Source: Burkholderia sp. Bp8992 (lineage in GTDB: Bacteria; Pseudomonadota; Gammaproteobacteria; Burkholderiales; Burkholderiaceae). Taken from it: DNA of 63,156 nucleotides. Of this stretch, positions 1-63,156 are shown in pieces. The notes beneath the pieces were generated by a model that worked only from the letters and a program-made list of their open reading frames with translations, made no database searches and was not told the DNA's origin. Position 1 is the first letter of the stretch; every line of letters begins with the position of its first letter. The stretch spans positions 1 through 63,156 of the forward strand of contig NZ_QTQI01000035.1 in assembly GCF_003853705.1 (NCBI RefSeq). The letters run 5' to 3'. Made by a program: the position numbers and the translations under genes.

Positions 1-72
1 GACCGTGAAACGACTCTACGCCGATGATAGTGCGGATTCCCGTGTGAAAGTAGGTAATCGTCAGGCTCCCTA
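1..72 (+). rRNA. rrf: 5S ribosomal RNA, 3' part
   Basis: The first ~72 bases match the 3' half of a betaproteobacterial 5S rRNA, including the stretch with GCCGATGATAGTGCGG and the closing region around GTAGGTAATCGTCAGGCTCC. The 5' part lies before the window, so this is the tail of an rRNA operon. A strong terminator hairpin follows within ten bases. The exact 3' end is estimated from the point where the acceptor-stem side should finish. Confidence 0.9.
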
Positions 73-79
73 AGCCAGA

Positions 80-107
80 AACCCCCGCCCGAAAGGCGGG
101 GGTTTTT
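80..107 (+). terminator. Rho-independent terminator of the rRNA operon
   Basis: A GC-rich stem (ACCCCCGCC pairing with GGCGGGGGT) closes a short CGAAA loop and runs directly into five T residues. It sits just behind the 5S rRNA, as expected for the end of a ribosomal RNA operon. Confidence 0.93.
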
Positions 108-184
108 GCATTGGCGCGAAGGAAATGCGCGCCGAATGGCTGGTGACGACGCATCCAGCACCCACCTTTTGACGACACCTCCAC

Positions 185-901
185 TCAAGAAACGACAACC
201 GTAAATTCGATGCCCGATTCAAAGTCCAGCGTCGTGGTCGAAAATCGCGGATCGTCGTCGAGGTAGTGCTTGTACGGTCGAACGGCGTCCTCGGCTGTAT
301 ACATGTTGTCGGCCAGTACCACCGATCCCGGGCGCAGCAGTCGCTCGATCTGCTTGAACAGTTTCAGATAGGCGTCGGCCCATACGTCGATAAATACCAG
401 GTCGAACGTACCGTCCAGCTCGGCAACGGTGTCGAATACGTTGCCCTCCCGCATGTCCACATAGGCGTCCAGGCCCGCTGTTCTGACGTGCGCGCGCAGA
501 TGTGCACACTTCAGCGCATCGCACTCGGTCGCCACGACCACGCCTCGGCCCAAGGTACGCAGCGCCTCGGCGAAATACAGGGTGGACACGCCGCGGGAGC
601 TGCCGAGTTCGAGGATTCTCGCCGGCCGTCGCGAAAGCACCATGTTGCGCAAGAATCTTCCCGTTTCCGCCGACACGGCCAACGATAGCGGACTGCCTTC
701 CGAGGTCGCGAAGTCGTCGGTGGACAGCCCGAGATTCTCGAGAAACCGTCCACGCAGCCGAGGCGCAAGCGCCTCGTATTCATCGCCAAGCGACAGGAAC
801 GCTTCGTCCGATCCCTCGAACTGCGCGCGGGCGCGCGCGATGATTTCCGCGCGGCTCTCCTCATGAAGCCGTTGCAGAAGAGCAATGGTGGATGAAGCCA
901 T
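185..901 (-). CDS. Class I SAM-dependent O-methyltransferase
   Basis: A 238-residue protein with the CmoM/catechol O-methyltransferase-like fold. The SAM-binding motif I (ILELGSSRGVST, about residues 96-107) is followed by an acidic loop and by a conserved DLVFIDVWADAY segment, then RPGSVVLADN, the usual post-motif II region of the AdoMet_MTase / methyltransf_24 family. The start at 901 is preferred over an upstream in-frame ATG at 988 because AAGGGA lies seven bases before it. It is transcribed away from the sigma-factor operon and is not obviously linked to it. The methyl acceptor is unknown. It is cytosolic, with no signal peptide or membrane segment. Confidence 0.8.
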   Translation of the reverse strand: MASSTIALLQRLHEESRAEIIARARAQFEGSDEAFLSLGDEYEALAPRLRGRFLENLGLSTDDFATSEGSPLSLAVSAETGRFLRNMVLSRRPARILELGSSRGVSTLYFAEALRTLGRGVVVATECDALKCAHLRAHVRTAGLDAYVDMREGNVFDTVAELDGTFDLVFIDVWADAYLKLFKQIERLLRPGSVVLADNMYTAEDAVRPYKHYLDDDPRFSTTTLDFESGIEFTVVVS

Positions 902-1006
902 AAGTTTCCCTTGAAGAGATTGATGAAGTCGACGCGGTATCCGGCGATCGCCCGCTCCGCCAGGCTTCCTGTACTGTCGTTCCGTCATCGATGCGCCCAG
1001 GCGGCG

Positions 1007-1303
1007 CTACGACCTGCGGGCGAGCGTGATGGCGCGTTCGGGACACGCCGTCACGCAAAGTCCGCATGAACGGCAGGCTTGCGCATTCGGCGTGTAGGCG
1101 ACTGTCATTCCGTGCACGCGCTGCTTCAGGCGATGCATCAAACCGAGGCCGAGGTAATCGGCGTTGTCGATGCGCCGGATCTCGAACACGTTCTCGGGGC
1201 AAACGGCAACGCAATCCCCCTTGCCCTCGCAACGTTTCAGATCGACGATCGGCGCAATCACCCCCGGCTTCTGCTTGCAGTCGCCTGTCGAGTTCTCGCG
1301 CAT
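1007..1303 (-). CDS. Small ferredoxin with two iron-sulfur motifs, one incomplete
   Basis: A 98-residue protein of the 4Fe-4S dicluster ferredoxin type. The second motif is canonical (C77-x2-C80-x2-C83-x3-C87P). The first reads C25-x5-C31-x3-C35P, so the middle cysteine of the usual CxxCxxCxxxCP is replaced by lysine, which suggests a 3Fe-4S or modified cluster at that site. The start at 1303 is supported by GGGAGAG a few bases upstream. It is the last gene of a tight minus-strand run with a small membrane protein and an ECF sigma factor, so an electron-transfer role tied to that sigma factor's regulon is likely. The redox partner is not known. Confidence 0.85.
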   Translation of the reverse strand: MRENSTGDCKQKPGVIAPIVDLKRCEGKGDCVAVCPENVFEIRRIDNADYLGLGLMHRLKQRVHGMTVAYTPNAQACRSCGLCVTACPERAITLARRS

Positions 1304-1305
1304 GC

Positions 1306-1614
1306 TCACTCTCCCGCACGCGGGTTGCTGTCCGATCGCCATGCGGCCCGAAAACGCTCGCGTTCTTCCGGCGTCATCGATTCCCACTTGCGCCAGTGGC
1401 GCCGGCCGTGCCAGCCGCGGTGCCCGCGGAATCCGCCGAACAGAATGCGGCTCAACACGAGCAGGCCCAGCGCATGGGCAAAGTCGATCGTACGGGCGCC
1501 GACGAACAGGGCCGGCATCACCCAGTTCCACAGCATCATGACGACCCATCCGAGCACGCCTATGGCGATCACCACGAGCAGCGCCTTGCCGGCACATCTG
1601 ATTCGAAAATTCAT
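1306..1614 (-). CDS. Small two-helix membrane protein between sigma factor and ferredoxin
   Basis: A 102-residue protein with two hydrophobic stretches (about residues 9-25 and 29-60) and a very basic, histidine/arginine-rich C-terminal tail (RGHRGWHGRRHWRKW) that should face the cytoplasm. No known domain is recognised. Its stop codon is two bases from the ferredoxin start and its own start lies 12 bases after the sigma-factor stop, so the three genes form one transcript. By position it could act as an anti-sigma or sensor component, but it lacks the zinc-binding HxxxCxxC signature of classic ZAS anti-sigma factors, so this is only a guess. Confidence 0.7.
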   Translation of the reverse strand: MNFRIRCAGKALLVVIAIGVLGWVVMMLWNWVMPALFVGARTIDFAHALGLLVLSRILFGGFRGHRGWHGRRHWRKWESMTPEERERFRAAWRSDSNPRAGE

Positions 1615-1626
1615 CCGTCGACTCCG

Positions 1627-2208
1627 TTAGTTATCCAGTTCGTCATAAATGGGCTGCAGTCGGGCGCGCAGATGCAAGACCGCATAACGTTTGCGCGCGA
1701 GCAGGGTATTGAGCGCGATACCGCTTTGCGCGGTCATCTCCTTGAATGACTGCCCTTCCAGTTCATGCGCGATGAAAACCTCACGCTGATTGGGTGGCAA
1801 CTCGTCGAGTGCATCCTGCAAGGCCTTGAGCACCAGCGTGCGCGCGTAGCGTGCTTCGGGGCCGGCATCGTGCGCCGGGAGCGCGAGGTCCAGTCGATAC
1901 TCGCTGTTCGCTTCGTCCTCGGCGTCGAGCAATTCGGTCAGCGGCTGCTCTTTCTTCTTGCGAAAACGATCGATGATGCGGTTGCGCGCAGTACGGAAAA
2001 GCCACGCGCTCGCCTGTTCGATGGGGGCAGGCAGGCGATAGGCCTGCACGAATTCATGAAACACATCCTGCAGGATGTCTTCGGCATCGTCCGGGTCGCG
2101 GATCCGGCGCCGGATGAAATTCACTAGTCTCGTTCGTTCACGCATCACCGTCGCCGTGATGTCGCGGTCTGGGTCGGTCATCATGTGCGAAGTGGGTGGC
2201 GATTCCAT
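1627..2208 (-). CDS. ECF-type RNA polymerase sigma factor
   Basis: A 193-residue sigma-70 family protein lacking region 1. Region 2 spans about residues 25-95, with the core-binding stretch DAEDILQDVFHEF and the -10 recognition/melting part ending in WLFRTARNRIIDRFRKKK. Region 4 (about residues 128-185) has LPPNQREVFIAHELEGQSF and the recognition helix. It is the first gene of an operon with a small membrane protein and a ferredoxin. Alternative starts lie at the double Met around residues 9-10. The target promoters are unknown; autoregulation from the 278-bp gap shared with the divergent chemoreceptor gene is likely for this family but not shown. Confidence 0.92.
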   Translation of the reverse strand: MESPPTSHMMTDPDRDITATVMRERTRLVNFIRRRIRDPDDAEDILQDVFHEFVQAYRLPAPIEQASAWLFRTARNRIIDRFRKKKEQPLTELLDAEDEANSEYRLDLALPAHDAGPEARYARTLVLKALQDALDELPPNQREVFIAHELEGQSFKEMTAQSGIALNTLLARKRYAVLHLRARLQPIYDELDN

Positions 2209-2486
2209 GCCTGTGAAGACGTTTCAGGCGCCGGAATATTGTGGCGCGTGTGAAAATTCGCTGCCGGGCACATCTCTGCCATGCGCCACCGACAGTCGGC
2301 ACGGTAGCCCGGTCTTGCCGAATCGGTCCCGTCTTCCTCCCGCGACTCCGCAACCCGGCCGGTCCCTTATCCGAACTGGTCTGGCCAGTCAGGCCTTAAG
2401 TTCTCCCGACCGCTGTCGTTAAACAGGACGTTGCCGGCCTCCGGCGACCCCATTCAAATAACGCGGTAATGGAGATCGAAGTCATC

Positions 2487-4316
2487 ATGCTGTCCTCGAT
2501 TCGTGCTCGGATACTTGCGACCTGCGTCGCCATCGTGGTCACGGCGCTGGCCGTGACGGGGGGGCTGGTCTATTACGTCGTCAAGAACCACAACGACGAG
2601 GCCATCGACCAGAATCACAAGTCGATCCTCGCCGGTCACGCGCTGGCGATCAACGAATGGGTGGCCAGCAGAGCACGGGAAACCCAGGCACTCGCCGACA
2701 CGATCGCGATCGGCGAAGGCGACCCGCTGCCGGCGTTGAAGCTGCTCGGCAAGTCGGGCGGTTTCGAGGTGCTGACGCTCGGCCTGCCGGACAAGACCGC
2801 GTTCTCGAACGTCCCGCTCGCGCCCGGCTACGACCCGACCGCACGCCCCTGGTACAAGCAGGCCGTCAGCGCGGGCCAGCTGGTCGTGACGGCGCTCTAC
2901 CGTGATGCAACGACGGGCAAGCCGGCGGTTGCGTTTGCGGTGCCCGTGGTACGCGACGGCACGGTGAAGGGCGTACTGGCCGCCAGCCTGTTCATGGAGA
3001 GCGTGAGCGCGATCGTCACCTCCGTTCACCCGACACCGGCGAGCTTCGCATTCCTGGTGGACAAGAGCGGCCGCGTGATCGCGTCGGCCAAGACCGACCT
3101 GATCATGAAGCCCGCGACCGGTCTTTCGCCGGTGCTCGATTCCGAACACCTCGGCGCGCTGCAGTCGGCATCCGCGCCCGTCGCGGTCGACGTCGACGGG
3201 GCCACCAAGCTGGTGCGCGCACAGCCGATCGCCGGCACCGACTGGTCGCTGGTGCTCGCGCTCGACAAGGCGGACGTGACGGCCGGCATGCGTGCGGTCG
3301 CGACGACGACGCTGGCTGCCATCCTGATCGTTGCCGTCATCGCGGCGGCACTCGTCGGCGCGATGACGAACGCGGCCTTCAAACGCATTCTGCTGGTTCG
3401 CGATGCGCTCACGGACGTCTCGAGCGGTAGCGGCGACCTGACGAAACGCCTGCCTGCCGACGGCGCGGACGAAGCTGCGCAGATCGCGCATGCGTTCAAC
3501 CTGTTCGCCGAAAAGATCAGCACGATCCTGCTGCAGATTCGCGAGTTCAGCGAGTCCGTCAACCTGGCGAGCGCCGAGATTGCGCAGGGCAACCAGGATC
3601 TGTCGAGCCGGACCGAACATGCGGCGTCGAGCCTTCAGGAAACGGCCGCCGCGCTCGAGGAAATCGCCGGCACGGCCCGCAACTCGGCCGATGCGGCAAG
3701 CCAGGTGAGCCGTCTGGCGGAATCCGCGTCGAACGTCGCGCTGCGCGGCGGCTCGGTCGTGAGCGAGGTCGTGTCGACGATGAACGACATCACGCAAGCG
3801 TCCGGCGAGATCGCCAATATCGTCGGCGTGATCGACGGCATCGCGTTCCAGACCAACATCCTCGCGTTGAACGCCGCCGTCGAGGCAGCACGCGCGAACG
3901 AGCACGGCCGTGGCTTCGCGGTCGTCGCGGGCGAGGTGCGTGCACTCGCGCAACGTAGCGCGCAGGCCGCCAAGGAGATCAAGCAACTGATTCACTCGTC
4001 GGTCGAGAAGATCGAAGGCGGCTCCGGACTCGTCCAGACGGCCGGCGCGACGATGGACGAAATCGTCGCGGGCGTGCGCAGCATCACGGGCGTGATCGCC
4101 GAGATTACCGTCGCGGCAAAGGAGCAGAGCACGGGTCTCGAACAGGTGAATCAGGCCGTGTCGCATCTCGACGATGCGACGCAGCAGAATGCGGCGCTCG
4201 TCGAGCAGTCGGCCGCCGCGGCGACGTTGCTGCGCGAGCAGGCCGCCAGGCTCGCGCAGACGGTCGGCGAGTTCAAGCTCGAGGACCATCGTGCATCGAC
4301 GTCGCAGCCGGCCTGA
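2487..4316 (+). CDS. Methyl-accepting chemotaxis protein with periplasmic double-Cache sensor
   Basis: About 609 residues. An N-terminal transmembrane helix (about residues 7-30) is followed by a long periplasmic region with dCache features (PWYKQA, and a second lobe with [14 protein letters not shown]). A second membrane helix follows (near 275-300), then HAMP and the cytoplasmic signalling domain with the highly conserved hairpin tip containing [19 protein letters not shown]. Ligands of this Cache class are often amino or organic acids; the specific ligand cannot be read here. The start at 2487 has GGAG about 13 bases upstream; an alternative in-frame ATG is at 2469. No CheR-tethering pentapeptide is seen at the C terminus. 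The gene stands alone, divergent from the sigma-factor operon. Confidence 0.93.
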
Positions 4317-4412
4317 CGAGGCGCGATACCGGCTGCGTCCATCCGCGACATGGGCGGGCGCAGCGTCCTTCGCGCGTGCGTGACTGTCCGGTCAGCCGGA
4401 ATCGCGCGCAGC

Positions 4413-4784
4413 CTACATGACCTGCGAAGCATGTCCGGCGACGACGCGCCAGCCGGCGCCCGAGCGGCGCCAGAGACGCGTATAGGCGAACGTGCCGTTG
4501 AACGCCGCGCCATCGAAATGGCCGGCGAGTGTCGCTTTCGTCGTGGTCAGGATCATCGCTTCGATCGCGCATGCGCGCATCTCGTGGACGTCGAGCTTCT
4601 CCAGGCGCAGAAGCTTCGAGCGATGCGCGGACAGATCGTCCTCCTTCGAGATGACCTGGCCGGTCGGGACGGTGAACACCAGCTCGTCGTCCAGCAGCGC
4701 GTCGAGCGCGTCGATATCGTTGACCAGCATCGCCGCGCGTAACGCGGTTTCAAACGGTTCGATGACGGTACGGATTGCTTCCAT
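4413..4784 (-). CDS. NTF2-like (SnoaL/DUF4440-type) protein
   Basis: A 123-residue protein with the cone-shaped NTF2-like fold pattern: an N-terminal helix pair (IRTVIEPFETALRAAML, then DIDALDALLDDELVFTVP) followed by beta strands ending in TRLWRRSGAGWRVVAGHAS, typical of DUF4440/SnoaL_2 proteins of unknown or varied function. The start at 4784 is chosen because GCGAGGAT precedes it; 16 extra residues would come from the upstream ATG at 4832. No partner gene gives a function. It is likely cytosolic. Confidence 0.8.
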   Translation of the reverse strand: MEAIRTVIEPFETALRAAMLVNDIDALDALLDDELVFTVPTGQVISKEDDLSAHRSKLLRLEKLDVHEMRACAIEAMILTTTKATLAGHFDGAAFNGTFAYTRLWRRSGAGWRVVAGHASQVM

Positions 4785-5095
4785 GTCGGATCCTCGCTGG
4801 GTTGTGACTGCACACGCAATGGCGACGGACAAAGCCTACCGCGCATTCGACAGTGCCTGGCTACGGACGAACCGGCGAGCCGGCTCGGCGGTGCGGACGT
4901 GTCGCGGATCGTTGGCCTGTCGCTGACGTCGCTCGTCCATGACGCGGGCCGCAAGCCGTTCTCGCGGCCGCTGCGAGGTGCCGCGGCGAGCGTCGACCGG
5001 ATTGCCCGGAGAGTCGGCGCCCGGTTGACGTTACAGCGTGAGCGTCCGCAGGCGTTCGACTTGTGCTTCGAGCCCGAGGTCATGGGCGGCGTGCT
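4785..5095. other. Intergenic gap with no recognised gene
   Basis: Between the NTF2-like gene and the AraC-type regulator, both on the minus strand. The 311 bases are GC-rich. I see no convincing coding signal, RNA gene or strong hairpin. It should hold the promoter of the NTF2-like gene near its right edge. Confidence 0.5.
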
Positions 5096-6100
5096 TCACG
5101 GCTCCGCCTTCGCCGCATGCACGTCACGCCGGAACGCGCCGGGGCTCGTGCCCGTCCATTTGCGAAACGCGCGATGGAACGCGCTCGGCTCGGTGAAACC
5201 GAGTTCGGCCGCGATCTCCGCGACGCTGAGCGCGTGCCCGCGCAGCAGCGACTGGGCCAGCGCGCCGCGCAGCTCGTCCTTGATCGCCGCGAAGCTTTGT
5301 CCTTCGCTGCGCAAGCGCCGCCGCAGCGTCGCCGGCGTCGTGCCGAGGCGAACGGCCAGCGCATCGAAGTCGGGCCACTCGGCGGCTGGCAGCGCTTTCA
5401 GGTGCGCGCGCGTCTTCGCGACCCAGCCGGTATCGTGCCGGTAGCGGACCAGCAGGTTGCCGGGCGCGCCGCGCAGGAAGGCTTTCAGCGCCTGCGCGGA
5501 GCGGATCGTCGGCAGCGCGAGGTACGCGGCGTTGAACGCGAGCCGGCTGTCGGGCCGGTCGAAATGCACGGGCACGCCGAAGAACTGGTGATAGTCGCTG
5601 CGCTGATCGGGGCTCGGGCACGCGAAATCGATACGCTGCAGCGGAATGCGCCGGCCGGTCAGCCAGCACGCCACGCCGAGCAGGATCAGCCAGAACGTCC
5701 GGTACGCGAACGCCGGATACGGCGCGCCCGACTGCGTCAGCACGATCTGCGCCTGCCCGTCGGCCACGACGAGCTCGCCATGCGGCTCGTCGAGCACCAC
5801 GCGCATGAACTGCAGCGCACGCCGCAACGCCTGCTCGAGCGTGCCGGCGTGCAGCACCGCGTGGCAGAGCAGCGTGAAGCTGCCTTGCCGCATCGGGCGC
5901 GCGGCGAGGCCGAAGAATTCGTCGTCGAGCGTGCCGGCGATCGCCAGCCACAGCCGGCCGTACTGCTGCGGCGTGACGGGCTCGTGCACGGTGGCCGGCA
6001 GGCCGGCGGCGCGCAGCACCGGTTCCGTCGGCAACCCGCGCCGGCGCAGGCACGCGAGCGCATCGTCGACGAAATCCGGCGAAATCATCTGCGGCCCCAT
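5096..6100 (-). CDS. AraC-family transcriptional regulator (Arabinose_bd / OruR-like)
   Basis: About 334 residues. The N-terminal two thirds match the ligand-binding domain of the ArgR/OruR/FadR-like AraC group (LCHAVLHAGTLEQALRRALQFM), and the C-terminal ~90 residues carry the double helix-turn-helix, with SVAEIAAELGFTEPSAFHRAFRKWTG as the second one. The start at 6100 is supported by GGGAGGA ten bases upstream. The gene is divergent from the acyl-CoA synthetase operon across a 145-bp gap, so control of that operon by a fatty or aromatic acid or its CoA ester is the natural inference. Confidence 0.9.
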   Translation of the reverse strand: MGPQMISPDFVDDALACLRRRGLPTEPVLRAAGLPATVHEPVTPQQYGRLWLAIAGTLDDEFFGLAARPMRQGSFTLLCHAVLHAGTLEQALRRALQFMRVVLDEPHGELVVADGQAQIVLTQSGAPYPAFAYRTFWLILLGVACWLTGRRIPLQRIDFACPSPDQRSDYHQFFGVPVHFDRPDSRLAFNAAYLALPTIRSAQALKAFLRGAPGNLLVRYRHDTGWVAKTRAHLKALPAAEWPDFDALAVRLGTTPATLRRRLRSEGQSFAAIKDELRGALAQSLLRGHALSVAEIAAELGFTEPSAFHRAFRKWTGTSPGAFRRDVHAAKAEP

Positions 6101-6245
6101 TTTTTTGCATCCTCCCGACATGGCAAAAGCGATCACGATTCTAGATTCTGTTTGTCATTGATTGCAATGTGCGGGCTGTCTACTATCGAGATATCCCCCG
6201 TCGCGCCCCTGGCTCGCCGGCGGCTATAACACACAGGAGACACGC

Positions 6246-7913
6246 ATGCCTGATGGAGCTACCGCCCGGGCGGTGCCGGCCTACGCCGACGCCGTGGCCC
6301 GGTTCAGTATCGAGACCGCCGCCGCGCAGTTGCACGGCGACCTGGAGCGCGGCCTGAACGCGTGCGTCGAATGCTGCGACCGGCACGCGACGGCGGACGC
6401 GGTCGCCCTCGACTGGATCGACATCGGCGGGCAGCACCACCGCTTCACGTTCGCGCAGATGCAGGCGCTGTCGGCCCGGGTCGCGAACCTGCTCGTCGCG
6501 CAGGGCGTGAAGCCGGGCGACGTCGTGGCCGGCATGCTGCCGCGCACGCCCGAGCTCGTCGCGACGATCCTCGGCACGTGGCGCGCGGGCGCCGTCTATC
6601 AGCCGCTGTTTACCGCGTTCGGCCCGAAGGCGATCGAGCACCGGCTGCGTATGAGCCATGCACGCGTCGTCGTGACCAACGTCGCGAATCGCGCGAAGCT
6701 CGACGAGATCGCCGATTGCCCGCCGGTCGCGACGGTGCGCGAAGCAGGCGAGACGCTGCCGGCGCACGACATCGATTTCCGCGCGGCGCTCGATGCGCAG
6801 GCCGATACGTTCGAACCCGTGCTGCGCAAGGGCACGGACCTGTTCATGATGATGTCGACGTCGGGCACGACGGGCTTGCCGAAGGGCGTGCCGGTGCCGT
6901 TGTACGCGCTGCTCGCGTTCGGTGCGTACATGCGCGAGGCGGTCGACCTGCGCGCCGGCGACCGGTTCTGGAACATCGCCGATCCGGGCTGGGCGTACGG
7001 CCTCTATTACGCGATCACGGGCCCGCTGCTGCTCGGCCATGCGACGACGCTCCACGAGGGCGGCTTCACGGTCGACAGCACGTACGACGTGATCGAGCGG
7101 CTCGGCATCACGAGCCTGGCCGGCTCGCCGACCGCGTACCGAATGCTGATGGCCGCCGGGCCGGAGGCGGCCGCGCGCGTGAAGGGCAAGCTGCGCGTGG
7201 TGAGCAGTGCGGGCGAACCGCTGAATCCGGAAGTCGTGCGCTGGTTCGACGCGGCGCTCGGCGCGCCGATCTACGATCACTACGGCCAGACCGAACTCGG
7301 GATGGTCGTGAACAACCATCACGGTCTTGCGCACGCGGTGCATGTCGGTTCGGCCGGCTTCGCGATGCCGGGCTACCGCGTCGCGGTGCTCGACGAGTCG
7401 GGTCGCGAGCTCGGCCCCGGCGAACCCGGCAACCTCGCGATCGACATCGCGCGCTCGCCGCTGCTGTGGTTCCACGGCTACTGGCAGCAGGACACGCCGG
7501 CGATCGCGGGCGGCTACTACCGGACCGGCGACAACGTCGAGCTGGAGCCGGACGGCACCGTGAGCTTCATCGGCCGCGCGGACGACGTGATCACGTCGTC
7601 CGGCTACCGGATCGGCCCGTTCGACGTGGAAAGCGCGCTGATCGAGCATCCGGCCGTCAGCGAAGCCGCGGTGATCGGCGTGCCCGATCCGGAGCGCACG
7701 GAGATCGTGAAGGCGTTCGTCGTCCTGTCGAAAGGCTTCGACGGCACGCCGGAACTGGCCGAGGAATTGAGCCTGCATGTGAAGCGGCGGCTGTCCGCTC
7801 ACGCGTATCCGCGCGCGATCGACTTCGTCGACGCGCTGCCGAAAACCCCGAGCGGCAAGATCCAGCGCTTCGTACTGCGCAAGATGGAAGCCGAGAAGGC
7901 CGCTCAACCCTGA
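6246..7913 (+). CDS. Acyl-CoA synthetase (AMP-forming, ANL superfamily)
   Basis: A 555-residue adenylate-forming enzyme that activates a carboxylic acid to its CoA ester. Seen motifs are the P-loop [13 protein letters not shown] (about residues 204-216), DHYGQTELG (A5) and YYRTGDN (A7), and a C-terminal lysine region TPSGKIQR. The overall pattern resembles medium-chain/acetyl-type synthetases. An AGGAG sits before the ATG at 6246. It is the first gene of a three-gene operon with an SDR-type 3-hydroxyacyl-CoA dehydrogenase and a thiolase, so it probably starts a beta-oxidation-like route. The exact acid (medium-chain or branched) is not visible. Confidence 0.9.
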
Positions 7914-7926
7914 ATACGGACTGCGA

Positions 7927-8694
7927 ATGAATATCAAGGATCGCGTTTTTCTGATTACGGGCGCCGGTTCGGGCCTCGGCGCCGCGGTGGCGCGCATGGT
8001 CGTCGAGCAAGGCGGCAAGGCCGTGCTGCTGGACGTCAATGACGATGCGGGCACGAGCCTCGCGCACGAACTCGGCACGGCCGCACGCTTCGTGAAGACC
8101 GACGTGACGAGCGAGGCCGACGGCCAGGCGGCCGTCGCCGCCGCGCGCGACGCGTTCGGCCGCATCGACGCGCTGGTCAATTGCGCGGGCGTCGCGCCGG
8201 GCGAGAAGGTCGTCGGCCGCGACGGCCCGCACTCGCTCGACCGTTTCGCGCGTGCGGTGTCGATCAACCTGGTCGGCACCTTCAACATGATCCGGCTGGC
8301 CGCCGAAGCGATGTCGAAGCAGGACGCCGATGCGGAAGGCGAGCGCGGCGTGATCGTCAACACCGCATCGGTCGCGGCGTTCGACGGGCAGATCGGGCAG
8401 GCGGCGTATGCTGCGTCGAAGAGCGGCGTGGTGGGCATGACGCTGCCGATCGCGCGCGAACTCGCGCGCTTCGGCATTCGCGTCGTGACGGTCGCGCCGG
8501 GCATCTTCGCGACGCCGATGATGGCCGGCATGCCGCAGGACGTGCAGGACGCGCTCGGCAAGAGCGTGCCGTTCCCGCCGCGGCTCGGCCGCCCGGAAGA
8601 ATTTGCGGCGCTGGTGCGCCACATCGCCGAGAACACGATGCTGAACGGCGAAGTCATCCGTCTCGATGGCGCGTTGCGCATGGCACCGCGCTGA
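7927..8694 (+). CDS. SDR-family 3-hydroxyacyl-CoA dehydrogenase
   Basis: A 255-residue short-chain dehydrogenase resembling HSD17B10 (type 2 3-hydroxyacyl-CoA dehydrogenase). The cofactor motif TGAGSGLG is at residues 12-19, NCAG is in the middle, and the catalytic YAASK follows the serine of the NTASVAAF strand. It oxidises a 3-hydroxyacyl-CoA with NAD+. It starts 13 bases after the synthetase stop and is followed 18 bases later by the thiolase. The SDR type in place of the FadB type is common for branched or aromatic acyl-CoA routes. Confidence 0.9.
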
Positions 8695-8712
8695 CACTGG
8701 AGGAAGCGAATC

Positions 8713-9903
8713 ATGACGACTCAGGATCCGATCGTAATCGTTGGCACGGCGCGTACGCCGATGGGTGGCTTTCAGGGCGACCTGGCGGCAGCCAGCGCGA
8801 GCGACCTCGGCGCGGTGGCGATTCGTGCGGCGCTCGAACGCGCGAACGTGCCGGCCGAACGCATCGACGAAATCGTGTTCGGCTGCGTGCTGCCGGCCGG
8901 CCAGGGCCAGGCGCCGGCGCGGCAGGCCGCGCTGAAGGCAGGGCTGCCGCTCGGCGCGGGCGCGACCACGGTCAACAAGATGTGCGGTTCGGGGATGAAG
9001 GCCGCGATGTTCGCGCATGACCTGCTGCTGGCCGGTTCGGCGGCGGTAGCCGTCGCGGGCGGGATGGAGAGCATGACGAATGCGCCGTACCTGCTGCCGA
9101 AGGCACGCGCGGGCATGCGCATGGGTCACGGACAGGTGCTCGACCACATGTTCCTCGACGGGCTCGAGGACGCGTACGAGAAGGGCCGCCTGATGGGCAC
9201 GTTCGCCGAGGATTGCGCGCAGGCGTACCAGTTCACGCGCGAGGCGCAGGACGCGTTCGCGATCGCGTCGCTGACGCGCGCGCAGCGCGCGATTGCCGAA
9301 GGGCGCTTCGTGTCGGAGATCGCACCGGTGACCGTGAAGGCCGGCAAGACGGAAAGCGTCGTGTCGATCGACGAGCAGCCGGGCAACGCGAAGCTCGACA
9401 AGATTCCGACGCTGAAGCCGGCGTTTCGCGAAGGCGGCACGGTGACGGCAGCGAACGCGTCGTCGATCTCGGACGGCGCGGCCGCGCTCGTGATGATGCG
9501 CCGCTCGGAAGCCGAGAGCCTCGGCCTCACGCCGAAGGCCGTGATCGTCGGGCATTCGACGTTTGCGGACAAGCCCGGCCTGTTCGCGACCGCGCCGATC
9601 GGCGCGCTGCGCAAGCTGTCGGAGAAGACCGGTTGGAGCCTGCGCGACGTCGACCTGTTCGAGATCAACGAAGCGTTCGCGGTGGTGCCGATGGCCGCGA
9701 TGCGCGACCTCGACCTGCCGCACGAGAAGGTCAACGTGCACGGCGGCGCGTGCGCGCTCGGGCATCCGATCGGCGCATCGGGTGCGCGCGTGATGGTGAC
9801 GCTGCTGGCCGCGCTCGAAACGTATGGATTGAAGCGCGGCGTCGCATCGCTGTGCATCGGCGGCGGCGAGGCGACGGCGATCGCGATCGAGCGCATCGCG
9901 TAA
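8713..9903 (+). CDS. Acetyl-CoA C-acyltransferase (thiolase)
   Basis: A 396-residue thiolase, full length for the family. The nucleophilic Cys91 lies in NKMCGSGMKA, His351 is in CALGHPIGASG, and Cys381 in CIGGGEATA is the second active-site cysteine. It cleaves a 3-ketoacyl-CoA to acetyl-CoA (or propionyl-CoA) and a shortened acyl-CoA, or runs in reverse. It is the last gene of the AraC-linked operon and ends at a long bidirectional terminator. Confidence 0.95.
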   Translation: MTTQDPIVIVGTARTPMGGFQGDLAAASASDLGAVAIRAALERANVPAERIDEIVFGCVLPAGQGQAPARQAALKAGLPLGAGATTVNKMCGSGMKAAMFAHDLLLAGSAAVAVAGGMESMTNAPYLLPKARAGMRMGHGQVLDHMFLDGLEDAYEKGRLMGTFAEDCAQAYQFTREAQDAFAIASLTRAQRAIAEGRFVSEIAPVTVKAGKTESVVSIDEQPGNAKLDKIPTLKPAFREGGTVTAANASSISDGAAALVMMRRSEAESLGLTPKAVIVGHSTFADKPGLFATAPIGALRKLSEKTGWSLRDVDLFEINEAFAVVPMAAMRDLDLPHEKVNVHGGACALGHPIGASGARVMVTLLAALETYGLKRGVASLCIGGGEATAIAIERIA

Positions 9904-9931
9904 CGCATCGCGGATCACGCACGCTGCAACG

Positions 9932-9980
9932 CGGGCGACGGGTATCGTGCAAGGCGGACTTGCGCGATACCCGTCGCCCG
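9932..9980. terminator. Long bidirectional hairpin terminator
   Basis: An inverted repeat with arms of about 22 bases (CGGGCGACGGGTATCG plus GCAAG and their complements) around a GCGGA loop, followed by ATTTT. It lies between the thiolase and the convergent TetR gene and can terminate both. Confidence 0.88.
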
Positions 9981-9984
9981 ATTT

Positions 9985-10683
9985 TCATTCCGGAGAACCA
10001 GGCTTCGGCGACACCGCGCCGCACGCACGAATCACGAGCTGCACGACCTGCTCGGTCTTCTCGTCGAACGTCTTCTTCGTGAACGTGCGCTTGCCGCTCA
10101 GCGCGCGGATCTGCGCATCGAAATCCGCGTAGTGCTGCGTGGTTGCCCAGATCAGGTACATCAGCGCATGCGCGTCGATCGGCGCGAGCAGCCCACGTGC
10201 GATCCAGCCGTCGATCACGCTCACGCGCGTGTCGAACCACGGCTTCACGCGTTCCGACAGGATGTCCTGCATGTGCTCGGCGCCGTGGATGATCTCGTTG
10301 GCCCAGACCTTCGAGCCGAGCGGGCGCCGCTGCGACAGCGCCATCTTCGCGCGCACGTAGCCGCCGATCGCCTCCACCGGATCGTCGCCGCCTTCGAACG
10401 AGCCGGCCGCGCGATGCCAATCCTCGAACAGGTCTTCGAGCACGCGGCGGTACAGCGCGAGCTTCGTCGGAAAGTAGTAATGCAGGTTCGCTTTCGGCAG
10501 GCCGGCGCGCTCCGCGATCATCGCGGTGCTTGCGCCGTCGAGCCCGCGTTCGGCGAACACGGCCTCCGCACAGGCGAGCAGATGCGCCTCGTTGGACTCG
10601 CGGATGTGTGCCTTGCGTCGCCGCATCGGGGCGGACGTTTCGTCGCTGTCGGTGGCTTCGGCTGCCGCCTCGTCATGTCTCAT
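9985..10683 (-). CDS. TetR-family regulator, RutR-like, of the pyrimidine catabolism operon
   Basis: A 232-residue TetR protein. The N-terminal helix-turn-helix is at about residues 35-80 (STAMIAERAGLPKANLHYYF). The C-terminal part (RRPLGSKVWANEIIHGAEHMQ, then HYADFDAQIRALSG) fits the TetR_C_13/RutR C-terminal domain known from the pyrimidine-sensing regulator RutR. It is divergent from the reductive pyrimidine operon, and a perfect 7-4-7 palindrome sits in the shared promoter region, so it most likely represses that operon until a pyrimidine or breakdown product binds. A GAGGG precedes the ATG. Confidence 0.9.
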   Translation of the reverse strand: MRHDEAAAEATDSDETSAPMRRRKAHIRESNEAHLLACAEAVFAERGLDGASTAMIAERAGLPKANLHYYFPTKLALYRRVLEDLFEDWHRAAGSFEGGDDPVEAIGGYVRAKMALSQRRPLGSKVWANEIIHGAEHMQDILSERVKPWFDTRVSVIDGWIARGLLAPIDAHALMYLIWATTQHYADFDAQIRALSGKRTFTKKTFDEKTEQVVQLVIRACGAVSPKPGSPE

Positions 10684-10860
10684 CGTTACCCTCGCGCGGC
10701 GGGCATGCCGCGTTGGGCTTCATTCTAGCTGCTGATCCGCGTCGAACGCACGCGTGCGGATACCGCGCATCCGCTGCGATGCTGCGTTGCGATGGCACGT
10801 TTCTCGCTCTGTCGATTCCCTGAAGAAAGACATTGCGCTGGTCATTTTGATCGTCTAAAA

Positions 10861-10878
10861 CCTGTCCAATCGGACAGG
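10861..10878. promoter_or_regulatory. Perfect palindrome, likely operator of the RutR-like regulator
   Basis: CCTGTCC-AATC-GGACAGG lies in the 320-bp gap between the divergent TetR gene and the amidohydrolase gene. It is the only strong palindrome I see in that gap. It is placed 125 bases before the amidohydrolase start, which suits control of a promoter for the catabolic operon, and could also give autoregulation. The assignment to this TetR is an inference from position. Confidence 0.6.
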
Positions 10879-11003
10879 ATTCAACGTACTTCGCGAGCGA
10901 CCGCGGCATGCACCACCCAAGGGCGGGCGTGCGCCGAAACAGGCATGACATGCACCGGCACAGACCGGCTGACGACATCACCGACCCCACAGGAGCGATA
11001 CGA

Positions 11004-12284
11004 ATGAATGCGGTATCGGAAACAGTGAAGCGGGCAGTGTTCGACACGTCGATCAAGGTCGACGGGAAGCGGTTGTGGGACAGCCTGATGGAGGTGGCGA
11101 AGATCGGCGCAACGCCGAAAGGCGGCGTGTGCCGCCTCGCGCTGACGGATCTCGACAAGGCCGGCCGCGACCTGATCGTCGGCTGGGCGAAGGACGCCGG
11201 CTGCACGGTGACGGTCGATACGATGGGCAACGTGTTCATGCGGCGCGCAGGCCGCGTGGCCGACGCGGCGCCGGTCGTCACGGGCTCGCACGCGGATTCG
11301 CAGCCGACCGGCGGCCGCTTCGACGGCATCTACGGCGTGCTTGGCGGCCTCGAGGTGATTCGCAGTCTCAACGATCGCGGGATCGAGACCGAGCATCCGG
11401 TCGAGGTCGTGATCTGGACCAACGAGGAGGGCTCGCGCTTCGCGCCCGCGATGGTCGCATCCGGCGTGTTCGCCGGCGTGTTTTCGCTCGAATACGGGCT
11501 GTCGCGCAAGGACGTCGACGGCAAGACGATCGGCGAGGAGCTGGCGCGCATCGGCTACGCGGGCGAGGTGCCGTGCGGCGGGCGCAAGCTGCATGCGGCG
11601 TTCGAACTGCATATCGAGCAGGGGCCGATTCTCGAAGCGGAATGCAAGACGATCGGCGTCGTGACCGACGCACAGGGGCAGCGCTGGTACGAGGTCACGT
11701 TCACTGGCCAGGAAGCCCATGCGGGGCCGACGCCGATGCCGCGTCGACGTGACGCGCTGCTCGGCGCGTCGCGCGTGGTCGATCTCGTCAACCGGATCGG
11801 CCTCGATCATGCGCCGTTCGGCTGCGCGACGGTCGGCATGATGCAGGTTCACCCGAACTCGCGCAACGTGATTCCGGGCCGCGTGTTCTTCACCGTCGAT
11901 TTCCGGCATCCGGACGACGCGGTGCTCGCGAAGATGGATGCCGCACTGCGCGACGGCGTCGCGCGCATCGCGGCCGACATCGGGCTCGAAACGGCACTCG
12001 AGCAGATCTTCTATTACAAGCCGGTCGCATTCGATGCCGCCTGCGTTGAGGCCGTGCGCGGCGCGGCCGATCGCTTCGGCTACTCGCATCGCGACATCGT
12101 ATCGGGCGCCGGGCACGACGCGTGCTATCTCGCGCAGGTCGCGCCGACGTCGATGGTGTTCGTGCCGTGCGTCGACGGCATCAGCCACAACGAGATCGAG
12201 GACGCGACGCCTGCATGGATCGAGGCCGGCGCGAACGTGCTGCTGCACGCGATGCTGTCGCGCGCATGCGAGCCGGCTTCATGA
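11004..12284 (+). CDS. Zn-dependent M20-type amidohydrolase (N-carbamoyl-beta-alanine amidohydrolase)
   Basis: A 426-residue enzyme of the allantoate amidohydrolase / beta-ureidopropionase group. Metal-binding motifs seen are TGSHADSQPTGGRFDG (first His and bridging Asp region), TNEEGSRF (acidic catalytic pair) and a C-terminal SHNE. AGGAG precedes the ATG at 11004. In the reductive pyrimidine pathway it releases CO2 and ammonia from N-carbamoyl-beta-alanine, the product of the dihydropyrimidinase encoded downstream. That context makes the beta-ureidopropionase role better than allantoate hydrolysis. Confidence 0.87.
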   Translation: MNAVSETVKRAVFDTSIKVDGKRLWDSLMEVAKIGATPKGGVCRLALTDLDKAGRDLIVGWAKDAGCTVTVDTMGNVFMRRAGRVADAAPVVTGSHADSQPTGGRFDGIYGVLGGLEVIRSLNDRGIETEHPVEVVIWTNEEGSRFAPAMVASGVFAGVFSLEYGLSRKDVDGKTIGEELARIGYAGEVPCGGRKLHAAFELHIEQGPILEAECKTIGVVTDAQGQRWYEVTFTGQEAHAGPTPMPRRRDALLGASRVVDLVNRIGLDHAPFGCATVGMMQVHPNSRNVIPGRVFFTVDFRHPDDAVLAKMDAALRDGVARIAADIGLETALEQIFYYKPVAFDAACVEAVRGAADRFGYSHRDIVSGAGHDACYLAQVAPTSMVFVPCVDGISHNEIEDATPAWIEAGANVLLHAMLSRACEPAS

Positions 12285-12411
12285 CGCATCGACCGTAGCA
12301 GCCGTAAGGCTGCGTATCGCCTGATTGCAGGATTCCTCAGCATGACCGCCCCGACTGTGCATTCGCAGCCGGCGGGGACGGCTTTGTCTCCACTCAGTCG
12401 AAGGAACGCGT

Positions 12412-13749
12412 ATGACCACCAAGCCAACCGGCGATATCGCCGCGCATCGCCTGTCGTCCACGCAACTCTCGTGCGAATTCGCCGATATCGCGCCGCTGCT
12501 CGATCCGACTGCCGCTGCCGCCGCTGCAAGCCGCTGCCACTACTGCTACGACGCGCCGTGCGTGCAGGCGTGCCCGACGCAGATCGACATCCCGAGCTTC
12601 ATCCGCAAGATCGGCAACGGCAACCTGAAGGGTGCCGCGACCGACATCCTGTCCGCGAATCCGCTCGGCGGGATGTGCGCACGCGTATGCCCGACCGAGA
12701 TCCTGTGCGAAGGCGCATGCGTGCGGAATCACCAGGATGCGCAGCCCGTCGCGATCGGCGCGCTGCAGCGGCATGCGACCGACTGGGCGATGGAAACCGG
12801 TGCGGTGCAGTTCCGGCGCGCGCCCGACACGGGCCGCCACGTCGCGGTGGTCGGCGCGGGGCCGGCCGGGCTCGCGTGCGCGCACCGGCTCGCGCTGGCC
12901 GGGCATCGCGTCACGCTGTTCGACGCGCGCCCGAAGGCCGGCGGCCTCAACGAATACGGGATCGCCGCGTACAAGACCGTCGACGATTTCGCGCAGCGCG
13001 AAGTCGAGTGGCTGCTGTCGGTGGGCGGCATCACGCTGGAAACGGGTGTCGCGCTCGGCCGCGACGTGACGCTCGACGCGCTGCGCGAGCAGCACGATGC
13101 GGTGTTTCTCGCGATGGGCCTCGGCGGTGTGCGGGCGCTCGCGATCGACGGCGAGCAACTGGGCGGCGTGATGAACGCGGTCGACTTCATCGAGCAGGTG
13201 CGGCAGGCCGACGGGCTGGAGAACGTGCCGGTCGGGCGGCGCGTGGTCGTGATCGGCGGCGGCAATACGGCCATCGATGCATCCGTGCAGAGCCGCAAGC
13301 TCGGCGCCGAGCGCGTGACGATGGTGTATCGGCGCGGCGTCGACGCGATGAGCGCGACGTGGGCCGAGCGCGAATTTGCGCAGAAGAGCGGCGTGGCGCT
13401 CGTCACGCACGCGAAGCCCGTGCGCATCGCGGGCGCGAACGGGCAGGTGACGGGCGTCGAATTCGAGACCGCATCGGGCGAGTGCTTCACCGTCGATGCG
13501 GACATGGTGCTGAAGGCGATCGGCCAGACGCTGGCGCCGGACGGTGCCGCGGCCGCGTTGCTGACGGCCGACGGCACGCGCATCGCGGTGGCCGCGGACG
13601 GGCGCACGGCGCTGCCCGACGTATGGGCCGGCGGCGACTGCGCGGCGACGGACGGCATCGACCTCACGGTGCAGGCCGTGCAGGACGGCAAGCGCGCGGC
13701 CGCGTCGATCGACGCGGCGCTCGCCGCCCGCGACGCGAAGGCGGCCTGA
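12412..13749 (+). CDS. preT: NAD-dependent dihydropyrimidine dehydrogenase, PreT subunit
   Basis: A 445-residue FAD/NAD-linked glutamate synthase-like subunit. The N-terminal part has a cysteine-rich iron-sulfur domain (CHYCYDAPCVQACPTQID and MCARVCPTEILCEGAC). FAD binding GAGPAGLACA follows near residue 146, then a second Rossmann fold (VIGGGNTAIDA) for NAD(P)H near residue 280. It feeds electrons to PreA for reduction of uracil and thymine to dihydropyrimidines. It is followed 53 bases later by preA. A probable SD (AAGGAA) precedes the ATG. Confidence 0.93.
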   Translation: MTTKPTGDIAAHRLSSTQLSCEFADIAPLLDPTAAAAAASRCHYCYDAPCVQACPTQIDIPSFIRKIGNGNLKGAATDILSANPLGGMCARVCPTEILCEGACVRNHQDAQPVAIGALQRHATDWAMETGAVQFRRAPDTGRHVAVVGAGPAGLACAHRLALAGHRVTLFDARPKAGGLNEYGIAAYKTVDDFAQREVEWLLSVGGITLETGVALGRDVTLDALREQHDAVFLAMGLGGVRALAIDGEQLGGVMNAVDFIEQVRQADGLENVPVGRRVVVIGGGNTAIDASVQSRKLGAERVTMVYRRGVDAMSATWAEREFAQKSGVALVTHAKPVRIAGANGQVTGVEFETASGECFTVDADMVLKAIGQTLAPDGAAAALLTADGTRIAVAADGRTALPDVWAGGDCAATDGIDLTVQAVQDGKRAAASIDAALAARDAKAA

Positions 13750-13802
13750 ACGCGCGGCGTACCACGCACACCGAACACGACCCCATTCTCACGGAGCCGA
13801 CC

Positions 13803-15119
13803 ATGGCCGACCTTCGCTGCACCATCGCAGGCATCACTTCGCCGAATCCCTTCTGGCTGGCGTCGGCACCGCCGACCGACAAGGCCTACAACGTCAACCG
13901 CGCATTCGAGGCGGGCTGGGGCGGCGTCGTCTGGAAGACGCTCGGGCTCGATCCGCATGTCGTCAACGTCAGTTCGCGCTACGGCGCCGTGCAGTGGAAC
14001 GGCCAGCGCATCGCGGGGCTGAACAACATCGAGCTGATCACCGACCGTCCGCTGGACGTGAACCTGAGGGAGATCGCGCAGGTGAAGCGCGATTGGCCGG
14101 ACCGCGCGCTGATCGTATCGCTGATGGTGCCGTGCAACGAACGCGACTGGAAGTGGATCCTGCCGCTCGTCGAGGATACCGGGGCCGATGCGGTCGAACT
14201 CAACTTCGGCTGCCCGCACGGGATGAGCGAGCGCGGGATGGGTGCGGCCGTCGGGCAAGTGCCCGAGTACGTCGAGATGGTCACGCGCTGGGTGAAGGAA
14301 GGCACGAAGCTGCCGTGCCTCGTGAAGCTCACGCCGAACATCAGCGACATCCGGATGGGGTCGCGCGCCGCGTACAAGGGCGGCGCGGACGGCGTGTCGC
14401 TGATCAACACGATCAACTCGATCGTCGCGGTCGATCTCGACCAGATGGCGCCGATGCCGACCGTCGACGGCAAGGGCACGCACGGCGGTTATTGCGGGCC
14501 GGCCGTGAAGCCGATCGCGCTGAACATGGTCGCCGAGATCGCACGCGATCCGGAAACGCCGAACCTGCCGATCTCGGGCATCGGCGGCATCTCGTCCTGG
14601 CGCGACGCGGCCGAGTTCATGGTGCTCGGCGCCGGCAGCGTGCAGGTGTGCACCGCGGCGATGCATTACGGATTCCGGATCGTATCGGACCTTGCCGACG
14701 GGCTGTCGAACTGGATGGACGAGAAGGGCTATGCGACGCTCGACGACATTCGCGGCCGCGCAGTGCCGAACGTGACCGACTGGAAATACCTGAACCTGAA
14801 GTACGACATCAAGGCGCGCATCGACCAGGACCGGTGCATCCAGTGCGGGCTGTGCCATATCGCGTGCGAGGACACGTCGCACCAGGCGATCACCGCGACG
14901 AAGGACGGCGTGCGGCACTTCGAAGTAGTCGATTCGGAGTGCGTCGGGTGCAATCTTTGCATGCATGTGTGTCCGGTCGAGCAATGCATCACGATGGAGC
15001 GTGTCGATTCGGGCGACTACGCGAACTGGACCACGCATCCGAACAATCCGGCGAGCGCGGATGCCGGAGCCGGTGCGGGCACCGCGGCGCCACCGGAGAA
15101 ACACGCGAAGGCGGCCTGA
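13803..15119 (+). CDS. preA: NAD-dependent dihydropyrimidine dehydrogenase, PreA subunit
   Basis: A 438-residue enzyme with an N-terminal FMN TIM barrel of the dihydroorotate dehydrogenase type (LNFGCPHGMSERGMG, with the active-site cysteine in GYCGPAVKP) and a C-terminal ferredoxin pair (CIQCGLCHIACEDTSH and CVGCNLCMHVCPVEQC). It reduces the 5,6 double bond of uracil and thymine. It works with PreT directly upstream. The C-terminal alanine-rich tail is a normal variable extension. Confidence 0.95.
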   Translation: MADLRCTIAGITSPNPFWLASAPPTDKAYNVNRAFEAGWGGVVWKTLGLDPHVVNVSSRYGAVQWNGQRIAGLNNIELITDRPLDVNLREIAQVKRDWPDRALIVSLMVPCNERDWKWILPLVEDTGADAVELNFGCPHGMSERGMGAAVGQVPEYVEMVTRWVKEGTKLPCLVKLTPNISDIRMGSRAAYKGGADGVSLINTINSIVAVDLDQMAPMPTVDGKGTHGGYCGPAVKPIALNMVAEIARDPETPNLPISGIGGISSWRDAAEFMVLGAGSVQVCTAAMHYGFRIVSDLADGLSNWMDEKGYATLDDIRGRAVPNVTDWKYLNLKYDIKARIDQDRCIQCGLCHIACEDTSHQAITATKDGVRHFEVVDSECVGCNLCMHVCPVEQCITMERVDSGDYANWTTHPNNPASADAGAGAGTAAPPEKHAKAA

Positions 15120-15222
15120 CCGGCGTTCGGCGGCGCGGGAGATCCGGTGCCGCCGCTTTTCGTTGTCCCCTGGGCCGGCATCAGGCGATGCCGGTACTGA
15201 CGTTTCTCGTGGAGTGCGATCG

Positions 15223-16731
15223 ATGACATCCGCAGCGAATCCCGCCGATCCCGACAGCGCCGCGGCGCCGGGCGGCAGCCTGTACAACGACGACCTCGCG
15301 CCGACGACGCCGGCGCAGCGCACGTGGAAGTGGTATCACTTCGCGGCGCTATGGGTCGGGATGGTGATGAACATCGCGTCGTACATGCTCGCGGCCGGGC
15401 TGATCCAGGAGGGCATGTCGCCGTGGCAGGCGGTGATGACGGTGCTGCTCGGCAACCTGATCGTGCTCGTGCCGATGCTGCTGATCGGCCATGCGGGTGC
15501 GAAGCACGGGATTCCGTACGCGGTGCTCGTGCGTGCGTCGTTCGGCACGCAGGGCGCGAAGCTGCCTGCGCTGTTGCGCGCGATCGTCGCATGCGGCTGG
15601 TATGGCATCCAGACCTGGCTCGGCGGCAGCGCGATCTACACGTTGCTGAATATCCTGACCGGCAACGCGCTGCACGGTGATGCGCTGCCGCTCGTCGGCA
15701 TCTCGTTCGGGCAACTCGCGTGCTTCCTCGTGTTCTGGGTGCTGCAGCTGTACTTCATTTGGCACGGCACCGATTCGATCCGCTGGCTCGAAAGCTGGTC
15801 CGCGCCGATCAAGGTCGTGATGTGCGTGGCGCTCGTGTGGTGGGCGACGTCGAAGGCAGGCGGCTTCGGCTCGATGCTGTCGGCGCCGTCGCAGTTCGCG
15901 GCGGGCGGCAAGAAGGCCGGGCTGTTCTGGGCGACGTTCTGGCCGGGCCTGACCGCGATGGTCGGTTTCTGGGCGACGCTCGCGCTGAACATTCCCGATT
16001 TCACGCGCTTCGCGCATTCGCAGCGCGACCAGATGATCGGGCAATCGATCGGGCTGCCGCTGCCGATGGCGCTGCTGTCGGTGGTGTCGGTCGTCGTGAC
16101 GTCGGCGACCGTCGTGATCTACGGCAACGCGATCTGGGATCCGATCGACCTGACGAGCCGGATGACGGGTATCGGCGTGGGCATTGCGCTCGTGATCCTC
16201 ACGCTCGACACGATGTGCTGCAACCTCGCCGCGAACCTCGTCGGCCCGGCATACGATTTCTCGAGCCTGTGGCCGAAGGCCATCTCGTACCGCGCGGGCG
16301 GGATGATCACCGCGACGATCGCGATCGTGATGATGCCGTGGAAGATCCTCGCGACGACGGACGGCTATATCTTCACCTGGCTCGTTGGCTATTCGGCGCT
16401 GCTCGGGCCCGTCGCGGGCATCCTGATGGTCGACTACTTCCTGATTCGCGGCACGCAGCTCGATACGCGCGCGCTGTTCGACGAACGCGGCGGCTTCAGC
16501 TACGCGCGCGGCTGGAACCCGGCCGCGCTGGCCGCGCTCGCGGTCGGCGTGCTGCCGAACCTGCCCGGCTTCCTGCACACGGCATTCCCGGCGTCGTTCC
16601 CGAACGTGCCGGCGTTCTTCAACACGCTTTATACGTACGCGTGGTTCGTCGGCCTCGTGCTGGCATCCGGCGTGTACGGCACCTGGATGAAGTGGCGCGC
16701 CGGACAGCGCGCGCAGATCGCGAGCGCATGA
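15223..16731 (+). CDS. NCS1-family nucleobase:cation symporter
   Basis: A 502-residue inner-membrane permease with about twelve hydrophobic helices and NCS1 hallmarks: the N-terminal WKWYHFAALWVGMVMNI, AIVACGWYGIQTWLGG, and NIPDFTRFA. These match the NCS1 permeases that take up uracil, allantoin or hydantoins. It sits between preA and the dihydropyrimidinase gene, so import of pyrimidine bases or dihydropyrimidines is the likely role. Confidence 0.92.
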   Translation: MTSAANPADPDSAAAPGGSLYNDDLAPTTPAQRTWKWYHFAALWVGMVMNIASYMLAAGLIQEGMSPWQAVMTVLLGNLIVLVPMLLIGHAGAKHGIPYAVLVRASFGTQGAKLPALLRAIVACGWYGIQTWLGGSAIYTLLNILTGNALHGDALPLVGISFGQLACFLVFWVLQLYFIWHGTDSIRWLESWSAPIKVVMCVALVWWATSKAGGFGSMLSAPSQFAAGGKKAGLFWATFWPGLTAMVGFWATLALNIPDFTRFAHSQRDQMIGQSIGLPLPMALLSVVSVVVTSATVVIYGNAIWDPIDLTSRMTGIGVGIALVILTLDTMCCNLAANLVGPAYDFSSLWPKAISYRAGGMITATIAIVMMPWKILATTDGYIFTWLVGYSALLGPVAGILMVDYFLIRGTQLDTRALFDERGGFSYARGWNPAALAALAVGVLPNLPGFLHTAFPASFPNVPAFFNTLYTYAWFVGLVLASGVYGTWMKWRAGQRAQIASA

Positions 16732-18252
<1,521 letters not shown>

Positions 18253-18266
18253 ACGACGCGTGTCAT

Positions 18267-18306
18267 GCGGGGCGTGTCCGTTCGGGCGGAGAACGGCACG
18301 CCCCGC
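18267..18306 (+). terminator. GC-rich hairpin after dihydropyrimidinase gene
   Basis: GCGGGGCGTG pairs perfectly with CACGCCCCGC across a 20-base loop, 14 bases behind the stop codon of the dihydropyrimidinase gene. No T run follows, so it may be a weak terminator or an mRNA-stabilising stem. Confidence 0.55.
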
Positions 18307-18506
18307 GTGCGTTCATACATGGTAGATAGAACAACTGAACAAGCTGGAAAAGCGCGAAAGAAGCAACGATCGATGCAATTGGACGCCGCGATTTTGACGT
18401 CATTGCAGGCGTGCGTATCGAGCGAGTAACATCCACCAACCCCACGCCGGGGCCGCGGGCCAGGGCCGCCCGCCGGACAGTTCAAATAGTGAGAAAGGAG
18501 CACAAG

Positions 18507-19781
18507 GTGGATATTCTGCGCAGTCTCCTCGGTATGCTGTTCCTGTTGCTGGTTGCTTATCTGTTGTCGAACAATCGCCGTGCGGTCAGCGGCCGGACCA
18601 TGATCGCCGCGCTGCTCACGCAGTTCGCGATCGGCGCGCTGGTGCTGTTCGTACCGTCGGGCCGCGCGGTGCTGGCTGCGGCCGCGAACGGCGTCAATCG
18701 TGTGCTCGACATGGGCAATCACGGTATCGCGTTCGTGTTCGGCGGACTGGTCGACGCCCGCATGTTCCAGCTGTTCGGCGACGGCGGATTCGTATTCGGC
18801 CTGCGCGTGCTGCCGATGATCATCTTCGTCACCGCACTGATCTCCGTGCTGTACTACATCGGTGTGATGAAGTGGATCGTCGCGATCCTCGGTGCGGGGC
18901 TCGCGAAAGTGCTCGGCGTGAGCCGCATCGAGGCATGCTCGGCCGTCGCGACGATCTTCCTCGGGCAGAGCGAGATGCCCGCGCTCGTGAAGCCGTTCGT
19001 GCGGAACATGACGAGCGCCGAGATCTTCACGGTGATGGCGAGCGGCATGGCGTCGGTCGCGGGCTCGGTGCTGGTCGGCTACGCCGGCCTCGGCGTGAAG
19101 ATGGAGTACCTGCTCGCCGCGTCGTTCATGGCGGTGCCGGGCGGGCTGCTGTTCGGCAAGCTGCTGTTTCCGACCGTCGAGCCGAGCCGCGTGGTGGTCG
19201 ACGGTCTCGATTTCGATGACAAGCGGGCTGCCAACGTGATCGAGGCGGCGGCGTCCGGCGCGTCGGTCGGCCTGCGGATCGCGATCAACGTCGGCGCGAT
19301 GCTGATCGCGTTCGTCGGGCTCATCGCGCTGATGAACCTCATCGTCGGCGGCGCGGCCGCGTTCGCGGGCTTTCCGCAGGTCACGCTGGTGGGCATCATC
19401 GGCCACCTGTTCGCGCCGCTGGCGTGGATCATCGGCGTGCCCTGGCACGATGCGACGCTCGCCGGCAACTTCATCGGCGAGAAACTGATCTTCAACGAGT
19501 TCGTCGCGTACGGCGACCTGTCGCCGTACCTGAAGGGCGGCGAGCACGTCGCGGCGGCCGGCCTGCAGGTGCTCGACCCGAAGACGCTCGCGATCGTGTC
19601 GTTCGCGCTGTGCGGCTTCGCGAACTTCTCGTCGATCGCGATTCTCGCGGGCGGCTTCAGCGCGGTGGCACCCGAGCGCCGCTCGGACGTCGCGCGGCTC
19701 GGCTTGCGCGCGCTGACGGCCGCGACGCTGTCGAACCTGATGAGCGCGGCGATTGCCGGCCTGTTCTTTTCGCTGCATTGA
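18507..19781 (+). CDS. NupC-family concentrative nucleoside transporter
   Basis: A 424-residue CNT permease starting at GTG, with GAAAGGAG ten bases upstream. It has hydrophobic helices throughout, the gate-like segment GLVDARMFQLFGDGGFVFGLRVLPMI split over two helices, and the CNT core SRIEACSAVATIFLGQSEMP and FVRNMTSAEIFTVMASGMAS. It imports nucleosides with H+ or Na+. It leads a three-gene nucleoside salvage operon with thymidine phosphorylase and cytidine deaminase. An ATG at 18411 in frame is possible but lacks an SD and would add a non-hydrophobic leader. Confidence 0.93.
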   Translation: MDILRSLLGMLFLLLVAYLLSNNRRAVSGRTMIAALLTQFAIGALVLFVPSGRAVLAAAANGVNRVLDMGNHGIAFVFGGLVDARMFQLFGDGGFVFGLRVLPMIIFVTALISVLYYIGVMKWIVAILGAGLAKVLGVSRIEACSAVATIFLGQSEMPALVKPFVRNMTSAEIFTVMASGMASVAGSVLVGYAGLGVKMEYLLAASFMAVPGGLLFGKLLFPTVEPSRVVVDGLDFDDKRAANVIEAAASGASVGLRIAINVGAMLIAFVGLIALMNLIVGGAAAFAGFPQVTLVGIIGHLFAPLAWIIGVPWHDATLAGNFIGEKLIFNEFVAYGDLSPYLKGGEHVAAAGLQVLDPKTLAIVSFALCGFANFSSIAILAGGFSAVAPERRSDVARLGLRALTAATLSNLMSAAIAGLFFSLH

Positions 19782-19813
19782 CGTAGACTGCGACCGTTCG
19801 AAGAGAGGCAACG

Positions 19814-21130
19814 ATGTTTCTACCGCAGGAATTCATTCGCAGGAAGCGCGACGGGCAGCCGCTCGATCGTGACGGGATTGCCGCGTTCGTGCGCGGCGTG
19901 ACCGACGGCAGCGTGACCGAGGGCCAGGTGGCGGCGTTCGCGATGGCCGTGTTTTTCAACGACCTGAGCACCGACGAGCGCGTCGCGCTGACGCTCGCGC
20001 AGCGCGATTCGGGCGACGTGCTCGACTGGCGCGCGCTCGATCTCGACGGGCCGGTGATCGACAAGCATTCGACCGGTGGCGTCGGCGATGTGGTGTCGCT
20101 GATGCTCGGGCCGATGGTGGCCGCCTGCGGCGGCTATGTGCCGATGATCTCCGGGCGCGGGCTCGGCCATACGGGCGGCACGCTCGACAAGCTCAGCGCG
20201 ATTCCCGGCTACGACGTGATGCCCGCGACGGATGCGTTTCGCCGCACGGTGCGCGACGTCGGCGTCGCGATCATCGGGCAGACCGCGCGGCTCGCGCCGG
20301 CCGACAAGCGCATCTATGCGATTCGCGACGTGACGGCGACCGTCGAGTCGGTCGCGATGATCACCGCGTCGATCCTGTCGAAGAAACTCGCGGCGGGGCT
20401 CGACGGGCTCGTGATGGACGTGAAGGTCGGCTCCGGCGCGTTCATGCCGACCGCGGAGAAATCGGCGGAACTGGCCCGCAGCATCGTCGACGTCGGCAAC
20501 GGCGCGGGCATGAAGACGACCGCGATCCTCACCGACATGAACCAGTCGCTCGCGCCTTGCGCGGGCAATGCGCTCGAGGTCGCATGCGCAATCGACTACC
20601 TGACCGGCAAGGCGCGCCCGGCGCGCCTGCATGACGTGACGATGGCGCTGTCGGCGGAACTGCTCGTCACCGGCGGGCTGGCACGCGATGTCGCCCACGC
20701 GCGCGAGAAGCTGCAGCAGGCGCTCGATTCGGGCACGGCGGCCGAACGCTTCGCGAGAATGGTCGTGGCGCTCGGTGGCCCTGCGGACCTGATCGACGTG
20801 CCGTCCCGGCACCTCGCGCGGGCGGCGGTGATCGTGCCGGTTCCGTCGCCTTCGACCGGCGTGGTGCAGCGGGTCGATTGCCGCGGGCTGGGGCTGACGG
20901 TCGTCGCGCTCGGCGGCGGCCGTACGCGCGCGGAGGATGCGATCGACGTCAGCGTCGGCCTCACGGCGCTGGCGGAGATCGGGCAGCGCGTCGAGGCCGG
21001 CGAGCCGCTCGGTTACGTGCATGCGCGCGATGACGCGTCCGCGGCGCATGCGGTGGACGCGGTCCGGCGCAGCTACGTGCTCGGCGAGACGGGCGACGTG
21101 CCGCCGACCCTTTACCAGCAGATCAGCTGA
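19814..21130 (+). CDS. deoA: Thymidine phosphorylase
   Basis: A 438-residue pyrimidine nucleoside phosphorylase, full length. The phosphate/substrate loops are visible as [14 protein letters not shown] (near 85), [15 protein letters not shown] (near 117) and [11 protein letters not shown] (near 206). It splits thymidine or deoxyuridine to the base and deoxyribose-1-phosphate. The base then feeds the reductive pathway encoded upstream. It starts 32 bases after the transporter gene and is followed 24 bases later by cdd. GAAGAGAGG precedes the ATG. Confidence 0.95.
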
Positions 21131-21154
21131 CCCTACTCCGGAGGCACCTTCTCG

Positions 21155-21544
21155 ATGGAACGAGACGAACTGATCGAACAGGCCAAGGCGGCGCGCGAAC
21201 GCGCGTATGCGCCGTATTCGCGCTTCCAGGTCGGCGCGGCGCTGCAGGCGCGTGACGGCACGGTTTTCCACGGCTGCAACGTCGAGAACGCGTCCTACGG
21301 ATTGTGCAATTGCGCGGAACGCACGGCGATGTTTTCGGCGATCGCCGCCGGCTATCGTCCGGGCGACTTCGCGCGGCTTGCGGTCGTCGGCGACACGGAT
21401 GACCCGATCGCGCCGTGCGGCGCGTGTCGTCAGGTGATCATCGAAATCGGCCTGCCGGATATCGAAGTGATCCTGGCCAACCTGAAGGGGGCCGTCGAAG
21501 TCACGACGGCCCGCGCATTGCTGCCGGGCGCATTCAGCCTGTAA
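21155..21544 (+). CDS. cdd: Cytidine deaminase
   Basis: A 129-residue homotetrameric-type cytidine deaminase. Zinc ligands and the catalytic glutamate are in CNCAERTA (about residues 50-57), with PCGACRQ (about 88-94) as the second zinc motif. It deaminates cytidine and deoxycytidine to uridine forms, which DeoA can cleave. It ends the NupC-DeoA-Cdd operon; the gene beyond runs convergently. Confidence 0.96.
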   Translation: MERDELIEQAKAARERAYAPYSRFQVGAALQARDGTVFHGCNVENASYGLCNCAERTAMFSAIAAGYRPGDFARLAVVGDTDDPIAPCGACRQVIIEIGLPDIEVILANLKGAVEVTTARALLPGAFSL

Positions 21545-21562
21545 CGGCGCGCGCCGCACGCG

Positions 21563-22678
21563 TCATGCGCCGTCGCGCGTTTCGCGGATCGGGATCACGG
21601 TGCGCGCGCCGCACTGGCGCAGCAGGTCGCGCAGCTCGTTGATGACCGGAAACACCTCGTGGTTCCAGTCGGCGCCTTGGGCGTCGTGTGCTTCCTGCTC
21701 GCGCTCGACGATCCAGCGATCCTCGCGGAAGATGCGCTCGGTGAACCACACGAGCAGCGGCCACGCGAGATCGAGTGCGAACGGGATGCCGGGCTTGTGG
21801 ATCGACAGCAGTCCGAACGTGCGGTTGGTGCGCTGTTCGGCATCGAGCGGCACGTAGACGATCCACAGGTCCATCACGAGCGTGCCTTCGCTCGAGCGGA
21901 TCTGCAGCGTCTGGTACGGGTAGCCGGTGCGTACCGTCATCACGCTCTTGTCGGACTGGTCGGCCGGCTTCTTGCTCGCGCCGAACACGAGCGCCTCGCC
22001 GACCGGCTGCTTGCCTTCCATCCGCGCGAACGTGTAGTCGACCTCGACCCAGTCGTCGCCGCGGCGCCGGCCGACCGAGCGCGCGCGCATTTGCCCCATC
22101 TGCTTGCGGTGCAGGAACTGATGGTTCATGTCCATCAGGTTCTCGTGCATGAACGAGTAGTGGCACTTGACCTCGCGGCCGAAGCGGCGTGTCTTGTACG
22201 CGCGGTTGTCCGCCGATTCGAGCGCGGGGAACGGCCGCGAGTCGGCAAGTGTCGCGTCGCCCGGAAACACGAAGATCAGCCCGTGCGCCTCGCGGCACGG
22301 ATATGCACGCACGCCGTTGGGCAAGCGCTCGCGGCCGAGGTAGGGCACGTCGACGCAGCGGCCGCTGTCGCACGCGTAGGTCCAGCCGTGATAGCAGCAA
22401 CGCAGCGTTTCGCCGCTGACGACGCCCGCGTGCAGCGGCACCTGGCGGTGCGCGCAACGATCCTCAAGCGCATACACGGCGCCGGACTCGGTGCGTACTA
22501 GCACGATCGGGTCGCCGGCGAAGCGCACGCCGAGCGTCTTGCCGCGCTTGAGCTCGCGCGACCATGCGAGCGGATACCAGTGATCGGGGTGAATCGGCAC
22601 GCGGCGCAGATCGCGCACGGTCGCGCCGGAGGACGATTCTCCAACGGTGTTGCTGTCAGGCAAGGGTACTGCGAGCAT
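21563..22678 (-). CDS. Rieske non-heme iron oxygenase, terminal component
   Basis: A 371-residue oxygenase with a Rieske 2Fe-2S domain (CAHRQVPL and CCYHGWTY, about residues 72-95) and a mononuclear iron site (ENLMDMNHQFLHR, near 175). The layout resembles vanillate O-demethylase and related oxygenases that act with a separate reductase. No reductase gene is adjacent, so its electron donor must lie elsewhere. AGGAGG sits seven bases before the ATG at 22678. The substrate cannot be named. It converges on the cdd gene, with only 18 bases between the stops. Confidence 0.9.
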   Translation of the reverse strand: MLAVPLPDSNTVGESSSGATVRDLRRVPIHPDHWYPLAWSRELKRGKTLGVRFAGDPIVLVRTESGAVYALEDRCAHRQVPLHAGVVSGETLRCCYHGWTYACDSGRCVDVPYLGRERLPNGVRAYPCREAHGLIFVFPGDATLADSRPFPALESADNRAYKTRRFGREVKCHYSFMHENLMDMNHQFLHRKQMGQMRARSVGRRRGDDWVEVDYTFARMEGKQPVGEALVFGASKKPADQSDKSVMTVRTGYPYQTLQIRSSEGTLVMDLWIVYVPLDAEQRTNRTFGLLSIHKPGIPFALDLAWPLLVWFTERIFREDRWIVEREQEAHDAQGADWNHEVFPVINELRDLLRQCGARTVIPIRETRDGA

Positions 22679-22882
22679 GCGTGACGCCTCCTGGCTGGGC
22701 GGGTGGTCCGGACGCCGCAAGAAGCGGCGGGGGATCAGGAGAAGTCTACGCGAAGTTGCCCGCCGCGGCGGCCGCGATGCGGGTTTGCCCCGGCATCGCG
22801 GCCGCGGTTTCGTTGATGCGGCGCAAACGGGGCCGCAGGCGGCGCGCGCCGGGCGATAACCCGTCGCGCGGCGGGTGGGCGC

Positions 22883-23626
22883 TCAGGAGCGGGCGTCGCG
22901 CCACAGCACTGCGTCGGAACGGTACAGCGCCGGGAAGCGCTGCTTCAGCCCGGCGACCTTCGGCAGGTCGTTGAACGCGATATAGGGCGCGTCGGGATGC
23001 AGCTCGAGGTAATTCTGGTGATAGGTCTCGGCCGGATAGAACCCCTTGTAGTCCTCGACGCGCGTGACGACGGGCGCCGCAAACACGTGCGCGGTGCCGA
23101 GCTGCGCGATGTACGCGGTCGCGACCGCGCGCTGCTGCGCGGTGGTCGGGAAGATCGCAGACCGATATTGCGACCCCTCGTCGGGACCCTGCCGGTTGAG
23201 TTCGGTCGGATCGTGCGCGACCGAGAAGAACACCTGCAGCAGCCGGCCGTACGTGATCTGCGTCGGGTCGTAGACGATGCGCACCGATTCCGCATGCCCC
23301 GTCAGCCCCGAGCCGACGAGCGCGTAGTGCGCGGTTTCGGAGGCGCCGCCCGCATAGCCTGCCGTGACCTGCTTCACGCCCTTCACGTGCTCGAACACGC
23401 CCTGTACGCCCCAGAAGCAGCCACCGGCGAGCACGGCTGTCTCTTCGTGCGACGCGCCGGCGGTTTCGTCGAGCGTCGGCGCGGGCACGGTGCGCATCGG
23501 CTCCGCCGAATTGACGATGCGCTGGTAGCCGAACACGGCGGCGGCCGCGACGGCGACGGCGCCGATGCGGCGCAGCAAAGTCGCGCGCCGTTGCGCTGCG
23601 GCATCGCGGGTGGAGATCGGGATCAT
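22883..23626 (-). CDS. msrA: Peptide-methionine (S)-S-oxide reductase, membrane-anchored or exported
   Basis: A 247-residue MsrA. An N-terminal basic stretch is followed by a hydrophobic helix (IGAVAVAAAAVFGYQ, about residues 21-36), so the enzyme should face the periplasm. The catalytic motif GGCFWGVQGVFEHVKG starts near residue 65, and the conserved YRSAIF and Y-Q-N-Y-L patterns follow. It reduces the S-epimer of methionine sulfoxide in proteins. AAAAGGAG precedes the ATG. It is the third gene of an operon with msrB and a DipZ-like thiol transporter that can supply its electrons. Confidence 0.94.
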   Translation of the reverse strand: MIPISTRDAAAQRRATLLRRIGAVAVAAAAVFGYQRIVNSAEPMRTVPAPTLDETAGASHEETAVLAGGCFWGVQGVFEHVKGVKQVTAGYAGGASETAHYALVGSGLTGHAESVRIVYDPTQITYGRLLQVFFSVAHDPTELNRQGPDEGSQYRSAIFPTTAQQRAVATAYIAQLGTAHVFAAPVVTRVEDYKGFYPAETYHQNYLELHPDAPYIAFNDLPKVAGLKQRFPALYRSDAVLWRDARS

Positions 23627-23684
23627 CTTCTGCTCCTTTTTGAACGGGTCGGAGAACGCGGCGGCCAGGTGGCGGCGCACGCGA

Positions 23685-25574
23685 TCAACCGAAAGTGAAT
23701 GCGTACGCATCGACACCGGCATCGAGAAACTCGATCGCGAACGTGCGATCGGCGATCGCCCCCGGCTGCCGGACGAGCTGGTAAAGGCGCTGGCCGGTGA
23801 CCGTGCCGTAGCCCTGCGCGTCGACGTCGGCGCCGTGCGCGGCACCGGGCGCCGCGCCGTCGAGCGTCACGCGAAAGCGCACGGGCTGGCCGTTCGCGCC
23901 CGGGCCGAGCACGAGGTGCAGGTCGCGTGCATGGAACCGGTAGACGATCCGGCCGTCGGGGGCGGCGAGCGACGCACGCTCGCCGCCGACATTCCAGGTG
24001 CCCGCGAGGCCCCAGTCGTTGAGGTCCGGCCGGGCCGGCGCGTCGTAGCGGTGCACAGCATCGCGCACGGCGCCCCCCGGCGACGCGAAGCTTTCTGCGC
24101 GCGCATAGCCGACATAGGTTTCGGGCGAGCGGACGTCCGCGCTGTCGGCTGCCGCGAGCGCGCCCTTCGCAGGCGCTCCGGCGAGCCCGAGCGGCACGTT
24201 CAGCGCTTCCGGATGGCCGGCTTCCGCGAGCAGCGACTGGATCGCGCGCTCCGACTGCGCGTATTCGCCTTCGCCGAAGTGGTGATGGCGAACGCGTCCT
24301 TGCGCGTCGATGAAGTAGTGCGCCGGCCAGTATTCGTTGTTGAAGGCGCGCCAGATCGAATAGCCGTTGTCGATCGCGACCGGGTAGTCGATGCCGAGGT
24401 CGTGCACGGCCTTCTTCACGTTGCCGATGTCGCGTTCGAACGCGAACTCCGGCGCGTGCACGCCGATCACGACGAGCCCGTACGGCGCGTACTTGCGTGC
24501 CCACGCGTTCGTGTACGGCAGCGTGCGCAGGCAGTTGATGCACGAATACGTCCAGAAATCGACGAGCACGACCTTGCCGCGCAGGCCGGCTGCGGTCAGC
24601 GGCGGCGAGTTCAGCCACTGCACGGCGCCGTCGAGCGACGGCAGCGTGCCTTCGACGGGCAGCGCGGACGGCGTCGTGACGGCCGCGCGCATCATCGCGC
24701 TGCCGGCCATCGCACCGCCGCCGGCCGGTGCCTCGTCGGCTGCCGCGGCCATCATCGCGCCGCCGGTGGCGTTGTCGGTGGTGTTGCCGGTTGCGGCCAT
24801 CGCGGCTGGTGCCGCTGGTGCTGCCGGTTCTGCCGGTGCGCCGTTCGAGCGTCCGCCGAGGCGCTCGACGAGCTTCGTCTCGAGGCCGCCCGTCGTGACG
24901 GTCGACAGCTGCGCGAGCGCGCCGGTGTCGAGGCCGAGTGCGATCGCGCCGACGCCGGCCAGCAGCGCCGCGCCGATCCCGCGCCGGATCCATTCGCCGG
25001 CGCCGAGCGAGCGCTTCATCGCGGCGAACACCTTGCCGCCGATCACGAGCGCGACCGCGAGCGACGTCGCCGCGCCGGCCGCATACGCGACGAGCAGCAG
25101 CGTGGTCCCGACGCTCGCGCCGCGCAACGCGGCGCCGGTCAGCACGAGGCCGAGGATCGGGCCTGCACACGGCGCCCACAGCAGGCCCGTCGCGACGCCG
25201 AGCAGCAGCGACGACGCAGGGCCGGCCGCGCGGCCGTCGCGCTGCGAGAACCCGGTGAGCCGGTTGCCGGCCGCGACGAGCGGGCGTGTCAGGTGTTCCG
25301 CGAAGCGCGGCATCAGCAGCGTCAGGCCGAACACGGCGAGCAAGACGATCGCGATCCAGCGGCCGGCCTGGTTCGCCTGCGCGACCCAGCCGCCGCCGAC
25401 GGCGGCGAGCGTCGCGACGACGGCGAACGTGAGCGCCATGCCGGCGAGCAGCGGCAGGCCGGTGCGCACGAACGGCTGGTCGGCGCGGGCGAACACGAAC
25501 GGCAGCACGGGCAGGATGCAGGGGCTCAGGATCGTGAGCACGCCGCCGAGATAGGCAAGGACGATGAGCAGCAT
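23685..25574 (-). CDS. DipZ-type cytochrome c biogenesis/thiol-disulfide protein (DsbD core plus thioredoxin-like domain)
   Basis: A 629-residue fusion. Residues 1 to about 230 form a CcdA/DsbD-like membrane domain with paired cysteines in LSPCILPVLPF and LWAPCAGPILGL. An alanine/methionine-rich linker with likely low order follows (about 240-290). A periplasmic thioredoxin-like domain then carries DFWTYSCINCLRTLPY (CxxC near 335), and the final ~150 residues form the beta-rich DipZ C-terminal domain. It carries reducing power from cytoplasmic thioredoxin across the membrane. It lies between msrB and msrA on one strand, so it very likely recycles these reductases. AGAACGC before the ATG gives only a weak SD. 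Confidence 0.93.
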   Translation of the reverse strand: MLLIVLAYLGGVLTILSPCILPVLPFVFARADQPFVRTGLPLLAGMALTFAVVATLAAVGGGWVAQANQAGRWIAIVLLAVFGLTLLMPRFAEHLTRPLVAAGNRLTGFSQRDGRAAGPASSLLLGVATGLLWAPCAGPILGLVLTGAALRGASVGTTLLLVAYAAGAATSLAVALVIGGKVFAAMKRSLGAGEWIRRGIGAALLAGVGAIALGLDTGALAQLSTVTTGGLETKLVERLGGRSNGAPAEPAAPAAPAAMAATGNTTDNATGGAMMAAAADEAPAGGGAMAGSAMMRAAVTTPSALPVEGTLPSLDGAVQWLNSPPLTAAGLRGKVVLVDFWTYSCINCLRTLPYTNAWARKYAPYGLVVIGVHAPEFAFERDIGNVKKAVHDLGIDYPVAIDNGYSIWRAFNNEYWPAHYFIDAQGRVRHHHFGEGEYAQSERAIQSLLAEAGHPEALNVPLGLAGAPAKGALAAADSADVRSPETYVGYARAESFASPGGAVRDAVHRYDAPARPDLNDWGLAGTWNVGGERASLAAPDGRIVYRFHARDLHLVLGPGANGQPVRFRVTLDGAAPGAAHGADVDAQGYGTVTGQRLYQLVRQPGAIADRTFAIEFLDAGVDAYAFTFG

Positions 25575-25609
25575 GGTGCGTTCTCCAGTCGGTCGGGAGT
25601 GGGGCCGGA

Positions 25610-26140
25610 TCAGGCGGCAGCCGGGTGGAAGGTGAGCGCGAGGCCGTTCATGCAGTAGCGCAGGCCGGTCGGCGGCGGGCCGTCGTCGAACACGTGGCCG
25701 AGGTGGCCGCCGCAGCGCCGGCAGTGCACTTCGGTGCGGACCATGCCGAACGTGGTGTCGGTGTGGGTGTCGACTGCGTGGTCGAGCGGCTTCCAGAAGC
25801 TCGGCCAGCCCGTATGGCTGTCGAACTTGGCGGCGGACGAGAACAGCGCGAGGCTGCAGCCGGCACAGGCGAACGTGCCGGTCCGGTGCTCGTCGTTCAG
25901 CGGGCTGCTGTACGGCCGCTCGGTGCCGGCTTCGCGCAGGATCGTGTATTGGGCGGGCGTGAGCCGGCGATGCCATTCGGCATCGCTGAGCGTGACCTCG
26001 AAAGGGGCCGCCGTGGGTGCGCCGACCGGCGGCGCGGCAAATGCGCGGCCGACCAATGCGCGCCGGCCGGCGGACGACAGCGCGGCGAGCGCGGCAAGGC
26101 CGGTGGCGCCGGCGAACAGCAGATGTCTGCGGGTAGGCAT
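25610..26140 (-). CDS. msrB: Peptide-methionine (R)-S-oxide reductase with Tat-like signal
   Basis: A 176-residue MsrB. The N terminus has a twin-arginine motif (TRRHLLF) followed by a hydrophobic stretch and AFAAP, a probable cleavage site, so export by Tat is likely. Zinc-site cysteines are in CAGCSLALF and CRRCGGHLGH, and the catalytic cysteine is in GLRYCMNGLAL. It reduces the R-epimer of methionine sulfoxide. AGGAG lies before the ATG at 26140. It heads the msrB-dipZ-msrA operon. Confidence 0.94.
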   Translation of the reverse strand: MPTRRHLLFAGATGLAALAALSSAGRRALVGRAFAAPPVGAPTAAPFEVTLSDAEWHRRLTPAQYTILREAGTERPYSSPLNDEHRTGTFACAGCSLALFSSAAKFDSHTGWPSFWKPLDHAVDTHTDTTFGMVRTEVHCRRCGGHLGHVFDDGPPPTGLRYCMNGLALTFHPAAA

Positions 26141-26349
26141 GACGGGCTCCTGGAAGCAGGTGCTGAAAACATGCGCCCATCGTAGGCAACGGCCGGTGTC
26201 GAAGTCCTCACGGAAAGTTAAATGAATTGTGATTGTTTTTTGGGGAATCCGGCCAGGTCCGGTGAAATCCTTCAAGGCCCGGTCTGACAAGGGTTTGCCG
26301 GGTATTTGTGGTTTGTCCACTTCCGTGGAAATCCCGCACGAGCCGCAAC

Positions 26350-26371
26350 TTTTTAGTGTTTTTTTAGTGTT
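26350..26371. repeat. Perfect 11-bp tandem repeat upstream of the integrase
   Basis: TTTTTAGTGTT is repeated twice head to tail without a gap, 71 bases before the integrase start. Short direct repeats beside a tyrosine integrase gene are the usual form of arm-type integrase sites, so this may be part of the island's attachment region. The surrounding gap (26141-26441) carries no gene and shows a switch from GC-rich to AT-rich composition. Confidence 0.6.
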
Positions 26372-26441
26372 TGCGATGTGGAGTAGGCTCTGCGTAGAGA
26401 TGCGCGGGCCAACCTGGTTGCAATATCAAAGGAGGGCGATC

Positions 26442-27809
26442 ATGGGTGCTCTGACGGTTAGACAAATCGAAGCCGCGAAGGCGACCGGGAAGTTGTATTT
26501 CCTCTCGGATGGGCGCGGACTGTTCCTGCGCATCGGCCCGGATGGCTCGAAAACCTGGCTTGTTCGCGTCAGCATCAATGGCAAGCAACACGACAAGCCG
26601 CTCGGCAAGGCGTGGGGGCGCATCATGACTGAAGGACGGCTGTCGCTAGAGGAGGCACGCGCAGCCGCGGCGACGATTCGTTCGTATGCGCGCGACGGTG
26701 TGGACTATCTCGAAGCGAATAAGCGTGAACGTCAGGCCAAGGTTGAAAAGGCGGCGACAGCGGAACTCACGTTCGGCGATTTGTTCGATACGTGGTTCGC
26801 GACCGTCAACAAGAAGCGCGGTAAGAAAGGCCGAAAGGATGGTGGTAGGATGCTTCGAGGTGCGATGGAAAAACATGTGTTGCCGGCTCTCCGTACACAC
26901 AAGATTGCAGGCGTGTTTGCGTCGAACGTTCTGCCGTTGCTTACCGCGATTTCCGACGCGGGATACAACCGGCGCTCGGTCGAGGTGTTGGGGGCCGTCC
27001 AGCAAATGATTCGATGGGGCGAGCGCAACCAGCCGTGGAAACGCTTGCTCATCGATTGTGATGTGCTCGCGCTCGCAAAAGAGGATGTCGTTGCAGGTGA
27101 TTACGACCCGGTACGTGACAACGAACGCCATCGCACGCTGTCGGACGACGAAATTCGCTCGCTGGGTGAACTTATGCCGGCTGCACGGCTTCCGCGATCC
27201 ATTGAGTCAGCGGTATGGGTGATGCTTGCTTGCGGAACGCGCGTCGGTGAAACACTCGTGGCTCGATGGGCTGATCTTGACTTCAAGGCGCGGACATGGA
27301 CGATTCCAAAGGAACGTACAAAGTCAAGCGCGGCGATTACGATTCATCTTTCAGATTTCGTCCTTGCGCAGTTTGCGGCACAGCACATTGTGCGCGCTGG
27401 ATTGCTCGAGGACGACGTGCGTCGCGAATATGTATTTCCGTCGCAACAAGGCAAGATTCCGCACGTCACTATCCACACAACGTGCAAGGCGATCCGTGAC
27501 CGGCAACGCGGGAAGGGTGCATCGACCGAAGGTCGCACGACAGCAACGGATACGCTTATTGTCTCGGGTGGTCAATGGAAATGCCATGACCTGCGTCGTA
27601 CCTGCGGAACGATGATGCAGTCGCTTGGTATTGCTGAGAGCATTGTGCATCGATGTCTGAATCACGCGCGTAACGATCCGCTTGATCGGATCTATCTGCA
27701 GTTCAACTACGACGAGCAGATGCGCGATGCATGGAGACGATGGGGCGACCGTCTGTCGGAATTACTGGGCGAAGATACTAGAAACGTACGCTTCCTGTTC
27801 AAATCATAA
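26442..27809 (+). CDS. int: Site-specific tyrosine integrase, P4/DUF4102 type
   Basis: A 455-residue integrase. The N-terminal arm-binding domain (DUF4102) shows LTVRQIEAAKATGK and DGRGLFLRIGPDGSKTW. A core-binding SAM-like domain lies near residues 110-210, and the catalytic domain has the first Arg in ACGTRVGETL, HDLRRTCG (HxxR) and CLNHARNDPLDRIY, with the Tyr near residue 428 as nucleophile. AGGAGG precedes the ATG at 26442; an upstream in-frame ATG at 26229 is less likely. It marks the left end of a genomic island and probably catalysed its insertion. No tRNA is visible beside it. Confidence 0.93.
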   Translation: MGALTVRQIEAAKATGKLYFLSDGRGLFLRIGPDGSKTWLVRVSINGKQHDKPLGKAWGRIMTEGRLSLEEARAAAATIRSYARDGVDYLEANKRERQAKVEKAATAELTFGDLFDTWFATVNKKRGKKGRKDGGRMLRGAMEKHVLPALRTHKIAGVFASNVLPLLTAISDAGYNRRSVEVLGAVQQMIRWGERNQPWKRLLIDCDVLALAKEDVVAGDYDPVRDNERHRTLSDDEIRSLGELMPAARLPRSIESAVWVMLACGTRVGETLVARWADLDFKARTWTIPKERTKSSAAITIHLSDFVLAQFAAQHIVRAGLLEDDVRREYVFPSQQGKIPHVTIHTTCKAIRDRQRGKGASTEGRTTATDTLIVSGGQWKCHDLRRTCGTMMQSLGIAESIVHRCLNHARNDPLDRIYLQFNYDEQMRDAWRRWGDRLSELLGEDTRNVRFLFKS

Positions 27810-27932
27810 TCCGCGGCCTCAATCAAACCAGGCATTCATATCCGGCCGACTGGCAGCTTATCGGCCAGTATCTATCTAGTGCCGAACCGGATTTGCTTTA
27901 TCCACCGGTCGCTTGCCGTCGGTGGGGTAAGG

Positions 27933-28116
27933 TCAGTCGGAGCCGCGCATTACGTACGCGAGCTCGTCGATTGTCCGCACGCCGTGAAACGATTCGGCTG
28001 CCAGCATGAAGCGAGCGGCGACGTATGCGCTGCCCGCGAGCGCTATCCCGAACGGCTCGTCGTAGAACTGCAGCGACGCTATCGACAACACGTACGGCGC
28101 CAGATCCGGGCGTGGC
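27933..28116 (-). pseudogene. C-terminal remnant of an unrecognised protein
   Basis: In the minus-strand frame ending at the TGA at 27933-27935, about 60 residues read like a real protein tail (RPDLAPYVLSIASLQFYDEP, then GIALAGSAYVAARFMLAAES, HGVRTIDELAYVMRG). No start codon or upstream part is present because the IS5-type remnant abuts it. I do not recognise the family. The composition and hydrophobic periodicity look coding, but this is weak evidence. Confidence 0.3.
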
Positions 28117-28127
28117 TGAACGAAGCA

Positions 28128-28343
28128 ATGTCGAAGATGAACGCGAAGTTCTCGGCGATGTACGAAGTCGACGTGAAGGGAGGCCTACCGAGCATCGTGC
28201 CTGAGAAACTGATGCGGGCGATGCTGTTGCAGGTGCTGTACAGCATCCGCAGCGAGCGGCAACTGGTCGAGCAGATCTCGTACAACCTGCTGTTCCAGTG
28301 GTTCGTAGGCCTGTCGATCGAGGATGCGGTTTGGAACCACTCG
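28128..28343 (+). pseudogene. N-terminal remnant of an IS5-family transposase
   Basis: About 72 residues match the start of IS5-family (DUF772) transposases: the PEKLMRAMLLQVLYSIRSER segment and YNLLFQWFVGLSIEDAVW. The reading then leaves the family abruptly after DAVWNHS, so the catalytic DDE domain is missing. No inverted repeats are visible. It is one of several transposon fragments at the left end of the island. Confidence 0.8.
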
Positions 28344-29044
28344 GCTAACGCTGTTATTTTGACCGGTTATATTGAAATCCCGTGGCATCAAACAGGCAAA
28401 TCAAGAAATATGCGAACGATGAGAACGCTGGGCCCGTTTGGGAGCGTGTCCGCCGGGCTTATTCGGACCGCCGTTGAGGTTAAGCATGGGGGCTGTCCCA
28501 AGCTTCTACATAGCGCTGTTGCGCTGAATGATCTCCCAGAGGGCACTGCGTTGCGATCATTGGAATTTTCCTCGTCCAGTACGCTATACCCGAACTGTGG
28601 CGGACGTATCAACGCTGAACGCCGGAGCCATTGCCTCAGAAGTCCACCAGGAGGTCGTCGATGTTTCGGTAAACTTGCCTGCGTCGTGATTGGGCGAACC
28701 CCAAACAAAAAGCGCTTCTTGCCTTTCGCCAGACGAATTGTGTGATGCGGATGCTGAGCGTCCAGCTCAATGCTGGGGTGGGGGGCGCTTGCCCGGTCCG
28801 CAGGTTGCTGCAATGACAGGTGCGCCGGTTGTCCGGTGTGTGGATCGTAACCAACCGGATATTGATACTTTCGGAGAGCGGCGCCGTGAGCTGGGTTGGG
28901 GCTTATACCAACATGATGGCCGCCAGATGGACATCAAAATCAGAAAATGCTAGCTTGTGACGTGACAGACTTGTGGAAGATTTGGCGTCCGAAGGCATGT
29001 TTCTGTCATCGTGGAGCACATAAGTGTATTCGTGGAGATATGTG
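28344..29044. other. Gene-poor stretch with fragments only
   Basis: About 700 bases between the IS5-type remnant and the first IclR gene. A 54-codon frame at 28530-28691 and other short frames are open, but none matches a family I know. A degenerate copy of the island's operator motif (TGTCCG-GTGTG-TGGATC) lies at 28830-28846, about 200 bases before the IclR start. The rest looks like recombination debris. Confidence 0.5.
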
Positions 29045-29830
29045 ATGAGTGATGCCACCATTCGAAGCTTCCTGCGTGGTTTGGACGTCCTGAAGGCTCT
29101 GAATACTACCAACTACCTGACGGCGCTAGAGCTGAGCCGCGCCGCGTCGCTGCCAAGGCCGACTGTCTACCGGGTGTTGGAGACGCTGATGCAAGCCGGT
29201 TATGTCGTTCGCGATGAGGTCACCGACGTCTACAGTCTGACCGAAAAGGTCACTGCTCTGTCTTGCGGCTATGGGCGGAGCGCACATGTGATCGAACTAG
29301 CAAAGCCGTTGGTCAAGGAATTCAGTGAAGAAATCTGCTGGCCTTCTTACCTTCACGTACGCGAAGAAGGGGAGATGGTCACGCGGGCCATCTTTCGCTC
29401 GCCTCGCGCACTGACCTATCCGAGGATCGGGAAGCGCCATTCACTCGCAGGGAGTGCCCCGGGACGAGCGTATCTTTCGTCTTTGCCTACGGAGGAGCGG
29501 CAGCGATGGTTGGTGGTTCCCGGCGCGGCGGCGCGCGACGCGACTGCTCAGCAGTGGGATCTCAATCAAATGAACAGCCTCATTCGTGATGCGGCCCTTC
29601 TTGGCTGCGGATTTCGGGAGGGTGGCATCGTTCCACGGACGTGCTCGATATCGGTTCCTATCCGCAACGGAAACGACGCCGCAGTCTACTGGACTATCGT
29701 GATGATGAGTTCAGTTCTCACGGTAAACAAGGCGATTTCGAATTACCTTGCGGGGGCGCAGGCCGTTGTAGAGAAAGTCGAGCGGATGGTACGCTCGACT
29801 GATCGGCAATTGGCCCCCGAGCTCCATTGA
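29045..29830 (+). CDS. IclR-family transcriptional regulator (first of a convergent pair)
   Basis: A 261-residue protein with an N-terminal winged helix-turn-helix (about residues 5-65, LTALELSRAASLPRPTVYRV) and a C-terminal IclR effector domain (from about 85, with GSAPGRAYLSSL and the closing IVMMSSVLTVNKAISNYL). The GSAPGRA motif matches the aromatic-acid MhpR/PcaR-like subgroup. GTGGAGA precedes the ATG at 29045. It could activate or repress the island's catabolic operons. A degenerate operator copy lies about 200 bases upstream. Confidence 0.9.
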   Translation: MSDATIRSFLRGLDVLKALNTTNYLTALELSRAASLPRPTVYRVLETLMQAGYVVRDEVTDVYSLTEKVTALSCGYGRSAHVIELAKPLVKEFSEEICWPSYLHVREEGEMVTRAIFRSPRALTYPRIGKRHSLAGSAPGRAYLSSLPTEERQRWLVVPGAAARDATAQQWDLNQMNSLIRDAALLGCGFREGGIVPRTCSISVPIRNGNDAAVYWTIVMMSSVLTVNKAISNYLAGAQAVVEKVERMVRSTDRQLAPELH

Positions 29831-30120
29831 GAAATTCAGTGAGTTGAGCTTTGCTGGTTGTACTGGTTAGTTGTTCAAGCCCATTACACGACTCAGTCGC
29901 GCTTCTTTGCATGCGCGGAGGTGGAATTCCGGACGTCCTTCCGGCGCATGATCGAATACAAGTTTCGAAGGCGAAGGCACGCCTGTGACATCTAGATGCA
30001 ATACATCTGAGGATACTGGCGCCGGTCTTTAGTCGGCTGTTGCGACTCACCCTTGAATTGAATTCGGTGAAAGCGTTAGAGCGCCTTCAAGAGGGCAGCC
30101 TGTAGTCACCGCCCTTGATG

Positions 30121-30894
30121 TCAAACTTGCTCAACGAGCGATTGGAATCCGATCGTCCGTGAAAGGTGTGCGGCCTCGGTCATAAGCAGGGTCGAAAAGT
30201 GCTCCAGCTTTTTCGCATCAAACCGAACGCTTGGCCCGTACAAAGCGAGGGAGCCGGCAACACCGCCGGACGCGTCAAAGAAGGGTGCGGCGATGCTCGT
30301 GGCTCCTTGGATTTGCTCGTCTTGACTGATCGCGTAGCCAAGTGTCCTGGCTTTTTTGAGTTCCTTAACAAAGGCTACTAGGTCTAAATCCGTGTTCAGG
30401 GTCATTTGTCTCAATTGGCGGGGTTCCAAGGACGAATGAGCCAAAATTACTTTTCCGCTCGCGCCGAGTGCGATCCTATCCTGGAAACCTACGCCCCTAC
30501 GAAAACTGAGTGGCTGACCACTCGGAATCTCGGCGATACATATCCGATACCCTCCTTGCCGGACATAAAGCCCCACTGTTTCGTCGGTTACTTCCCACAC
30601 CCTCCGTATCATCGGCATCGCCGCAGCTGCCGGGTCATTGCTGGATGCCCACACGTGAGCAAGCCGAGCGACAGACGGCCCTAGTCGAAACCTCTGCGGG
30701 TCTCCGCACGATACCAGGAACCCGCGCGCCTCCAGCGTGTATAGCAGCCTGTAGAGCGTGGGACGGCTCAAGCTAACGCGCTTCAACAATTCGGTCGGCG
30801 AGAGCTCGAAATCGGCAGGACTGAACGCCAAGAGGACTTCCAGCGCTCGTCCCACGGCTCGAACGCTTTCGTTGCCTTTTTCCGTATTGGTCAT
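30121..30894 (-). CDS. IclR-family transcriptional regulator (second of a convergent pair)
   Basis: A 257-residue IclR protein with a helix-turn-helix (LSPTELLKRVSLSRPTLYRL, about residues 32-52) and an effector domain (ALGASGKVILAHSS; QGATSIAAPFFDASGGVAGS). It is transcribed toward the other IclR gene; 290 bases separate the stops and hold no recognised gene. AGAGGAAAAG precedes its ATG. A good copy of the 17-bp island operator lies 139 bases upstream, which suggests autoregulation and makes this protein the leading candidate for binding that motif. Confidence 0.92.
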   Translation of the reverse strand: MTNTEKGNESVRAVGRALEVLLAFSPADFELSPTELLKRVSLSRPTLYRLLYTLEARGFLVSCGDPQRFRLGPSVARLAHVWASSNDPAAAAMPMIRRVWEVTDETVGLYVRQGGYRICIAEIPSGQPLSFRRGVGFQDRIALGASGKVILAHSSLEPRQLRQMTLNTDLDLVAFVKELKKARTLGYAISQDEQIQGATSIAAPFFDASGGVAGSLALYGPSVRFDAKKLEHFSTLLMTEAAHLSRTIGFQSLVEQV

Positions 30895-31032
30895 CTTTTC
30901 CTCTTACTTATCCGTCATCGGCGATATCCACCACTCAAACATCGCGTCCGCCAGTTGGATTGAATCCGTCATGGTGAAATGTAGCCTGTGACCATCACCG
31001 AATGGAAGCGAATCGTCCAAATTCGACAAATA

Positions 31033-31049
31033 TGTTCGCATGGCGGACA
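31033..31049. promoter_or_regulatory. Island operator copy upstream of the second IclR gene
   Basis: TGTTCG-CATGG-CGGACA, a 17-bp near-perfect palindrome matching the motif found before the dioxygenase, P450, iif and CoA-ligase operons. It lies 139 bases before the IclR start at 30894 in the minus direction. A 48-codon frame (30904-31050, minus) overlaps it and ends ten bases before the IclR gene; it has no recognised family and is probably leader sequence. Confidence 0.65.
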
Positions 31050-31106
31050 TTGCGTAAGCACTCGCCCAGCACCGTAGCGTAGGTCGTTGACGACGGGAGC
31101 GCGATG

Positions 31107-31475
31107 CTATCGGATGGGTTCGACGTGGGCAGTAGACGGCAGCGCCGACGCCACGTTCCACGGCAACAACTCGTCGATGCGGTTGATCGGATGGTCAGCG
31201 ATGCGCTCGAGAACATAGGCGAGATATGCCTCGGGATCGAGGCCGTTCAAGCGCGCCGGGCCGATCAAGCTATACATCGCGGCAGCACGTTCGTCACCGG
31301 AGTCGGCGCCGGCGAACAAGTAATTCCGTCTGCCGAGGGCGACGCCGCGCAGCACTCGCTCGGCGATCAGGTTGTCGATTTCCGGGCGCCCGTCGCTGCA
31401 GTAGTAAATGAGCGTCGGCCAGCGATTCAGCGAATACTGAATCGCCTTGGTTGTGTCGGATTTTGCAGAGAGCGT
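31107..31475 (-). pseudogene. C-terminal remnant of an IS66-family transposase
   Basis: About 118 residues match the end of the IS66 TnpC transposase: [56 protein letters not shown] and [15 protein letters not shown]. Upstream of KSDTTK the frame changes to unrelated sequence, so the zinc-finger and most of the DDE domain are missing. Confidence 0.88.
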
Positions 31476-31483
31476 CGCGAGCG

Positions 31484-31552
31484 TTGCTTCACCCGGTCGA
31501 TGACCTCGCGCCCGTACTTGACGACGACGTGGAACAGGTCGAAATTTGGAAC
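31484..31552 (-). pseudogene. Short remnant of an ISL3-family transposase
   Basis: A stretch reading [20 protein letters not shown] is characteristic of the ISL3 transposase core. Only about 23 residues survive, in a different frame from the abutting IS66 remnant, so two elements were joined by deletion or insertion here. Confidence 0.55.
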
Positions 31553-31589
31553 ATGGATTTGTTGCAGATTCACTGTTCGATGTGGGACG

Positions 31590-31648
31590 CTTTGGACTCT
31601 GACCGTCGTTGACAACTACACATGGGAATGTTTGAGCCACCGAGGCCG
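31590..31648 (+). pseudogene. Left half of an older IS3-family transposase remnant
   Basis: The plus-strand frame reads [13 protein letters not shown], the integrase-core beta strand around the first catalytic Asp of IS3-family OrfB. It is cut at 31648 by the intact insertion sequence, and the expected continuation (GQILKG and onward) reappears just behind that element at 32857. Confidence 0.65.
31645..31648. repeat. Target-site duplication, left copy
   Basis: GCCG directly before the left inverted repeat of the insertion sequence; the same four bases follow its right end at 32853-32856. A 4-bp duplication is typical of the IS407 group of IS3. Confidence 0.85.
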
Positions 31649-31709
31649 TGACCTGCTCCCCGCGTTTAGTACGGTGACGGTGTAGAGTCCGTTCCAGAGA
31701 GGAACGGCA

Positions 31710-31970
31710 ATGAAAAAGCGATTCACCGAAGAACAAATCATCGGCATCTTGAAGGAAGCTGAGGCTGGCCTGAAGCCGGCGGAGCTGTGCCGCAAGTACG
31801 GCATATCGGAAGCGACCTACTACAACTGGAAAGCGAAGTTCGGCGGGATGACGGTCTCCGAAGCGCAGCGCCTGAAGGAACTGGAGCAGGAGAACAACAA
31901 GCTCAAGCGCCTGTTGGCCGAATCGATGCTCGACAACGCCGCGCTAAAGGACCTGCTGGCCCGAAAGTAG
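31710..31970 (+). CDS. IS407-group transposase OrfA
   Basis: An 86-residue DNA-binding protein of the insertion sequence. It has a helix-turn-helix ([20 protein letters not shown], then [12 protein letters not shown]) and a C-terminal leucine-zipper-like stretch ([19 protein letters not shown]). OrfA alone usually limits transposition; the OrfAB fusion made by -1 frameshifting is the active transposase. A possible slip site, A-AAG, lies at 31964-31967 just before the stop. Confidence 0.95.
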
Positions 31971-32836
31971 CAAGCCCGCAGGCCAAGCGCGAAGCGGTCC
32001 GAATCTTGATGACCGAACGCGCCATGGGTGTTACCCGGGCCTGCGGGCTGGTAGGGATTTCGCGCTCGCTGTTCCACTACGAATCACGCCGCCGAGTTGA
32101 CGACGAAGCGCTGACTGGCCGAATGATGGCCATCGCCGCGCAGAAGCGCCGATACGGCTATCGCCGGATTCACGTGCTGTTGCAGCGTGAGGGCTGCTTC
32201 GCGAACCACAAGCGCATCTGGCGCCTGTACAGCAAAGCGGGACTGAGCGTGCGCAAGCGGCGACGCAAGCGTATTGCGGCTGTCGAGCGCACGCCGCTGC
32301 CGTTACCAACAGGCCCGAATCAGAGTTGGTCGATGGACTTCGTTTCTGACGGGCTGGCCTATGGTCGGCGGTTTCGATGCCTGAACGTGGTCGACGACTA
32401 CACGCGCGAGTGCGTGGCCATCGAGGTCGATACTTCATTGCCGGGCCTACGCGTGCAGCAAGTGCTTGAGCGGCTCAAGGAGATGCGAGGCTTGCCCGCA
32501 TCCATCACGGTCGACAACGGGCCGGAGTTCGCTGGTAAGGTGCTGGATGCATGGGCCTACGAAGCCGGTGTCACGTTGTCGTTCATTCGGCCTGGCAAGC
32601 CGGTGGAGAATGCCTATATCGAGAGCTTCAACGGGCGCTTCCGCGATGAATGCCTGAACGAGCACTGGTTCGTCTCGATGCGCCACGCCAAGCGGGTGAT
32701 TGAGGAGTGGCGTATCGAGTACAACACCGAGCGGCCTCATAGTTCGCTCGGCTATCTGACGCCTGCGCAGTTCGCCCGGGCGCACGACACGAAGCAGCAG
32801 TTTTTAACCTCGGACTCTAACTGCAGTTCGGACTAA
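31967..32836 (+). CDS. IS407-group transposase OrfB (DDE integrase core)
   Basis: About 289 residues read in the -1 frame relative to OrfA. The start given is the point of likely frameshifting; an internal ATG at 32009 is also possible. After the HTH_21 region (YGYRRIHVLLQREG) the rve core carries the catalytic Asp in SWSMDFVSDGL, the second Asp in SITVDNGPEFAGK and the Glu in NAYIESFNGRFRDE. The stop codon lies inside the right inverted repeat, as in related elements. Confidence 0.94.
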   Translation, partial: VASPQAKREAVRILMTERAMGVTRACGLVGISRSLFHYESRRRVDDEALTGRMMAIAAQKRRYGYRRIHVLLQREGCFANHKRIWRLYSKAGLSVRKRRRKRIAAVERTPLPLPTGPNQSWSMDFVSDGLAYGRRFRCLNVVDDYTRECVAIEVDTSLPGLRVQQVLERLKEMRGLPASITVDNGPEFAGKVLDAWAYEAGVTLSFIRPGKPVENAYIESFNGRFRDECLNEHWFVSMRHAKRVIEEWRIEYNTERPHSSLGYLTPAQFARAHDTKQQFLTSDSNCSSD

Positions 32837-32852
32837 AACCGGGGGCAGGTCA

Positions 32853-32856
32853 GCCG
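32853..32856. repeat. Target-site duplication, right copy
   Basis: GCCG directly after the right inverted repeat, matching the four bases before the left end at 31645-31648. Confidence 0.85.
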
Positions 32857-33083
32857 GACAAATTCTGAAGGGCAGCATGTGGTCCAAGCGCCGACGTGTA
32901 TTACTGGCATGCGCGGACACCGCGCCATGATCAAGGTCGACAAATGCAGCGAGCTCATCTCGAAGGCAATGGATCGCTGAGCCTACGAACATGGAGTTGA
33001 ACAGGAATTCAGCCCGCCGGACACGCCCACTGACAACGCCACGGTCGAAAGCTTCAACAGGCGCTTCCGTCAGGAAAGTCCGT
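32857..33083 (+). pseudogene. Right half of the older IS3-family transposase remnant
   Basis: The sequence continues the OrfB remnant that breaks off at 31648: GQILKG, then MIKVDKCSELISKAMDR, an in-frame stop, AYEHGVEQEF, and DNATVESFNRRFRQES with the catalytic Glu region. It carries at least one frame change and one stop (near 32979), so it was already dead or has decayed since. The C-terminal end is missing. Confidence 0.75.
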
Positions 33084-33206
33084 CCATCGGGCTTCAACAA
33101 CTAATTCGTGATTACGGGCGTGAAAATCAGATGGTCGCGGAGATGGTCGTTGCCAACCACCGCGAGCGATCAAAGTCCCCTCATTTTCTGTCAAGAATTC
33201 ACGGGA

Positions 33207-33233
33207 GAGTGCGAGCAATAGTGGCTCGCACTC
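33207..33233. terminator. Hairpin beside the NmrA-like gene
   Basis: GAGTGCGAGC and GCTCGCACTC form a perfect 10-bp stem with a seven-base loop, seven bases beyond the stop codon of the minus-strand gene at 33240. No T run follows on the minus strand, so termination is plausible but not certain. Confidence 0.5.
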
Positions 33234-33239
33234 CTGCGA

Positions 33240-34196
33240 TCAAGACTTTGTCGAGCTAGCCGCAACGGGTGAAAGGCTGGCGGCGTTGGCACGAATCCAT
33301 GAGCGCAGCGTAGCGGGCGTGCGTTTCAGTAGCATGCCGAGGGAACTCGAAGTACATACGGCCAACTCGTGTAATTGTTCGAAGCGATAGAATTCCAAGT
33401 AGTAGTCTGCGCCTTTGGGCCCGAAGAGCTGTTTGTACCTCGGGCCTACCGTCTCCAGCCATCGTGTGATGCTGTCGTCATAGGCTATCGGATAGTGCAG
33501 GACATCGCTCAGAATTTCGGCGACTTGCTTGAACGTGAAGATGTCCTGACCACTCTCGACATTGAAGTACTGGCCGGCATAGCGACTATCCTCGCTGAGG
33601 ATGATACGGGCCGCCGCTTCACCGACCTCCGCCGGGTCGGCCCAAGCTACTCGACGCTCGTATGGCATGAGCAGCGCTGCTTGCTCCCTGATCGGGCCAC
33701 CCCAGCGCAACAGATCATCCATTAGATACGCGCTCATGTTGAGATATGTGACCGGGAGGCCGCTGGCATCGAGGATTTGGCGAGCTAGCAAGTGTTGCGT
33801 GGCGGTACCCCCACCAAAATCGCGCAACTCTGGGGTGAGGTTGGCCGGCGTGACGTTAGGTAGATTTCCGACAATGCGGACGATGGTGCGCAGGTTTTTC
33901 GACTGCCGCGCGCCATTGACCAAATTGGTCATTGCGCGCTCCTCGTCGAGAAAGTCCGGTGTAACAACGAATACTGCAGTGACGTCAGCAAGAGCCTCGG
34001 CCATCGACGAAGCATCTAAATAATTTGCCGAAATCAACTCCGCCTTAGGGAATTGCTGTGCAAGCGATCGCTTGCTGGTGTCGCTACGCGTGGCGAGGCG
34101 AAGTAAGGTTTGAGGTGAGCGGTAGTTGATCCAACGTGCAACTGGTAGGCCGAGATGTCCGGCCGCACCGAATATCAGTACGCGATTAGCTGTCAT
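33240..34196 (-). CDS. NmrA-like NAD(P)-binding protein (atypical SDR)
   Basis: A 318-residue protein of the NmrA/atypical SDR group. The N-terminal dinucleotide motif is GAAGHLGLPVARW (about residues 8-20), and ADVTAVFVVTP and a YLNMSAYLMDDLLRWGGPIRE substrate region follow, split over two strands. The canonical YxxxK catalytic pair is not obvious, as is usual for NmrA proteins, which act as redox sensors or as NAD(P)H:quinone-type reductases. AAAGGA lies before the ATG at 34196. It is divergent from the dioxygenase operon across a gap with two operator copies, so co-regulation is possible. Confidence 0.85.
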   Translation of the reverse strand: MTANRVLIFGAAGHLGLPVARWINYRSPQTLLRLATRSDTSKRSLAQQFPKAELISANYLDASSMAEALADVTAVFVVTPDFLDEERAMTNLVNGARQSKNLRTIVRIVGNLPNVTPANLTPELRDFGGGTATQHLLARQILDASGLPVTYLNMSAYLMDDLLRWGGPIREQAALLMPYERRVAWADPAEVGEAAARIILSEDSRYAGQYFNVESGQDIFTFKQVAEILSDVLHYPIAYDDSITRWLETVGPRYKQLFGPKGADYYLEFYRFEQLHELAVCTSSSLGMLLKRTPATLRSWIRANAASLSPVAASSTKS

Positions 34197-34434
34197 GGGA
34201 TTCCTTTCGTGGACTCTGAACAATCCGAACTCTTGGCTCAGAAGTTGGATAGAGATTTGGCCGAGGTGTGTCGCTTGGCAAGCGCAAATACTACTGCGAC
34301 GGGGCTACCAGTCTGCGCGCCTGGGCATCCGCTACACCGAAGCGCACCTATATAAGCGCCAGACCCTATCTATCTCGGGTCGTCATCCGAAATCTAACGC
34401 TCCACTCATACGGGCTTATCGCGAACGTGTGACA

Positions 34435-34451
34435 TGTCCGAACTGCGGACA
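34435..34451. promoter_or_regulatory. Island operator, perfect copy, upstream of dioxygenase operon
   Basis: TGTCCG-AACTG-CGGACA, a perfect 6-5-6 palindrome in the 358-bp gap between the NmrA-like gene and the dioxygenase reductase gene, 104 bases before the reductase start. It matches the copies at 31033, 46711, 51657 and 56023. Confidence 0.75.
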
Positions 34452-34504
34452 TCTGCAGCATCGGTTCGGCTGCGACCCGGCACATCGCTATGCTTTGAGA
34501 CATC

Positions 34505-34521
34505 GGTCCGAAGGGCGGACA
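34505..34521. promoter_or_regulatory. Second island operator copy upstream of dioxygenase operon
   Basis: GGTCCG-AAGGG-CGGACA differs from the consensus in one base and is centred 70 bases from the first copy (close to seven helical turns). It ends 33 bases before the reductase start, a position that would block transcription or translation initiation when bound. Confidence 0.7.
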
Positions 34522-34554
34522 AAAGTTTCATCTCAATGAGTTCCGGGTCTCAAT

Positions 34555-35565
34555 ATGTCGATCCCAATCCAGCTTGTCTTTTCCGACGGGCAAACCAACA
34601 CGCTCTTGCTCGAAGAAGGGGCAAGCATTTTGGCTGGGGCTCGCGATTGCGGGCTTTCCTTGCTCGTGGACTGTGAGCAAGGAAACTGTGGGACTTGTCA
34701 GGCGCAGGTGTCTCGCGGTTCAGTCGATATGGACGAGTTCAGCCCCTATGTCCTCTCCGAATCCGAACGCGCCGGCGGCGTTGTGCTCGTCTGCCGGGCG
34801 AAGACGACGCAGCCTGCCGTCATCGAGCTGCCTTACTCCGGTGATGACGCGCTTGCCGCTTCCGCGCCCGGATGCCTGGCAATTGTTGAAAGCATGAAAC
34901 CGGTAGCCGAGGACACGATTTGCTTGACGTTGCTGACGGAGGAGGTGGTCTCGTTCCTGCCAGGTCAGTACGTCAACATCGCACCCAAAGGTGGAGCCTT
35001 TGAGCGATCGTTTTCGATGGCGAATGCCCCAGGCTCGAAGCGACTGGAGTTCTATATCGCATTGCGATCTAACGGGCAGTTTTCCAACTGGTTGACTTCG
35101 GAAGCGCGGGCTGGAGATAGCGTCAATCTAGGCGCGCCGCGCGGCACATTCTATCTGCGTGGGGATGCCGGGCCGAAGGTGATGGTGGCTGGTGGAACGG
35201 GACTTGCCCCGTTTTTGTCAATGTTGGAACAGATCGCTCAGGACGAGCGCCCTGAGCATCGCTTGGCGCCCGTCATTCTTTTCATCGGCGCACGGCATGA
35301 GAGCCAGCTGTTCGAACTGGAGCGAATTGAACACTTCAAGGATCGGCTTGCGAGCCTACAGATCCATGTGTCGTGCGATGACGCAAACCCCGGTTCGTTC
35401 TACGGCAAGGGGCGCGTGACGCAACTCTTGGATCGGCTCTCGATCGACCGAACGTCCTCGATCTATGCGTGCGGTCCGCCGCCCATGGTCGACGCCGTCA
35501 GAGGCATCCTGAAAACCAAGCAGATTCCAGCCCGACAACTCTTTGCCGAGAAATTCACAGGCTAG
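34555..35565 (+). CDS. Ring-hydroxylating dioxygenase reductase (2Fe-2S, FAD, NAD)
   Basis: A 336-residue class IB-type reductase like BenC/AntC. The N-terminal plant-type ferredoxin has cysteines 40, 45, 48 and 80 (CEQGNCGTCQ). The FAD domain shows RSFSMAN, and the NAD domain GGTGLAPFLSML and YACGPPPMVDAV. It passes electrons from NADH to the oxygenase encoded by the next two genes. It is the first gene of the operon, 27 bases before the alpha subunit gene. Confidence 0.94.
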   Translation: MSIPIQLVFSDGQTNTLLLEEGASILAGARDCGLSLLVDCEQGNCGTCQAQVSRGSVDMDEFSPYVLSESERAGGVVLVCRAKTTQPAVIELPYSGDDALAASAPGCLAIVESMKPVAEDTICLTLLTEEVVSFLPGQYVNIAPKGGAFERSFSMANAPGSKRLEFYIALRSNGQFSNWLTSEARAGDSVNLGAPRGTFYLRGDAGPKVMVAGGTGLAPFLSMLEQIAQDERPEHRLAPVILFIGARHESQLFELERIEHFKDRLASLQIHVSCDDANPGSFYGKGRVTQLLDRLSIDRTSSIYACGPPPMVDAVRGILKTKQIPARQLFAEKFTG

Positions 35566-35591
35566 CAGTGACTCACGAGGAAACCAGACTC

Positions 35592-36998
35592 ATGAAACAA
35601 GACGCACCTTTTGTCCAGTGCATCAGTGCCGACTCGATTGGACGCAGCCGGTTTGCGGAATGCGTGGATCGAGATGCAGGATTGATCAGCCGCGAGATCT
35701 TTTCCGATGACGCGGTCTTCAAGGCCGAGCTCGAACGGATCTACACCAGGGCATGGCTCTTCGTAGGCCACGAAAGTCAGGTGAAGAATCCGGGGGATTT
35801 TTTCACCTCGCGCATGGGAAACGAGTCGGTCATTCTCTGCCGCGATCAGAAGGGCAAGCTTCATGTCTTCTTGAACACCTGTCGCCATCGCGGCATGAAA
35901 GTGTGTCAGTACGACGAGGGCAACACGAAGCAGTTCACGTGTCCGTATCATGCGTGGAGCTATACCACCGAAGGGAAGCTTTTCGGCGTTCCCATGTACG
36001 GCTCGCTCTACGAAGAGCACCTCGACAAGGACGCATGGTCGCTGATCGAAGTGGCACAACTCGAGAACTACAACGGAACGATCTGGGCGACTTGGGACAA
36101 GGAGGCGCCACAGTTGCTGGAGTACCTCGGCGACGCAAAGGAACACCTGGATCTTGCTATCGATGGCCTTAATGGCGTGCCGGGCGACACGGAGGTGTTC
36201 GTGGGTGTCCAAAAATGGATCATTCCGGCGAACTGGAAGATCGGCGCAGAGAACTTTCTGGGCGACACGTACCACAACCCCAGTCACCGCTCCGTAGACG
36301 ACATTGGGATCGGGCCCAGTGCCCAAGCGGGTAAAAAGGGCCGCCGCGATGACGAGCTCTCTGGTGCACAGCATGTCTGGGTCAACTTCCCGGCGGGGCA
36401 TGGCGCTCATAGTGCAATTCAGCCGGAGATGCTTCCCTACGCTGAAGCCTACCAAGACAATCCTGAAGTCGAGCAGTATTTCCGGCGTTGTTACGAAGAG
36501 CGTCAGCAGCGTCAAGGCGAAAATTCCCGCCTGCTTCCGTTCGTGTGCACGATTTTCCCGAACACCAGCTTCAACGGTCGCCAGCCGCGGTCGATTACCG
36601 TGTTTCATCCGCACGGACCCATGCATACGGAAATGTGGCGCTGGTATCTCATCGACAAGGACGCTCCTGCAGAAGTCCGAGACCTGCTCCGCCATTTCTA
36701 TATGCGGTACCAGGGCCCTGCAGGCATGACCGAACAGGATGACATCGAGAACTGGCAGATGGCCACGGAAGCAAGCGCCGGGGCTATTGCACGGCGCTAC
36801 CCATACAACTACCAGCAATCGCTGGGACGCGCGGGCTCACACGAGACGCTCGCCGGCAATGTATCGACGCAAATCTCTGAGGAAAATCCGCGAACCTTCT
36901 ATACGCGGTGGTCGGATTACATGGACGGGAAGCCTTGGGATCATCTGATGGGTGATCACGATCCCGTATTCAGCAGCTTGAAGGAGGGCAAGTCGTGA
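35592..36998 (+). CDS. Aromatic ring-hydroxylating dioxygenase, alpha subunit
   Basis: A 468-residue oxygenase large subunit. The Rieske cluster ligands are C97, H99, C117 and H120 (TCRHRGMKV ... FTCPYHAWSY). The mononuclear iron site has H228 and H232 in GDTYHNPSHRSV, with Asp225 bridging the two centres. With the beta subunit it should insert O2 into an aromatic ring to give a cis-diol or, with a leaving group, a catechol. The pairing with a BenC-type reductase fits benzoate/anthranilate-like substrates, and an anthranilate role would link it to the iif operon, but the sequence alone does not fix the substrate. GAGGAAA precedes the ATG. Confidence 0.92.
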   Translation: MKQDAPFVQCISADSIGRSRFAECVDRDAGLISREIFSDDAVFKAELERIYTRAWLFVGHESQVKNPGDFFTSRMGNESVILCRDQKGKLHVFLNTCRHRGMKVCQYDEGNTKQFTCPYHAWSYTTEGKLFGVPMYGSLYEEHLDKDAWSLIEVAQLENYNGTIWATWDKEAPQLLEYLGDAKEHLDLAIDGLNGVPGDTEVFVGVQKWIIPANWKIGAENFLGDTYHNPSHRSVDDIGIGPSAQAGKKGRRDDELSGAQHVWVNFPAGHGAHSAIQPEMLPYAEAYQDNPEVEQYFRRCYEERQQRQGENSRLLPFVCTIFPNTSFNGRQPRSITVFHPHGPMHTEMWRWYLIDKDAPAEVRDLLRHFYMRYQGPAGMTEQDDIENWQMATEASAGAIARRYPYNYQQSLGRAGSHETLAGNVSTQISEENPRTFYTRWSDYMDGKPWDHLMGDHDPVFSSLKEGKS

Positions 36999-37552
36999 GC
37001 GCAGTCGAGAAATTTGCGATGGACAACGATCAATTGCGCGAACTGACCTGGCAGGCCGAGCGATTTCTTTATCGTGAGGCAGATCTTCTTGACAACCGCC
37101 AATACGAGGAATGGCTCGAGATGTTGCATGCCAACCTGGTCTATTTCATGCCGATCCAGCGCAATGCGCGACACAGCGAGCTATCGGAAAGAGAGGCGAC
37201 GAAGGAAGGGGTCGATATCAGCTGGTTTGAGGAAGGAAAGTGGACGCTTGCCAAGCGTATCGAGCAAATCCGTACCGGTGTGCACTGGGCAGAGGAGCCG
37301 GTTTCCAGAATGGCGCATCTGGTGTCGAACATCTACGTTACGTCGGTGAACGAGGTCGAGGAAGATCTGGAAATCGAGGTGTCGAGTCGCATTCTGGTGC
37401 GCCAGAACCGAAATCAGTACGAGAACATGATGCTTGCCGCGCGCCGTAAAGACGTGTTGAGTCGTTCTTCCGATGGCTGGAAGCTTCGACGGCGGGAGAT
37501 CACTCTCACTGAGAACGTGCTTACCGTAAAGATGCTGACTACCTTCCTCTGA
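36995..37552 (+). CDS. Aromatic ring-hydroxylating dioxygenase, beta subunit
   Basis: A 185-residue small subunit with the NTF2-like fold, typical length for the family. It shows the usual LYREADLLDNRQYEEWLEML opening, RMAHLVSNIYV in the middle, and the SDGWKLRRREITLTENV ending. It starts at GTG overlapping the alpha-subunit TGA (GTGA), with AAGGAGG upstream, so the two are translationally coupled. It supports assembly of the alpha3beta3 hexamer. Confidence 0.93.
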   Translation: MSAVEKFAMDNDQLRELTWQAERFLYREADLLDNRQYEEWLEMLHANLVYFMPIQRNARHSELSEREATKEGVDISWFEEGKWTLAKRIEQIRTGVHWAEEPVSRMAHLVSNIYVTSVNEVEEDLEIEVSSRILVRQNRNQYENMMLAARRKDVLSRSSDGWKLRRREITLTENVLTVKMLTTFL

Positions 37553-37747
37553 ACGCGGGTGAGTCTATGCACCCCAGGCATGCGTCATGCGGGCGGCATG
37601 TTGCTCCCGTTGAGTGTTCCCCATCAATCGGGACACTTCAGGGCGTACTGGTCGGGGACTCGGGGGCCGTGGCGGAAGTGAATGGAATGGTCGCCGCTGC
37701 GACATAGGTCCTCCTGAAGCCCTGGATCATTTTTGAGAATTAGGACG

Positions 37748-38419
37748 ATGAGCGGACCGTTCCTGTTGTTCGATGAACAGCCATATAGCTTGTCGGGCAT
37801 CGTCTATGGCACGCTGCTGAACCAACGTGACGCACTAGACAGCATTGGTGACGCGGCCTGTCAGCCACCATACAATGCCCGGCCCAAGGCACCTGTGCTT
37901 TATGTGAAACCACGTAATACGCTGTCGTACAGCGGCCAGTCGATGCCGATGCCGGAGGAGATTGATGTTCTGCTGCTGCGCGCTACGGTGGGCATTGTGA
38001 TAAGCCGCCCGGCAAGCCGAGTGACGCCAGTTGAGGCCTTGGCGCACGCGGCTGGCGTGACGTTGATTGCGGACCTGTGCCTGCCACACGAAGGCTTTTA
38101 TCGTCCGTCGATGCGTTTTGTCGCTCGCGACGGCTCGTGCTTCGTCGGTCCCCGCATTGCACCGCTGTCGATAATCGGTGATCCCGACGCGATATCGATC
38201 GCAGTCGAGATCGACGGCGAATACCGGCTGACGACGACTATGGGAGGAATGATCCGTCCGACCGCTCAACTTCTGGCGGACGTGACGGAGTTCATGACAC
38301 TTTCGCCCGGCGATATCCTGATGTTGGGTGCCTGTGCATGCATGCCATACGTGCGCAAGGGTCAACGCTTTGAGGTGAGTGCCAAGGGGATCGGCGAACT
38401 GCAGGGGGCGATTGTATGA
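37748..38419 (+). CDS. hpaG1: Homoprotocatechuate pathway FAH-family protein, HpaG N-terminal-half type
   Basis: A 223-residue fumarylacetoacetate hydrolase-fold protein matching the first half of bifunctional HpaG (YVKPRNTLSYSGQ, GFYRPSMRF, GDILMLGACA). This half serves as OHED isomerase/OPET decarboxylase partner in 4-hydroxyphenylacetate breakdown. The frame is open, but the active-site region reads GACACMP where related proteins have GTP, so activity is doubtful. It overlaps the broken second half by ATGA. The rest of the pathway cluster is degraded, so this gene is likely a relic. Confidence 0.75.
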   Translation: MSGPFLLFDEQPYSLSGIVYGTLLNQRDALDSIGDAACQPPYNARPKAPVLYVKPRNTLSYSGQSMPMPEEIDVLLLRATVGIVISRPASRVTPVEALAHAAGVTLIADLCLPHEGFYRPSMRFVARDGSCFVGPRIAPLSIIGDPDAISIAVEIDGEYRLTTTMGGMIRPTAQLLADVTEFMTLSPGDILMLGACACMPYVRKGQRFEVSAKGIGELQGAIV

Positions 38420-39182
38420 AGAGCGCACGTGTTGCTTACGGCGGAGCCATCCACTGTGCTACGCCGCATGAGAAGGGCTTGAAGCTCACCGATGGCCGCG
38501 TGGTCAGCTAGGATGCCGTCGTATGGTTGACGCCGTTAGAGGTGGGTACGGTCGTCGCACTCGGCCTGAACTATGCCGATCACGTCAAGGAGCTTTCGAA
38601 GGAACTGACGGTGACGTCAAAGGACGAGCCACAGGTGTTCATGAAGGGGCCTGGCACCTTGGTTGGTCATAACGCACAGACGCGGCGACCGCGAGATGCC
38701 ACCTTCATGCACTACGAGCGAACTGGCAGCAGTCATCGGCAAGCCGGCCAAAGGCGTGAAGGTAAGCGAGGCGATGGCGTATGTAGCTAGCTACACGGTA
38801 TGCAACGACTGTGCGATCCGCGACTACTTGGAGAACTGGTATCGCCCGAATTTTGCGGGTCAAGAATCGCGATACCTGCACGGTGCTCTGACCGTGGTTC
38901 GTGGATGCCGCCGATGTGCCGGACCCGCATGTGCTGCAAATGCGTACGTTGGTCAACGGTGAGGTGGCGCAGCGCGGTACAACCGCCGACATGATCAATG
39001 ATATCCCGGCGTTGATCGAGCACCTCAGCAGTTTCATGACACTACTTCCACGGGACGTGATTCTGACGGGCACGCCGGACGGTGTCGTTAACGTTAATGA
39101 GGGTGACGAGGTAGTGTGCGAGATCGATTGTATCGGTTCCCTGCGCGGCACTATCGTCGGCGACTCAGCGTTTGGTCGATAA
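38416..39182 (+). pseudogene. hpaG2: Broken HpaG C-terminal-half gene
   Basis: The second FAH-type half of the HpaG system. It begins with MKSARVAYGGAIHCATPHEK but has an in-frame TAG at 38509-38511. The reading then continues (VALGLNYADHVKELSKEL, GPGTLVGHNAQT) and changes frame near 38715 (LAAVIGKPAKGVKVSEAMAY, DCAIRDYLENWYRPN) and again near 38870 (DAADVPDPHVLQMRTLVNGE, LTGTPDGVVNVNEGDEV). At least three lesions make it a pseudogene. Confidence 0.9.
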
Positions 39183-39193
39183 GGAATTTCATT

Positions 39194-39316
39194 GTGCGGA
39201 TCCAACATCTGATCGACGGCAAGGCCGTCGAGAGCAACCAATACTTCGAGACAGTTAACCCGGCGACGCAGGAGGTGTTGGCTGTGGTCGCCGCGGGTCG
39301 GCAGGCAGGCAGAGAT
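39194..39316 (+). pseudogene. hpaE: N-terminal stub of HpaE-type semialdehyde dehydrogenase
   Basis: About 33 residues from a GTG start (RIQHLIDGKAVESNQYFETV, NPATQEVLAVVAAG) match the start of 5-carboxymethyl-2-hydroxymuconate semialdehyde dehydrogenase. The frame then runs into unrelated sequence, and by 39328 the reading belongs to HpaI. A deletion removed the rest of hpaE and the genes that normally separate it from hpaI. Confidence 0.8.
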
Positions 39317-39327
39317 ACAGGCGGGGG

Positions 39328-39666
39328 GTGGACAACCTAGATGTGATCATGGTGGTACAGAGAGTCGACGGGGTGTGTTTCGTACCAGCTGATCTTTCGG
39401 CCGCTATGGGCTACCTCGGGCAGCCAGATCACCCCGAGGTCCAGCGAGCCATCCTCGACGGGATTGGCGCAGTGCGTCGAGCAGGCAAGGCGTTCTGCCG
39501 CCTGACGGTAGAGCGTGTATTGGCAAAGCGCTACGTCGAAGGCGGTGCGTTGTTTGCGGCTGTTTGTGTGGACACTGCGCTTCTAGCCCGCGCGGCCCGG
39601 GAACTGGCCGCTTACTTCGACAAGCATGAATCATCCGGAGAGGTTAAAACCTCGTCGGTGTACTAA
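39328..39666 (+). pseudogene. hpaI: C-terminal remnant of HpaI-type aldolase
   Basis: About 112 residues match the C-terminal part of 4-hydroxy-2-oxoheptanedioate aldolase (class II pyruvate aldolase): VDGVCFVPADLSAAMGYLGQ, HPEVQRAILDGIGAVRRAGK, and GALFAAVCVDTALLARAARE. The N-terminal half with the metal site is missing, so it cannot be active. Confidence 0.85.
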
Positions 39667-39692
39667 TAACATTCACTATTTTTTCCAATCCC

Positions 39693-41144
39693 ATGATTAA
39701 ACTGAAGGATGCAGATCTGCTGAAGACAGAATGTCTGCTAGATGGAAAATGGACCGGCGCGGAGAGCGGTGCGCATATTGAAGTCATCAATCCGGCAACC
39801 GGTGAATTGGTCGCGACCGTTCCAAGCATGGGCGAGGCCGAAACGCGTCGAGCGATAGCGGGTGCTGAGCAAGCGCTGCATGCATGGCGAGCTCGAACTG
39901 CTGAGTCGCGCGCAGAAGTGTTGCATGTCTGGTTCCGGTTGATGATGGAAAACCAGGAAGACCTGGCTATTCTGATGACTTCCGAACAGGGCAAGCCTCT
40001 GGCCGAGTCACGCGGCGAAATCGCGTACGCCGCATCATATATCCAGTGGTTTTCTGAAGAGGCTCGCCGTGTATACGGGGCTACAATCCCTTCGCCCTGG
40101 CCCGACAAGCGCATAGTCGTCACCAAGGAGCCTGTGGGGGTTTGCGCCGCAATTACGCCGTGGAATTTCCCAGCGGCGATGATCACGCGGAAGGTGGCGC
40201 CGGCTCTCGCCGCGGGTTGTACCATCATCGTCAAGCCAGCTCAGCAAACGCCACTGTCAGCGCTCGCCATGGCGGAACTTGCAGTTCGTGCGGGTGTTCC
40301 CGCTGGCGTATTTAGCGTGTTGAGCGGCAGTTCACGTGTAATCGGTGGTGTGCTGACGGCTAGCCCCATTGTTCGCAAGTTGACCTTCACAGGCTCGACG
40401 GAAGTCGGGCGGCAGTTGGCCGCCCAATGCGCGCCAACACTGAAGAAGATGTCGCTGGAACTCGGTGGCAACGCCCCCTTCATTGTGTTCGAGGATGCAG
40501 ACCTGGATGCGGCCGTAGAGGGCGCAATGATTTCAAAGTACCGCAACACCGGACAGACTTGTGTCTGCGCGAATCGGATGCTGGTTCACGACAGCGTCCA
40601 TGATGCCTTCGTCTCGAAGCTCCATGCCACGGTTCGGGCGCTTCGCGTGGGTGACGGGATGGAGCCGGGTGTTGCACAAGGACCGATGATCGATGCTGAC
40701 GCGCTTCGCAAGGTCCAGGAACTGGTTGACGATGCTACCCGCCGCGGCGCACGTGTGATCACTGGCGGCAAAGTTCATGCCTTGGGCGGTACCTTTTACG
40801 AGCCAACTATTATTACGGATGTGCTGCCGGAGATGCGTATTGCAAAGGAAGAGATTTTCGGTCCAGTGGCGCCTGTATTTCGGTTCCATACAGAAGACGA
40901 AGCCATTCGCATGGCGAACGACACAGAGTTCGGATTGGCTGCGTATTTCTACACCGAAAGCGCGCGCCGTACGTGGCGTGTTTCAACGGCCCTCGAATAT
41001 GGCATGGTCGGAATCAATAGCGGCCTGATCAGTACGGCAGCTGCGCCGTTTGGTGGTGTCAAGCAATCTGGTATGGGGCGCGAGGGTTCCTACCTTGGTA
41101 TCGAGGAGTATCTCGAAACTAAGTATTTATGCATGGCTGTCTAA
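39693..41144 (+). CDS. NAD(P)-dependent succinate-semialdehyde-type dehydrogenase
   Basis: A 483-residue aldehyde dehydrogenase close to GabD. The catalytic Glu is in MSLELGGNAPF and the Cys in NTGQTCVCANR (near residue 290), with cofactor elements TPWNFPAAM and FTGSTEVGR. It oxidises a short dicarboxylic semialdehyde such as succinate semialdehyde or a related ring-cleavage product. It follows the hpa remnants by 26 bases but is intact, so it may have been recruited by the neighbouring functional genes. The codon use is more mixed than in the first 26 kb. Confidence 0.9.
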   Translation: MIKLKDADLLKTECLLDGKWTGAESGAHIEVINPATGELVATVPSMGEAETRRAIAGAEQALHAWRARTAESRAEVLHVWFRLMMENQEDLAILMTSEQGKPLAESRGEIAYAASYIQWFSEEARRVYGATIPSPWPDKRIVVTKEPVGVCAAITPWNFPAAMITRKVAPALAAGCTIIVKPAQQTPLSALAMAELAVRAGVPAGVFSVLSGSSRVIGGVLTASPIVRKLTFTGSTEVGRQLAAQCAPTLKKMSLELGGNAPFIVFEDADLDAAVEGAMISKYRNTGQTCVCANRMLVHDSVHDAFVSKLHATVRALRVGDGMEPGVAQGPMIDADALRKVQELVDDATRRGARVITGGKVHALGGTFYEPTIITDVLPEMRIAKEEIFGPVAPVFRFHTEDEAIRMANDTEFGLAAYFYTESARRTWRVSTALEYGMVGINSGLISTAAAPFGGVKQSGMGREGSYLGIEEYLETKYLCMAV

Positions 41145-41233
41145 GAAAATTATCGGATTATTTTAAGCAATTATTTAAATCGAGATTTTAAATATTCTGG
41201 ATATGTCAAGAGTAGTAGTATTTTATTTCCGCA

Positions 41234-41250
41234 CGGCACACGATGTGCCG
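41234..41250. promoter_or_regulatory. Perfect 17-bp palindrome in the AT-rich leader of the MFS gene
   Basis: CGGCACA-CGA-TGTGCCG lies in the AT-rich gap between the semialdehyde dehydrogenase and MFS genes, about 180 bases before the MFS start. It differs from the TGTCCG-N5-YGRACA operator, so another regulator may act here. The rest of the 284-bp gap is AT-rich with no gene. Confidence 0.45.
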
Positions 41251-41428
41251 GCGGTCTGGCCGGAATGGTAAGTTATTCGAATGCGAAAATGCACGCCGCA
41301 GGCGAGTTCTGCCGCAAAGTTCAGTGGGGAGAGTTTCGCCGGCACGACATTCAGAATATTAATATTGGATTTTCGCGCGTCAAGCGGCTCGATATGTTTA
41401 CACGCATCTAGCGTAATGGAGGGGAATA

Positions 41429-42697
41429 ATGGAATCAACGGCGACTGGGTCACGAAATATTTCTGATGCTCCCCCGGAAAATTCTGCGTCGACGCCAGAG
41501 GGAACAGAGCAATCACCATACCGTTGGGTTATTCTCTTAGTTGTCTGGATGTCTTTTCTGTTGAGTTGCGTTAGTAGAGCTGCTTGGAGCACCGTGTCAG
41601 CACCAGTCGGACATTCTCTCGGAATATCAGTTGCAATGCTGGGTGCCTTTGTGACCGCGTTTTATGTTGGATATGTCGTTGCGAATGTTGGGGGTGGCTT
41701 TCTGACCGATGTGATCGGAGGCCGACGCACCCTGACGTACACATTGATTCTTCTCGGAATATCGACGTTTGCATTCGGGTATGCGAATGATTTGAGAACT
41801 GGGTTCGCAATTCAGACGATCATGGGGCTGGCTGCGGGAGCTGACTACCCCACGGGCGTCAAAATAATAACGTCGTGGTTCGGAAAGGATCGTGGCCGTG
41901 CTCTCGGCCTCTACACGACAGCCACGTCTTTCGCCGTCGTCATAGCTAACGCAACGATTCCGTTGTTGTCGAATGCATTCGGGTGGCAGAACGCATTCAG
42001 GGCCCTTGGGCTTTGCACTTTTGGTTGGGCTTTCGTCTCGAGCCGTGCACTGAGAGACGCTCCGACAAAGGCAGCCTTTGCCCACATTACCACGGACGAA
42101 ATCAGAGCGTTGGTCAAGAACAGGAATCTGGTGCTGCTCGCATTGGCCGGTCTTGGCGCACTCTGGGCGACTGTAGGTTTCACTGCGTGGGGAAATGCGC
42201 TGATGATCAAACAGTATGAAATCGATCCGGTAACGGCAGGCCGGATCTTTGTGCTGTTCGGTGTAGGCGCTGTTCTGACGAAACCGTTGCTGGGTTGGCT
42301 ATCAGATCTGTTTGATGGCGCAACAAAGCTCCTTGGAGTGCTCTCGCTGGCTTGTTTCGCCGGGATGCTTCTCGTGTTCAGCCGTTGTTCGACCGCGCAG
42401 GAATTCTATATCGCGGCCCCGTTTCTCGGAGCGGTTGCCTTCGGTTACACGCCGGTGCTCGTAGCGCAGGTCACGCAGACTTCAGGGGCGAAGGCAGCTG
42501 GTCTGGCGGCAGGATTGACAACTGCGGTCTGGCAATTGGGCAGTGCGATGGCGCCGCTTGTCGTCGGAGCAGTATATGCGCGATCACACTCCTTCTCGTA
42601 TCCGCTGCTGACGCTTGCAGCAGGGCCAGTGCTTGGGGCATTGATATTGATTTTTATCCGTCGTCGCTCCAGTAACGTTGCTGCCGTTTCTGCATAG
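41429..42697 (+). CDS. MFS transporter, organic/aromatic acid type
   Basis: A 422-residue major facilitator protein with about twelve transmembrane helices. It shows a motif A-like loop (DVIGGRRTL) after helix 2 and a DFPTGVK-like PTGVKIITSWFGKDRGRALG segment between helices 4 and 5, typical of the ACS and AAHS groups. The first ~28 residues are a polar cytoplasmic leader. GGAGGGGAA precedes the ATG. It likely imports a substrate of the island's catabolic genes. It stands alone on its own promoter region. Confidence 0.88.
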   Translation: MESTATGSRNISDAPPENSASTPEGTEQSPYRWVILLVVWMSFLLSCVSRAAWSTVSAPVGHSLGISVAMLGAFVTAFYVGYVVANVGGGFLTDVIGGRRTLTYTLILLGISTFAFGYANDLRTGFAIQTIMGLAAGADYPTGVKIITSWFGKDRGRALGLYTTATSFAVVIANATIPLLSNAFGWQNAFRALGLCTFGWAFVSSRALRDAPTKAAFAHITTDEIRALVKNRNLVLLALAGLGALWATVGFTAWGNALMIKQYEIDPVTAGRIFVLFGVGAVLTKPLLGWLSDLFDGATKLLGVLSLACFAGMLLVFSRCSTAQEFYIAAPFLGAVAFGYTPVLVAQVTQTSGAKAAGLAAGLTTAVWQLGSAMAPLVVGAVYARSHSFSYPLLTLAAGPVLGALILIFIRRRSSNVAAVSA

Positions 42698-42927
42698 ATG
42701 ATTGGCTCTTTCCCTGGGAGAGTTCTAACCCGATCGGGTCCAGAGGGGAGTTGGAATTAATGTTGATGGGCGGGTTATAAAATTAAAAATGTGTCATTTT
42801 TTAAGGTCGATGTAAGGTCCGTGGCTGAAGATAACGAGATTGTTCGCCGGTGGTGATATCGATTTGAGCTGTGATATCGTCAGAGTCGGTCGCGATATGT
42901 CGAGAATAATCAAGAAAAGTGGATCTA

Positions 42928-44526
42928 ATGATGAATGCCGGGAACTTGAAAATTGGCACTCGGATGGGGTTGGCAGCTCTGCTATTCCTTTCCGTTTATG
43001 CCCTCTGCACATGGTTTGGGATATCGGGATTGAGACTAGTAAGTGTTGAAAATAGTTCGATTATAAATGACGGGTACCGGGGCGCGGCTTATTCTTACGA
43101 AATAATTGATATAGTAAACCGTAATGCAAGAAGTATGCGGAATACGCTTATTTTTGATGATCCTTTGAGTTTTGAGAGGGAGAAGGTTGGGATATTAAAA
43201 AATAATAGCGAGAACGACGATAATTGTTCAAGGCTGAAGGTCTCTATAAATTCGGCGCGCGGTAAGGATTTGCTTCGGATCGTTCTGGAGACCAGGGATT
43301 TGTATGGGGTTTCGCAAAATGAGTTCATGGAACTCGTTGCTTCTGGAAGGAAGGCCGAGGCCAAAGAGTTACTGCTGAACAAATTGAGCACGGATCAGCG
43401 AAACTATTTTGATGCACTCAGGGAGCTGATCAGGTATCAGACAGAGCGCGTTCGAGTGAGCGGCGAGCGCGCTGAAAACGTCTTTCAGACTACACGGGCG
43501 AAATTGCTGGGCCTCGCAGTTTTGTCGGTTGTGCTGGGCATAGGTGTGTCAGCGTGGCTCAGCTTTTCCATCATCCTTCCCCTGAGGCAGGCTGTGAAGA
43601 TTGCCGGCACAGTGGCTAGCGGAGATTTGAGCAGCCGGATAGAAGTAAAAACAAGAGATGAGACCGGCCTTCTTTTGAAATCTCTCAAAGAGATGAATGA
43701 CAGTTTGGTCAGGGTCGTCTCGGAAGTGCGATCCGGTGCCGATACGATTGCTACTTCGACAAGCCAGATTTCCGCGGGCAATCAAGACCTTTCAGTTCGT
43801 ACTGCTGAACAGGCTGCTTCGTTGGAGCAAACTGCTGCGAGCATGACCGAGCTGACCGAGACAGTCAGGCAAAACGCTGAGAATGCGAGGCAAGCAAACT
43901 CGCTGGCTGTCAGTGCTTGCGAGTTGGCTGGCACGGGGCGCCGTGACGTCGATGTCATGGTGGAGACGATCAATCAGATCAACGCCGATTCCGCACGAGT
44001 GGCGGAGATCACCGGCATGATCGAAGGAATTGCCTTTCAGACCAATATTCTGGCGCTCAACGCTGCGGTGGAGGCAGCCCGTGCGGGTGAACAGGGACGC
44101 GGTTTTGCGGTGGTCGCTGGGGAGGTTCGGTCGCTTGCGCAGCGTGCTTCTGCGGCAGCCAAGGAAATCAAGGACCTGATCGAGGTATCCACGCAGAAGG
44201 TTAGCCAAGGTACGCGTCGGGCTGGCGAGGTCAGCATTGCTATGGATCATATTCATCAGGCAGTCTCGCGAGTCTCTGATGTTGTCGCCGAAATCTCAGC
44301 TGCTTCTCTGGAGCAGACACAGGGCATCGAACAGGTGCATCAAGCGATCGACCAGATCGATGAAGTGACCCAGCAGAACGCCGCACTGGTGGAGGAATCG
44401 GCAGCAGCAGCACAGTCGATGCAGGAGCAGGCCGGCAAGATGAAGGAAGAGGTCATGTTTTTCAAGCTCGGAGTTGAATCAGGCGAATCTCAACAATTCT
44501 CAGTTGCTCAGGCTGCGCCGATATGA
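42928..44526 (+). CDS. Methyl-accepting chemotaxis protein with four-helix-bundle sensor
   Basis: About 532 residues. A first membrane helix (near residues 12-33) is followed by a periplasmic helical bundle of the 4HB_MCP class (rich in KAEAKELLLNKLSTDQRNYF-type helices), then a second membrane helix (near 190-212, LGLAVLSVVLGIGVSAWLSF), HAMP, and the signalling hairpin with [19 protein letters not shown]. Its position beside an MFS permease and catabolic operons suggests taxis toward the compound degraded. Start choice is uncertain: GTG 42919, ATG 42928 and ATG 42931 are close, with GTGGA just upstream. The sensor half has lower GC than the conserved signalling half. Confidence 0.88.
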   Translation: MMNAGNLKIGTRMGLAALLFLSVYALCTWFGISGLRLVSVENSSIINDGYRGAAYSYEIIDIVNRNARSMRNTLIFDDPLSFEREKVGILKNNSENDDNCSRLKVSINSARGKDLLRIVLETRDLYGVSQNEFMELVASGRKAEAKELLLNKLSTDQRNYFDALRELIRYQTERVRVSGERAENVFQTTRAKLLGLAVLSVVLGIGVSAWLSFSIILPLRQAVKIAGTVASGDLSSRIEVKTRDETGLLLKSLKEMNDSLVRVVSEVRSGADTIATSTSQISAGNQDLSVRTAEQAASLEQTAASMTELTETVRQNAENARQANSLAVSACELAGTGRRDVDVMVETINQINADSARVAEITGMIEGIAFQTNILALNAAVEAARAGEQGRGFAVVAGEVRSLAQRASAAAKEIKDLIEVSTQKVSQGTRRAGEVSIAMDHIHQAVSRVSDVVAEISAASLEQTQGIEQVHQAIDQIDEVTQQNAALVEESAAAAQSMQEQAGKMKEEVMFFKLGVESGESQQFSVAQAAPI

Positions 44527-44874
44527 ATGGCAGCGCTGGGGCGCGGCGACGACCCGGCTGGGTAATCCGTAAGCGGTCATTGGGCGATACCCTCTCGTCG
44601 CGAGACCTAATCACGGCGGCGAACTTTCCATGTTGTACGAACGTGGACACGCTTATATGAACGAACAAGCGGAGAGAAACAGGGCCGGCTGGTCACGGAT
44701 CGTAAGCGAGATGGCAGCGCAAATACGACGAACTCGCTAAGCTTGAGGTGATCGAGGGATGCTTGAAACCTGGTGTCACGATAGCTGGAACGACCGTGGA
44801 CCATGGGTCAATCCGAACCTTACGCTGACGTGGATTACTTAGCTCGCAATGGCGTCCTGAGAGCCGATCGCGTC
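44527..44874. other. Intergenic gap between convergent genes
   Basis: The 348 bases between the chemoreceptor stop and the TetR stop hold no recognised gene. A partial match to the island operator (TTGTACG-AACG-TGGACA at about 44631-44647) has a four-base spacer and one mismatched arm, so it is not counted as a copy. Confidence 0.5.
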
Positions 44875-45519
44875 CTACTCGTCAACATTGCCGAACCCGC
44901 TCCAGACGACCTTGGTAGCCTTGTGGAAGCGATGCCGCTTTGCGGCGTCGTCCTCATTCCAGCGAAGAAATACGATCAGGCCTTCCAAACTGGTCATGAT
45001 GAGTGCGCCGCGCAATTCGCATTCTTCTGCCGAGAGCGCAGGATTGATCTCTTCGACAAGCTTTGCAAAGAGGCGCGTGAACTGTTGCTGTATGTCGACG
45101 GCAATATCGCGCGCGAACGGCTCATGCAGTCCGAGTCCCCAGCATTCCAGGACGGATGCGGGAAGGCCGGGTTTGGCAAATTCTACGAAAGCATCGTCAA
45201 TGATCGCTTCGAGCCGTGCCTGGGGAGAGCGCCTCTTATTTTCGGCGAAGCCTCGAAAGCGTTCGAAATAGCGTTTGGCGATCTCCTCGAGCGTTGCGCG
45301 CAGCAGCGCTTCCCGATTCGAAAAATAGTGCTGTAACGTACTCAGGCGAATGCCCGCATCGTTGGCTACGCGATTGATCGTATACCCCGCATATCCTTCT
45401 GCGATCAGGACGTTGATCGAGACGTCGATGATCTCGGGTACGCGACTTTTCCGATTGCCACGCCGTCTTGCGGGCTCGTCTGCCAGTGGATCGAAGATCG
45501 CAGCAGAAGGAAGGGTCAT
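44875..45519 (-). CDS. TetR-family transcriptional regulator
   Basis: A 214-residue TetR protein. The helix-turn-helix lies near residues 30-75 (YTINRVANDAGIRLSTLQHYFSN, split around the turn) and the C-terminal helical domain binds an unknown ligand. The start at 45519 (MTLPSAA) is preferred; an upstream ATG at 45573 would add 18 residues. Two palindromes built from AACCTAT/ATAGGTT lie 200-340 bases upstream and are likely its operators. The two small genes to the right are in divergent orientation and may be its targets. Confidence 0.88.
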   Translation of the reverse strand: MTLPSAAIFDPLADEPARRRGNRKSRVPEIIDVSINVLIAEGYAGYTINRVANDAGIRLSTLQHYFSNREALLRATLEEIAKRYFERFRGFAENKRRSPQARLEAIIDDAFVEFAKPGLPASVLECWGLGLHEPFARDIAVDIQQQFTRLFAKLVEEINPALSAEECELRGALIMTSLEGLIVFLRWNEDDAAKRHRFHKATKVVWSGFGNVDE

Positions 45520-45719
45520 TTTTCTCACATGGTCTCCGTACCGGCGCGATGAGCATCTTCTCTTCCGCCGCAATCAAGGTTTGCCCTCAGGTCGTGAGCG
45601 TTGGCTCGCGATCCTAGTCCCGCAAGCATCCATCTTGCCAGTTCGCCGCCTTTCGACCAGTGCACTGCTGGCCTCTGTGCGACGTTATCCGGGAAGTAGT
45701 GCCAGAAAGCAGGCTAAAT

Positions 45720-45740
45720 AACCTATTATAAATATAGGTT
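45720..45740. promoter_or_regulatory. Inverted repeat, candidate TetR operator 1
   Basis: AACCTAT-TATAAAT-ATAGGTT, a 7-7-7 palindrome upstream of the TetR gene. The TATAAAT centre looks like a -10 element, so binding would cover a promoter. It shares its half sites with the stronger palindrome at 45840. Confidence 0.6.
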
Positions 45741-45839
45741 GCGCTGCCGTGAGGGCAAGGGTGTATCTAAATTTATCATAAAAAACAATGTAATAGACGG
45801 TTAATCGTTTACCCTCGTCTAGCATGTGCGATCTTGCTT

Positions 45840-45859
45840 TATAGGTTGATTAACCTATA
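45840..45859. promoter_or_regulatory. Perfect palindrome, candidate TetR operator 2
   Basis: TATAGGTT-GATT-AACCTATA, an 8-4-8 perfect palindrome 90 bases before the small gene at 45950 and 120 bases from the first repeat. The 430-bp gap between the divergent genes (45520-45949) holds no other feature that I can support. Confidence 0.7.
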
Positions 45860-45949
45860 ATTTGCGTGTGAGGAGATCAACCGACAGTGCGTTGTTCCCG
45901 CGATGCACAGGGGGCATGTCGGAAGCGTGTGCGATGAGGGGAATGGGAA

Positions 45950-46198
45950 ATGAACTCCGGCAATAGGTCCTTGCGTTCGCTGGTTATCAAGTGGTTCGGG
46001 TCAGCGTCTGTGGCCCCGATCTGCGTGACGGAGTTCAGTCGAACTCGAACCGACCGAACGCGCTATGTGCGCATCGGAATAGCTCGGCCGCAGGGCTGGT
46101 TCGCAATTGTTTTCTTTCGGCACGATGACGGCTCATGGAATGTGTTTCCGCCAAATGTGAGGGGGCAGGCGCTTGGTGCGTACCGGCATGCCGCATGA
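45950..46198 (+). CDS. Small conserved-looking hypothetical protein
   Basis: An 82-residue protein with a strand-rich middle (RYVRIGIARPQGWFAIVFFR) and the ending DGSWNVFPPNVRGQALGAYR. No named domain is recognised, but it resembles short accessory proteins found in Burkholderia genomes. GGGAATGGGAA lies just before the ATG. It starts 90 bases from the perfect palindrome and is divergent from the TetR gene, so it may be under its control. It is probably cotranscribed with the next small gene. Confidence 0.65.
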   Translation: MNSGNRSLRSLVIKWFGSASVAPICVTEFSRTRTDRTRYVRIGIARPQGWFAIVFFRHDDGSWNVFPPNVRGQALGAYRHAA

Positions 46199-46240
46199 GA
46201 GGCATGGTGAGATCGCGTTCGCGTTCTACAGGGGAACGTA

Positions 46241-46459
46241 ATGAATGTTTTCGAGTTGGCAAGGGATGCGGGAATGCTGGTCGTGCTGGACGGCAGAATC
46301 GGTCGCACGGAGTATCGATGTGTCCACGGAACCCTGGACGCATTGGAGCGGTTTGCTCAAGCGCTGGAAATTGCGGTGATGAACGAACGGCTCGAAGCGG
46401 CTGCCCTTGATCGCGCCTCGAGCGGGTCCAGTGATGCTCGCTCAGAATTGTCGAACTGA
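46241..46459 (+). CDS. Small hypothetical protein
   Basis: A 72-residue protein (MNVFELARDAGMLVVLDGRI, then LDALERFAQALEIAVMNERL) with an alpha/beta start and a helical second half. No domain is recognised. GGGGAACG precedes the ATG. It follows the preceding small gene by 42 bases on the same strand. Codon usage looks coding. Function unknown. Confidence 0.6.
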   Translation: MNVFELARDAGMLVVLDGRIGRTEYRCVHGTLDALERFAQALEIAVMNERLEAAALDRASSGSSDARSELSN

Positions 46460-46710
46460 GCATCTGACCACGCGCCGCAGTTCGCTTGTAGGTATCGAGC
46501 TGCACCTGGCGTTCGAGTCGGGCTGTGAGCGTTGGCCGAGAACTTTAAGGAATCGCCTGACTGCCATGCTCGCCCTGTGTGCCCAGAATCGAGTTCGGAC
46601 CGAGGCCCAGACACACTTCCTACGCTTCCTCGACAGATCGCCGATTCTTCGGCGTTCGTGCGCCTTGACCGCCGTAGTGCGCCTGACGCGAAGATTAGAT
46701 TGAGTCGGAA

Positions 46711-46727
46711 TGTCCGCAACGTGGACA
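46711..46727. promoter_or_regulatory. Island operator upstream of the P450 operon
   Basis: TGTCCG-CAACG-TGGACA, 115 bases before the P450 start. One base departs from the perfect palindrome. It is the only strong symmetric element in the 383-bp gap (46460-46842) before the operon; short frames in that gap do not look coding. Confidence 0.7.
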
Positions 46728-46842
46728 TTGCGTACGAAGGAGGGGGGCGCCGCGTTCGCCGCCGTAGCATGAGCAGGAGCCACATTCTCGCATTCTTGTG
46801 CAGAGCCGGCTTTCCTTTGCAACGTAGCAGAGCAGAGCAACC

Positions 46843-48111
46843 ATGAATACATCAAATACTTCTCAAAGCGAGATTATCGATCTCCCTCCGCTTCCCGCGA
46901 CCCTCAATCCGTTTCCAGAATATGCCAAGCTGGCGGAGCGAGGTCCCGTGGTCCGGGTCAGGACGCCTGTTGGAACGGAGGTCTACCTGATCACGCGCTG
47001 GGCGGAGGCGATCGAGGTTCTCTCCAATCCCCTGATTGCAAAAGGTTCAGACCATATTCAGGCAGCCCTCGCCGCGCAAGGCCGCAGTGGGCCGGGCGCA
47101 GGGACCCCGATCGCCGGCTCTCAGGCTGGAAACCTTCTCAATACCGATCCACCCGATCACACGCGTCTGCGATCCTTGGTGATGCTCGCGTTCACGCCCC
47201 GGCGCCTCGAACAACTGCGGGCTACGGTGGAGCAACTGGTAGATCGTCTGATCGACCAGATGCGTGAAGGTCCCGAGGCAGATTTGATCGCGGATTTTGC
47301 CTACCCCATCGGTATCACGACGATCTGCACCATGCTCGGCGTACCGGAAGGCGACAGGTCCAATTTCCGGCAATGGGCCGAGTGGGCGATGACGCCTGGC
47401 CATAAAGAGCAGGACCATTGTATGGAACTGCTGCGAAACTATCTTGCGACTCTCATCGAATCCAAGCGTGAGGTACTGGCAGACGGCGCTGTTCCCGATG
47501 AGCAGCCTGACCTGCTAAGTGCCATGATTGCCGCGCGCAATGCTTCGAACGCGCTGACAATTGAGGAACTTCAAAGCATGTCGTATTTGCTTCTCATCGC
47601 TGGTCACGAAACCACGGTGGGACTGATCGGCAATGCGCTGTTGCACCTTATGCTGAATCCGGATCAGCAGCGGCTACTGGTCGAAGATCCTACGCTGATT
47701 AAAAACACCATCGAGGAGACGCTGCGTTACGACGGTTCAGTGCCATACACGACATTCCGGGCGACCACGGCAGATGTGAAAATTGGAGATACGGTGATTC
47801 CGGGCGGCAGTTTTGTACAGGTCGTGCTGCCTGCCCTCAACCGTGATCCTGAGAAGTTTGAAGATCCGGGCATCTTCGATATCCGCCGCAAAATCAAGCA
47901 GCACATGGCTTTCGGGCATGGCGTCCATTTTTGTCTTGGCTCTCACCTTGCTCGCCTGGAAGCGCAAACTGCGGTGGGGCGGCTCATGCAGGCATTTCCC
48001 AACGTCGAACTCAGCTGCGACCCAGCGGACATTCCTTGGCTTGGCACGGTGATCCGCGGTGCGCGATCGCTCCCGGTTCGCATCAACGGACAAGAATATA
48101 AGGAGTCCTGA
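46843..48111 (+). CDS. Cytochrome P450 (bacterial class I-type)
   Basis: A 422-residue soluble P450. The I-helix oxygen-activation motif AGHETT is at residues 253-258, ExxR is at 292-295 (ETLR), and the heme loop FGHGVHFCLG places the thiolate at Cys364. It is full length for CYP105/107-like enzymes. It heads an operon with an aldehyde dehydrogenase, an alcohol dehydrogenase and a 2Fe-2S flavin reductase. This suits hydroxylation of a methyl or methylene group followed by oxidation to the acid. O-demethylation with formaldehyde removal is the main alternative. Confidence 0.94.
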   Translation: MNTSNTSQSEIIDLPPLPATLNPFPEYAKLAERGPVVRVRTPVGTEVYLITRWAEAIEVLSNPLIAKGSDHIQAALAAQGRSGPGAGTPIAGSQAGNLLNTDPPDHTRLRSLVMLAFTPRRLEQLRATVEQLVDRLIDQMREGPEADLIADFAYPIGITTICTMLGVPEGDRSNFRQWAEWAMTPGHKEQDHCMELLRNYLATLIESKREVLADGAVPDEQPDLLSAMIAARNASNALTIEELQSMSYLLLIAGHETTVGLIGNALLHLMLNPDQQRLLVEDPTLIKNTIEETLRYDGSVPYTTFRATTADVKIGDTVIPGGSFVQVVLPALNRDPEKFEDPGIFDIRRKIKQHMAFGHGVHFCLGSHLARLEAQTAVGRLMQAFPNVELSCDPADIPWLGTVIRGARSLPVRINGQEYKES

Positions 48112-48113
48112 TA

Positions 48114-49535
48114 ATGTATCGCGGATTCAATGTCAGTGCGGGGCGCCGCGACGTAGCTACGGAATGGTACGCTGTCGAGGACCCTGCCGTCCTCACGCCA
48201 ATAGCAGAAGCGCCGATAACCACGCCGCAAGCGCTCGACGATGCCGTTGCCTCGGCTGCAGCCGCTCTCGGCAGTTGGGCGTCGGACCTCACGGCCCGTC
48301 GCAATGCTCTGAAGCGGTGCGCTGCGTTGCTGGCTGCCAATCTTGAGGAATTTGCCATCCTGCTCAGTCGGGAGCAGGGAAAGCCGCTGCTGGCGGCGAC
48401 ACGAGAACTTCTGTCTGCCAAAGGTTACCTGGAATATTTCGCCGAGAAGAGTGCGCATCAGGAGATCATCCGGTCTGATCCAGGCCGAACGGTTGTGGCA
48501 GTGAGTGCCCCGGTTGGGGTCGTGGGGATTATCGTGCCCTGGAATTTCCCTATTGTGCTTCTGATGATGAAGCTCGGCCCCGCACTGTGGGCAGGGAACA
48601 CCGTGGTGGTCAAGCCAGCACCAACGACGCCGCTGACGACCTTGGCCATCGCAAACCTGTTTGCCGATTGCCTGCCGCCGGGGGTGCTGAACACGGTGAC
48701 GGGTGGCACGGATGTTGGTGCGTCCCTGGTGAGTCATGCTGGCGTGGCGAAGATATCGTTCACCGGATCGACGCCGACCGGAAAGAAGATTATGGCCAGC
48801 GCCGCACAAACCCTGAAACGACTGACGCTCGAGTTGGGCGGCAACGACGCAGCCATCGTCCTTGCGGACGCGGATATCGACGCGTCCGTACCCTTGCTGT
48901 TTGAACGATCGTTCATGAACGCTGGCCAAGTGTGCTGCGCGGTTAAGCGCTTGTTCGTGCATCGATCGCTATACGAGCCGCTGGTGGAGAAGATGGCGTC
49001 GATCGCAAAGACATGGCGTGTCGGTCCTGGATTGACCGATGGCGTGCAGATGGGGCCTCTACATAATCGCCAACAGTTCGACCATGTGAAAGCGCTCTTG
49101 GACGATGCCGTTGCGACGGGCGGTCGGATTGTCACAGGGGGGACGAAGCCGGACGAATGGGCGGGTCACTTCCTGCGACCGGCAATCGTCGTGGATGTTT
49201 CGGACAGCAGTCGACTCGTGCGCGAGGAGCAGTTTGGACCGGCGCTGCCCATACTGACTTTCGACGATGAAGACGAGGCAGTCTCCCGGGCGAATGCCTC
49301 GGAGTTTGGTCTGGGCGGCTCAGTGTGGTCTACCAATATCGGACGTGCGACGGCATTGGTCCGCCGGCTGGAAGCGGTGAATCTGTTCGTGAATCAGCAC
49401 GCAACTCCTCCCGATCCTGCGATTCCTTTCGGGGGAATGAAGTCGAGTGGCTTCGGGTACGAATTCGGTGAATGGGGTCTCGATGAATTCGTAGTGCGAA
49501 AAGTATTGCACAGCCAGACGGGAGGTTTGGCATGA
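48114..49535 (+). CDS. Aldehyde dehydrogenase
   Basis: A 473-residue NAD(P)-dependent aldehyde dehydrogenase. The catalytic Glu lies in LTLELGGNDAAI and Cys in NAGQVCCAVKR (near residue 280); the cofactor fold shows PWNFPIVLL and FTGSTPTGKK. It starts three bases after the P450 stop and overlaps the next gene by ATGA, so translation is coupled. It should oxidise the aldehyde made from the P450 product by the neighbouring alcohol dehydrogenase. Confidence 0.93.
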   Translation: MYRGFNVSAGRRDVATEWYAVEDPAVLTPIAEAPITTPQALDDAVASAAAALGSWASDLTARRNALKRCAALLAANLEEFAILLSREQGKPLLAATRELLSAKGYLEYFAEKSAHQEIIRSDPGRTVVAVSAPVGVVGIIVPWNFPIVLLMMKLGPALWAGNTVVVKPAPTTPLTTLAIANLFADCLPPGVLNTVTGGTDVGASLVSHAGVAKISFTGSTPTGKKIMASAAQTLKRLTLELGGNDAAIVLADADIDASVPLLFERSFMNAGQVCCAVKRLFVHRSLYEPLVEKMASIAKTWRVGPGLTDGVQMGPLHNRQQFDHVKALLDDAVATGGRIVTGGTKPDEWAGHFLRPAIVVDVSDSSRLVREEQFGPALPILTFDDEDEAVSRANASEFGLGGSVWSTNIGRATALVRRLEAVNLFVNQHATPPDPAIPFGGMKSSGFGYEFGEWGLDEFVVRKVLHSQTGGLA

Positions 49536-50644
49536 GCAGGCTGATGAGGGCGGCTATTCTCGAAGGGGTAGGTCGACCCCTGCGCATTGCCGATGACGTG
49601 GAGATCGATGACCCGCGGGCCGGCGAAGTGTTGGTGAGAATCACGCATTGCGGGGTCTGCAACACGGATCTGGCGCTCGCCGACGGCAAGGTGGGCTACC
49701 CCGTGCCAGCGGTGCTGGGTCACGAAGCAGCGGGCACGGTCGCGGCACTTGGTGCGGGGGTAACTGATCTCGCTTTCGGTCAACGGGTCGTGGTCTCCAT
49801 GCGACCGGCATGCGGAACTTGTTACTTCTGTGTGCGCAATCAGCCTGTTTTGTGTGTCGCGGCCGAGAGCCCTTCCCGTACGGCGGGACCCGCCGGCCAC
49901 GATGTGCGCGTTCGGCATCGAGGGACACCGGTGGCTCGGGGACTTCGCCTGGGGGCGTTCGCGGAGTACGTGCTTGTGGAGCGCAGTGGTGTCGTTCCGG
50001 TCCCTGACTCCATTTCGTTGACGCACGCAGCGACGATGGGATGTGCAGTGCAAACCGGTATGGGATCGGTGGCAAACGTGGCCGCAGTGCCGGAAGGCGC
50101 CACCGCTGCCGTCGTGGGGCTCGGCGCGGTGGGGCTCTCGACGATTCAGGCGTTGCGAATTGCACGCGCAGGACTGGTGGTGGGTCTTGATTTCAATGCT
50201 GACCGACGCATTCACGCGCAGAGGCTTGGGGCGAACGCAACGTTCGACAACTCGGCCGCTGGATTTGAAGACCCCTGTCGGACGCTGACGGGGGGGATCG
50301 GTTTCGACTTCGTATTTGATGGGGTCTGTAGTCCTGACAGCTTGAATCTGTGTGCTTCCCTGGTGCGCAAGGGGGGGGTGATCGTCATGATCGGTGTCGC
50401 CAAGCCAGCGGAATCGGTGTCGATCGGAGCGCTGGACATGGTGTTGCGGCAATTGCAGGTCAAAGGGTCCTACCTTGGTAACTGTCATGCACAGCGAGAC
50501 CTTCCGCGATATTTCGATCTGTGCTGCCATCGAGCGCTGGACCTGAGCAGCCTGGTCACGAACGTGAGGCCATTGGAAGAAGTTAATGAGGCTCTTCAGG
50601 ATCTCCGCGATGGCGTTGGCATCCGGACGGTGCTGACAATCTGA
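49532..50644 (+). CDS. Zinc-dependent medium-chain alcohol dehydrogenase
   Basis: A 370-residue MDR enzyme. The catalytic zinc site is shown by CGVCNTDLALADG and GHEAAGTV. The structural zinc loop has cysteines in RPACGTCYFCVRNQPVLC. The Rossmann motif VGLGAVGLST lies near residue 192. The pattern fits the aryl/benzyl alcohol dehydrogenase group. It overlaps the aldehyde dehydrogenase gene and precedes the reductase gene by 20 bases. It should convert the P450-made alcohol to the aldehyde. Confidence 0.92.
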   Translation: MSRLMRAAILEGVGRPLRIADDVEIDDPRAGEVLVRITHCGVCNTDLALADGKVGYPVPAVLGHEAAGTVAALGAGVTDLAFGQRVVVSMRPACGTCYFCVRNQPVLCVAAESPSRTAGPAGHDVRVRHRGTPVARGLRLGAFAEYVLVERSGVVPVPDSISLTHAATMGCAVQTGMGSVANVAAVPEGATAAVVGLGAVGLSTIQALRIARAGLVVGLDFNADRRIHAQRLGANATFDNSAAGFEDPCRTLTGGIGFDFVFDGVCSPDSLNLCASLVRKGGVIVMIGVAKPAESVSIGALDMVLRQLQVKGSYLGNCHAQRDLPRYFDLCCHRALDLSSLVTNVRPLEEVNEALQDLRDGVGIRTVLTI

Positions 50645-50664
50645 TTCAAAGCGGGGAAAATCTG

Positions 50665-51627
50665 ATGACTCAACTCAAGATGCGAGTGGCCAGAAAAGAG
50701 CGGGAGGCAGACGGAATCTGCAGTCTCGAGCTCGAATCGATCGACGGCCAGGCGCTGCCGCCGTTTCGCGCTGGCGCACATATTGATTTCCATTTGCCGG
50801 GCGGCTTGATACGCCAATACTCGCTGTTTGGATCTCCTTTCGATCAGCGGCGTTATCGCATTGCCGTATTGTTGGACGCCAATTCTCGTGGTGGGTCCAA
50901 GGCGGTTCACGAGAGCGTCCATGCGGGAGATGAGGTGATCATCTCGTCGCCACGTAATCACTTTCCGCTTGTCCCGTCCGAGAAGTCGATTCTGATTGCG
51001 GGTGGCATCGGGATTACTCCAATGCTCTGCATGGCTGAGGAATTGAGCGTTGAGGGAAAGGCGTACGATCTGCATTACTGTGTTCGTACTGCAAATCGCG
51101 CAGCCTTTCTCGGTCGACTTGGCGCAGCTCCGTTCGTCGAAAACACTCACGTCCACTTCGACGACGCCTCCGGATCGCAGGGGCCACTTGATCTGGACGC
51201 TCTCCTTGCACACCCGAGGCAAGGTGTCCACCTCTACGTGTGCGGACCGAGCGGGCTTATCGATTCAGTTGTTGAAGGCGCGAAGCGCCACAACTGGCCT
51301 GACGATCACGTTCACTTTGAGCATTTCGCTCCGCCGCCATCGTCTCAGAAACAGGGGGGGCATGGCTTCGAAGTGCGCATCGCAAGCACGGGTCAGACTT
51401 TTCTCATCCTGCCAGAGGAGTCTGTTGCACAGGTCCTGGCCAGAAATGGCATTGATATCCCGGTTTCTTGTGAGCAAGGCGTGTGCGGAACTTGTGTCAC
51501 AAGAGTCATTGAAGGTGAGCCCGACCATCGAGATCTCTTTTTGACAGAGGCCGAGCAGGCGGCCAATGATTGTTTCACGGCATGTTGTTCTCGTGCTCGC
51601 GGACCCCTGCTCGTTTTAGATCTCTAG
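50665..51627 (+). CDS. Phthalate dioxygenase reductase-type flavin/2Fe-2S reductase, likely P450 redox partner
   Basis: A 320-residue oxidoreductase with the order flavin domain (RQYSLFGSP), NAD domain (AGGIGITPMLCM; YVCGPSGLID), then C-terminal plant-type ferredoxin with Cys269, Cys274, Cys277 (CEQGVCGTC) and a last cysteine near 307. This is the VanB/PDR layout. In this operon the only oxygenase is the P450, so a single-protein electron supply to that P450 is likely, in contrast to the usual two-protein chain. GGGGAAAA precedes the ATG. Confidence 0.92.
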   Translation: MTQLKMRVARKEREADGICSLELESIDGQALPPFRAGAHIDFHLPGGLIRQYSLFGSPFDQRRYRIAVLLDANSRGGSKAVHESVHAGDEVIISSPRNHFPLVPSEKSILIAGGIGITPMLCMAEELSVEGKAYDLHYCVRTANRAAFLGRLGAAPFVENTHVHFDDASGSQGPLDLDALLAHPRQGVHLYVCGPSGLIDSVVEGAKRHNWPDDHVHFEHFAPPPSSQKQGGHGFEVRIASTGQTFLILPEESVAQVLARNGIDIPVSCEQGVCGTCVTRVIEGEPDHRDLFLTEAEQAANDCFTACCSRARGPLLVLDL

Positions 51628-51656
51628 TGCGTTCGTTCGCGCCGGTCAGCTCGATC

Positions 51657-51673
51657 TGTCCGCACCCCGAACA
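51657..51673. promoter_or_regulatory. Island operator upstream of the iif-type operon
   Basis: TGTCCG-CACCC-CGAACA, 294 bases before the first gene of the iif-type operon and 29 bases after the reductase stop. The 340-bp leader (51628-51967) contains no gene that I can support; a minus-strand frame ending at 51796 resembles a beta-ketoacyl synthase tail only weakly. Confidence 0.65.
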
Positions 51674-51967
51674 TGTACGTGTGATTCGTTCGGAAAGAAA
51701 AATGATAGACGTATTCTTGGTTCTATCGCCATCGTCAATTTGATGACAACAAGACTCGGTCGGCTACCGAGCGCGTTGTCCGACAGATCAGTGCACTAGG
51801 CGTAATAGCCATTGATACCGCCGAAGGCATAACTGACGGCGTAACGGTGGCACGGATTATCACCTGGGCAGGGGATATCGTGCGGATCGAGTGCGTTGGC
51901 GACAACGCGAGGGTCTCGAGCGATCGCTTGCCTAATTGACCATGACAACATCAAGGAGAGATAGGCC

Positions 51968-53197
51968 ATGGGCCAGACCATCCAGATCGGCTGCGCAGAC
52001 GGCAGTTTCAGCGGATACCTTGCCACCCCGGCTGCAGGGAGGGGGCCTGGGATTGTGCTGTGCCAAGAGATTTTTGGTGTCAATGCCAATATGCGCAAGG
52101 TCGCGGATTACTACGCCGAAGAAGGTTATACCGTGCTGGTGCCTGATCTGTTCTGGCGCCTCTCGCCCGGCATCGAATTGGAAGACCATGGTGAAGATTT
52201 CCAGCGCGCTTTGGGGCTGTGCCAGCAGTTTGACGAGGCCAAGGGTGTGCAGGACGTCGGCGCAGCACTGACGACGCTGCGGCAACGTCCGGAATGTGTC
52301 GGCCACACTGGTGTGCTGGGTTTCTGCTTGGGAGGCAAACTGGCTTACTTGGCAGCATGCAGGCTCGAAGGCGTCGCGTGCGCGGTTGGCTACTATGGCG
52401 TGGGTATCGAGCATGCATTGAGCGAGGCTGCCAATCTCAAGGGCCGGCTGGTGCTGCATATCGCCCAGAATGATGGTTTCTGTCCGCCGGACGCGCAGGC
52501 GGCCATCGTGGAGAGCCTGGGTGGCAAGGAGAACGTCGAACTGCACGTTTACCAAGGGGTTGATCACGCCTTCGCCCGTGCCGATGGTGCGCACTTCGAC
52601 AAGTCTGCGGCCCTGATCGCGCACCAGCGCTCGATTGCAGCACTGCGTGGAGAGATGGGTCCGCATTACGATCTTTCGGCGCTTTGGGACAAGCACTGCG
52701 AGCACGAATTCTTTACTCGCGACGTGGATGCCACCATGGCCACCATGGTCTCCGAGCCGTACGTCAATCACATCCCGACCATGACCGGCGGCGTGGGCTA
52801 TCGGCAGTTGAAGCGCTTTTATCAGCATCACTTCGTGCACGGCAATCCGCCCGACATCAGCATGATCCCGATCTCGCGCACGATCGGCGCGAGCCAGGTG
52901 GTTGACGAGAGCCTGCTCTGCTTTACCCATACCACTGAAATCGACTGGATGCTGCCCGGCGTGAAGCCGACCGGCAGGCGAGTGGAAATCCCGCTTGTTG
53001 GCATCATCAAGTTCCGCGGTGACAAGCTATACCACGAGCACATCTATTGGGACCAGGCCAGCGTGCTGGTGCAGATCGGTCTGCTCGATCCCGAGGGTTT
53101 GCCGGTGGCCGGAGTGGAGACGGGGCGCAAGCTGCTGGATGAGTCGCTGCCTTCGAACACGCTGATGGCGCGCTGGAAAGAAAGCGAAGGGAAGTAG
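51968..53197 (+). CDS. iifA: Dienelactone hydrolase / SnoaL-like fusion, IifA-like cofactor-independent oxygenase candidate
   Basis: A 409-residue two-domain protein. Residues 1 to about 235 are a dienelactone hydrolase fold with the triad Cys120 (GFCLGG), Asp169 and His200. Residues about 245-400 form an NTF2/SnoaL-like domain (YQHHFVHGNPPDI; YHEHIYWDQASVLVQIGLLD split across two strands). Position and order with the next three genes match the iifABCD indole genes of Acinetobacter, where IifA turns 3-hydroxyindolin-2-one into anthranilate. Assignment rests on my memory of that cluster and the gene order. AAGGAGAG precedes the ATG. Confidence 0.7.
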   Translation: MGQTIQIGCADGSFSGYLATPAAGRGPGIVLCQEIFGVNANMRKVADYYAEEGYTVLVPDLFWRLSPGIELEDHGEDFQRALGLCQQFDEAKGVQDVGAALTTLRQRPECVGHTGVLGFCLGGKLAYLAACRLEGVACAVGYYGVGIEHALSEAANLKGRLVLHIAQNDGFCPPDAQAAIVESLGGKENVELHVYQGVDHAFARADGAHFDKSAALIAHQRSIAALRGEMGPHYDLSALWDKHCEHEFFTRDVDATMATMVSEPYVNHIPTMTGGVGYRQLKRFYQHHFVHGNPPDISMIPISRTIGASQVVDESLLCFTHTTEIDWMLPGVKPTGRRVEIPLVGIIKFRGDKLYHEHIYWDQASVLVQIGLLDPEGLPVAGVETGRKLLDESLPSNTLMARWKESEGK

Positions 53198-53257
53198 GCT
53201 GACTGGCATCTCCGCCAGAGCGGGGATGCCGAGATTCACCAAGAAAGAGGAACCATC

Positions 53258-54046
53258 ATGAAAGGACTGCAGGACAAGGTCGCCATCATCACCGGGGGCG
53301 CGACACTTATTGGTGCCGGTGTGGCCCGCGCGTTCGTCGCGGCAGGCGCGAGCGTGGCGATCCTCGACATCGACGTGGTCGGCGGGGAGCGCGTGGCCGC
53401 CGAGTTGGGAGAGAAGGCAATCTTCATCGCCACGGATATTACCAAGGACGATCAAGTCAGCGCAGCGGTCGCCAAGGTTGTGAGTCGTTTCGGAGGCGTG
53501 GACTTTTTGGTGAACCTGGCCTGCACGTATTTGGACGACGGCTTCAAGTCTCCCCGCGCTGATTGGCAGACTGCCCTCGACGTCAACGTGGTGTCCGGAA
53601 TCATGTTGGCCCAGAAGGTTCATCCAGAGATGAAGGCGCGTGGGGGCGGTGCAATTGTCAACTTTACGAGTATCTCGGCAAAGGTTGCCCAGACGGGGCG
53701 TTGGCTCTATCCGGTTTCCAAGGCGGCAATTTTGCAGCTGACGCGCAGTATGGCGATGGACCTCGCGCCAGACCGCATTCGTGTGAACGCGGTGTCCCCG
53801 GGCTGGATCTGGTGCAGGTTGATGGACGAAATGAGCGGTGGCAATCGAGCGGGTATCGACGAACTCGCCACACCGTTCCATCTGTTGGGACGGGTTGGTG
53901 ATCCGGACGAAGTTGCGCAGGTGGTGCTGTTTCTGTGCTCCGACAATGCCAGTTTCGTCACCGGCGCCGACTACGCCGTGGACGGGGGGTATTCGGCGAT
54001 GGGCCCCGAACAGAATGTCCCGCCATACGGCAAGCAGGCCGGCTAA
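53258..54046 (+). CDS. iifB: SDR dehydrogenase, IifB-like indole dihydrodiol dehydrogenase candidate
   Basis: A 262-residue classical-type SDR. The cofactor motif reads TGGATLIG (residues 13-20), the NNAG tetrad is replaced by NLAC, and YPVSK carries the catalytic Tyr and Lys, with Ser in VNFTSISAKV. In the iif pathway this enzyme oxidises indole 2,3-dihydrodiol to 3-hydroxyindolin-2-one. The unusual tetrad may be a subgroup trait. AAAGAGGAA precedes the ATG; the next gene begins 30 bases after its stop. Confidence 0.75.
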   Translation: MKGLQDKVAIITGGATLIGAGVARAFVAAGASVAILDIDVVGGERVAAELGEKAIFIATDITKDDQVSAAVAKVVSRFGGVDFLVNLACTYLDDGFKSPRADWQTALDVNVVSGIMLAQKVHPEMKARGGGAIVNFTSISAKVAQTGRWLYPVSKAAILQLTRSMAMDLAPDRIRVNAVSPGWIWCRLMDEMSGGNRAGIDELATPFHLLGRVGDPDEVAQVVLFLCSDNASFVTGADYAVDGGYSAMGPEQNVPPYGKQAG

Positions 54047-54076
54047 AAATTAACGATATCCTCCAGGAGATATATC

Positions 54077-55318
54077 ATGAGTCAACGTATCGCCATCGTT
54101 GGAGCCGGGCAGTCCGGGCTGCAAATGGCCCTCGCTCTGCAGTCCAAGGGCTACCAAGTGACCTTGGTCACCAACCGCACACCCGATCAGATCCGCGCTG
54201 GCAAGGTTATGTCCAGTCAGGGCATGCTTCACAGTGCACTGCAGATCGAGCGCGATCTTGGGCTGAATATGTGGGACGACACGTGCCCGCCTGTGCAGGG
54301 TGTAAGCCTGACGGTGTTGCAGCCGGGGAAGCCCGGCGAGAAGATGCTTGAGTGGATGGCTTCTCTGGAGCACCCGGGCCAGTCTACGGACCAGCGCGTG
54401 AAGATGCCGATCTGGATGGAGACCTTCGTCCAGCGCGGGGGCGATCTGCGCATCGTCGACGCAGGTTTGGAGGAGCTAGAGGATCTGGCGCAACACCACG
54501 ATCTTGTGCTGCTGGCTGCCGGTAAGGGCGAGATCGTCAACCGTTTCGAGCGCGACGTCGCAAACAGCCCGTTCGATGTGCCGCAACGTGCGTTGGCACT
54601 GGCCTACGTGACCGGTATGACGCCGCGTACGCCGTTCTCACGCATTGGCTTCAATGTGATTCCTGGCGTGGGCGAGTACTTCAGCTTCCCGGCACTGACG
54701 TTGTCCGGCTTATGCGACATCATGGTTTTCGAAGGTGTGCCGGGCGGCCCGATGGATCGCTGGGCAGAGGCCCGCACGCCGGAGCAACATCTGGCCGAAT
54801 GCCTGCGTGTCGTGCGTACTTATCTGCCGTGGGAAGCCGAGCGATGCGAGCAGGTCGAGCTGACCGACGAAAACGGCATTCTCTCTGGGCGCTTCGCACC
54901 GACCGTGCGGAAGCCGGTCATGACCCTGCCGTCGGGACGACATGTGTTCGGAATGGCAGATGCGGTGGTGGTCAACGACCCTCTTACGGGGCAGGGCTCC
55001 AACAACGCTTCCAAGTGCTGCAAGGTCTATCTCGACGCGATTCTTGATCATGGCGATCGACCGTTCGACGCGGAATGGATGGAAGCCACCTTTGCCCGCT
55101 ATTGGGAATACGCGCGTCACGTTGTCACCTGGACCAATTCGATGTTGGCGCCTCCGCCCCCGCATATTCTTAAACTGTTCGGCGCGGCCAGCGAGTCGCC
55201 GGCGTTGGCGGCACGCATCGCTAATGGCTTCGACAACCCGCCGAGCTTCTTCCCTTGGTGGACGGAGGCGCAAGCGTGCGAACAGATGATCGAGCAATAC
55301 GTTGGACAGGCAGCCTGA
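54077..55318 (+). CDS. iifC: Group E flavoprotein monooxygenase (styrene/indole monooxygenase, StyA/IifC type)
   Basis: A 413-residue FAD-dependent oxygenase of the StyA/indole oxygenase family. It has an N-terminal GAGQSG dinucleotide motif (residues 9-14), lacks an NAD(P)H domain as expected for two-component enzymes, and carries the conserved DPLTGQGSNNASKC segment near 305-318. It uses reduced FAD from the adjacent reductase to epoxidise indole or styrene-like double bonds; here, by context, indole at C2-C3. AGGAGATAT precedes the ATG. Active homologues commonly give indigo from indole. Confidence 0.9.
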   Translation: MSQRIAIVGAGQSGLQMALALQSKGYQVTLVTNRTPDQIRAGKVMSSQGMLHSALQIERDLGLNMWDDTCPPVQGVSLTVLQPGKPGEKMLEWMASLEHPGQSTDQRVKMPIWMETFVQRGGDLRIVDAGLEELEDLAQHHDLVLLAAGKGEIVNRFERDVANSPFDVPQRALALAYVTGMTPRTPFSRIGFNVIPGVGEYFSFPALTLSGLCDIMVFEGVPGGPMDRWAEARTPEQHLAECLRVVRTYLPWEAERCEQVELTDENGILSGRFAPTVRKPVMTLPSGRHVFGMADAVVVNDPLTGQGSNNASKCCKVYLDAILDHGDRPFDAEWMEATFARYWEYARHVVTWTNSMLAPPPPHILKLFGAASESPALAARIANGFDNPPSFFPWWTEAQACEQMIEQYVGQAA

Positions 55319-55319
55319 C

Positions 55320-55814
55320 ATGAATGAATTACCGCAAATTGCCCCTGAGCCGCAAGCGCTGCGCCGGGTGTGCGGACGCTACGCAACTGGCGTGGCGGTG
55401 ATCGGAGCCTGCGGACCTGAGGGGCGGTTGGTCGGCATGACGGTCAATTCGTTTGCTTCGCTTTCGTTGACGCCGCCGCTGATCCTGTGGAGCCTCGCAT
55501 TGCATTCGCCGAACGCTGCACTGTTCGCGCCGGGGGAACGCTTCGGTGTGAGCATCTTGCGAGCTGGGCACGGCGAGCTAGCTCGGCACTTCGCAAGATC
55601 GTCACCCGATAAGTTCACTGGCGTTCCGCATCAGCGTTGCGAGCGAGGCGTTCCCTATCTTGAAGAGGCGCTGGCACAACTGGCTTGTCGGGTAGAGCGC
55701 GCCGATCCGGTCGGAGATCATCTGCTGATCGTCGGTGAGGTCGAGAGGGTGGCTGTGTGTGAAGGTGAACCATTGGTGTTCTACGGCGGCGACTTTGTCA
55801 GCCTGGCGGCTTGA
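55320..55814 (+). CDS. iifD: Flavin reductase, StyB/IifD type
   Basis: A 164-residue flavin reductase of the HpaC/StyB family: VCGRYATGVAVIGA, then GMTVNSFASLSLTPPLILWS with the flavin-binding serines, and GDHLLIVGEVERV near the end. It makes free reduced FAD with NADH for the monooxygenase encoded directly upstream; the start overlaps closely (TGACATG). It is the last gene of the iif-type operon. Confidence 0.93.
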   Translation: MNELPQIAPEPQALRRVCGRYATGVAVIGACGPEGRLVGMTVNSFASLSLTPPLILWSLALHSPNAALFAPGERFGVSILRAGHGELARHFARSSPDKFTGVPHQRCERGVPYLEEALAQLACRVERADPVGDHLLIVGEVERVAVCEGEPLVFYGGDFVSLAA

Positions 55815-56022
55815 TCAAGAAGCGCAGGAATTTCGCAGAAGGACCACCCGTGAACTCGCACGCTCGTGCGAGTTCCGGCTTCCCTCTATCGAATGTTGCC
55901 TCGACCGTCGAGTCCTGTTTTTACAGATGCTTTAGGGTCGGCCCTGCCAGGGGTGTCGTCTCGTTCCGGCGAGCGCCGGCATGTGCTCGTGATGTACGTT
56001 TGTAGCATGAGGAGACACGATC

Positions 56023-56039
56023 TGTCCGGAGTCCGAACA
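56023..56039. promoter_or_regulatory. Island operator upstream of the CoA-ester operon
   Basis: TGTCCG-GAGTC-CGAACA, a near-perfect 6-5-6 palindrome 92 bases before the SDR gene at 56132. It sits in a 317-bp gap (55815-56131) without other supported features and matches the copies at 31033, 34435, 46711 and 51657. Confidence 0.72.
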
Positions 56040-56131
56040 TGCATGCAACTTCTGAGCGTGGTGCGAAACACCCAGCATACGCTTGATTGTCACTCTATTC
56101 ACGCTTTCAAATCCAAGCTCGAAGCAATCAT

Positions 56132-57049
56132 ATGAACAAGATTCTGGAAGACAAAGTTGTCGTAGTCACGGGCGCAGGCCAAGGTATCGGCCGTGCCATC
56201 GCAAAGCAGGCCGCCGCCGCCGGTGCCCGCGTTGTCGTCGCGGATATTGCCGTCGCTAAACTCGACGACGGCAGCACTCGATCGGTCGCGGAGAGCGTCG
56301 TTGAAGAGATCGTCGCACTCGGTGGAAAGGCCGTCGCTTCCACGGAGGATATCTCGGAATCCGCGGCGGCAAGTCGAATCGTTGAACAGGCGGTCGACAC
56401 GTACGGGCGAATCGATTGCGTTGTCAATAACGCCGGCATTCTGCGGGACCGCATGTTTTTCAACATGGATGACGCGGAATGGGATGCAGTCGTCAAGGTC
56501 CATCTGTACGGGTACTACAACGTATCACGTGCGGCCGCACCGCATTTCAAGGAGCAGAACTCCGGCAGCTATGTCCACTTTAGCTCGTCATCCGGAATTA
56601 TCGGAAACGTTGGGCAAGCCAACTATGCCGCCGCCAAGATGGGGGTGGTCGGACTTTCCACCAGCATCGCGTTGGACATGGCCCGGTTCAACGTGCGGTC
56701 GAATGTGATCGCCCCATGGGCCTGGAGCCAATTGCTCGAGAGTGTTCCGATTCGCACTCCAGAGCAGGGTGAGCGGATGCGCAAGATGAAAGAGACCATG
56801 AGAGCCGAACAGATTGCCCCGCTTTGCGTGTTTCTCGCGAGCGATCTGTCTTCGTCTATCTCGGGGCAAATCTTCGGGGCCCGTGGCAACGAAGTCTATT
56901 TGTTTAGCCAGCCGAGAATCGTTCGATCCGTGCAAAGATCCGACGGATGGGATGCCGAGAGTCTTGCCGCCACGATGCTCCCGTCTTTCAAGAATGACTT
57001 CTTGCCTGTCCAAACGCATCGCGACGTCGTCGGCTGGGATCCGATCTAA
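56132..57049 (+). CDS. MFE-2-type SDR 3-hydroxyacyl-CoA dehydrogenase
   Basis: A 305-residue SDR. The motifs TGAGQGIG (residues 14-21), VVNNAG and YAAAK are intact, and the serine is in HFSSSSGIIG. The insert after the second strand (KLDDGSTRSVAESVVEEI) and the C-terminal extension to ~300 residues resemble the dehydrogenase domain of peroxisomal multifunctional enzyme type 2 and related steroid or branched-chain enzymes. It should oxidise a 3-hydroxyacyl-CoA. It leads a five-gene operon ending with the acyl-CoA ligase. No good SD is seen upstream of the ATG. Confidence 0.9.
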   Translation: MNKILEDKVVVVTGAGQGIGRAIAKQAAAAGARVVVADIAVAKLDDGSTRSVAESVVEEIVALGGKAVASTEDISESAAASRIVEQAVDTYGRIDCVVNNAGILRDRMFFNMDDAEWDAVVKVHLYGYYNVSRAAAPHFKEQNSGSYVHFSSSSGIIGNVGQANYAAAKMGVVGLSTSIALDMARFNVRSNVIAPWAWSQLLESVPIRTPEQGERMRKMKETMRAEQIAPLCVFLASDLSSSISGQIFGARGNEVYLFSQPRIVRSVQRSDGWDAESLAATMLPSFKNDFLPVQTHRDVVGWDPI

Positions 57050-57058
57050 AGGCCGAAA

Positions 57059-57925
57059 ATGCTCAATCTGGAACAAATCAGGAATCTCCCGGACACAGAG
57101 ATTTCGCTCGACTACACCGAAAAGGACGTCGTCCTATATGCCCTAAGCATTGGCTTGGGGCACGCGGCGAACGAGGAGCTGAAGTTTGTCTTCGATGAGA
57201 AGCTTGTGTCCACGCCAACGTTCGCCATGATCTTGGCGCATCACCTGCCTTGGTTGCGCCAGCCGGAAACTGGTATTGACGTAAGGAAGATGTTGCACGG
57301 GGAAAGCAGTCTGGTCGTTCATCACCCGCTACCCAAAGCGGGGCACGTGACAGTCCACGGGCGTATCGCCGGTGTCGTCGATCGCGGTCCCGGAAAGAGC
57401 GTGTCGATCTATTTCGAGCAACGGGTGATCGAATCCGCCACGGCGAGCCATCTGGCGACGGTAGGGGGGTGCTTTGTATTCCCGGGAGCAGGGGTCGCCG
57501 TTGGCGCTACGGGCGCTCGCCCGGGCACCACGCCGACAAAGGTTCCAGACGGGTGCGCGGATATTGAGTTTGTCGATCATATTCCAAAGAACGCGGCCCA
57601 GTTGTATCGACTCAACGGAGATCGCAACACGTTACACGTGGACCCCGAGGTAGCCCGCCGGGCAGGGTTTGACCGACCGATCCTGCACGGTCTTTGCACG
57701 TTCGGCTATGCAGGAGCGGCAGCTATTCGGACATTGTGTGACCACGATGCCGGACGTGTTGAAAAGTTGCATGTTCGCTACTCGACCCCGATCTACCCAG
57801 GTGAGCAGTTGCGCACCGAGTTTTTTCGCATCGACACGAATGAATACGCCTTCCGCTGCATTGCCGTCGAGCGGAACGTAACGGTGCTAGAGGCCGGCCA
57901 TCTTGTCTTACGGAACGAGAAATGA
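57059..57925 (+). CDS. MaoC-type 2-enoyl-CoA hydratase 2 (double hotdog)
   Basis: A 288-residue enzyme with two hotdog domains. The C-terminal one carries the hydratase 2 motif starting RNTLHVDPEVARRAGF and continuing to PILHGLC, with the catalytic Asp/His pair. It hydrates trans-2-enoyl-CoA to the (R)-3-hydroxyacyl-CoA, which suits the MFE-2-type dehydrogenase encoded just upstream. It starts nine bases after that gene and overlaps the next by ATGA. Confidence 0.92.
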   Translation: MLNLEQIRNLPDTEISLDYTEKDVVLYALSIGLGHAANEELKFVFDEKLVSTPTFAMILAHHLPWLRQPETGIDVRKMLHGESSLVVHHPLPKAGHVTVHGRIAGVVDRGPGKSVSIYFEQRVIESATASHLATVGGCFVFPGAGVAVGATGARPGTTPTKVPDGCADIEFVDHIPKNAAQLYRLNGDRNTLHVDPEVARRAGFDRPILHGLCTFGYAGAAAIRTLCDHDAGRVEKLHVRYSTPIYPGEQLRTEFFRIDTNEYAFRCIAVERNVTVLEAGHLVLRNEK

Positions 57926-58338
57926 GCGAAACCACCAGTCGGCTGTTGCCACGGCCAACACCTGAAACAGCGCACTTCTGGGAAGGGGCTCGTCGCAAGC
58001 AGTTGCTGCTGCAGCGCTGCACAGAATGTGAGCATGTGTACTTTCCACCCCGCGCTTTTTGTCCGTCATGTAGTTCGCATAACGTATTACCTCACGCGTC
58101 GAGCGGTTCCGCAATACTGTTGAGTTACGTTATCAGCGCGAGGCCTGCGCCTGGCATCGAAGCTCCATACTCGGTCGCCATCGTCAAGCTCGAGGAGGGG
58201 CCCACGATGATGACAAACATCGTCAATTGTCCGCAGACACCCGAGAGTCTGATTCTGGACATGCCATTACGGGTTCTGTTCGTCGCGCAGAACGACGAAA
58301 TCACCTTACCGTTCTTCGAGCCTGTGGACGTCGTATGA
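57922..58338 (+). CDS. DUF35 OB-fold / zinc-ribbon protein partner of the thiolase-like enzyme
   Basis: A 138-residue protein. The N-terminal rubredoxin-like zinc ribbon (CTECEHVYFPPRAFCPSC) holds four cysteines, and an OB fold follows (LLSYVISARPAPGIEAPYSV; MPLRVLFVAQ). DUF35 proteins pair with thiolase-fold enzymes, as in the steroid side-chain aldolase Ltp2-ChsH2. The stop overlaps the thiolase-like gene by ATGA, which supports a stable complex. Confidence 0.92.
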   Translation: MSETTSRLLPRPTPETAHFWEGARRKQLLLQRCTECEHVYFPPRAFCPSCSSHNVLPHASSGSAILLSYVISARPAPGIEAPYSVAIVKLEEGPTMMTNIVNCPQTPESLILDMPLRVLFVAQNDEITLPFFEPVDVV

Positions 58339-59486
58339 AGCAAGGAATTGCAATCGTTGGCGCGTCGGAGACGGCGCGCTTGGGTCAGATACCCGAACAG
58401 TCGCAGATCGGCTTGAGCGCCGATGCTGCCCTGCGGGCATTGGCAGATGCCGGCTTGGCGGCGCGTGATGTGGATGGCATTGCCACCGCCGGTGAATCAC
58501 CGACGATGCTGGCGCATTATCTCGGCGTGAAACCTGCGTGGCTCGACGGTACCGCCGTTGGAGGGTGCTCGTTCATGCTGCACGTGCGGCATGCGACGGC
58601 CGCGATCGCCGCGGGCCTCTGCAAGACTGTGCTGATTGTACATGCCGAGAGCGGAAAGTCACGTATTGCGAACACCCCGCTGCCATGGCCACCTCAGGCC
58701 GGATCGCTGCCTGGGCAGTTCGAGGCGCCCTATGGCGCTATTTCGTCTCCCACGATGTTCACAGTTCCGGTCTTACGATATCTCAAACAGCATGGACTGA
58801 CACCCGATGCACTGGGCGAGGTAGTTGTCGCTCAGCGCAAATGGGCGGCGCTGAATCCGCGTTCGCTGTACAAGGAGCAGATGAGCGTCGCAGACGTGCT
58901 TTCCGCAAAGGTCATCGCATATCCATTCACGCTGCCGATGTGTTGTCCCCTCACAGATGGCGGCGGCGCTTTGGTGTTGGTCGCAGCCGAGCGCGCCGTG
59001 GAATTCCCTCACAAGCCCGTCTATATTTGCGGGTCCGGCGAGAGCGCTGAATCGCCGATGATCAGTCAGATGAACGATCTGACGAGTTCGCGCGCTTTCC
59101 GTGACTCCGGAAACGCTGCGTTCGAGAGCGCCGGTATTGCGCGTAGCGACGTTGATCATGTGATGATTTACGACGCCTTCGCCCATCTGCCGTTGTATGG
59201 GCTCGAGGATCTGGGTTTCTGCAAACCTGGTGAGGCGGCCGGTTTTATTGCGGAAGGAAACACTTCCCCCGGAGGGCGTCTTCCAGTGAACACCAATGGT
59301 GGAGGACTTTGCTATACGCACTCCGGCATGTATGGCATGTTCGCCCTGCAGGAGAGTGTCAGACAGGTGCGGGGCACGGCGCCGGCGCAGCAAGGCGACG
59401 TGAACTTCTCCGTGTGCCACGGAGTGGGTGGAATGTTTGCAACGGCCGGGACCATTGTCCTCGGTAGCCAACTTACGCGAGGTTAA
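58335..59486 (+). CDS. Thiolase-fold lipid-transfer/aldolase-like protein (SCP-x/Ltp2 type)
   Basis: A 383-residue thiolase-superfamily protein. A cysteine occurs at the usual nucleophile region (VGGCSFMLHV, near residue 79), but the second canonical motif GHPxGA is replaced by NTNGGGLCYTHSGMYG. Such changes are typical of the SCP-x/Ltp2 group, some of which act as retro-aldolases with a DUF35 partner. The partner gene lies directly upstream. It likely shortens a CoA-activated side chain, releasing acetyl- or propionyl-CoA or a ketone/aldehyde, but the reaction type is not fixed by sequence. Confidence 0.9.
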   Translation: MKQGIAIVGASETARLGQIPEQSQIGLSADAALRALADAGLAARDVDGIATAGESPTMLAHYLGVKPAWLDGTAVGGCSFMLHVRHATAAIAAGLCKTVLIVHAESGKSRIANTPLPWPPQAGSLPGQFEAPYGAISSPTMFTVPVLRYLKQHGLTPDALGEVVVAQRKWAALNPRSLYKEQMSVADVLSAKVIAYPFTLPMCCPLTDGGGALVLVAAERAVEFPHKPVYICGSGESAESPMISQMNDLTSSRAFRDSGNAAFESAGIARSDVDHVMIYDAFAHLPLYGLEDLGFCKPGEAAGFIAEGNTSPGGRLPVNTNGGGLCYTHSGMYGMFALQESVRQVRGTAPAQQGDVNFSVCHGVGGMFATAGTIVLGSQLTRG

Positions 59487-59488
59487 TT

Positions 59489-61039
59489 GTGTACATCGGA
59501 ACGCGAGCGCAGGAAACGCCGAACAAGCCGGCAATCATCAATGCGAATACTGGCGTCGCTGTCACCTACGGCCAGCTTGACTTGGAGTCCATGCGAGTTG
59601 CGCGGTTGCTGCACGCACGCGGGCTTCGTCGAGGCGATCGCATTGCTATTTATATGGAGAACCATCTCTCCTATATGGCTGTAATTTGGGCAGCATTGCG
59701 GTCCGGCCTTTGTGCCGTGCCGGTGAATCGCTACTTCAATGCACAGGAAGTAGCGTACGTGGTCAACGACTGCTCTGCCAAGGCCATCTTCACTACGCTG
59801 GCGCAAGCGGAAGTCGTCAGCTCATTGAGCGACTCGATCCCGAACTGTCAGATTCGGTTGATTGCCGACGGAGGACTCCCTGGATGGGAGGGCTATGAAG
59901 CGACCATCGAGCGATACGATGCATCGCGCTTGGACGTGGAGGCCATGGGTACGATTATGTCGTACACGTCGGGCACTACGGGGAGGCCAAAGGGGGTTTT
60001 GCGGCCTTTGCCCGATATGGACGCTACAGAAGCATGGGCTGGCTGGTCCGAGACAGGCGGTCTCTATAACTTCGACGCCGAGACAGTCTATCTGTCGCCG
60101 GCGCCCCTATACCACGGCGCGCCCATGCGCTTTTGTCGCGCGGTGCATATGGCAGGGGGAACGGTCGTGATGATGGAGAAGTTCGACGCTGAGACTGCCC
60201 TGCAGTTGATCGCCCGCTACCGGGTGACGCACTCGCAGTGGGTGCCGACAATGTTCGCGCGCATGCTGAAGCTCGATGCCTCAGTTCGAAATCTCTATGA
60301 TCTTTCGTCGCATCATGTAGCTGTTCATGCGGCTGCACCTTGCCCCATCGATGTAAAGCGCCAGATGATTGCGTGGTGGGGACCCATCGTGCACGAATAC
60401 TACGGAGGCACGGACAGTGCTGGAATCACCGCCATCAGCTGCGAAGAATGGCTTCAGCACCCAGGTTCCGTGGGCCGTGCGGATCCGGCGCGAGTGAAAG
60501 TCTGTCTGGAGGACGGCACTGAAGCGGCAATTGGGCAGGCAGGCACGGTGTACTTGGTTGGCAAGTCCGGTTCGTTGCCGGAGTACCTCAACGATCCCGA
60601 AAAGACGCGTGCCGCGCGCCATCCGGAGCACGATGATTGGGTGACGGGCGGGGATGTCGGTATCGTCCGTGAGGATGGCTACCTATATCTGACTGACCGA
60701 AAGGCGTTCACTATCATCTCAGGGGGCGTGAATATATACCCGCAAGTGATCGAAGATGCCTTGATCGAGCATCCACTCGTGGGAGATGCTGCCGTGTTCG
60801 GCGTTCCGAATGAAGAGATGGGCGAGGAAGTGAAGGCCGTGATCGAGCTTGCGGACGGTATTATGCCGTCCGCCGCCGTGGCCGATGAATTGATTGCCTA
60901 TTGCAAAAGCCGCGTGGCGAGGTACATGGTCCCTCGTTCGGTGGAATTCGTGGAAAAGCTCCCTCGGTCGGCAGCAGGAAAGCTCATGAAAAAGGAGCTG
61001 CGGGATCGCTACTGGGTGGGCCGTAGTTTGGTTGCGTGA
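59489..61039 (+). CDS. Acyl-CoA ligase (AMP-forming)
   Basis: A 516-residue ANL-superfamily enzyme starting at GTG two bases after the thiolase-like stop. Motifs seen are YTSGTTGRPKGV (near 154-165), HEYYGGTDS (A5), TGGDVG (A7) and the C-terminal SAAGKLMKKELRD with the catalytic Lys. It belongs to the FadD/aromatic acid ligase type. It should activate the carboxylic acid made by the P450-ADH-ALDH operon or a similar acid, so that the other genes of this operon can shorten it. Confidence 0.92.
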   Translation: MYIGTRAQETPNKPAIINANTGVAVTYGQLDLESMRVARLLHARGLRRGDRIAIYMENHLSYMAVIWAALRSGLCAVPVNRYFNAQEVAYVVNDCSAKAIFTTLAQAEVVSSLSDSIPNCQIRLIADGGLPGWEGYEATIERYDASRLDVEAMGTIMSYTSGTTGRPKGVLRPLPDMDATEAWAGWSETGGLYNFDAETVYLSPAPLYHGAPMRFCRAVHMAGGTVVMMEKFDAETALQLIARYRVTHSQWVPTMFARMLKLDASVRNLYDLSSHHVAVHAAAPCPIDVKRQMIAWWGPIVHEYYGGTDSAGITAISCEEWLQHPGSVGRADPARVKVCLEDGTEAAIGQAGTVYLVGKSGSLPEYLNDPEKTRAARHPEHDDWVTGGDVGIVREDGYLYLTDRKAFTIISGGVNIYPQVIEDALIEHPLVGDAAVFGVPNEEMGEEVKAVIELADGIMPSAAVADELIAYCKSRVARYMVPRSVEFVEKLPRSAAGKLMKKELRDRYWVGRSLVA

Positions 61040-61049
61040 TTAGTTCGGG

Positions 61050-61064
61050 GCGGGCAACGCCCGC
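61050..61064 (+). terminator. Short GC hairpin after the acyl-CoA ligase gene
   Basis: GCGGGC-AAC-GCCCGC, a perfect six-base stem with a three-base loop, 10 bases past the stop codon, followed by TTGTC. It may end or attenuate the operon; the sequence then becomes AT-rich up to the next gene. Confidence 0.5.
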
Positions 61065-61168
61065 TTGTCAATGTGAGAGAAATAACGGAACAAATATTAA
61101 GAAGTGCTAAATAAAAATTAGATAGATATTGAGAAATTAAAATTTCCGAGACTCAAGTGGAGAAAATC

Positions 61169-62065
61169 GTGGCTACCTGGAACAATGTTCGGCGCGCGCT
61201 TGCGCTGGCGACAATCGCATTTTCACCCTTCGCAGGAGCTACGGAAGGTGGAGGCTCAATTTACCCTGCAGGTGTAGAAACTTTCGCGTGTTGTGCTGCT
61301 CCTCCTCCTGGCATCTATGGTGTTGTCTATGGCGAACACTATTATGCGAACTCGTTCCGCGGTAATGACGGCAATGAAGTCCCCATTCCCGGGTTCAGTG
61401 CACGGGTGTCTGCTATTGTCCCTCGGGTCGTCTGGGTAACTAATCAACAGCTGTTTGGGGCATCGTTGGTGTTCCACGGGTTACTTCCTCTCGTGAACAT
61501 GGACGTCAAAGCAGCGGGTGCTAGCCAAAGAAAGACTGGCGTCGGTGACGCGACTATTGGAACGGCGCTCGGATGGCACTTGGGTCCCCATCTTCATACA
61601 CTTCTCGGACTCGATGTATTTGTTCCAACTGGCTCCTTTAGGAAAAACGATCTTGCTAACATCGGGCGCAACTACTGGGCAGTACAACCCGTTTTGGGCG
61701 TCTCTTATGTCGACCCGAACGGGTTCAATGGCGACCTCAAGGTCATGTATACGTTCAACTCGATCAATCGAGATACCGATTACACGTCGGGTCACGAATT
61801 GATTGTCGACTATGCTGCGGGCTACGGGATCGGCAAAGGATGGGTTCTCGGTGTCGGGGGGTACTTCTATCGGCAGACTACGGACGACAAGCAAGACGGA
61901 AACGATGTTCCGAACAACAGAGGGAGGGCTTTAGCCGTGGGGCCGATGGTCAAGTACGACAGCGGCAAGGGGTGGTTTGCAACGGTAAAGTACGAATTTG
62001 AAACAGCCGTTAGAAATCGGCCAAGCGGCAGCGCGCTCTGGCTTCGGGCGGTCTTTCCGTTGTAG
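61169..62065 (+). CDS. MetA-pathway-type outer-membrane protein (phenol-degradation family)
   Basis: About 298 residues with an N-terminal signal peptide (ALALATIAFSPFAGA) and a beta-barrel-like alternating pattern through the rest, ending in WLRAVFPL with a C-terminal hydrophobic residue suited to outer-membrane insertion. It matches the Phenol_MetA_deg family often found next to aromatic or terpenoid catabolic genes, likely as an uptake channel. GTG at 61169 is preferred because GTGGAGA lies just before it; GTG at 61157 is possible. It follows the CoA-ester operon after 129 AT-rich bases. Confidence 0.85.
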   Translation: MATWNNVRRALALATIAFSPFAGATEGGGSIYPAGVETFACCAAPPPGIYGVVYGEHYYANSFRGNDGNEVPIPGFSARVSAIVPRVVWVTNQQLFGASLVFHGLLPLVNMDVKAAGASQRKTGVGDATIGTALGWHLGPHLHTLLGLDVFVPTGSFRKNDLANIGRNYWAVQPVLGVSYVDPNGFNGDLKVMYTFNSINRDTDYTSGHELIVDYAAGYGIGKGWVLGVGGYFYRQTTDDKQDGNDVPNNRGRALAVGPMVKYDSGKGWFATVKYEFETAVRNRPSGSALWLRAVFPL

Positions 62066-62099
62066 CATTTGCCGAATTGGGGGGGCGTGGTGTACCCCA

Positions 62100-63083
62100 A
62101 GCGAGTTGCTGAATCCGATGCGCTCGCGACGGCTCGGACGGCGGCCGGCTGCGCACGCTCGAACGCTGGCTCGAAATCGCGTTCGTCGCTGTCGAGCGCC
62201 GTTACGAGCGCGGCCTCGGGTGAGCGCTCGCGCATCGCAAGCCGATGCTCGCGGTTACCGTCGCGCTGGCGGCCGCGCTGTTCGTCACCACGCCGAAGGG
62301 CTTCTTCCCGCAAAAGGATTCGGGGCTAATCATGGGCGTCGCGCAGGCCGCGCCCGACATCTGGCCGCAGGCGATGGCGCAGAAGATGCAGCAGCTCGAC
62401 CGCATCGTCGACGTCGATCCAGCCGTCGACAATACCTATTACTGGATCGGCCCGAATCCGACCCTGAGCCAGGGCGCGTGATGATCAACCTGAAGCCGTT
62501 CGGCGTGGGCACGGCGAGCGCGGCGCAGGTGCTCGCGCGGTTGCAGCCGAAGCTGGCGAAGGTGACGGGCATCGCCTTGTCGATGCAGGTCAGGCAGGAC
62601 ATCCAGGTCGGCGGATGGATCAGCGCCGCGCAATACCAACACACGGTGTAGGACGCGGACGTGCAGGACCTGAACCGGTGGGCGCAGCGCCTGACGAAGC
62701 GCTTTGCCACGCTGCCGCAACTGACCAACGTGACGTCCGACCAACAGGCATCGGCGACGAGCGCGACGATCGTGCTTGACCGCAACACCGCGTCGCGCTT
62801 CGGCATCACCACGCAGGCGATCGACGACACGTTGTACGACGCGTTCGGCCAGCGCCAGATCGCGGCGCTCTTCACGTCGCTGAACCAGTACCACATTGTG
62901 GAGGAGCTCGATCCGGCCTTTCAGTTGAAGACCGACGCGCTCGCGAACCTGTACGCGCGTTCTGCGCTGACGAACGAACTCGTGCCGATGAACGTGCTAG
63001 TGAGCATCGAGAAACCACGTGTCGCCGATCTCGGTCAGCCACCAGGGGCTGTTCCCGGCCGTGACGATCTCGTTCAACCGTAA
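62100..63083 (+). pseudogene. Decayed RND-family multidrug efflux pump inner-membrane gene
   Basis: Segments in shifting frames match HAE1/MdtB-type RND pumps: RTLERWLEIAFVAVERRYER, a TGA near 62220, then MLAVTVALAAALFVTTPKGF with FPQKDSG, DNTYYWIGPNPTLSQG, a frame change near 62480, then QDIQVGGWISAAQYQHTV, a TAG at 62649-62651, and DLNRWAQRLTKRFATLP to NLYARSALTNELVPMNVL. It has several lesions and covers only the middle of the pump. The codon bias is like the GC-rich chromosome. The final 73 bases of the window hold nothing I recognise. Confidence 0.85.
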
Positions 63084-63156
63084 GCGCGAAATTCTCCGCA
63101 CCTAGGCAGCGCTGCCGAATCGATCCACGATTGCGTCCGCAGACTTGAATTGCGGA

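Follow-up and report, generated by a model that had tools for sequence, protein, structure and literature searches.

Recurrent 17-bp palindromes suggest joint control of four catabolic operons on a mobile island by an IphR-like IclR-family protein

Among the described systems closest to this locus, MhpR binds near position −58 and activates, and IifR is an AraC-type protein. Operators of the TGT-11-ACA class are common in the IclR family and are an established class according to the accessible text of PMC8222616, which gives TGTYCRYW3RYGRACA as the consensus of IclR group 1 and places the IphR motif outside that group. IphR is called a repressor in the available part of PMC13040137. For the Acinetobacter iif operon, the accessible portion of PMC6221969 names IifR as the regulator and poses the regulation of iif operons as an open question.

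We scanned both strands of the window (the whole stretch of 63,156 nt) for TGTYCG-N5-YGRACA and found five exact places and seven with at most one mismatch. All seven copies (five exact, two with one mismatch) lie in gaps upstream of island genes (Table 1). In 300 dinucleotide shuffles of the window, exact copies averaged 0.04 (maximum 1) and copies with up to one mismatch 1.84 (maximum 7). On these counts the exact set stands far above chance, as the one-mismatch copies alone would not; a two-mismatch scan was uninformative (32 matches versus a mean of 22.2, a count reached by 14 shuffles). The sequence-only reading had listed six sites. All six are where it placed them, five of them exact, but the copy at 34505 carries one mismatch (GGTCCG...CGGACA), and the list lacked the copy at 28917–28933. 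Its further claim that the resident-type region to the left is free of the motif also holds, as there is no copy with one mismatch or fewer to the left of the island's integrase gene (26229). The window operators share the TGTYCR and YGRACA half-sites of IclR group 1 with five bases between them; the Y-W3-R centre of that group is not strictly kept in the spacers (AACTG, AAGGG, CAACG, CACCC, GAGTC, and CATGG).

Table 1. Operators, proposed −10 elements and genes of the candidate regulon, in window coordinates
Feature	Position	Strand	Remarks
Operator 7, TGGCCGCCAGATGGACA	28917..28933	+	one mismatch; ends 90 bp before IclR2 gene; HU18 counterpart TGACCGTCTGGTGGACA
IclR2, second IclR-family protein, probable regulon member	29024..29830	+	convergent with IclR1; Pfam
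IclR1, IphR-like IclR-family protein, proposed regulator of the regulon	30121..30894	-	Pfam HTH_IclR and IclR_C
Operator upstream of IclR1	31033..31049	-	exact; adjoins IS66 remnant
NmrA-like NAD(P)-binding protein	33240..34223	-	divergent from Rieske operon; Pfam
Distal Rieske operator	34435..34451	+	exact; in NmrA–Rieske divergent gap; kept in HU18
Proposed −10 TATGCT, Rieske	34489..34494	+	offset 54 from distal operator
Proximal Rieske operator	34505..34521	+	one mismatch; 70 bp past distal operator (71 bp in HU18)
Rieske dioxygenase: BenC-like reductase, alpha (HcaE-like), beta	34555..37552	+	Pfam, NCBIfam, PDB sequence matches
P450-operon operator	46711..46727	+	exact; kept in HU18
Proposed −10 TAGCAT, P450 operon	46765..46770	+	offset 54; TATCAT in HU18
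P450, aldehyde dehydrogenase, alcohol dehydrogenase, flavin/2Fe-2S reductase	46843..51627	+	Pfam
iif-operon operator	51657..51673	+	exact; kept in HU18
Proposed −10 TATTCT, iif operon	51712..51717	+	offset 55
iifABCD-like indole oxidation operon	51968..55814	+	Pfam
CoA-operon operator	56023..56039	+	exact; kept in HU18
Proposed −10 TACGCT, CoA operon	56078..56083	+	offset 55; TACTCT in HU18
CoA-ester operon: SDR, MaoC-type hydratase, ChsH2-like OB protein, thiolase, acyl-CoA ligase	56132..61039	+	Pfam, alignment

By profile and PDB sequence matches, the Rieske enzyme belongs to the HcaE/biphenyl alpha-beta type; its reductase and alpha subunit score below the NCBIfam equivalog cut-offs. The iif-like operon has the order and domains of iifA–D (a DLH-SnoaL fusion, an SDR, an SMO-type monooxygenase, and a flavin reductase), and its iifC is closest by sequence to PDB entries 9lrq and 7z4x, followed by styrene/indole monooxygenases. 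As the start of the CoA-ester operon, the ATG at 56132 agrees better with the HU18 alignment than the TTG at 56087.

The same modules occur in a different block order in Paraburkholderia phenoliruptrix HU18. There, the IclR2 gene and all four catabolic operons (Rieske, P450, iif, and CoA) have the operator in front of them, exact or with one mismatch, and the twin Rieske pair is kept at matching positions. The operator-bearing gaps are only 45–62% identical between the two. This recurrence at matching positions despite the other block order argues for the single regulon across operons that the sequence-only reading had proposed. Genome-wide, HU18 (7.0 Mb) has five exact places of TGTYCR-N5-YGRACA, four of them in the island, and one place of the reversed control pattern. 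Burkholderia sp. IMCC1007, a near relative (8.6 Mb), has 11 distinct exact places, five in the island; the six outside each fall inside one or more ORFs of at least 100 amino acids. These six were inspected and not added to the regulon; two (L003 and L011) have a plausible gene start downstream. In most relatives, whole-genome counts were of no help: leaving IMCC1007 and HU18 aside, 16 genomes together have 30 places of TGTCCR-N5-YGGACA against 34 for the control, and the looser TGTYCR-N5-YGRACA has three exact places in genome G134 against six. Most Burkholderiaceae relatives have just half-sites or variant palindromes near the IclR gene, and the full regulon was found in only two independent carriers. 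The 19 other Burkholderiaceae iif loci that we fetched (iifA–C 63–84% and iifD 39–76% identity) include three without an iifA match; in all 16 others, no operator with 0–1 mismatch lies within 600 bp before iifA. Likewise, genome G601 has a relative of the P450 set with no such copy in the 8 kb before the P450 gene.

Downstream of the operator, 54–55 bp from its start, a −10-like hexamer, TANNNT, stands in all eight promoters (those of the four operons in each genome); as the two genomes are homologous, these eight are not independent. At other two-wide offsets between −120 and +130, it occurs in at most two of the eight; with this template, picked after the alignment was seen, none of 5000 shuffles of either genome's promoters gave four of four at any tested offset. 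Since the operator starts 54–55 bp before the hexamer, its centre would lie near −58 of the predicted start. The −35 boxes are weak (best match 1–3 of 6 in the four catabolic promoters), and a sigma-70 scan of 51600–51990 returned no promoter-like site. At about −58, an effector-bound IclR protein could recruit RNA polymerase to a promoter that has no −35 box.

IclR1 matches PF09339 and PF01614 above the curated cut-offs, which places it in the IclR family, and with 92 bits it stays well under the PcaR/PcaU/PobR cut-off of 284.75 bits. It is 80% identical to its HU18 counterpart and about 49–56% identical to its relatives in other loci; all 20 relatives with a covered HTH have the recognition helix of IclR1, LSRPTLYR. 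The relatives at 50–56% identity mostly adjoin iph-like (isophthalate) operons, and their own promoters, also in other genera, contain TGTCCR-like half-sites; one such locus (L071) holds the published IphR operator, GTCTCATCAGAC. In Comamonas endophytica, a 53% relative follows genes for a Rieske oxygenase, a transporter-binding protein, an SDR, and a VanB-type reductase, an order that we take to be iphACBDR; 17 further loci have a 69–93% relative of this oxygenase near an IclR gene. Through these iph-like loci, IclR1 appears to be related to IphR of Comamonas sp. E6. What can be read from the DNA itself is the sites, their conservation, their fixed register, and their link to the relatives of IclR1. 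We call IclR1 IphR-like rather than IphR because no iphACBD-type operon adjoins it. It is most likely the regulator of the putative regulon. It had already been proposed as the best candidate on account of the copy before its own start; the half-sites of its relatives support the choice, but that copy is the weakest site, because the corresponding HU18 site, with two mismatches, is spaced differently and the one in the window borders the IS66 remnant.

We consider it probable that the palindromes are IclR1 operators at the four catabolic operons and IclR2 and that activation follows effector binding; from sequence comparison we infer binding by IclR1, an effector, and the sign of control. Binding to the palindromes would join the four catabolic operons of the mobile island and IclR2 in one regulon, and a pathway compound bound by IclR1 would lead to activation of the four operons. 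Repression would come in addition at the Rieske promoter, where the second operator spans about +4 to +20 relative to the predicted start. The earlier proposal of one regulon, which is well supported, lacked the seventh site, the likely IphR-like family, and the promoter geometry that suggests activation. Speaking against activation by IclR1, its relatives resemble repressors, the 54–55 register is missing from the promoters of IclR1 and IclR2, and a further −10 candidate stands at about offset 76 in the P450 promoter.

The sign of control is where the main alternative departs, namely that IclR1 represses all units until an inducer releases it, with the true promoters elsewhere or overlapping the operators. 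We regard this as the less likely course, although a TGTCCR-like half-site covers the −10 in 17 of 18 Rieske promoters of the relatives (14 with the full half-site, three with a variant), IphR itself is named a repressor (available part of PMC13040137), and the Rieske promoter of the island has its second site just past the predicted start. The island operators, however, contain no −10 and have mostly GC-rich spacers, and the sole fixed-register element lies 54–55 bp downstream, without a −35 box. From the fixed −10 lacking a −35 box here and the half-site over the −10 in the relatives, IclR1 would mainly activate, whereas its relatives would repress.

A different protein might also occupy the sites. 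IclR2, alone or jointly with IclR1, is an improbable binder: it was found in just 2 of 349 family genomes (E up to 1e-30), both island carriers, and HU18 keeps it beside IclR1 with a conserved operator-like site upstream, but its helix differs (LPRPTVYR), it is 22% identical to IclR1, and the searched stretches of the Comamonas, Variovorax, and other fetched loci contain an IclR1 relative and no IclR2 match. It is very improbable that the sites are a matter of chance or belong to a host regulator whose motif is similar: they are enriched, intergenic, kept across rearranged blocks, and, at 0–1 mismatch, absent from the 600 bp before iifA at 16 loci elsewhere. In favour of this reading, the operator class is common (accessible text of PMC8222616) and IMCC1007 has its six exact places outside the island.

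Under the preferred reading of activation by IclR1, the regulon bears on how iif operons are regulated, and it suggests a common substrate for indole oxidation, the P450 set, the Rieske dioxygenase, and the CoA side-chain pathway. Fusaric acid, on which IMCC1007 was isolated, was considered as that substrate; nothing was found linking the island to it. A horizontally moved catabolic island may bring modules that differ in origin under the control of a single local regulator. Tentatively, and with somewhat more doubt than confidence, we propose that the island recruited an IphR-type repressor lineage as a multi-operon activator, the operator shifting from the −10 to about −58 and four modules of separate assembly, among them an indole operon whose counterparts elsewhere lack the site, being wired in. 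The locus offers a concrete case for whether an IclR repressor lineage becomes an activator through operator relocation. The regulon was not reported in the titles and abstract openings searched, a coverage outside which most subscription papers fall.

The single components of this island of soil bacteria for degrading aromatic compounds are familiar, and it is their wiring that looks new. The iif genes are alike elsewhere, whereas the island-type operator is absent at the 16 loci with iifA (0–1 mismatch, 600 bp). The island resembles the systems of MhpR, PobR, and PcaU-type regulators in having palindromes of the GTNCG-N5-6-CGNAC class (accessible text of PMC8222616); the proteins of iph-like loci, however, are closer to IclR1 than those regulators are. 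In the iph-like loci, which resemble the IphR-regulated iph operon of Comamonas sp. E6, the half-sites match those of the island operators. IclR1 has no iphACBD-type operon beside it; around it lie IclR2, IS remnants, NmrA, and the alpha-beta Rieske operon. Whereas the operator half-site of iph-like loci mostly lies over the −10 of one operon, the island operator lies upstream and seemingly serves at least four catabolic operons.

In the window, the sequence-only reading had placed six copies of the palindrome TGTCCG-N5-YGRACA before four catabolic operons and an IclR gene, and all six are present. A stricter scan of either strand for TGTYCG-N5-YGRACA finds five of them exact and one with a mismatch; a seventh copy, missing from that reading, precedes the gene of the second IclR protein, IclR2. 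The five exact copies are well above chance (mean 0.04, maximum 1 in 300 dinucleotide shuffles of the window), whereas shuffles gave a mean of 1.84 and a maximum of 7 copies at up to one mismatch. The operator signal lies in the exact copies and their placement, and the one-mismatch copies depend on conservation. The reported absence from the left region holds, with no site at up to one mismatch left of the integrase gene.

Coordinates of operators, genes and elements in the window (gene modules identified with Pfam and NCBIfam)
Feature	Position	Remark
Integrase gene	26229-27809	
Operator, IclR2	28917-28933	one mismatch
IclR2 gene	29024-29830 (+)	
IclR1 gene	30121-30894 (-)	IphR-like
Operator, IclR1	31033	exact; abuts IS66 remnant
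IS66 transposase remnant	31107-31736	31150-31435 resembles a stretch upstream of IclR2 in HU18
IS3-type element	31649-32852	inserted between IclR1 operator and NmrA gene; absent from IMCC1007
Operators, Rieske	34435; 34505	exact; one mismatch
Rieske module	34555..37552	BenC-like reductase, HcaE-like Rieske alpha and beta subunits
Broken fumarylacetoacetate-hydrolase-like gene	38416-39300	between intact FAH gene and aldehyde dehydrogenase gene
Further genes		FAA hydrolase, aldehyde dehydrogenase, MFS transporter, chemoreceptor
Operator, P450	46711	exact
P450 module	46843..51627	P450, aldehyde dehydrogenase, alcohol dehydrogenase, reductase
Operator, iif	51657	exact
iif leader, if -10 correct	51718-51967	long, ~240 nt, before iifA
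iif module	51968..55814	iifABCD-like set
Operator, CoA-ester	56023	exact
CoA set	56132..61039	SDR, MaoC hydratase, OB protein, thiolase, acyl-CoA ligase

All island modules recur in Paraburkholderia phenoliruptrix HU18 (contig C24; L020 in G400, with G663 apparently the same genome) with the blocks rearranged: P450-iif-CoA-OMP is followed by IclR2 and IclR1 and these by NmrA/Rieske. An exact operator (TGTYCR-N5-YGRACA) stands at the matching place before all four catabolic operons; the operator pair of the Rieske gap is kept too, at a spacing of 71 bp against 70 bp in the window. Its second member has one mismatch, as does the site upstream of IclR2 (TGACCGTCTGGTGGACA). Because the six gaps are only 45-62% identical between HU18 and the window, the operators stand out as conserved. 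Across its 7.0 Mb, the HU18 genome has 5 exact matches to the pattern, 4 of them in the island region, compared with 1 for a reversed control. The copy before the gene of IclR1, the proposed regulator, is exact in the window but makes a weak case, its HU18 counterpart having two mismatches and a different distance from the gene.

The island (26016-63079) matches Burkholderia sp. IMCC1007 at 99.4% identity in the left piece and 99.98% in two right pieces, whereas a stretch to its left (12342-15119) shares only 92% identity with IMCC1007; among the 31 Burkholderia genomes searched, a different one reaches up to 96% over that stretch. This difference between island and flank suggests that the island probably moved between Burkholderia species recently. 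The left edge of the match is the end of an IMCC1007 contig, IMCC1007 lacks ~1.2 kb that includes a transposase gene of IS3 type, and ARAGORN found no tRNA genes in the window. An acyl-CoA dehydrogenase is missing from the five-gene CoA set, an absence that could suit an arylacrylate-type side chain.

iifC, a sequence match to solved styrene/indole-type monooxygenases, occurs in 90 of 398 Burkholderiaceae genomes (E up to 1e-100). Of 19 iif loci fetched from outside the island, 16 gave an iifA match, and none of these carries the operator at up to one mismatch within 600 bp upstream of iifA (two have a two-mismatch match). A relative of the P450 set in genome G601 (P450 66% identical; reductase not found) has no operator at up to one mismatch near its P450 gene, the sole exact site of that stretch lying ~8 kb off. 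Since such relatives lack a nearby site, it is the island, rather than the enzymes, that the operator accompanies.

Relatives of IclR1 are found in 18 of 398 family genomes (E up to 1e-45; including IMCC1007 and HU18) and in 3 of 399 order genomes (1e-50; including IMCC1007). In Comamonas endophytica, genes for a Rieske oxygenase, a transporter-binding protein, an SDR and a VanB-type reductase are followed directly by the IclR gene, an arrangement like that of the iph operon for isophthalate. The Comamonas endophytica oxygenase matched 19 of 22 fetched loci, and with L075 (34% identity) dropped, 18 promoters remained: 14 carry a TGTCCR-like half-site over the -10, three the variant ATCCR, and that of L076 neither. 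The helix LSRPTLYR is identical in IclR1 and 20 relatives, that part of L076 lying outside coverage; IclR2 reads LPRPTVYR and has no match in the fetched stretches of Comamonas, Variovorax and other loci. The L071 promoter carries GTCTCATCAGACGGACA, which includes GTCTCATCAGAC. PMC8222616 gives GTCTCATCAGAC as the operator of IphR from Comamonas sp. E6 and places the IphR motif outside its group 1.

The full palindrome at up to one mismatch lies near the IclR gene in Comamonas, Variovorax and genomes G050 (inside the start of the gene), G134 and G417; most Burkholderiaceae relatives have no more than half-sites or variants there. TGTCCR-N5-YGGACA is not enriched genome-wide in 16 relatives' genomes, IMCC1007 and HU18 excluded (30 in total against 34 for the control). 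The case for IclR1 is therefore one of position and half-sites, not of genome-wide enrichment in relatives. That IclR1 very probably binds the operators is the main claim here. Two of the exact operator-like palindromes that IMCC1007 has beyond the island (1501-1517 of both L011 and L003) precede ORFs that resemble an SDR and an enoyl-CoA hydratase (named by eye) and are possibly targets of IclR1 or another IclR protein.

Aligning the promoters by their operators places a TANNNT at offset 54-55 in each of the four catabolic operons, both in the window (TATGCT, TAGCAT, TATTCT, TACGCT) and in HU18 (TATTAT, TATCAT, TATTCT, TACTCT). Elsewhere between -120 and +130, no separate two-wide offset has it in more than 2 of the 8 promoters. 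Shuffling the 100 bp after each operator reached four of four in 0 of 5000 trials in either genome, a figure that is not a clean probability, the template having been picked after looking. The HU18 P450 promoter has an additional TATTCT at offset 76, and -35 boxes match at best 1-3 of 6.

A start ~12 bp downstream of the beginning of the hexamer would centre the operator near -58, the operator place of MhpR, an IclR activator. In Comamonas and G134, a similar upstream site is joined by a good TTGACA and TAAAAT, and the -10 is itself covered by another operator. The island promoters have the upstream site alone, except the Rieske promoter, whose second operator lies just downstream of the predicted start. 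Given binding, activation at the single-operator promoters seems rather likely, although less firmly so than binding itself.

The operator class TGT-11-ACA is already known, PMC8222616 giving 41 orthologous groups with aromatic-compound genes over-represented. According to the same paper, an IclR regulator generally controls the gene that encodes it plus one or two operons next to that gene. The novelty here therefore lies in the reach over at least four operons, in the descent from an IphR-like protein and in the changed position of the operator.
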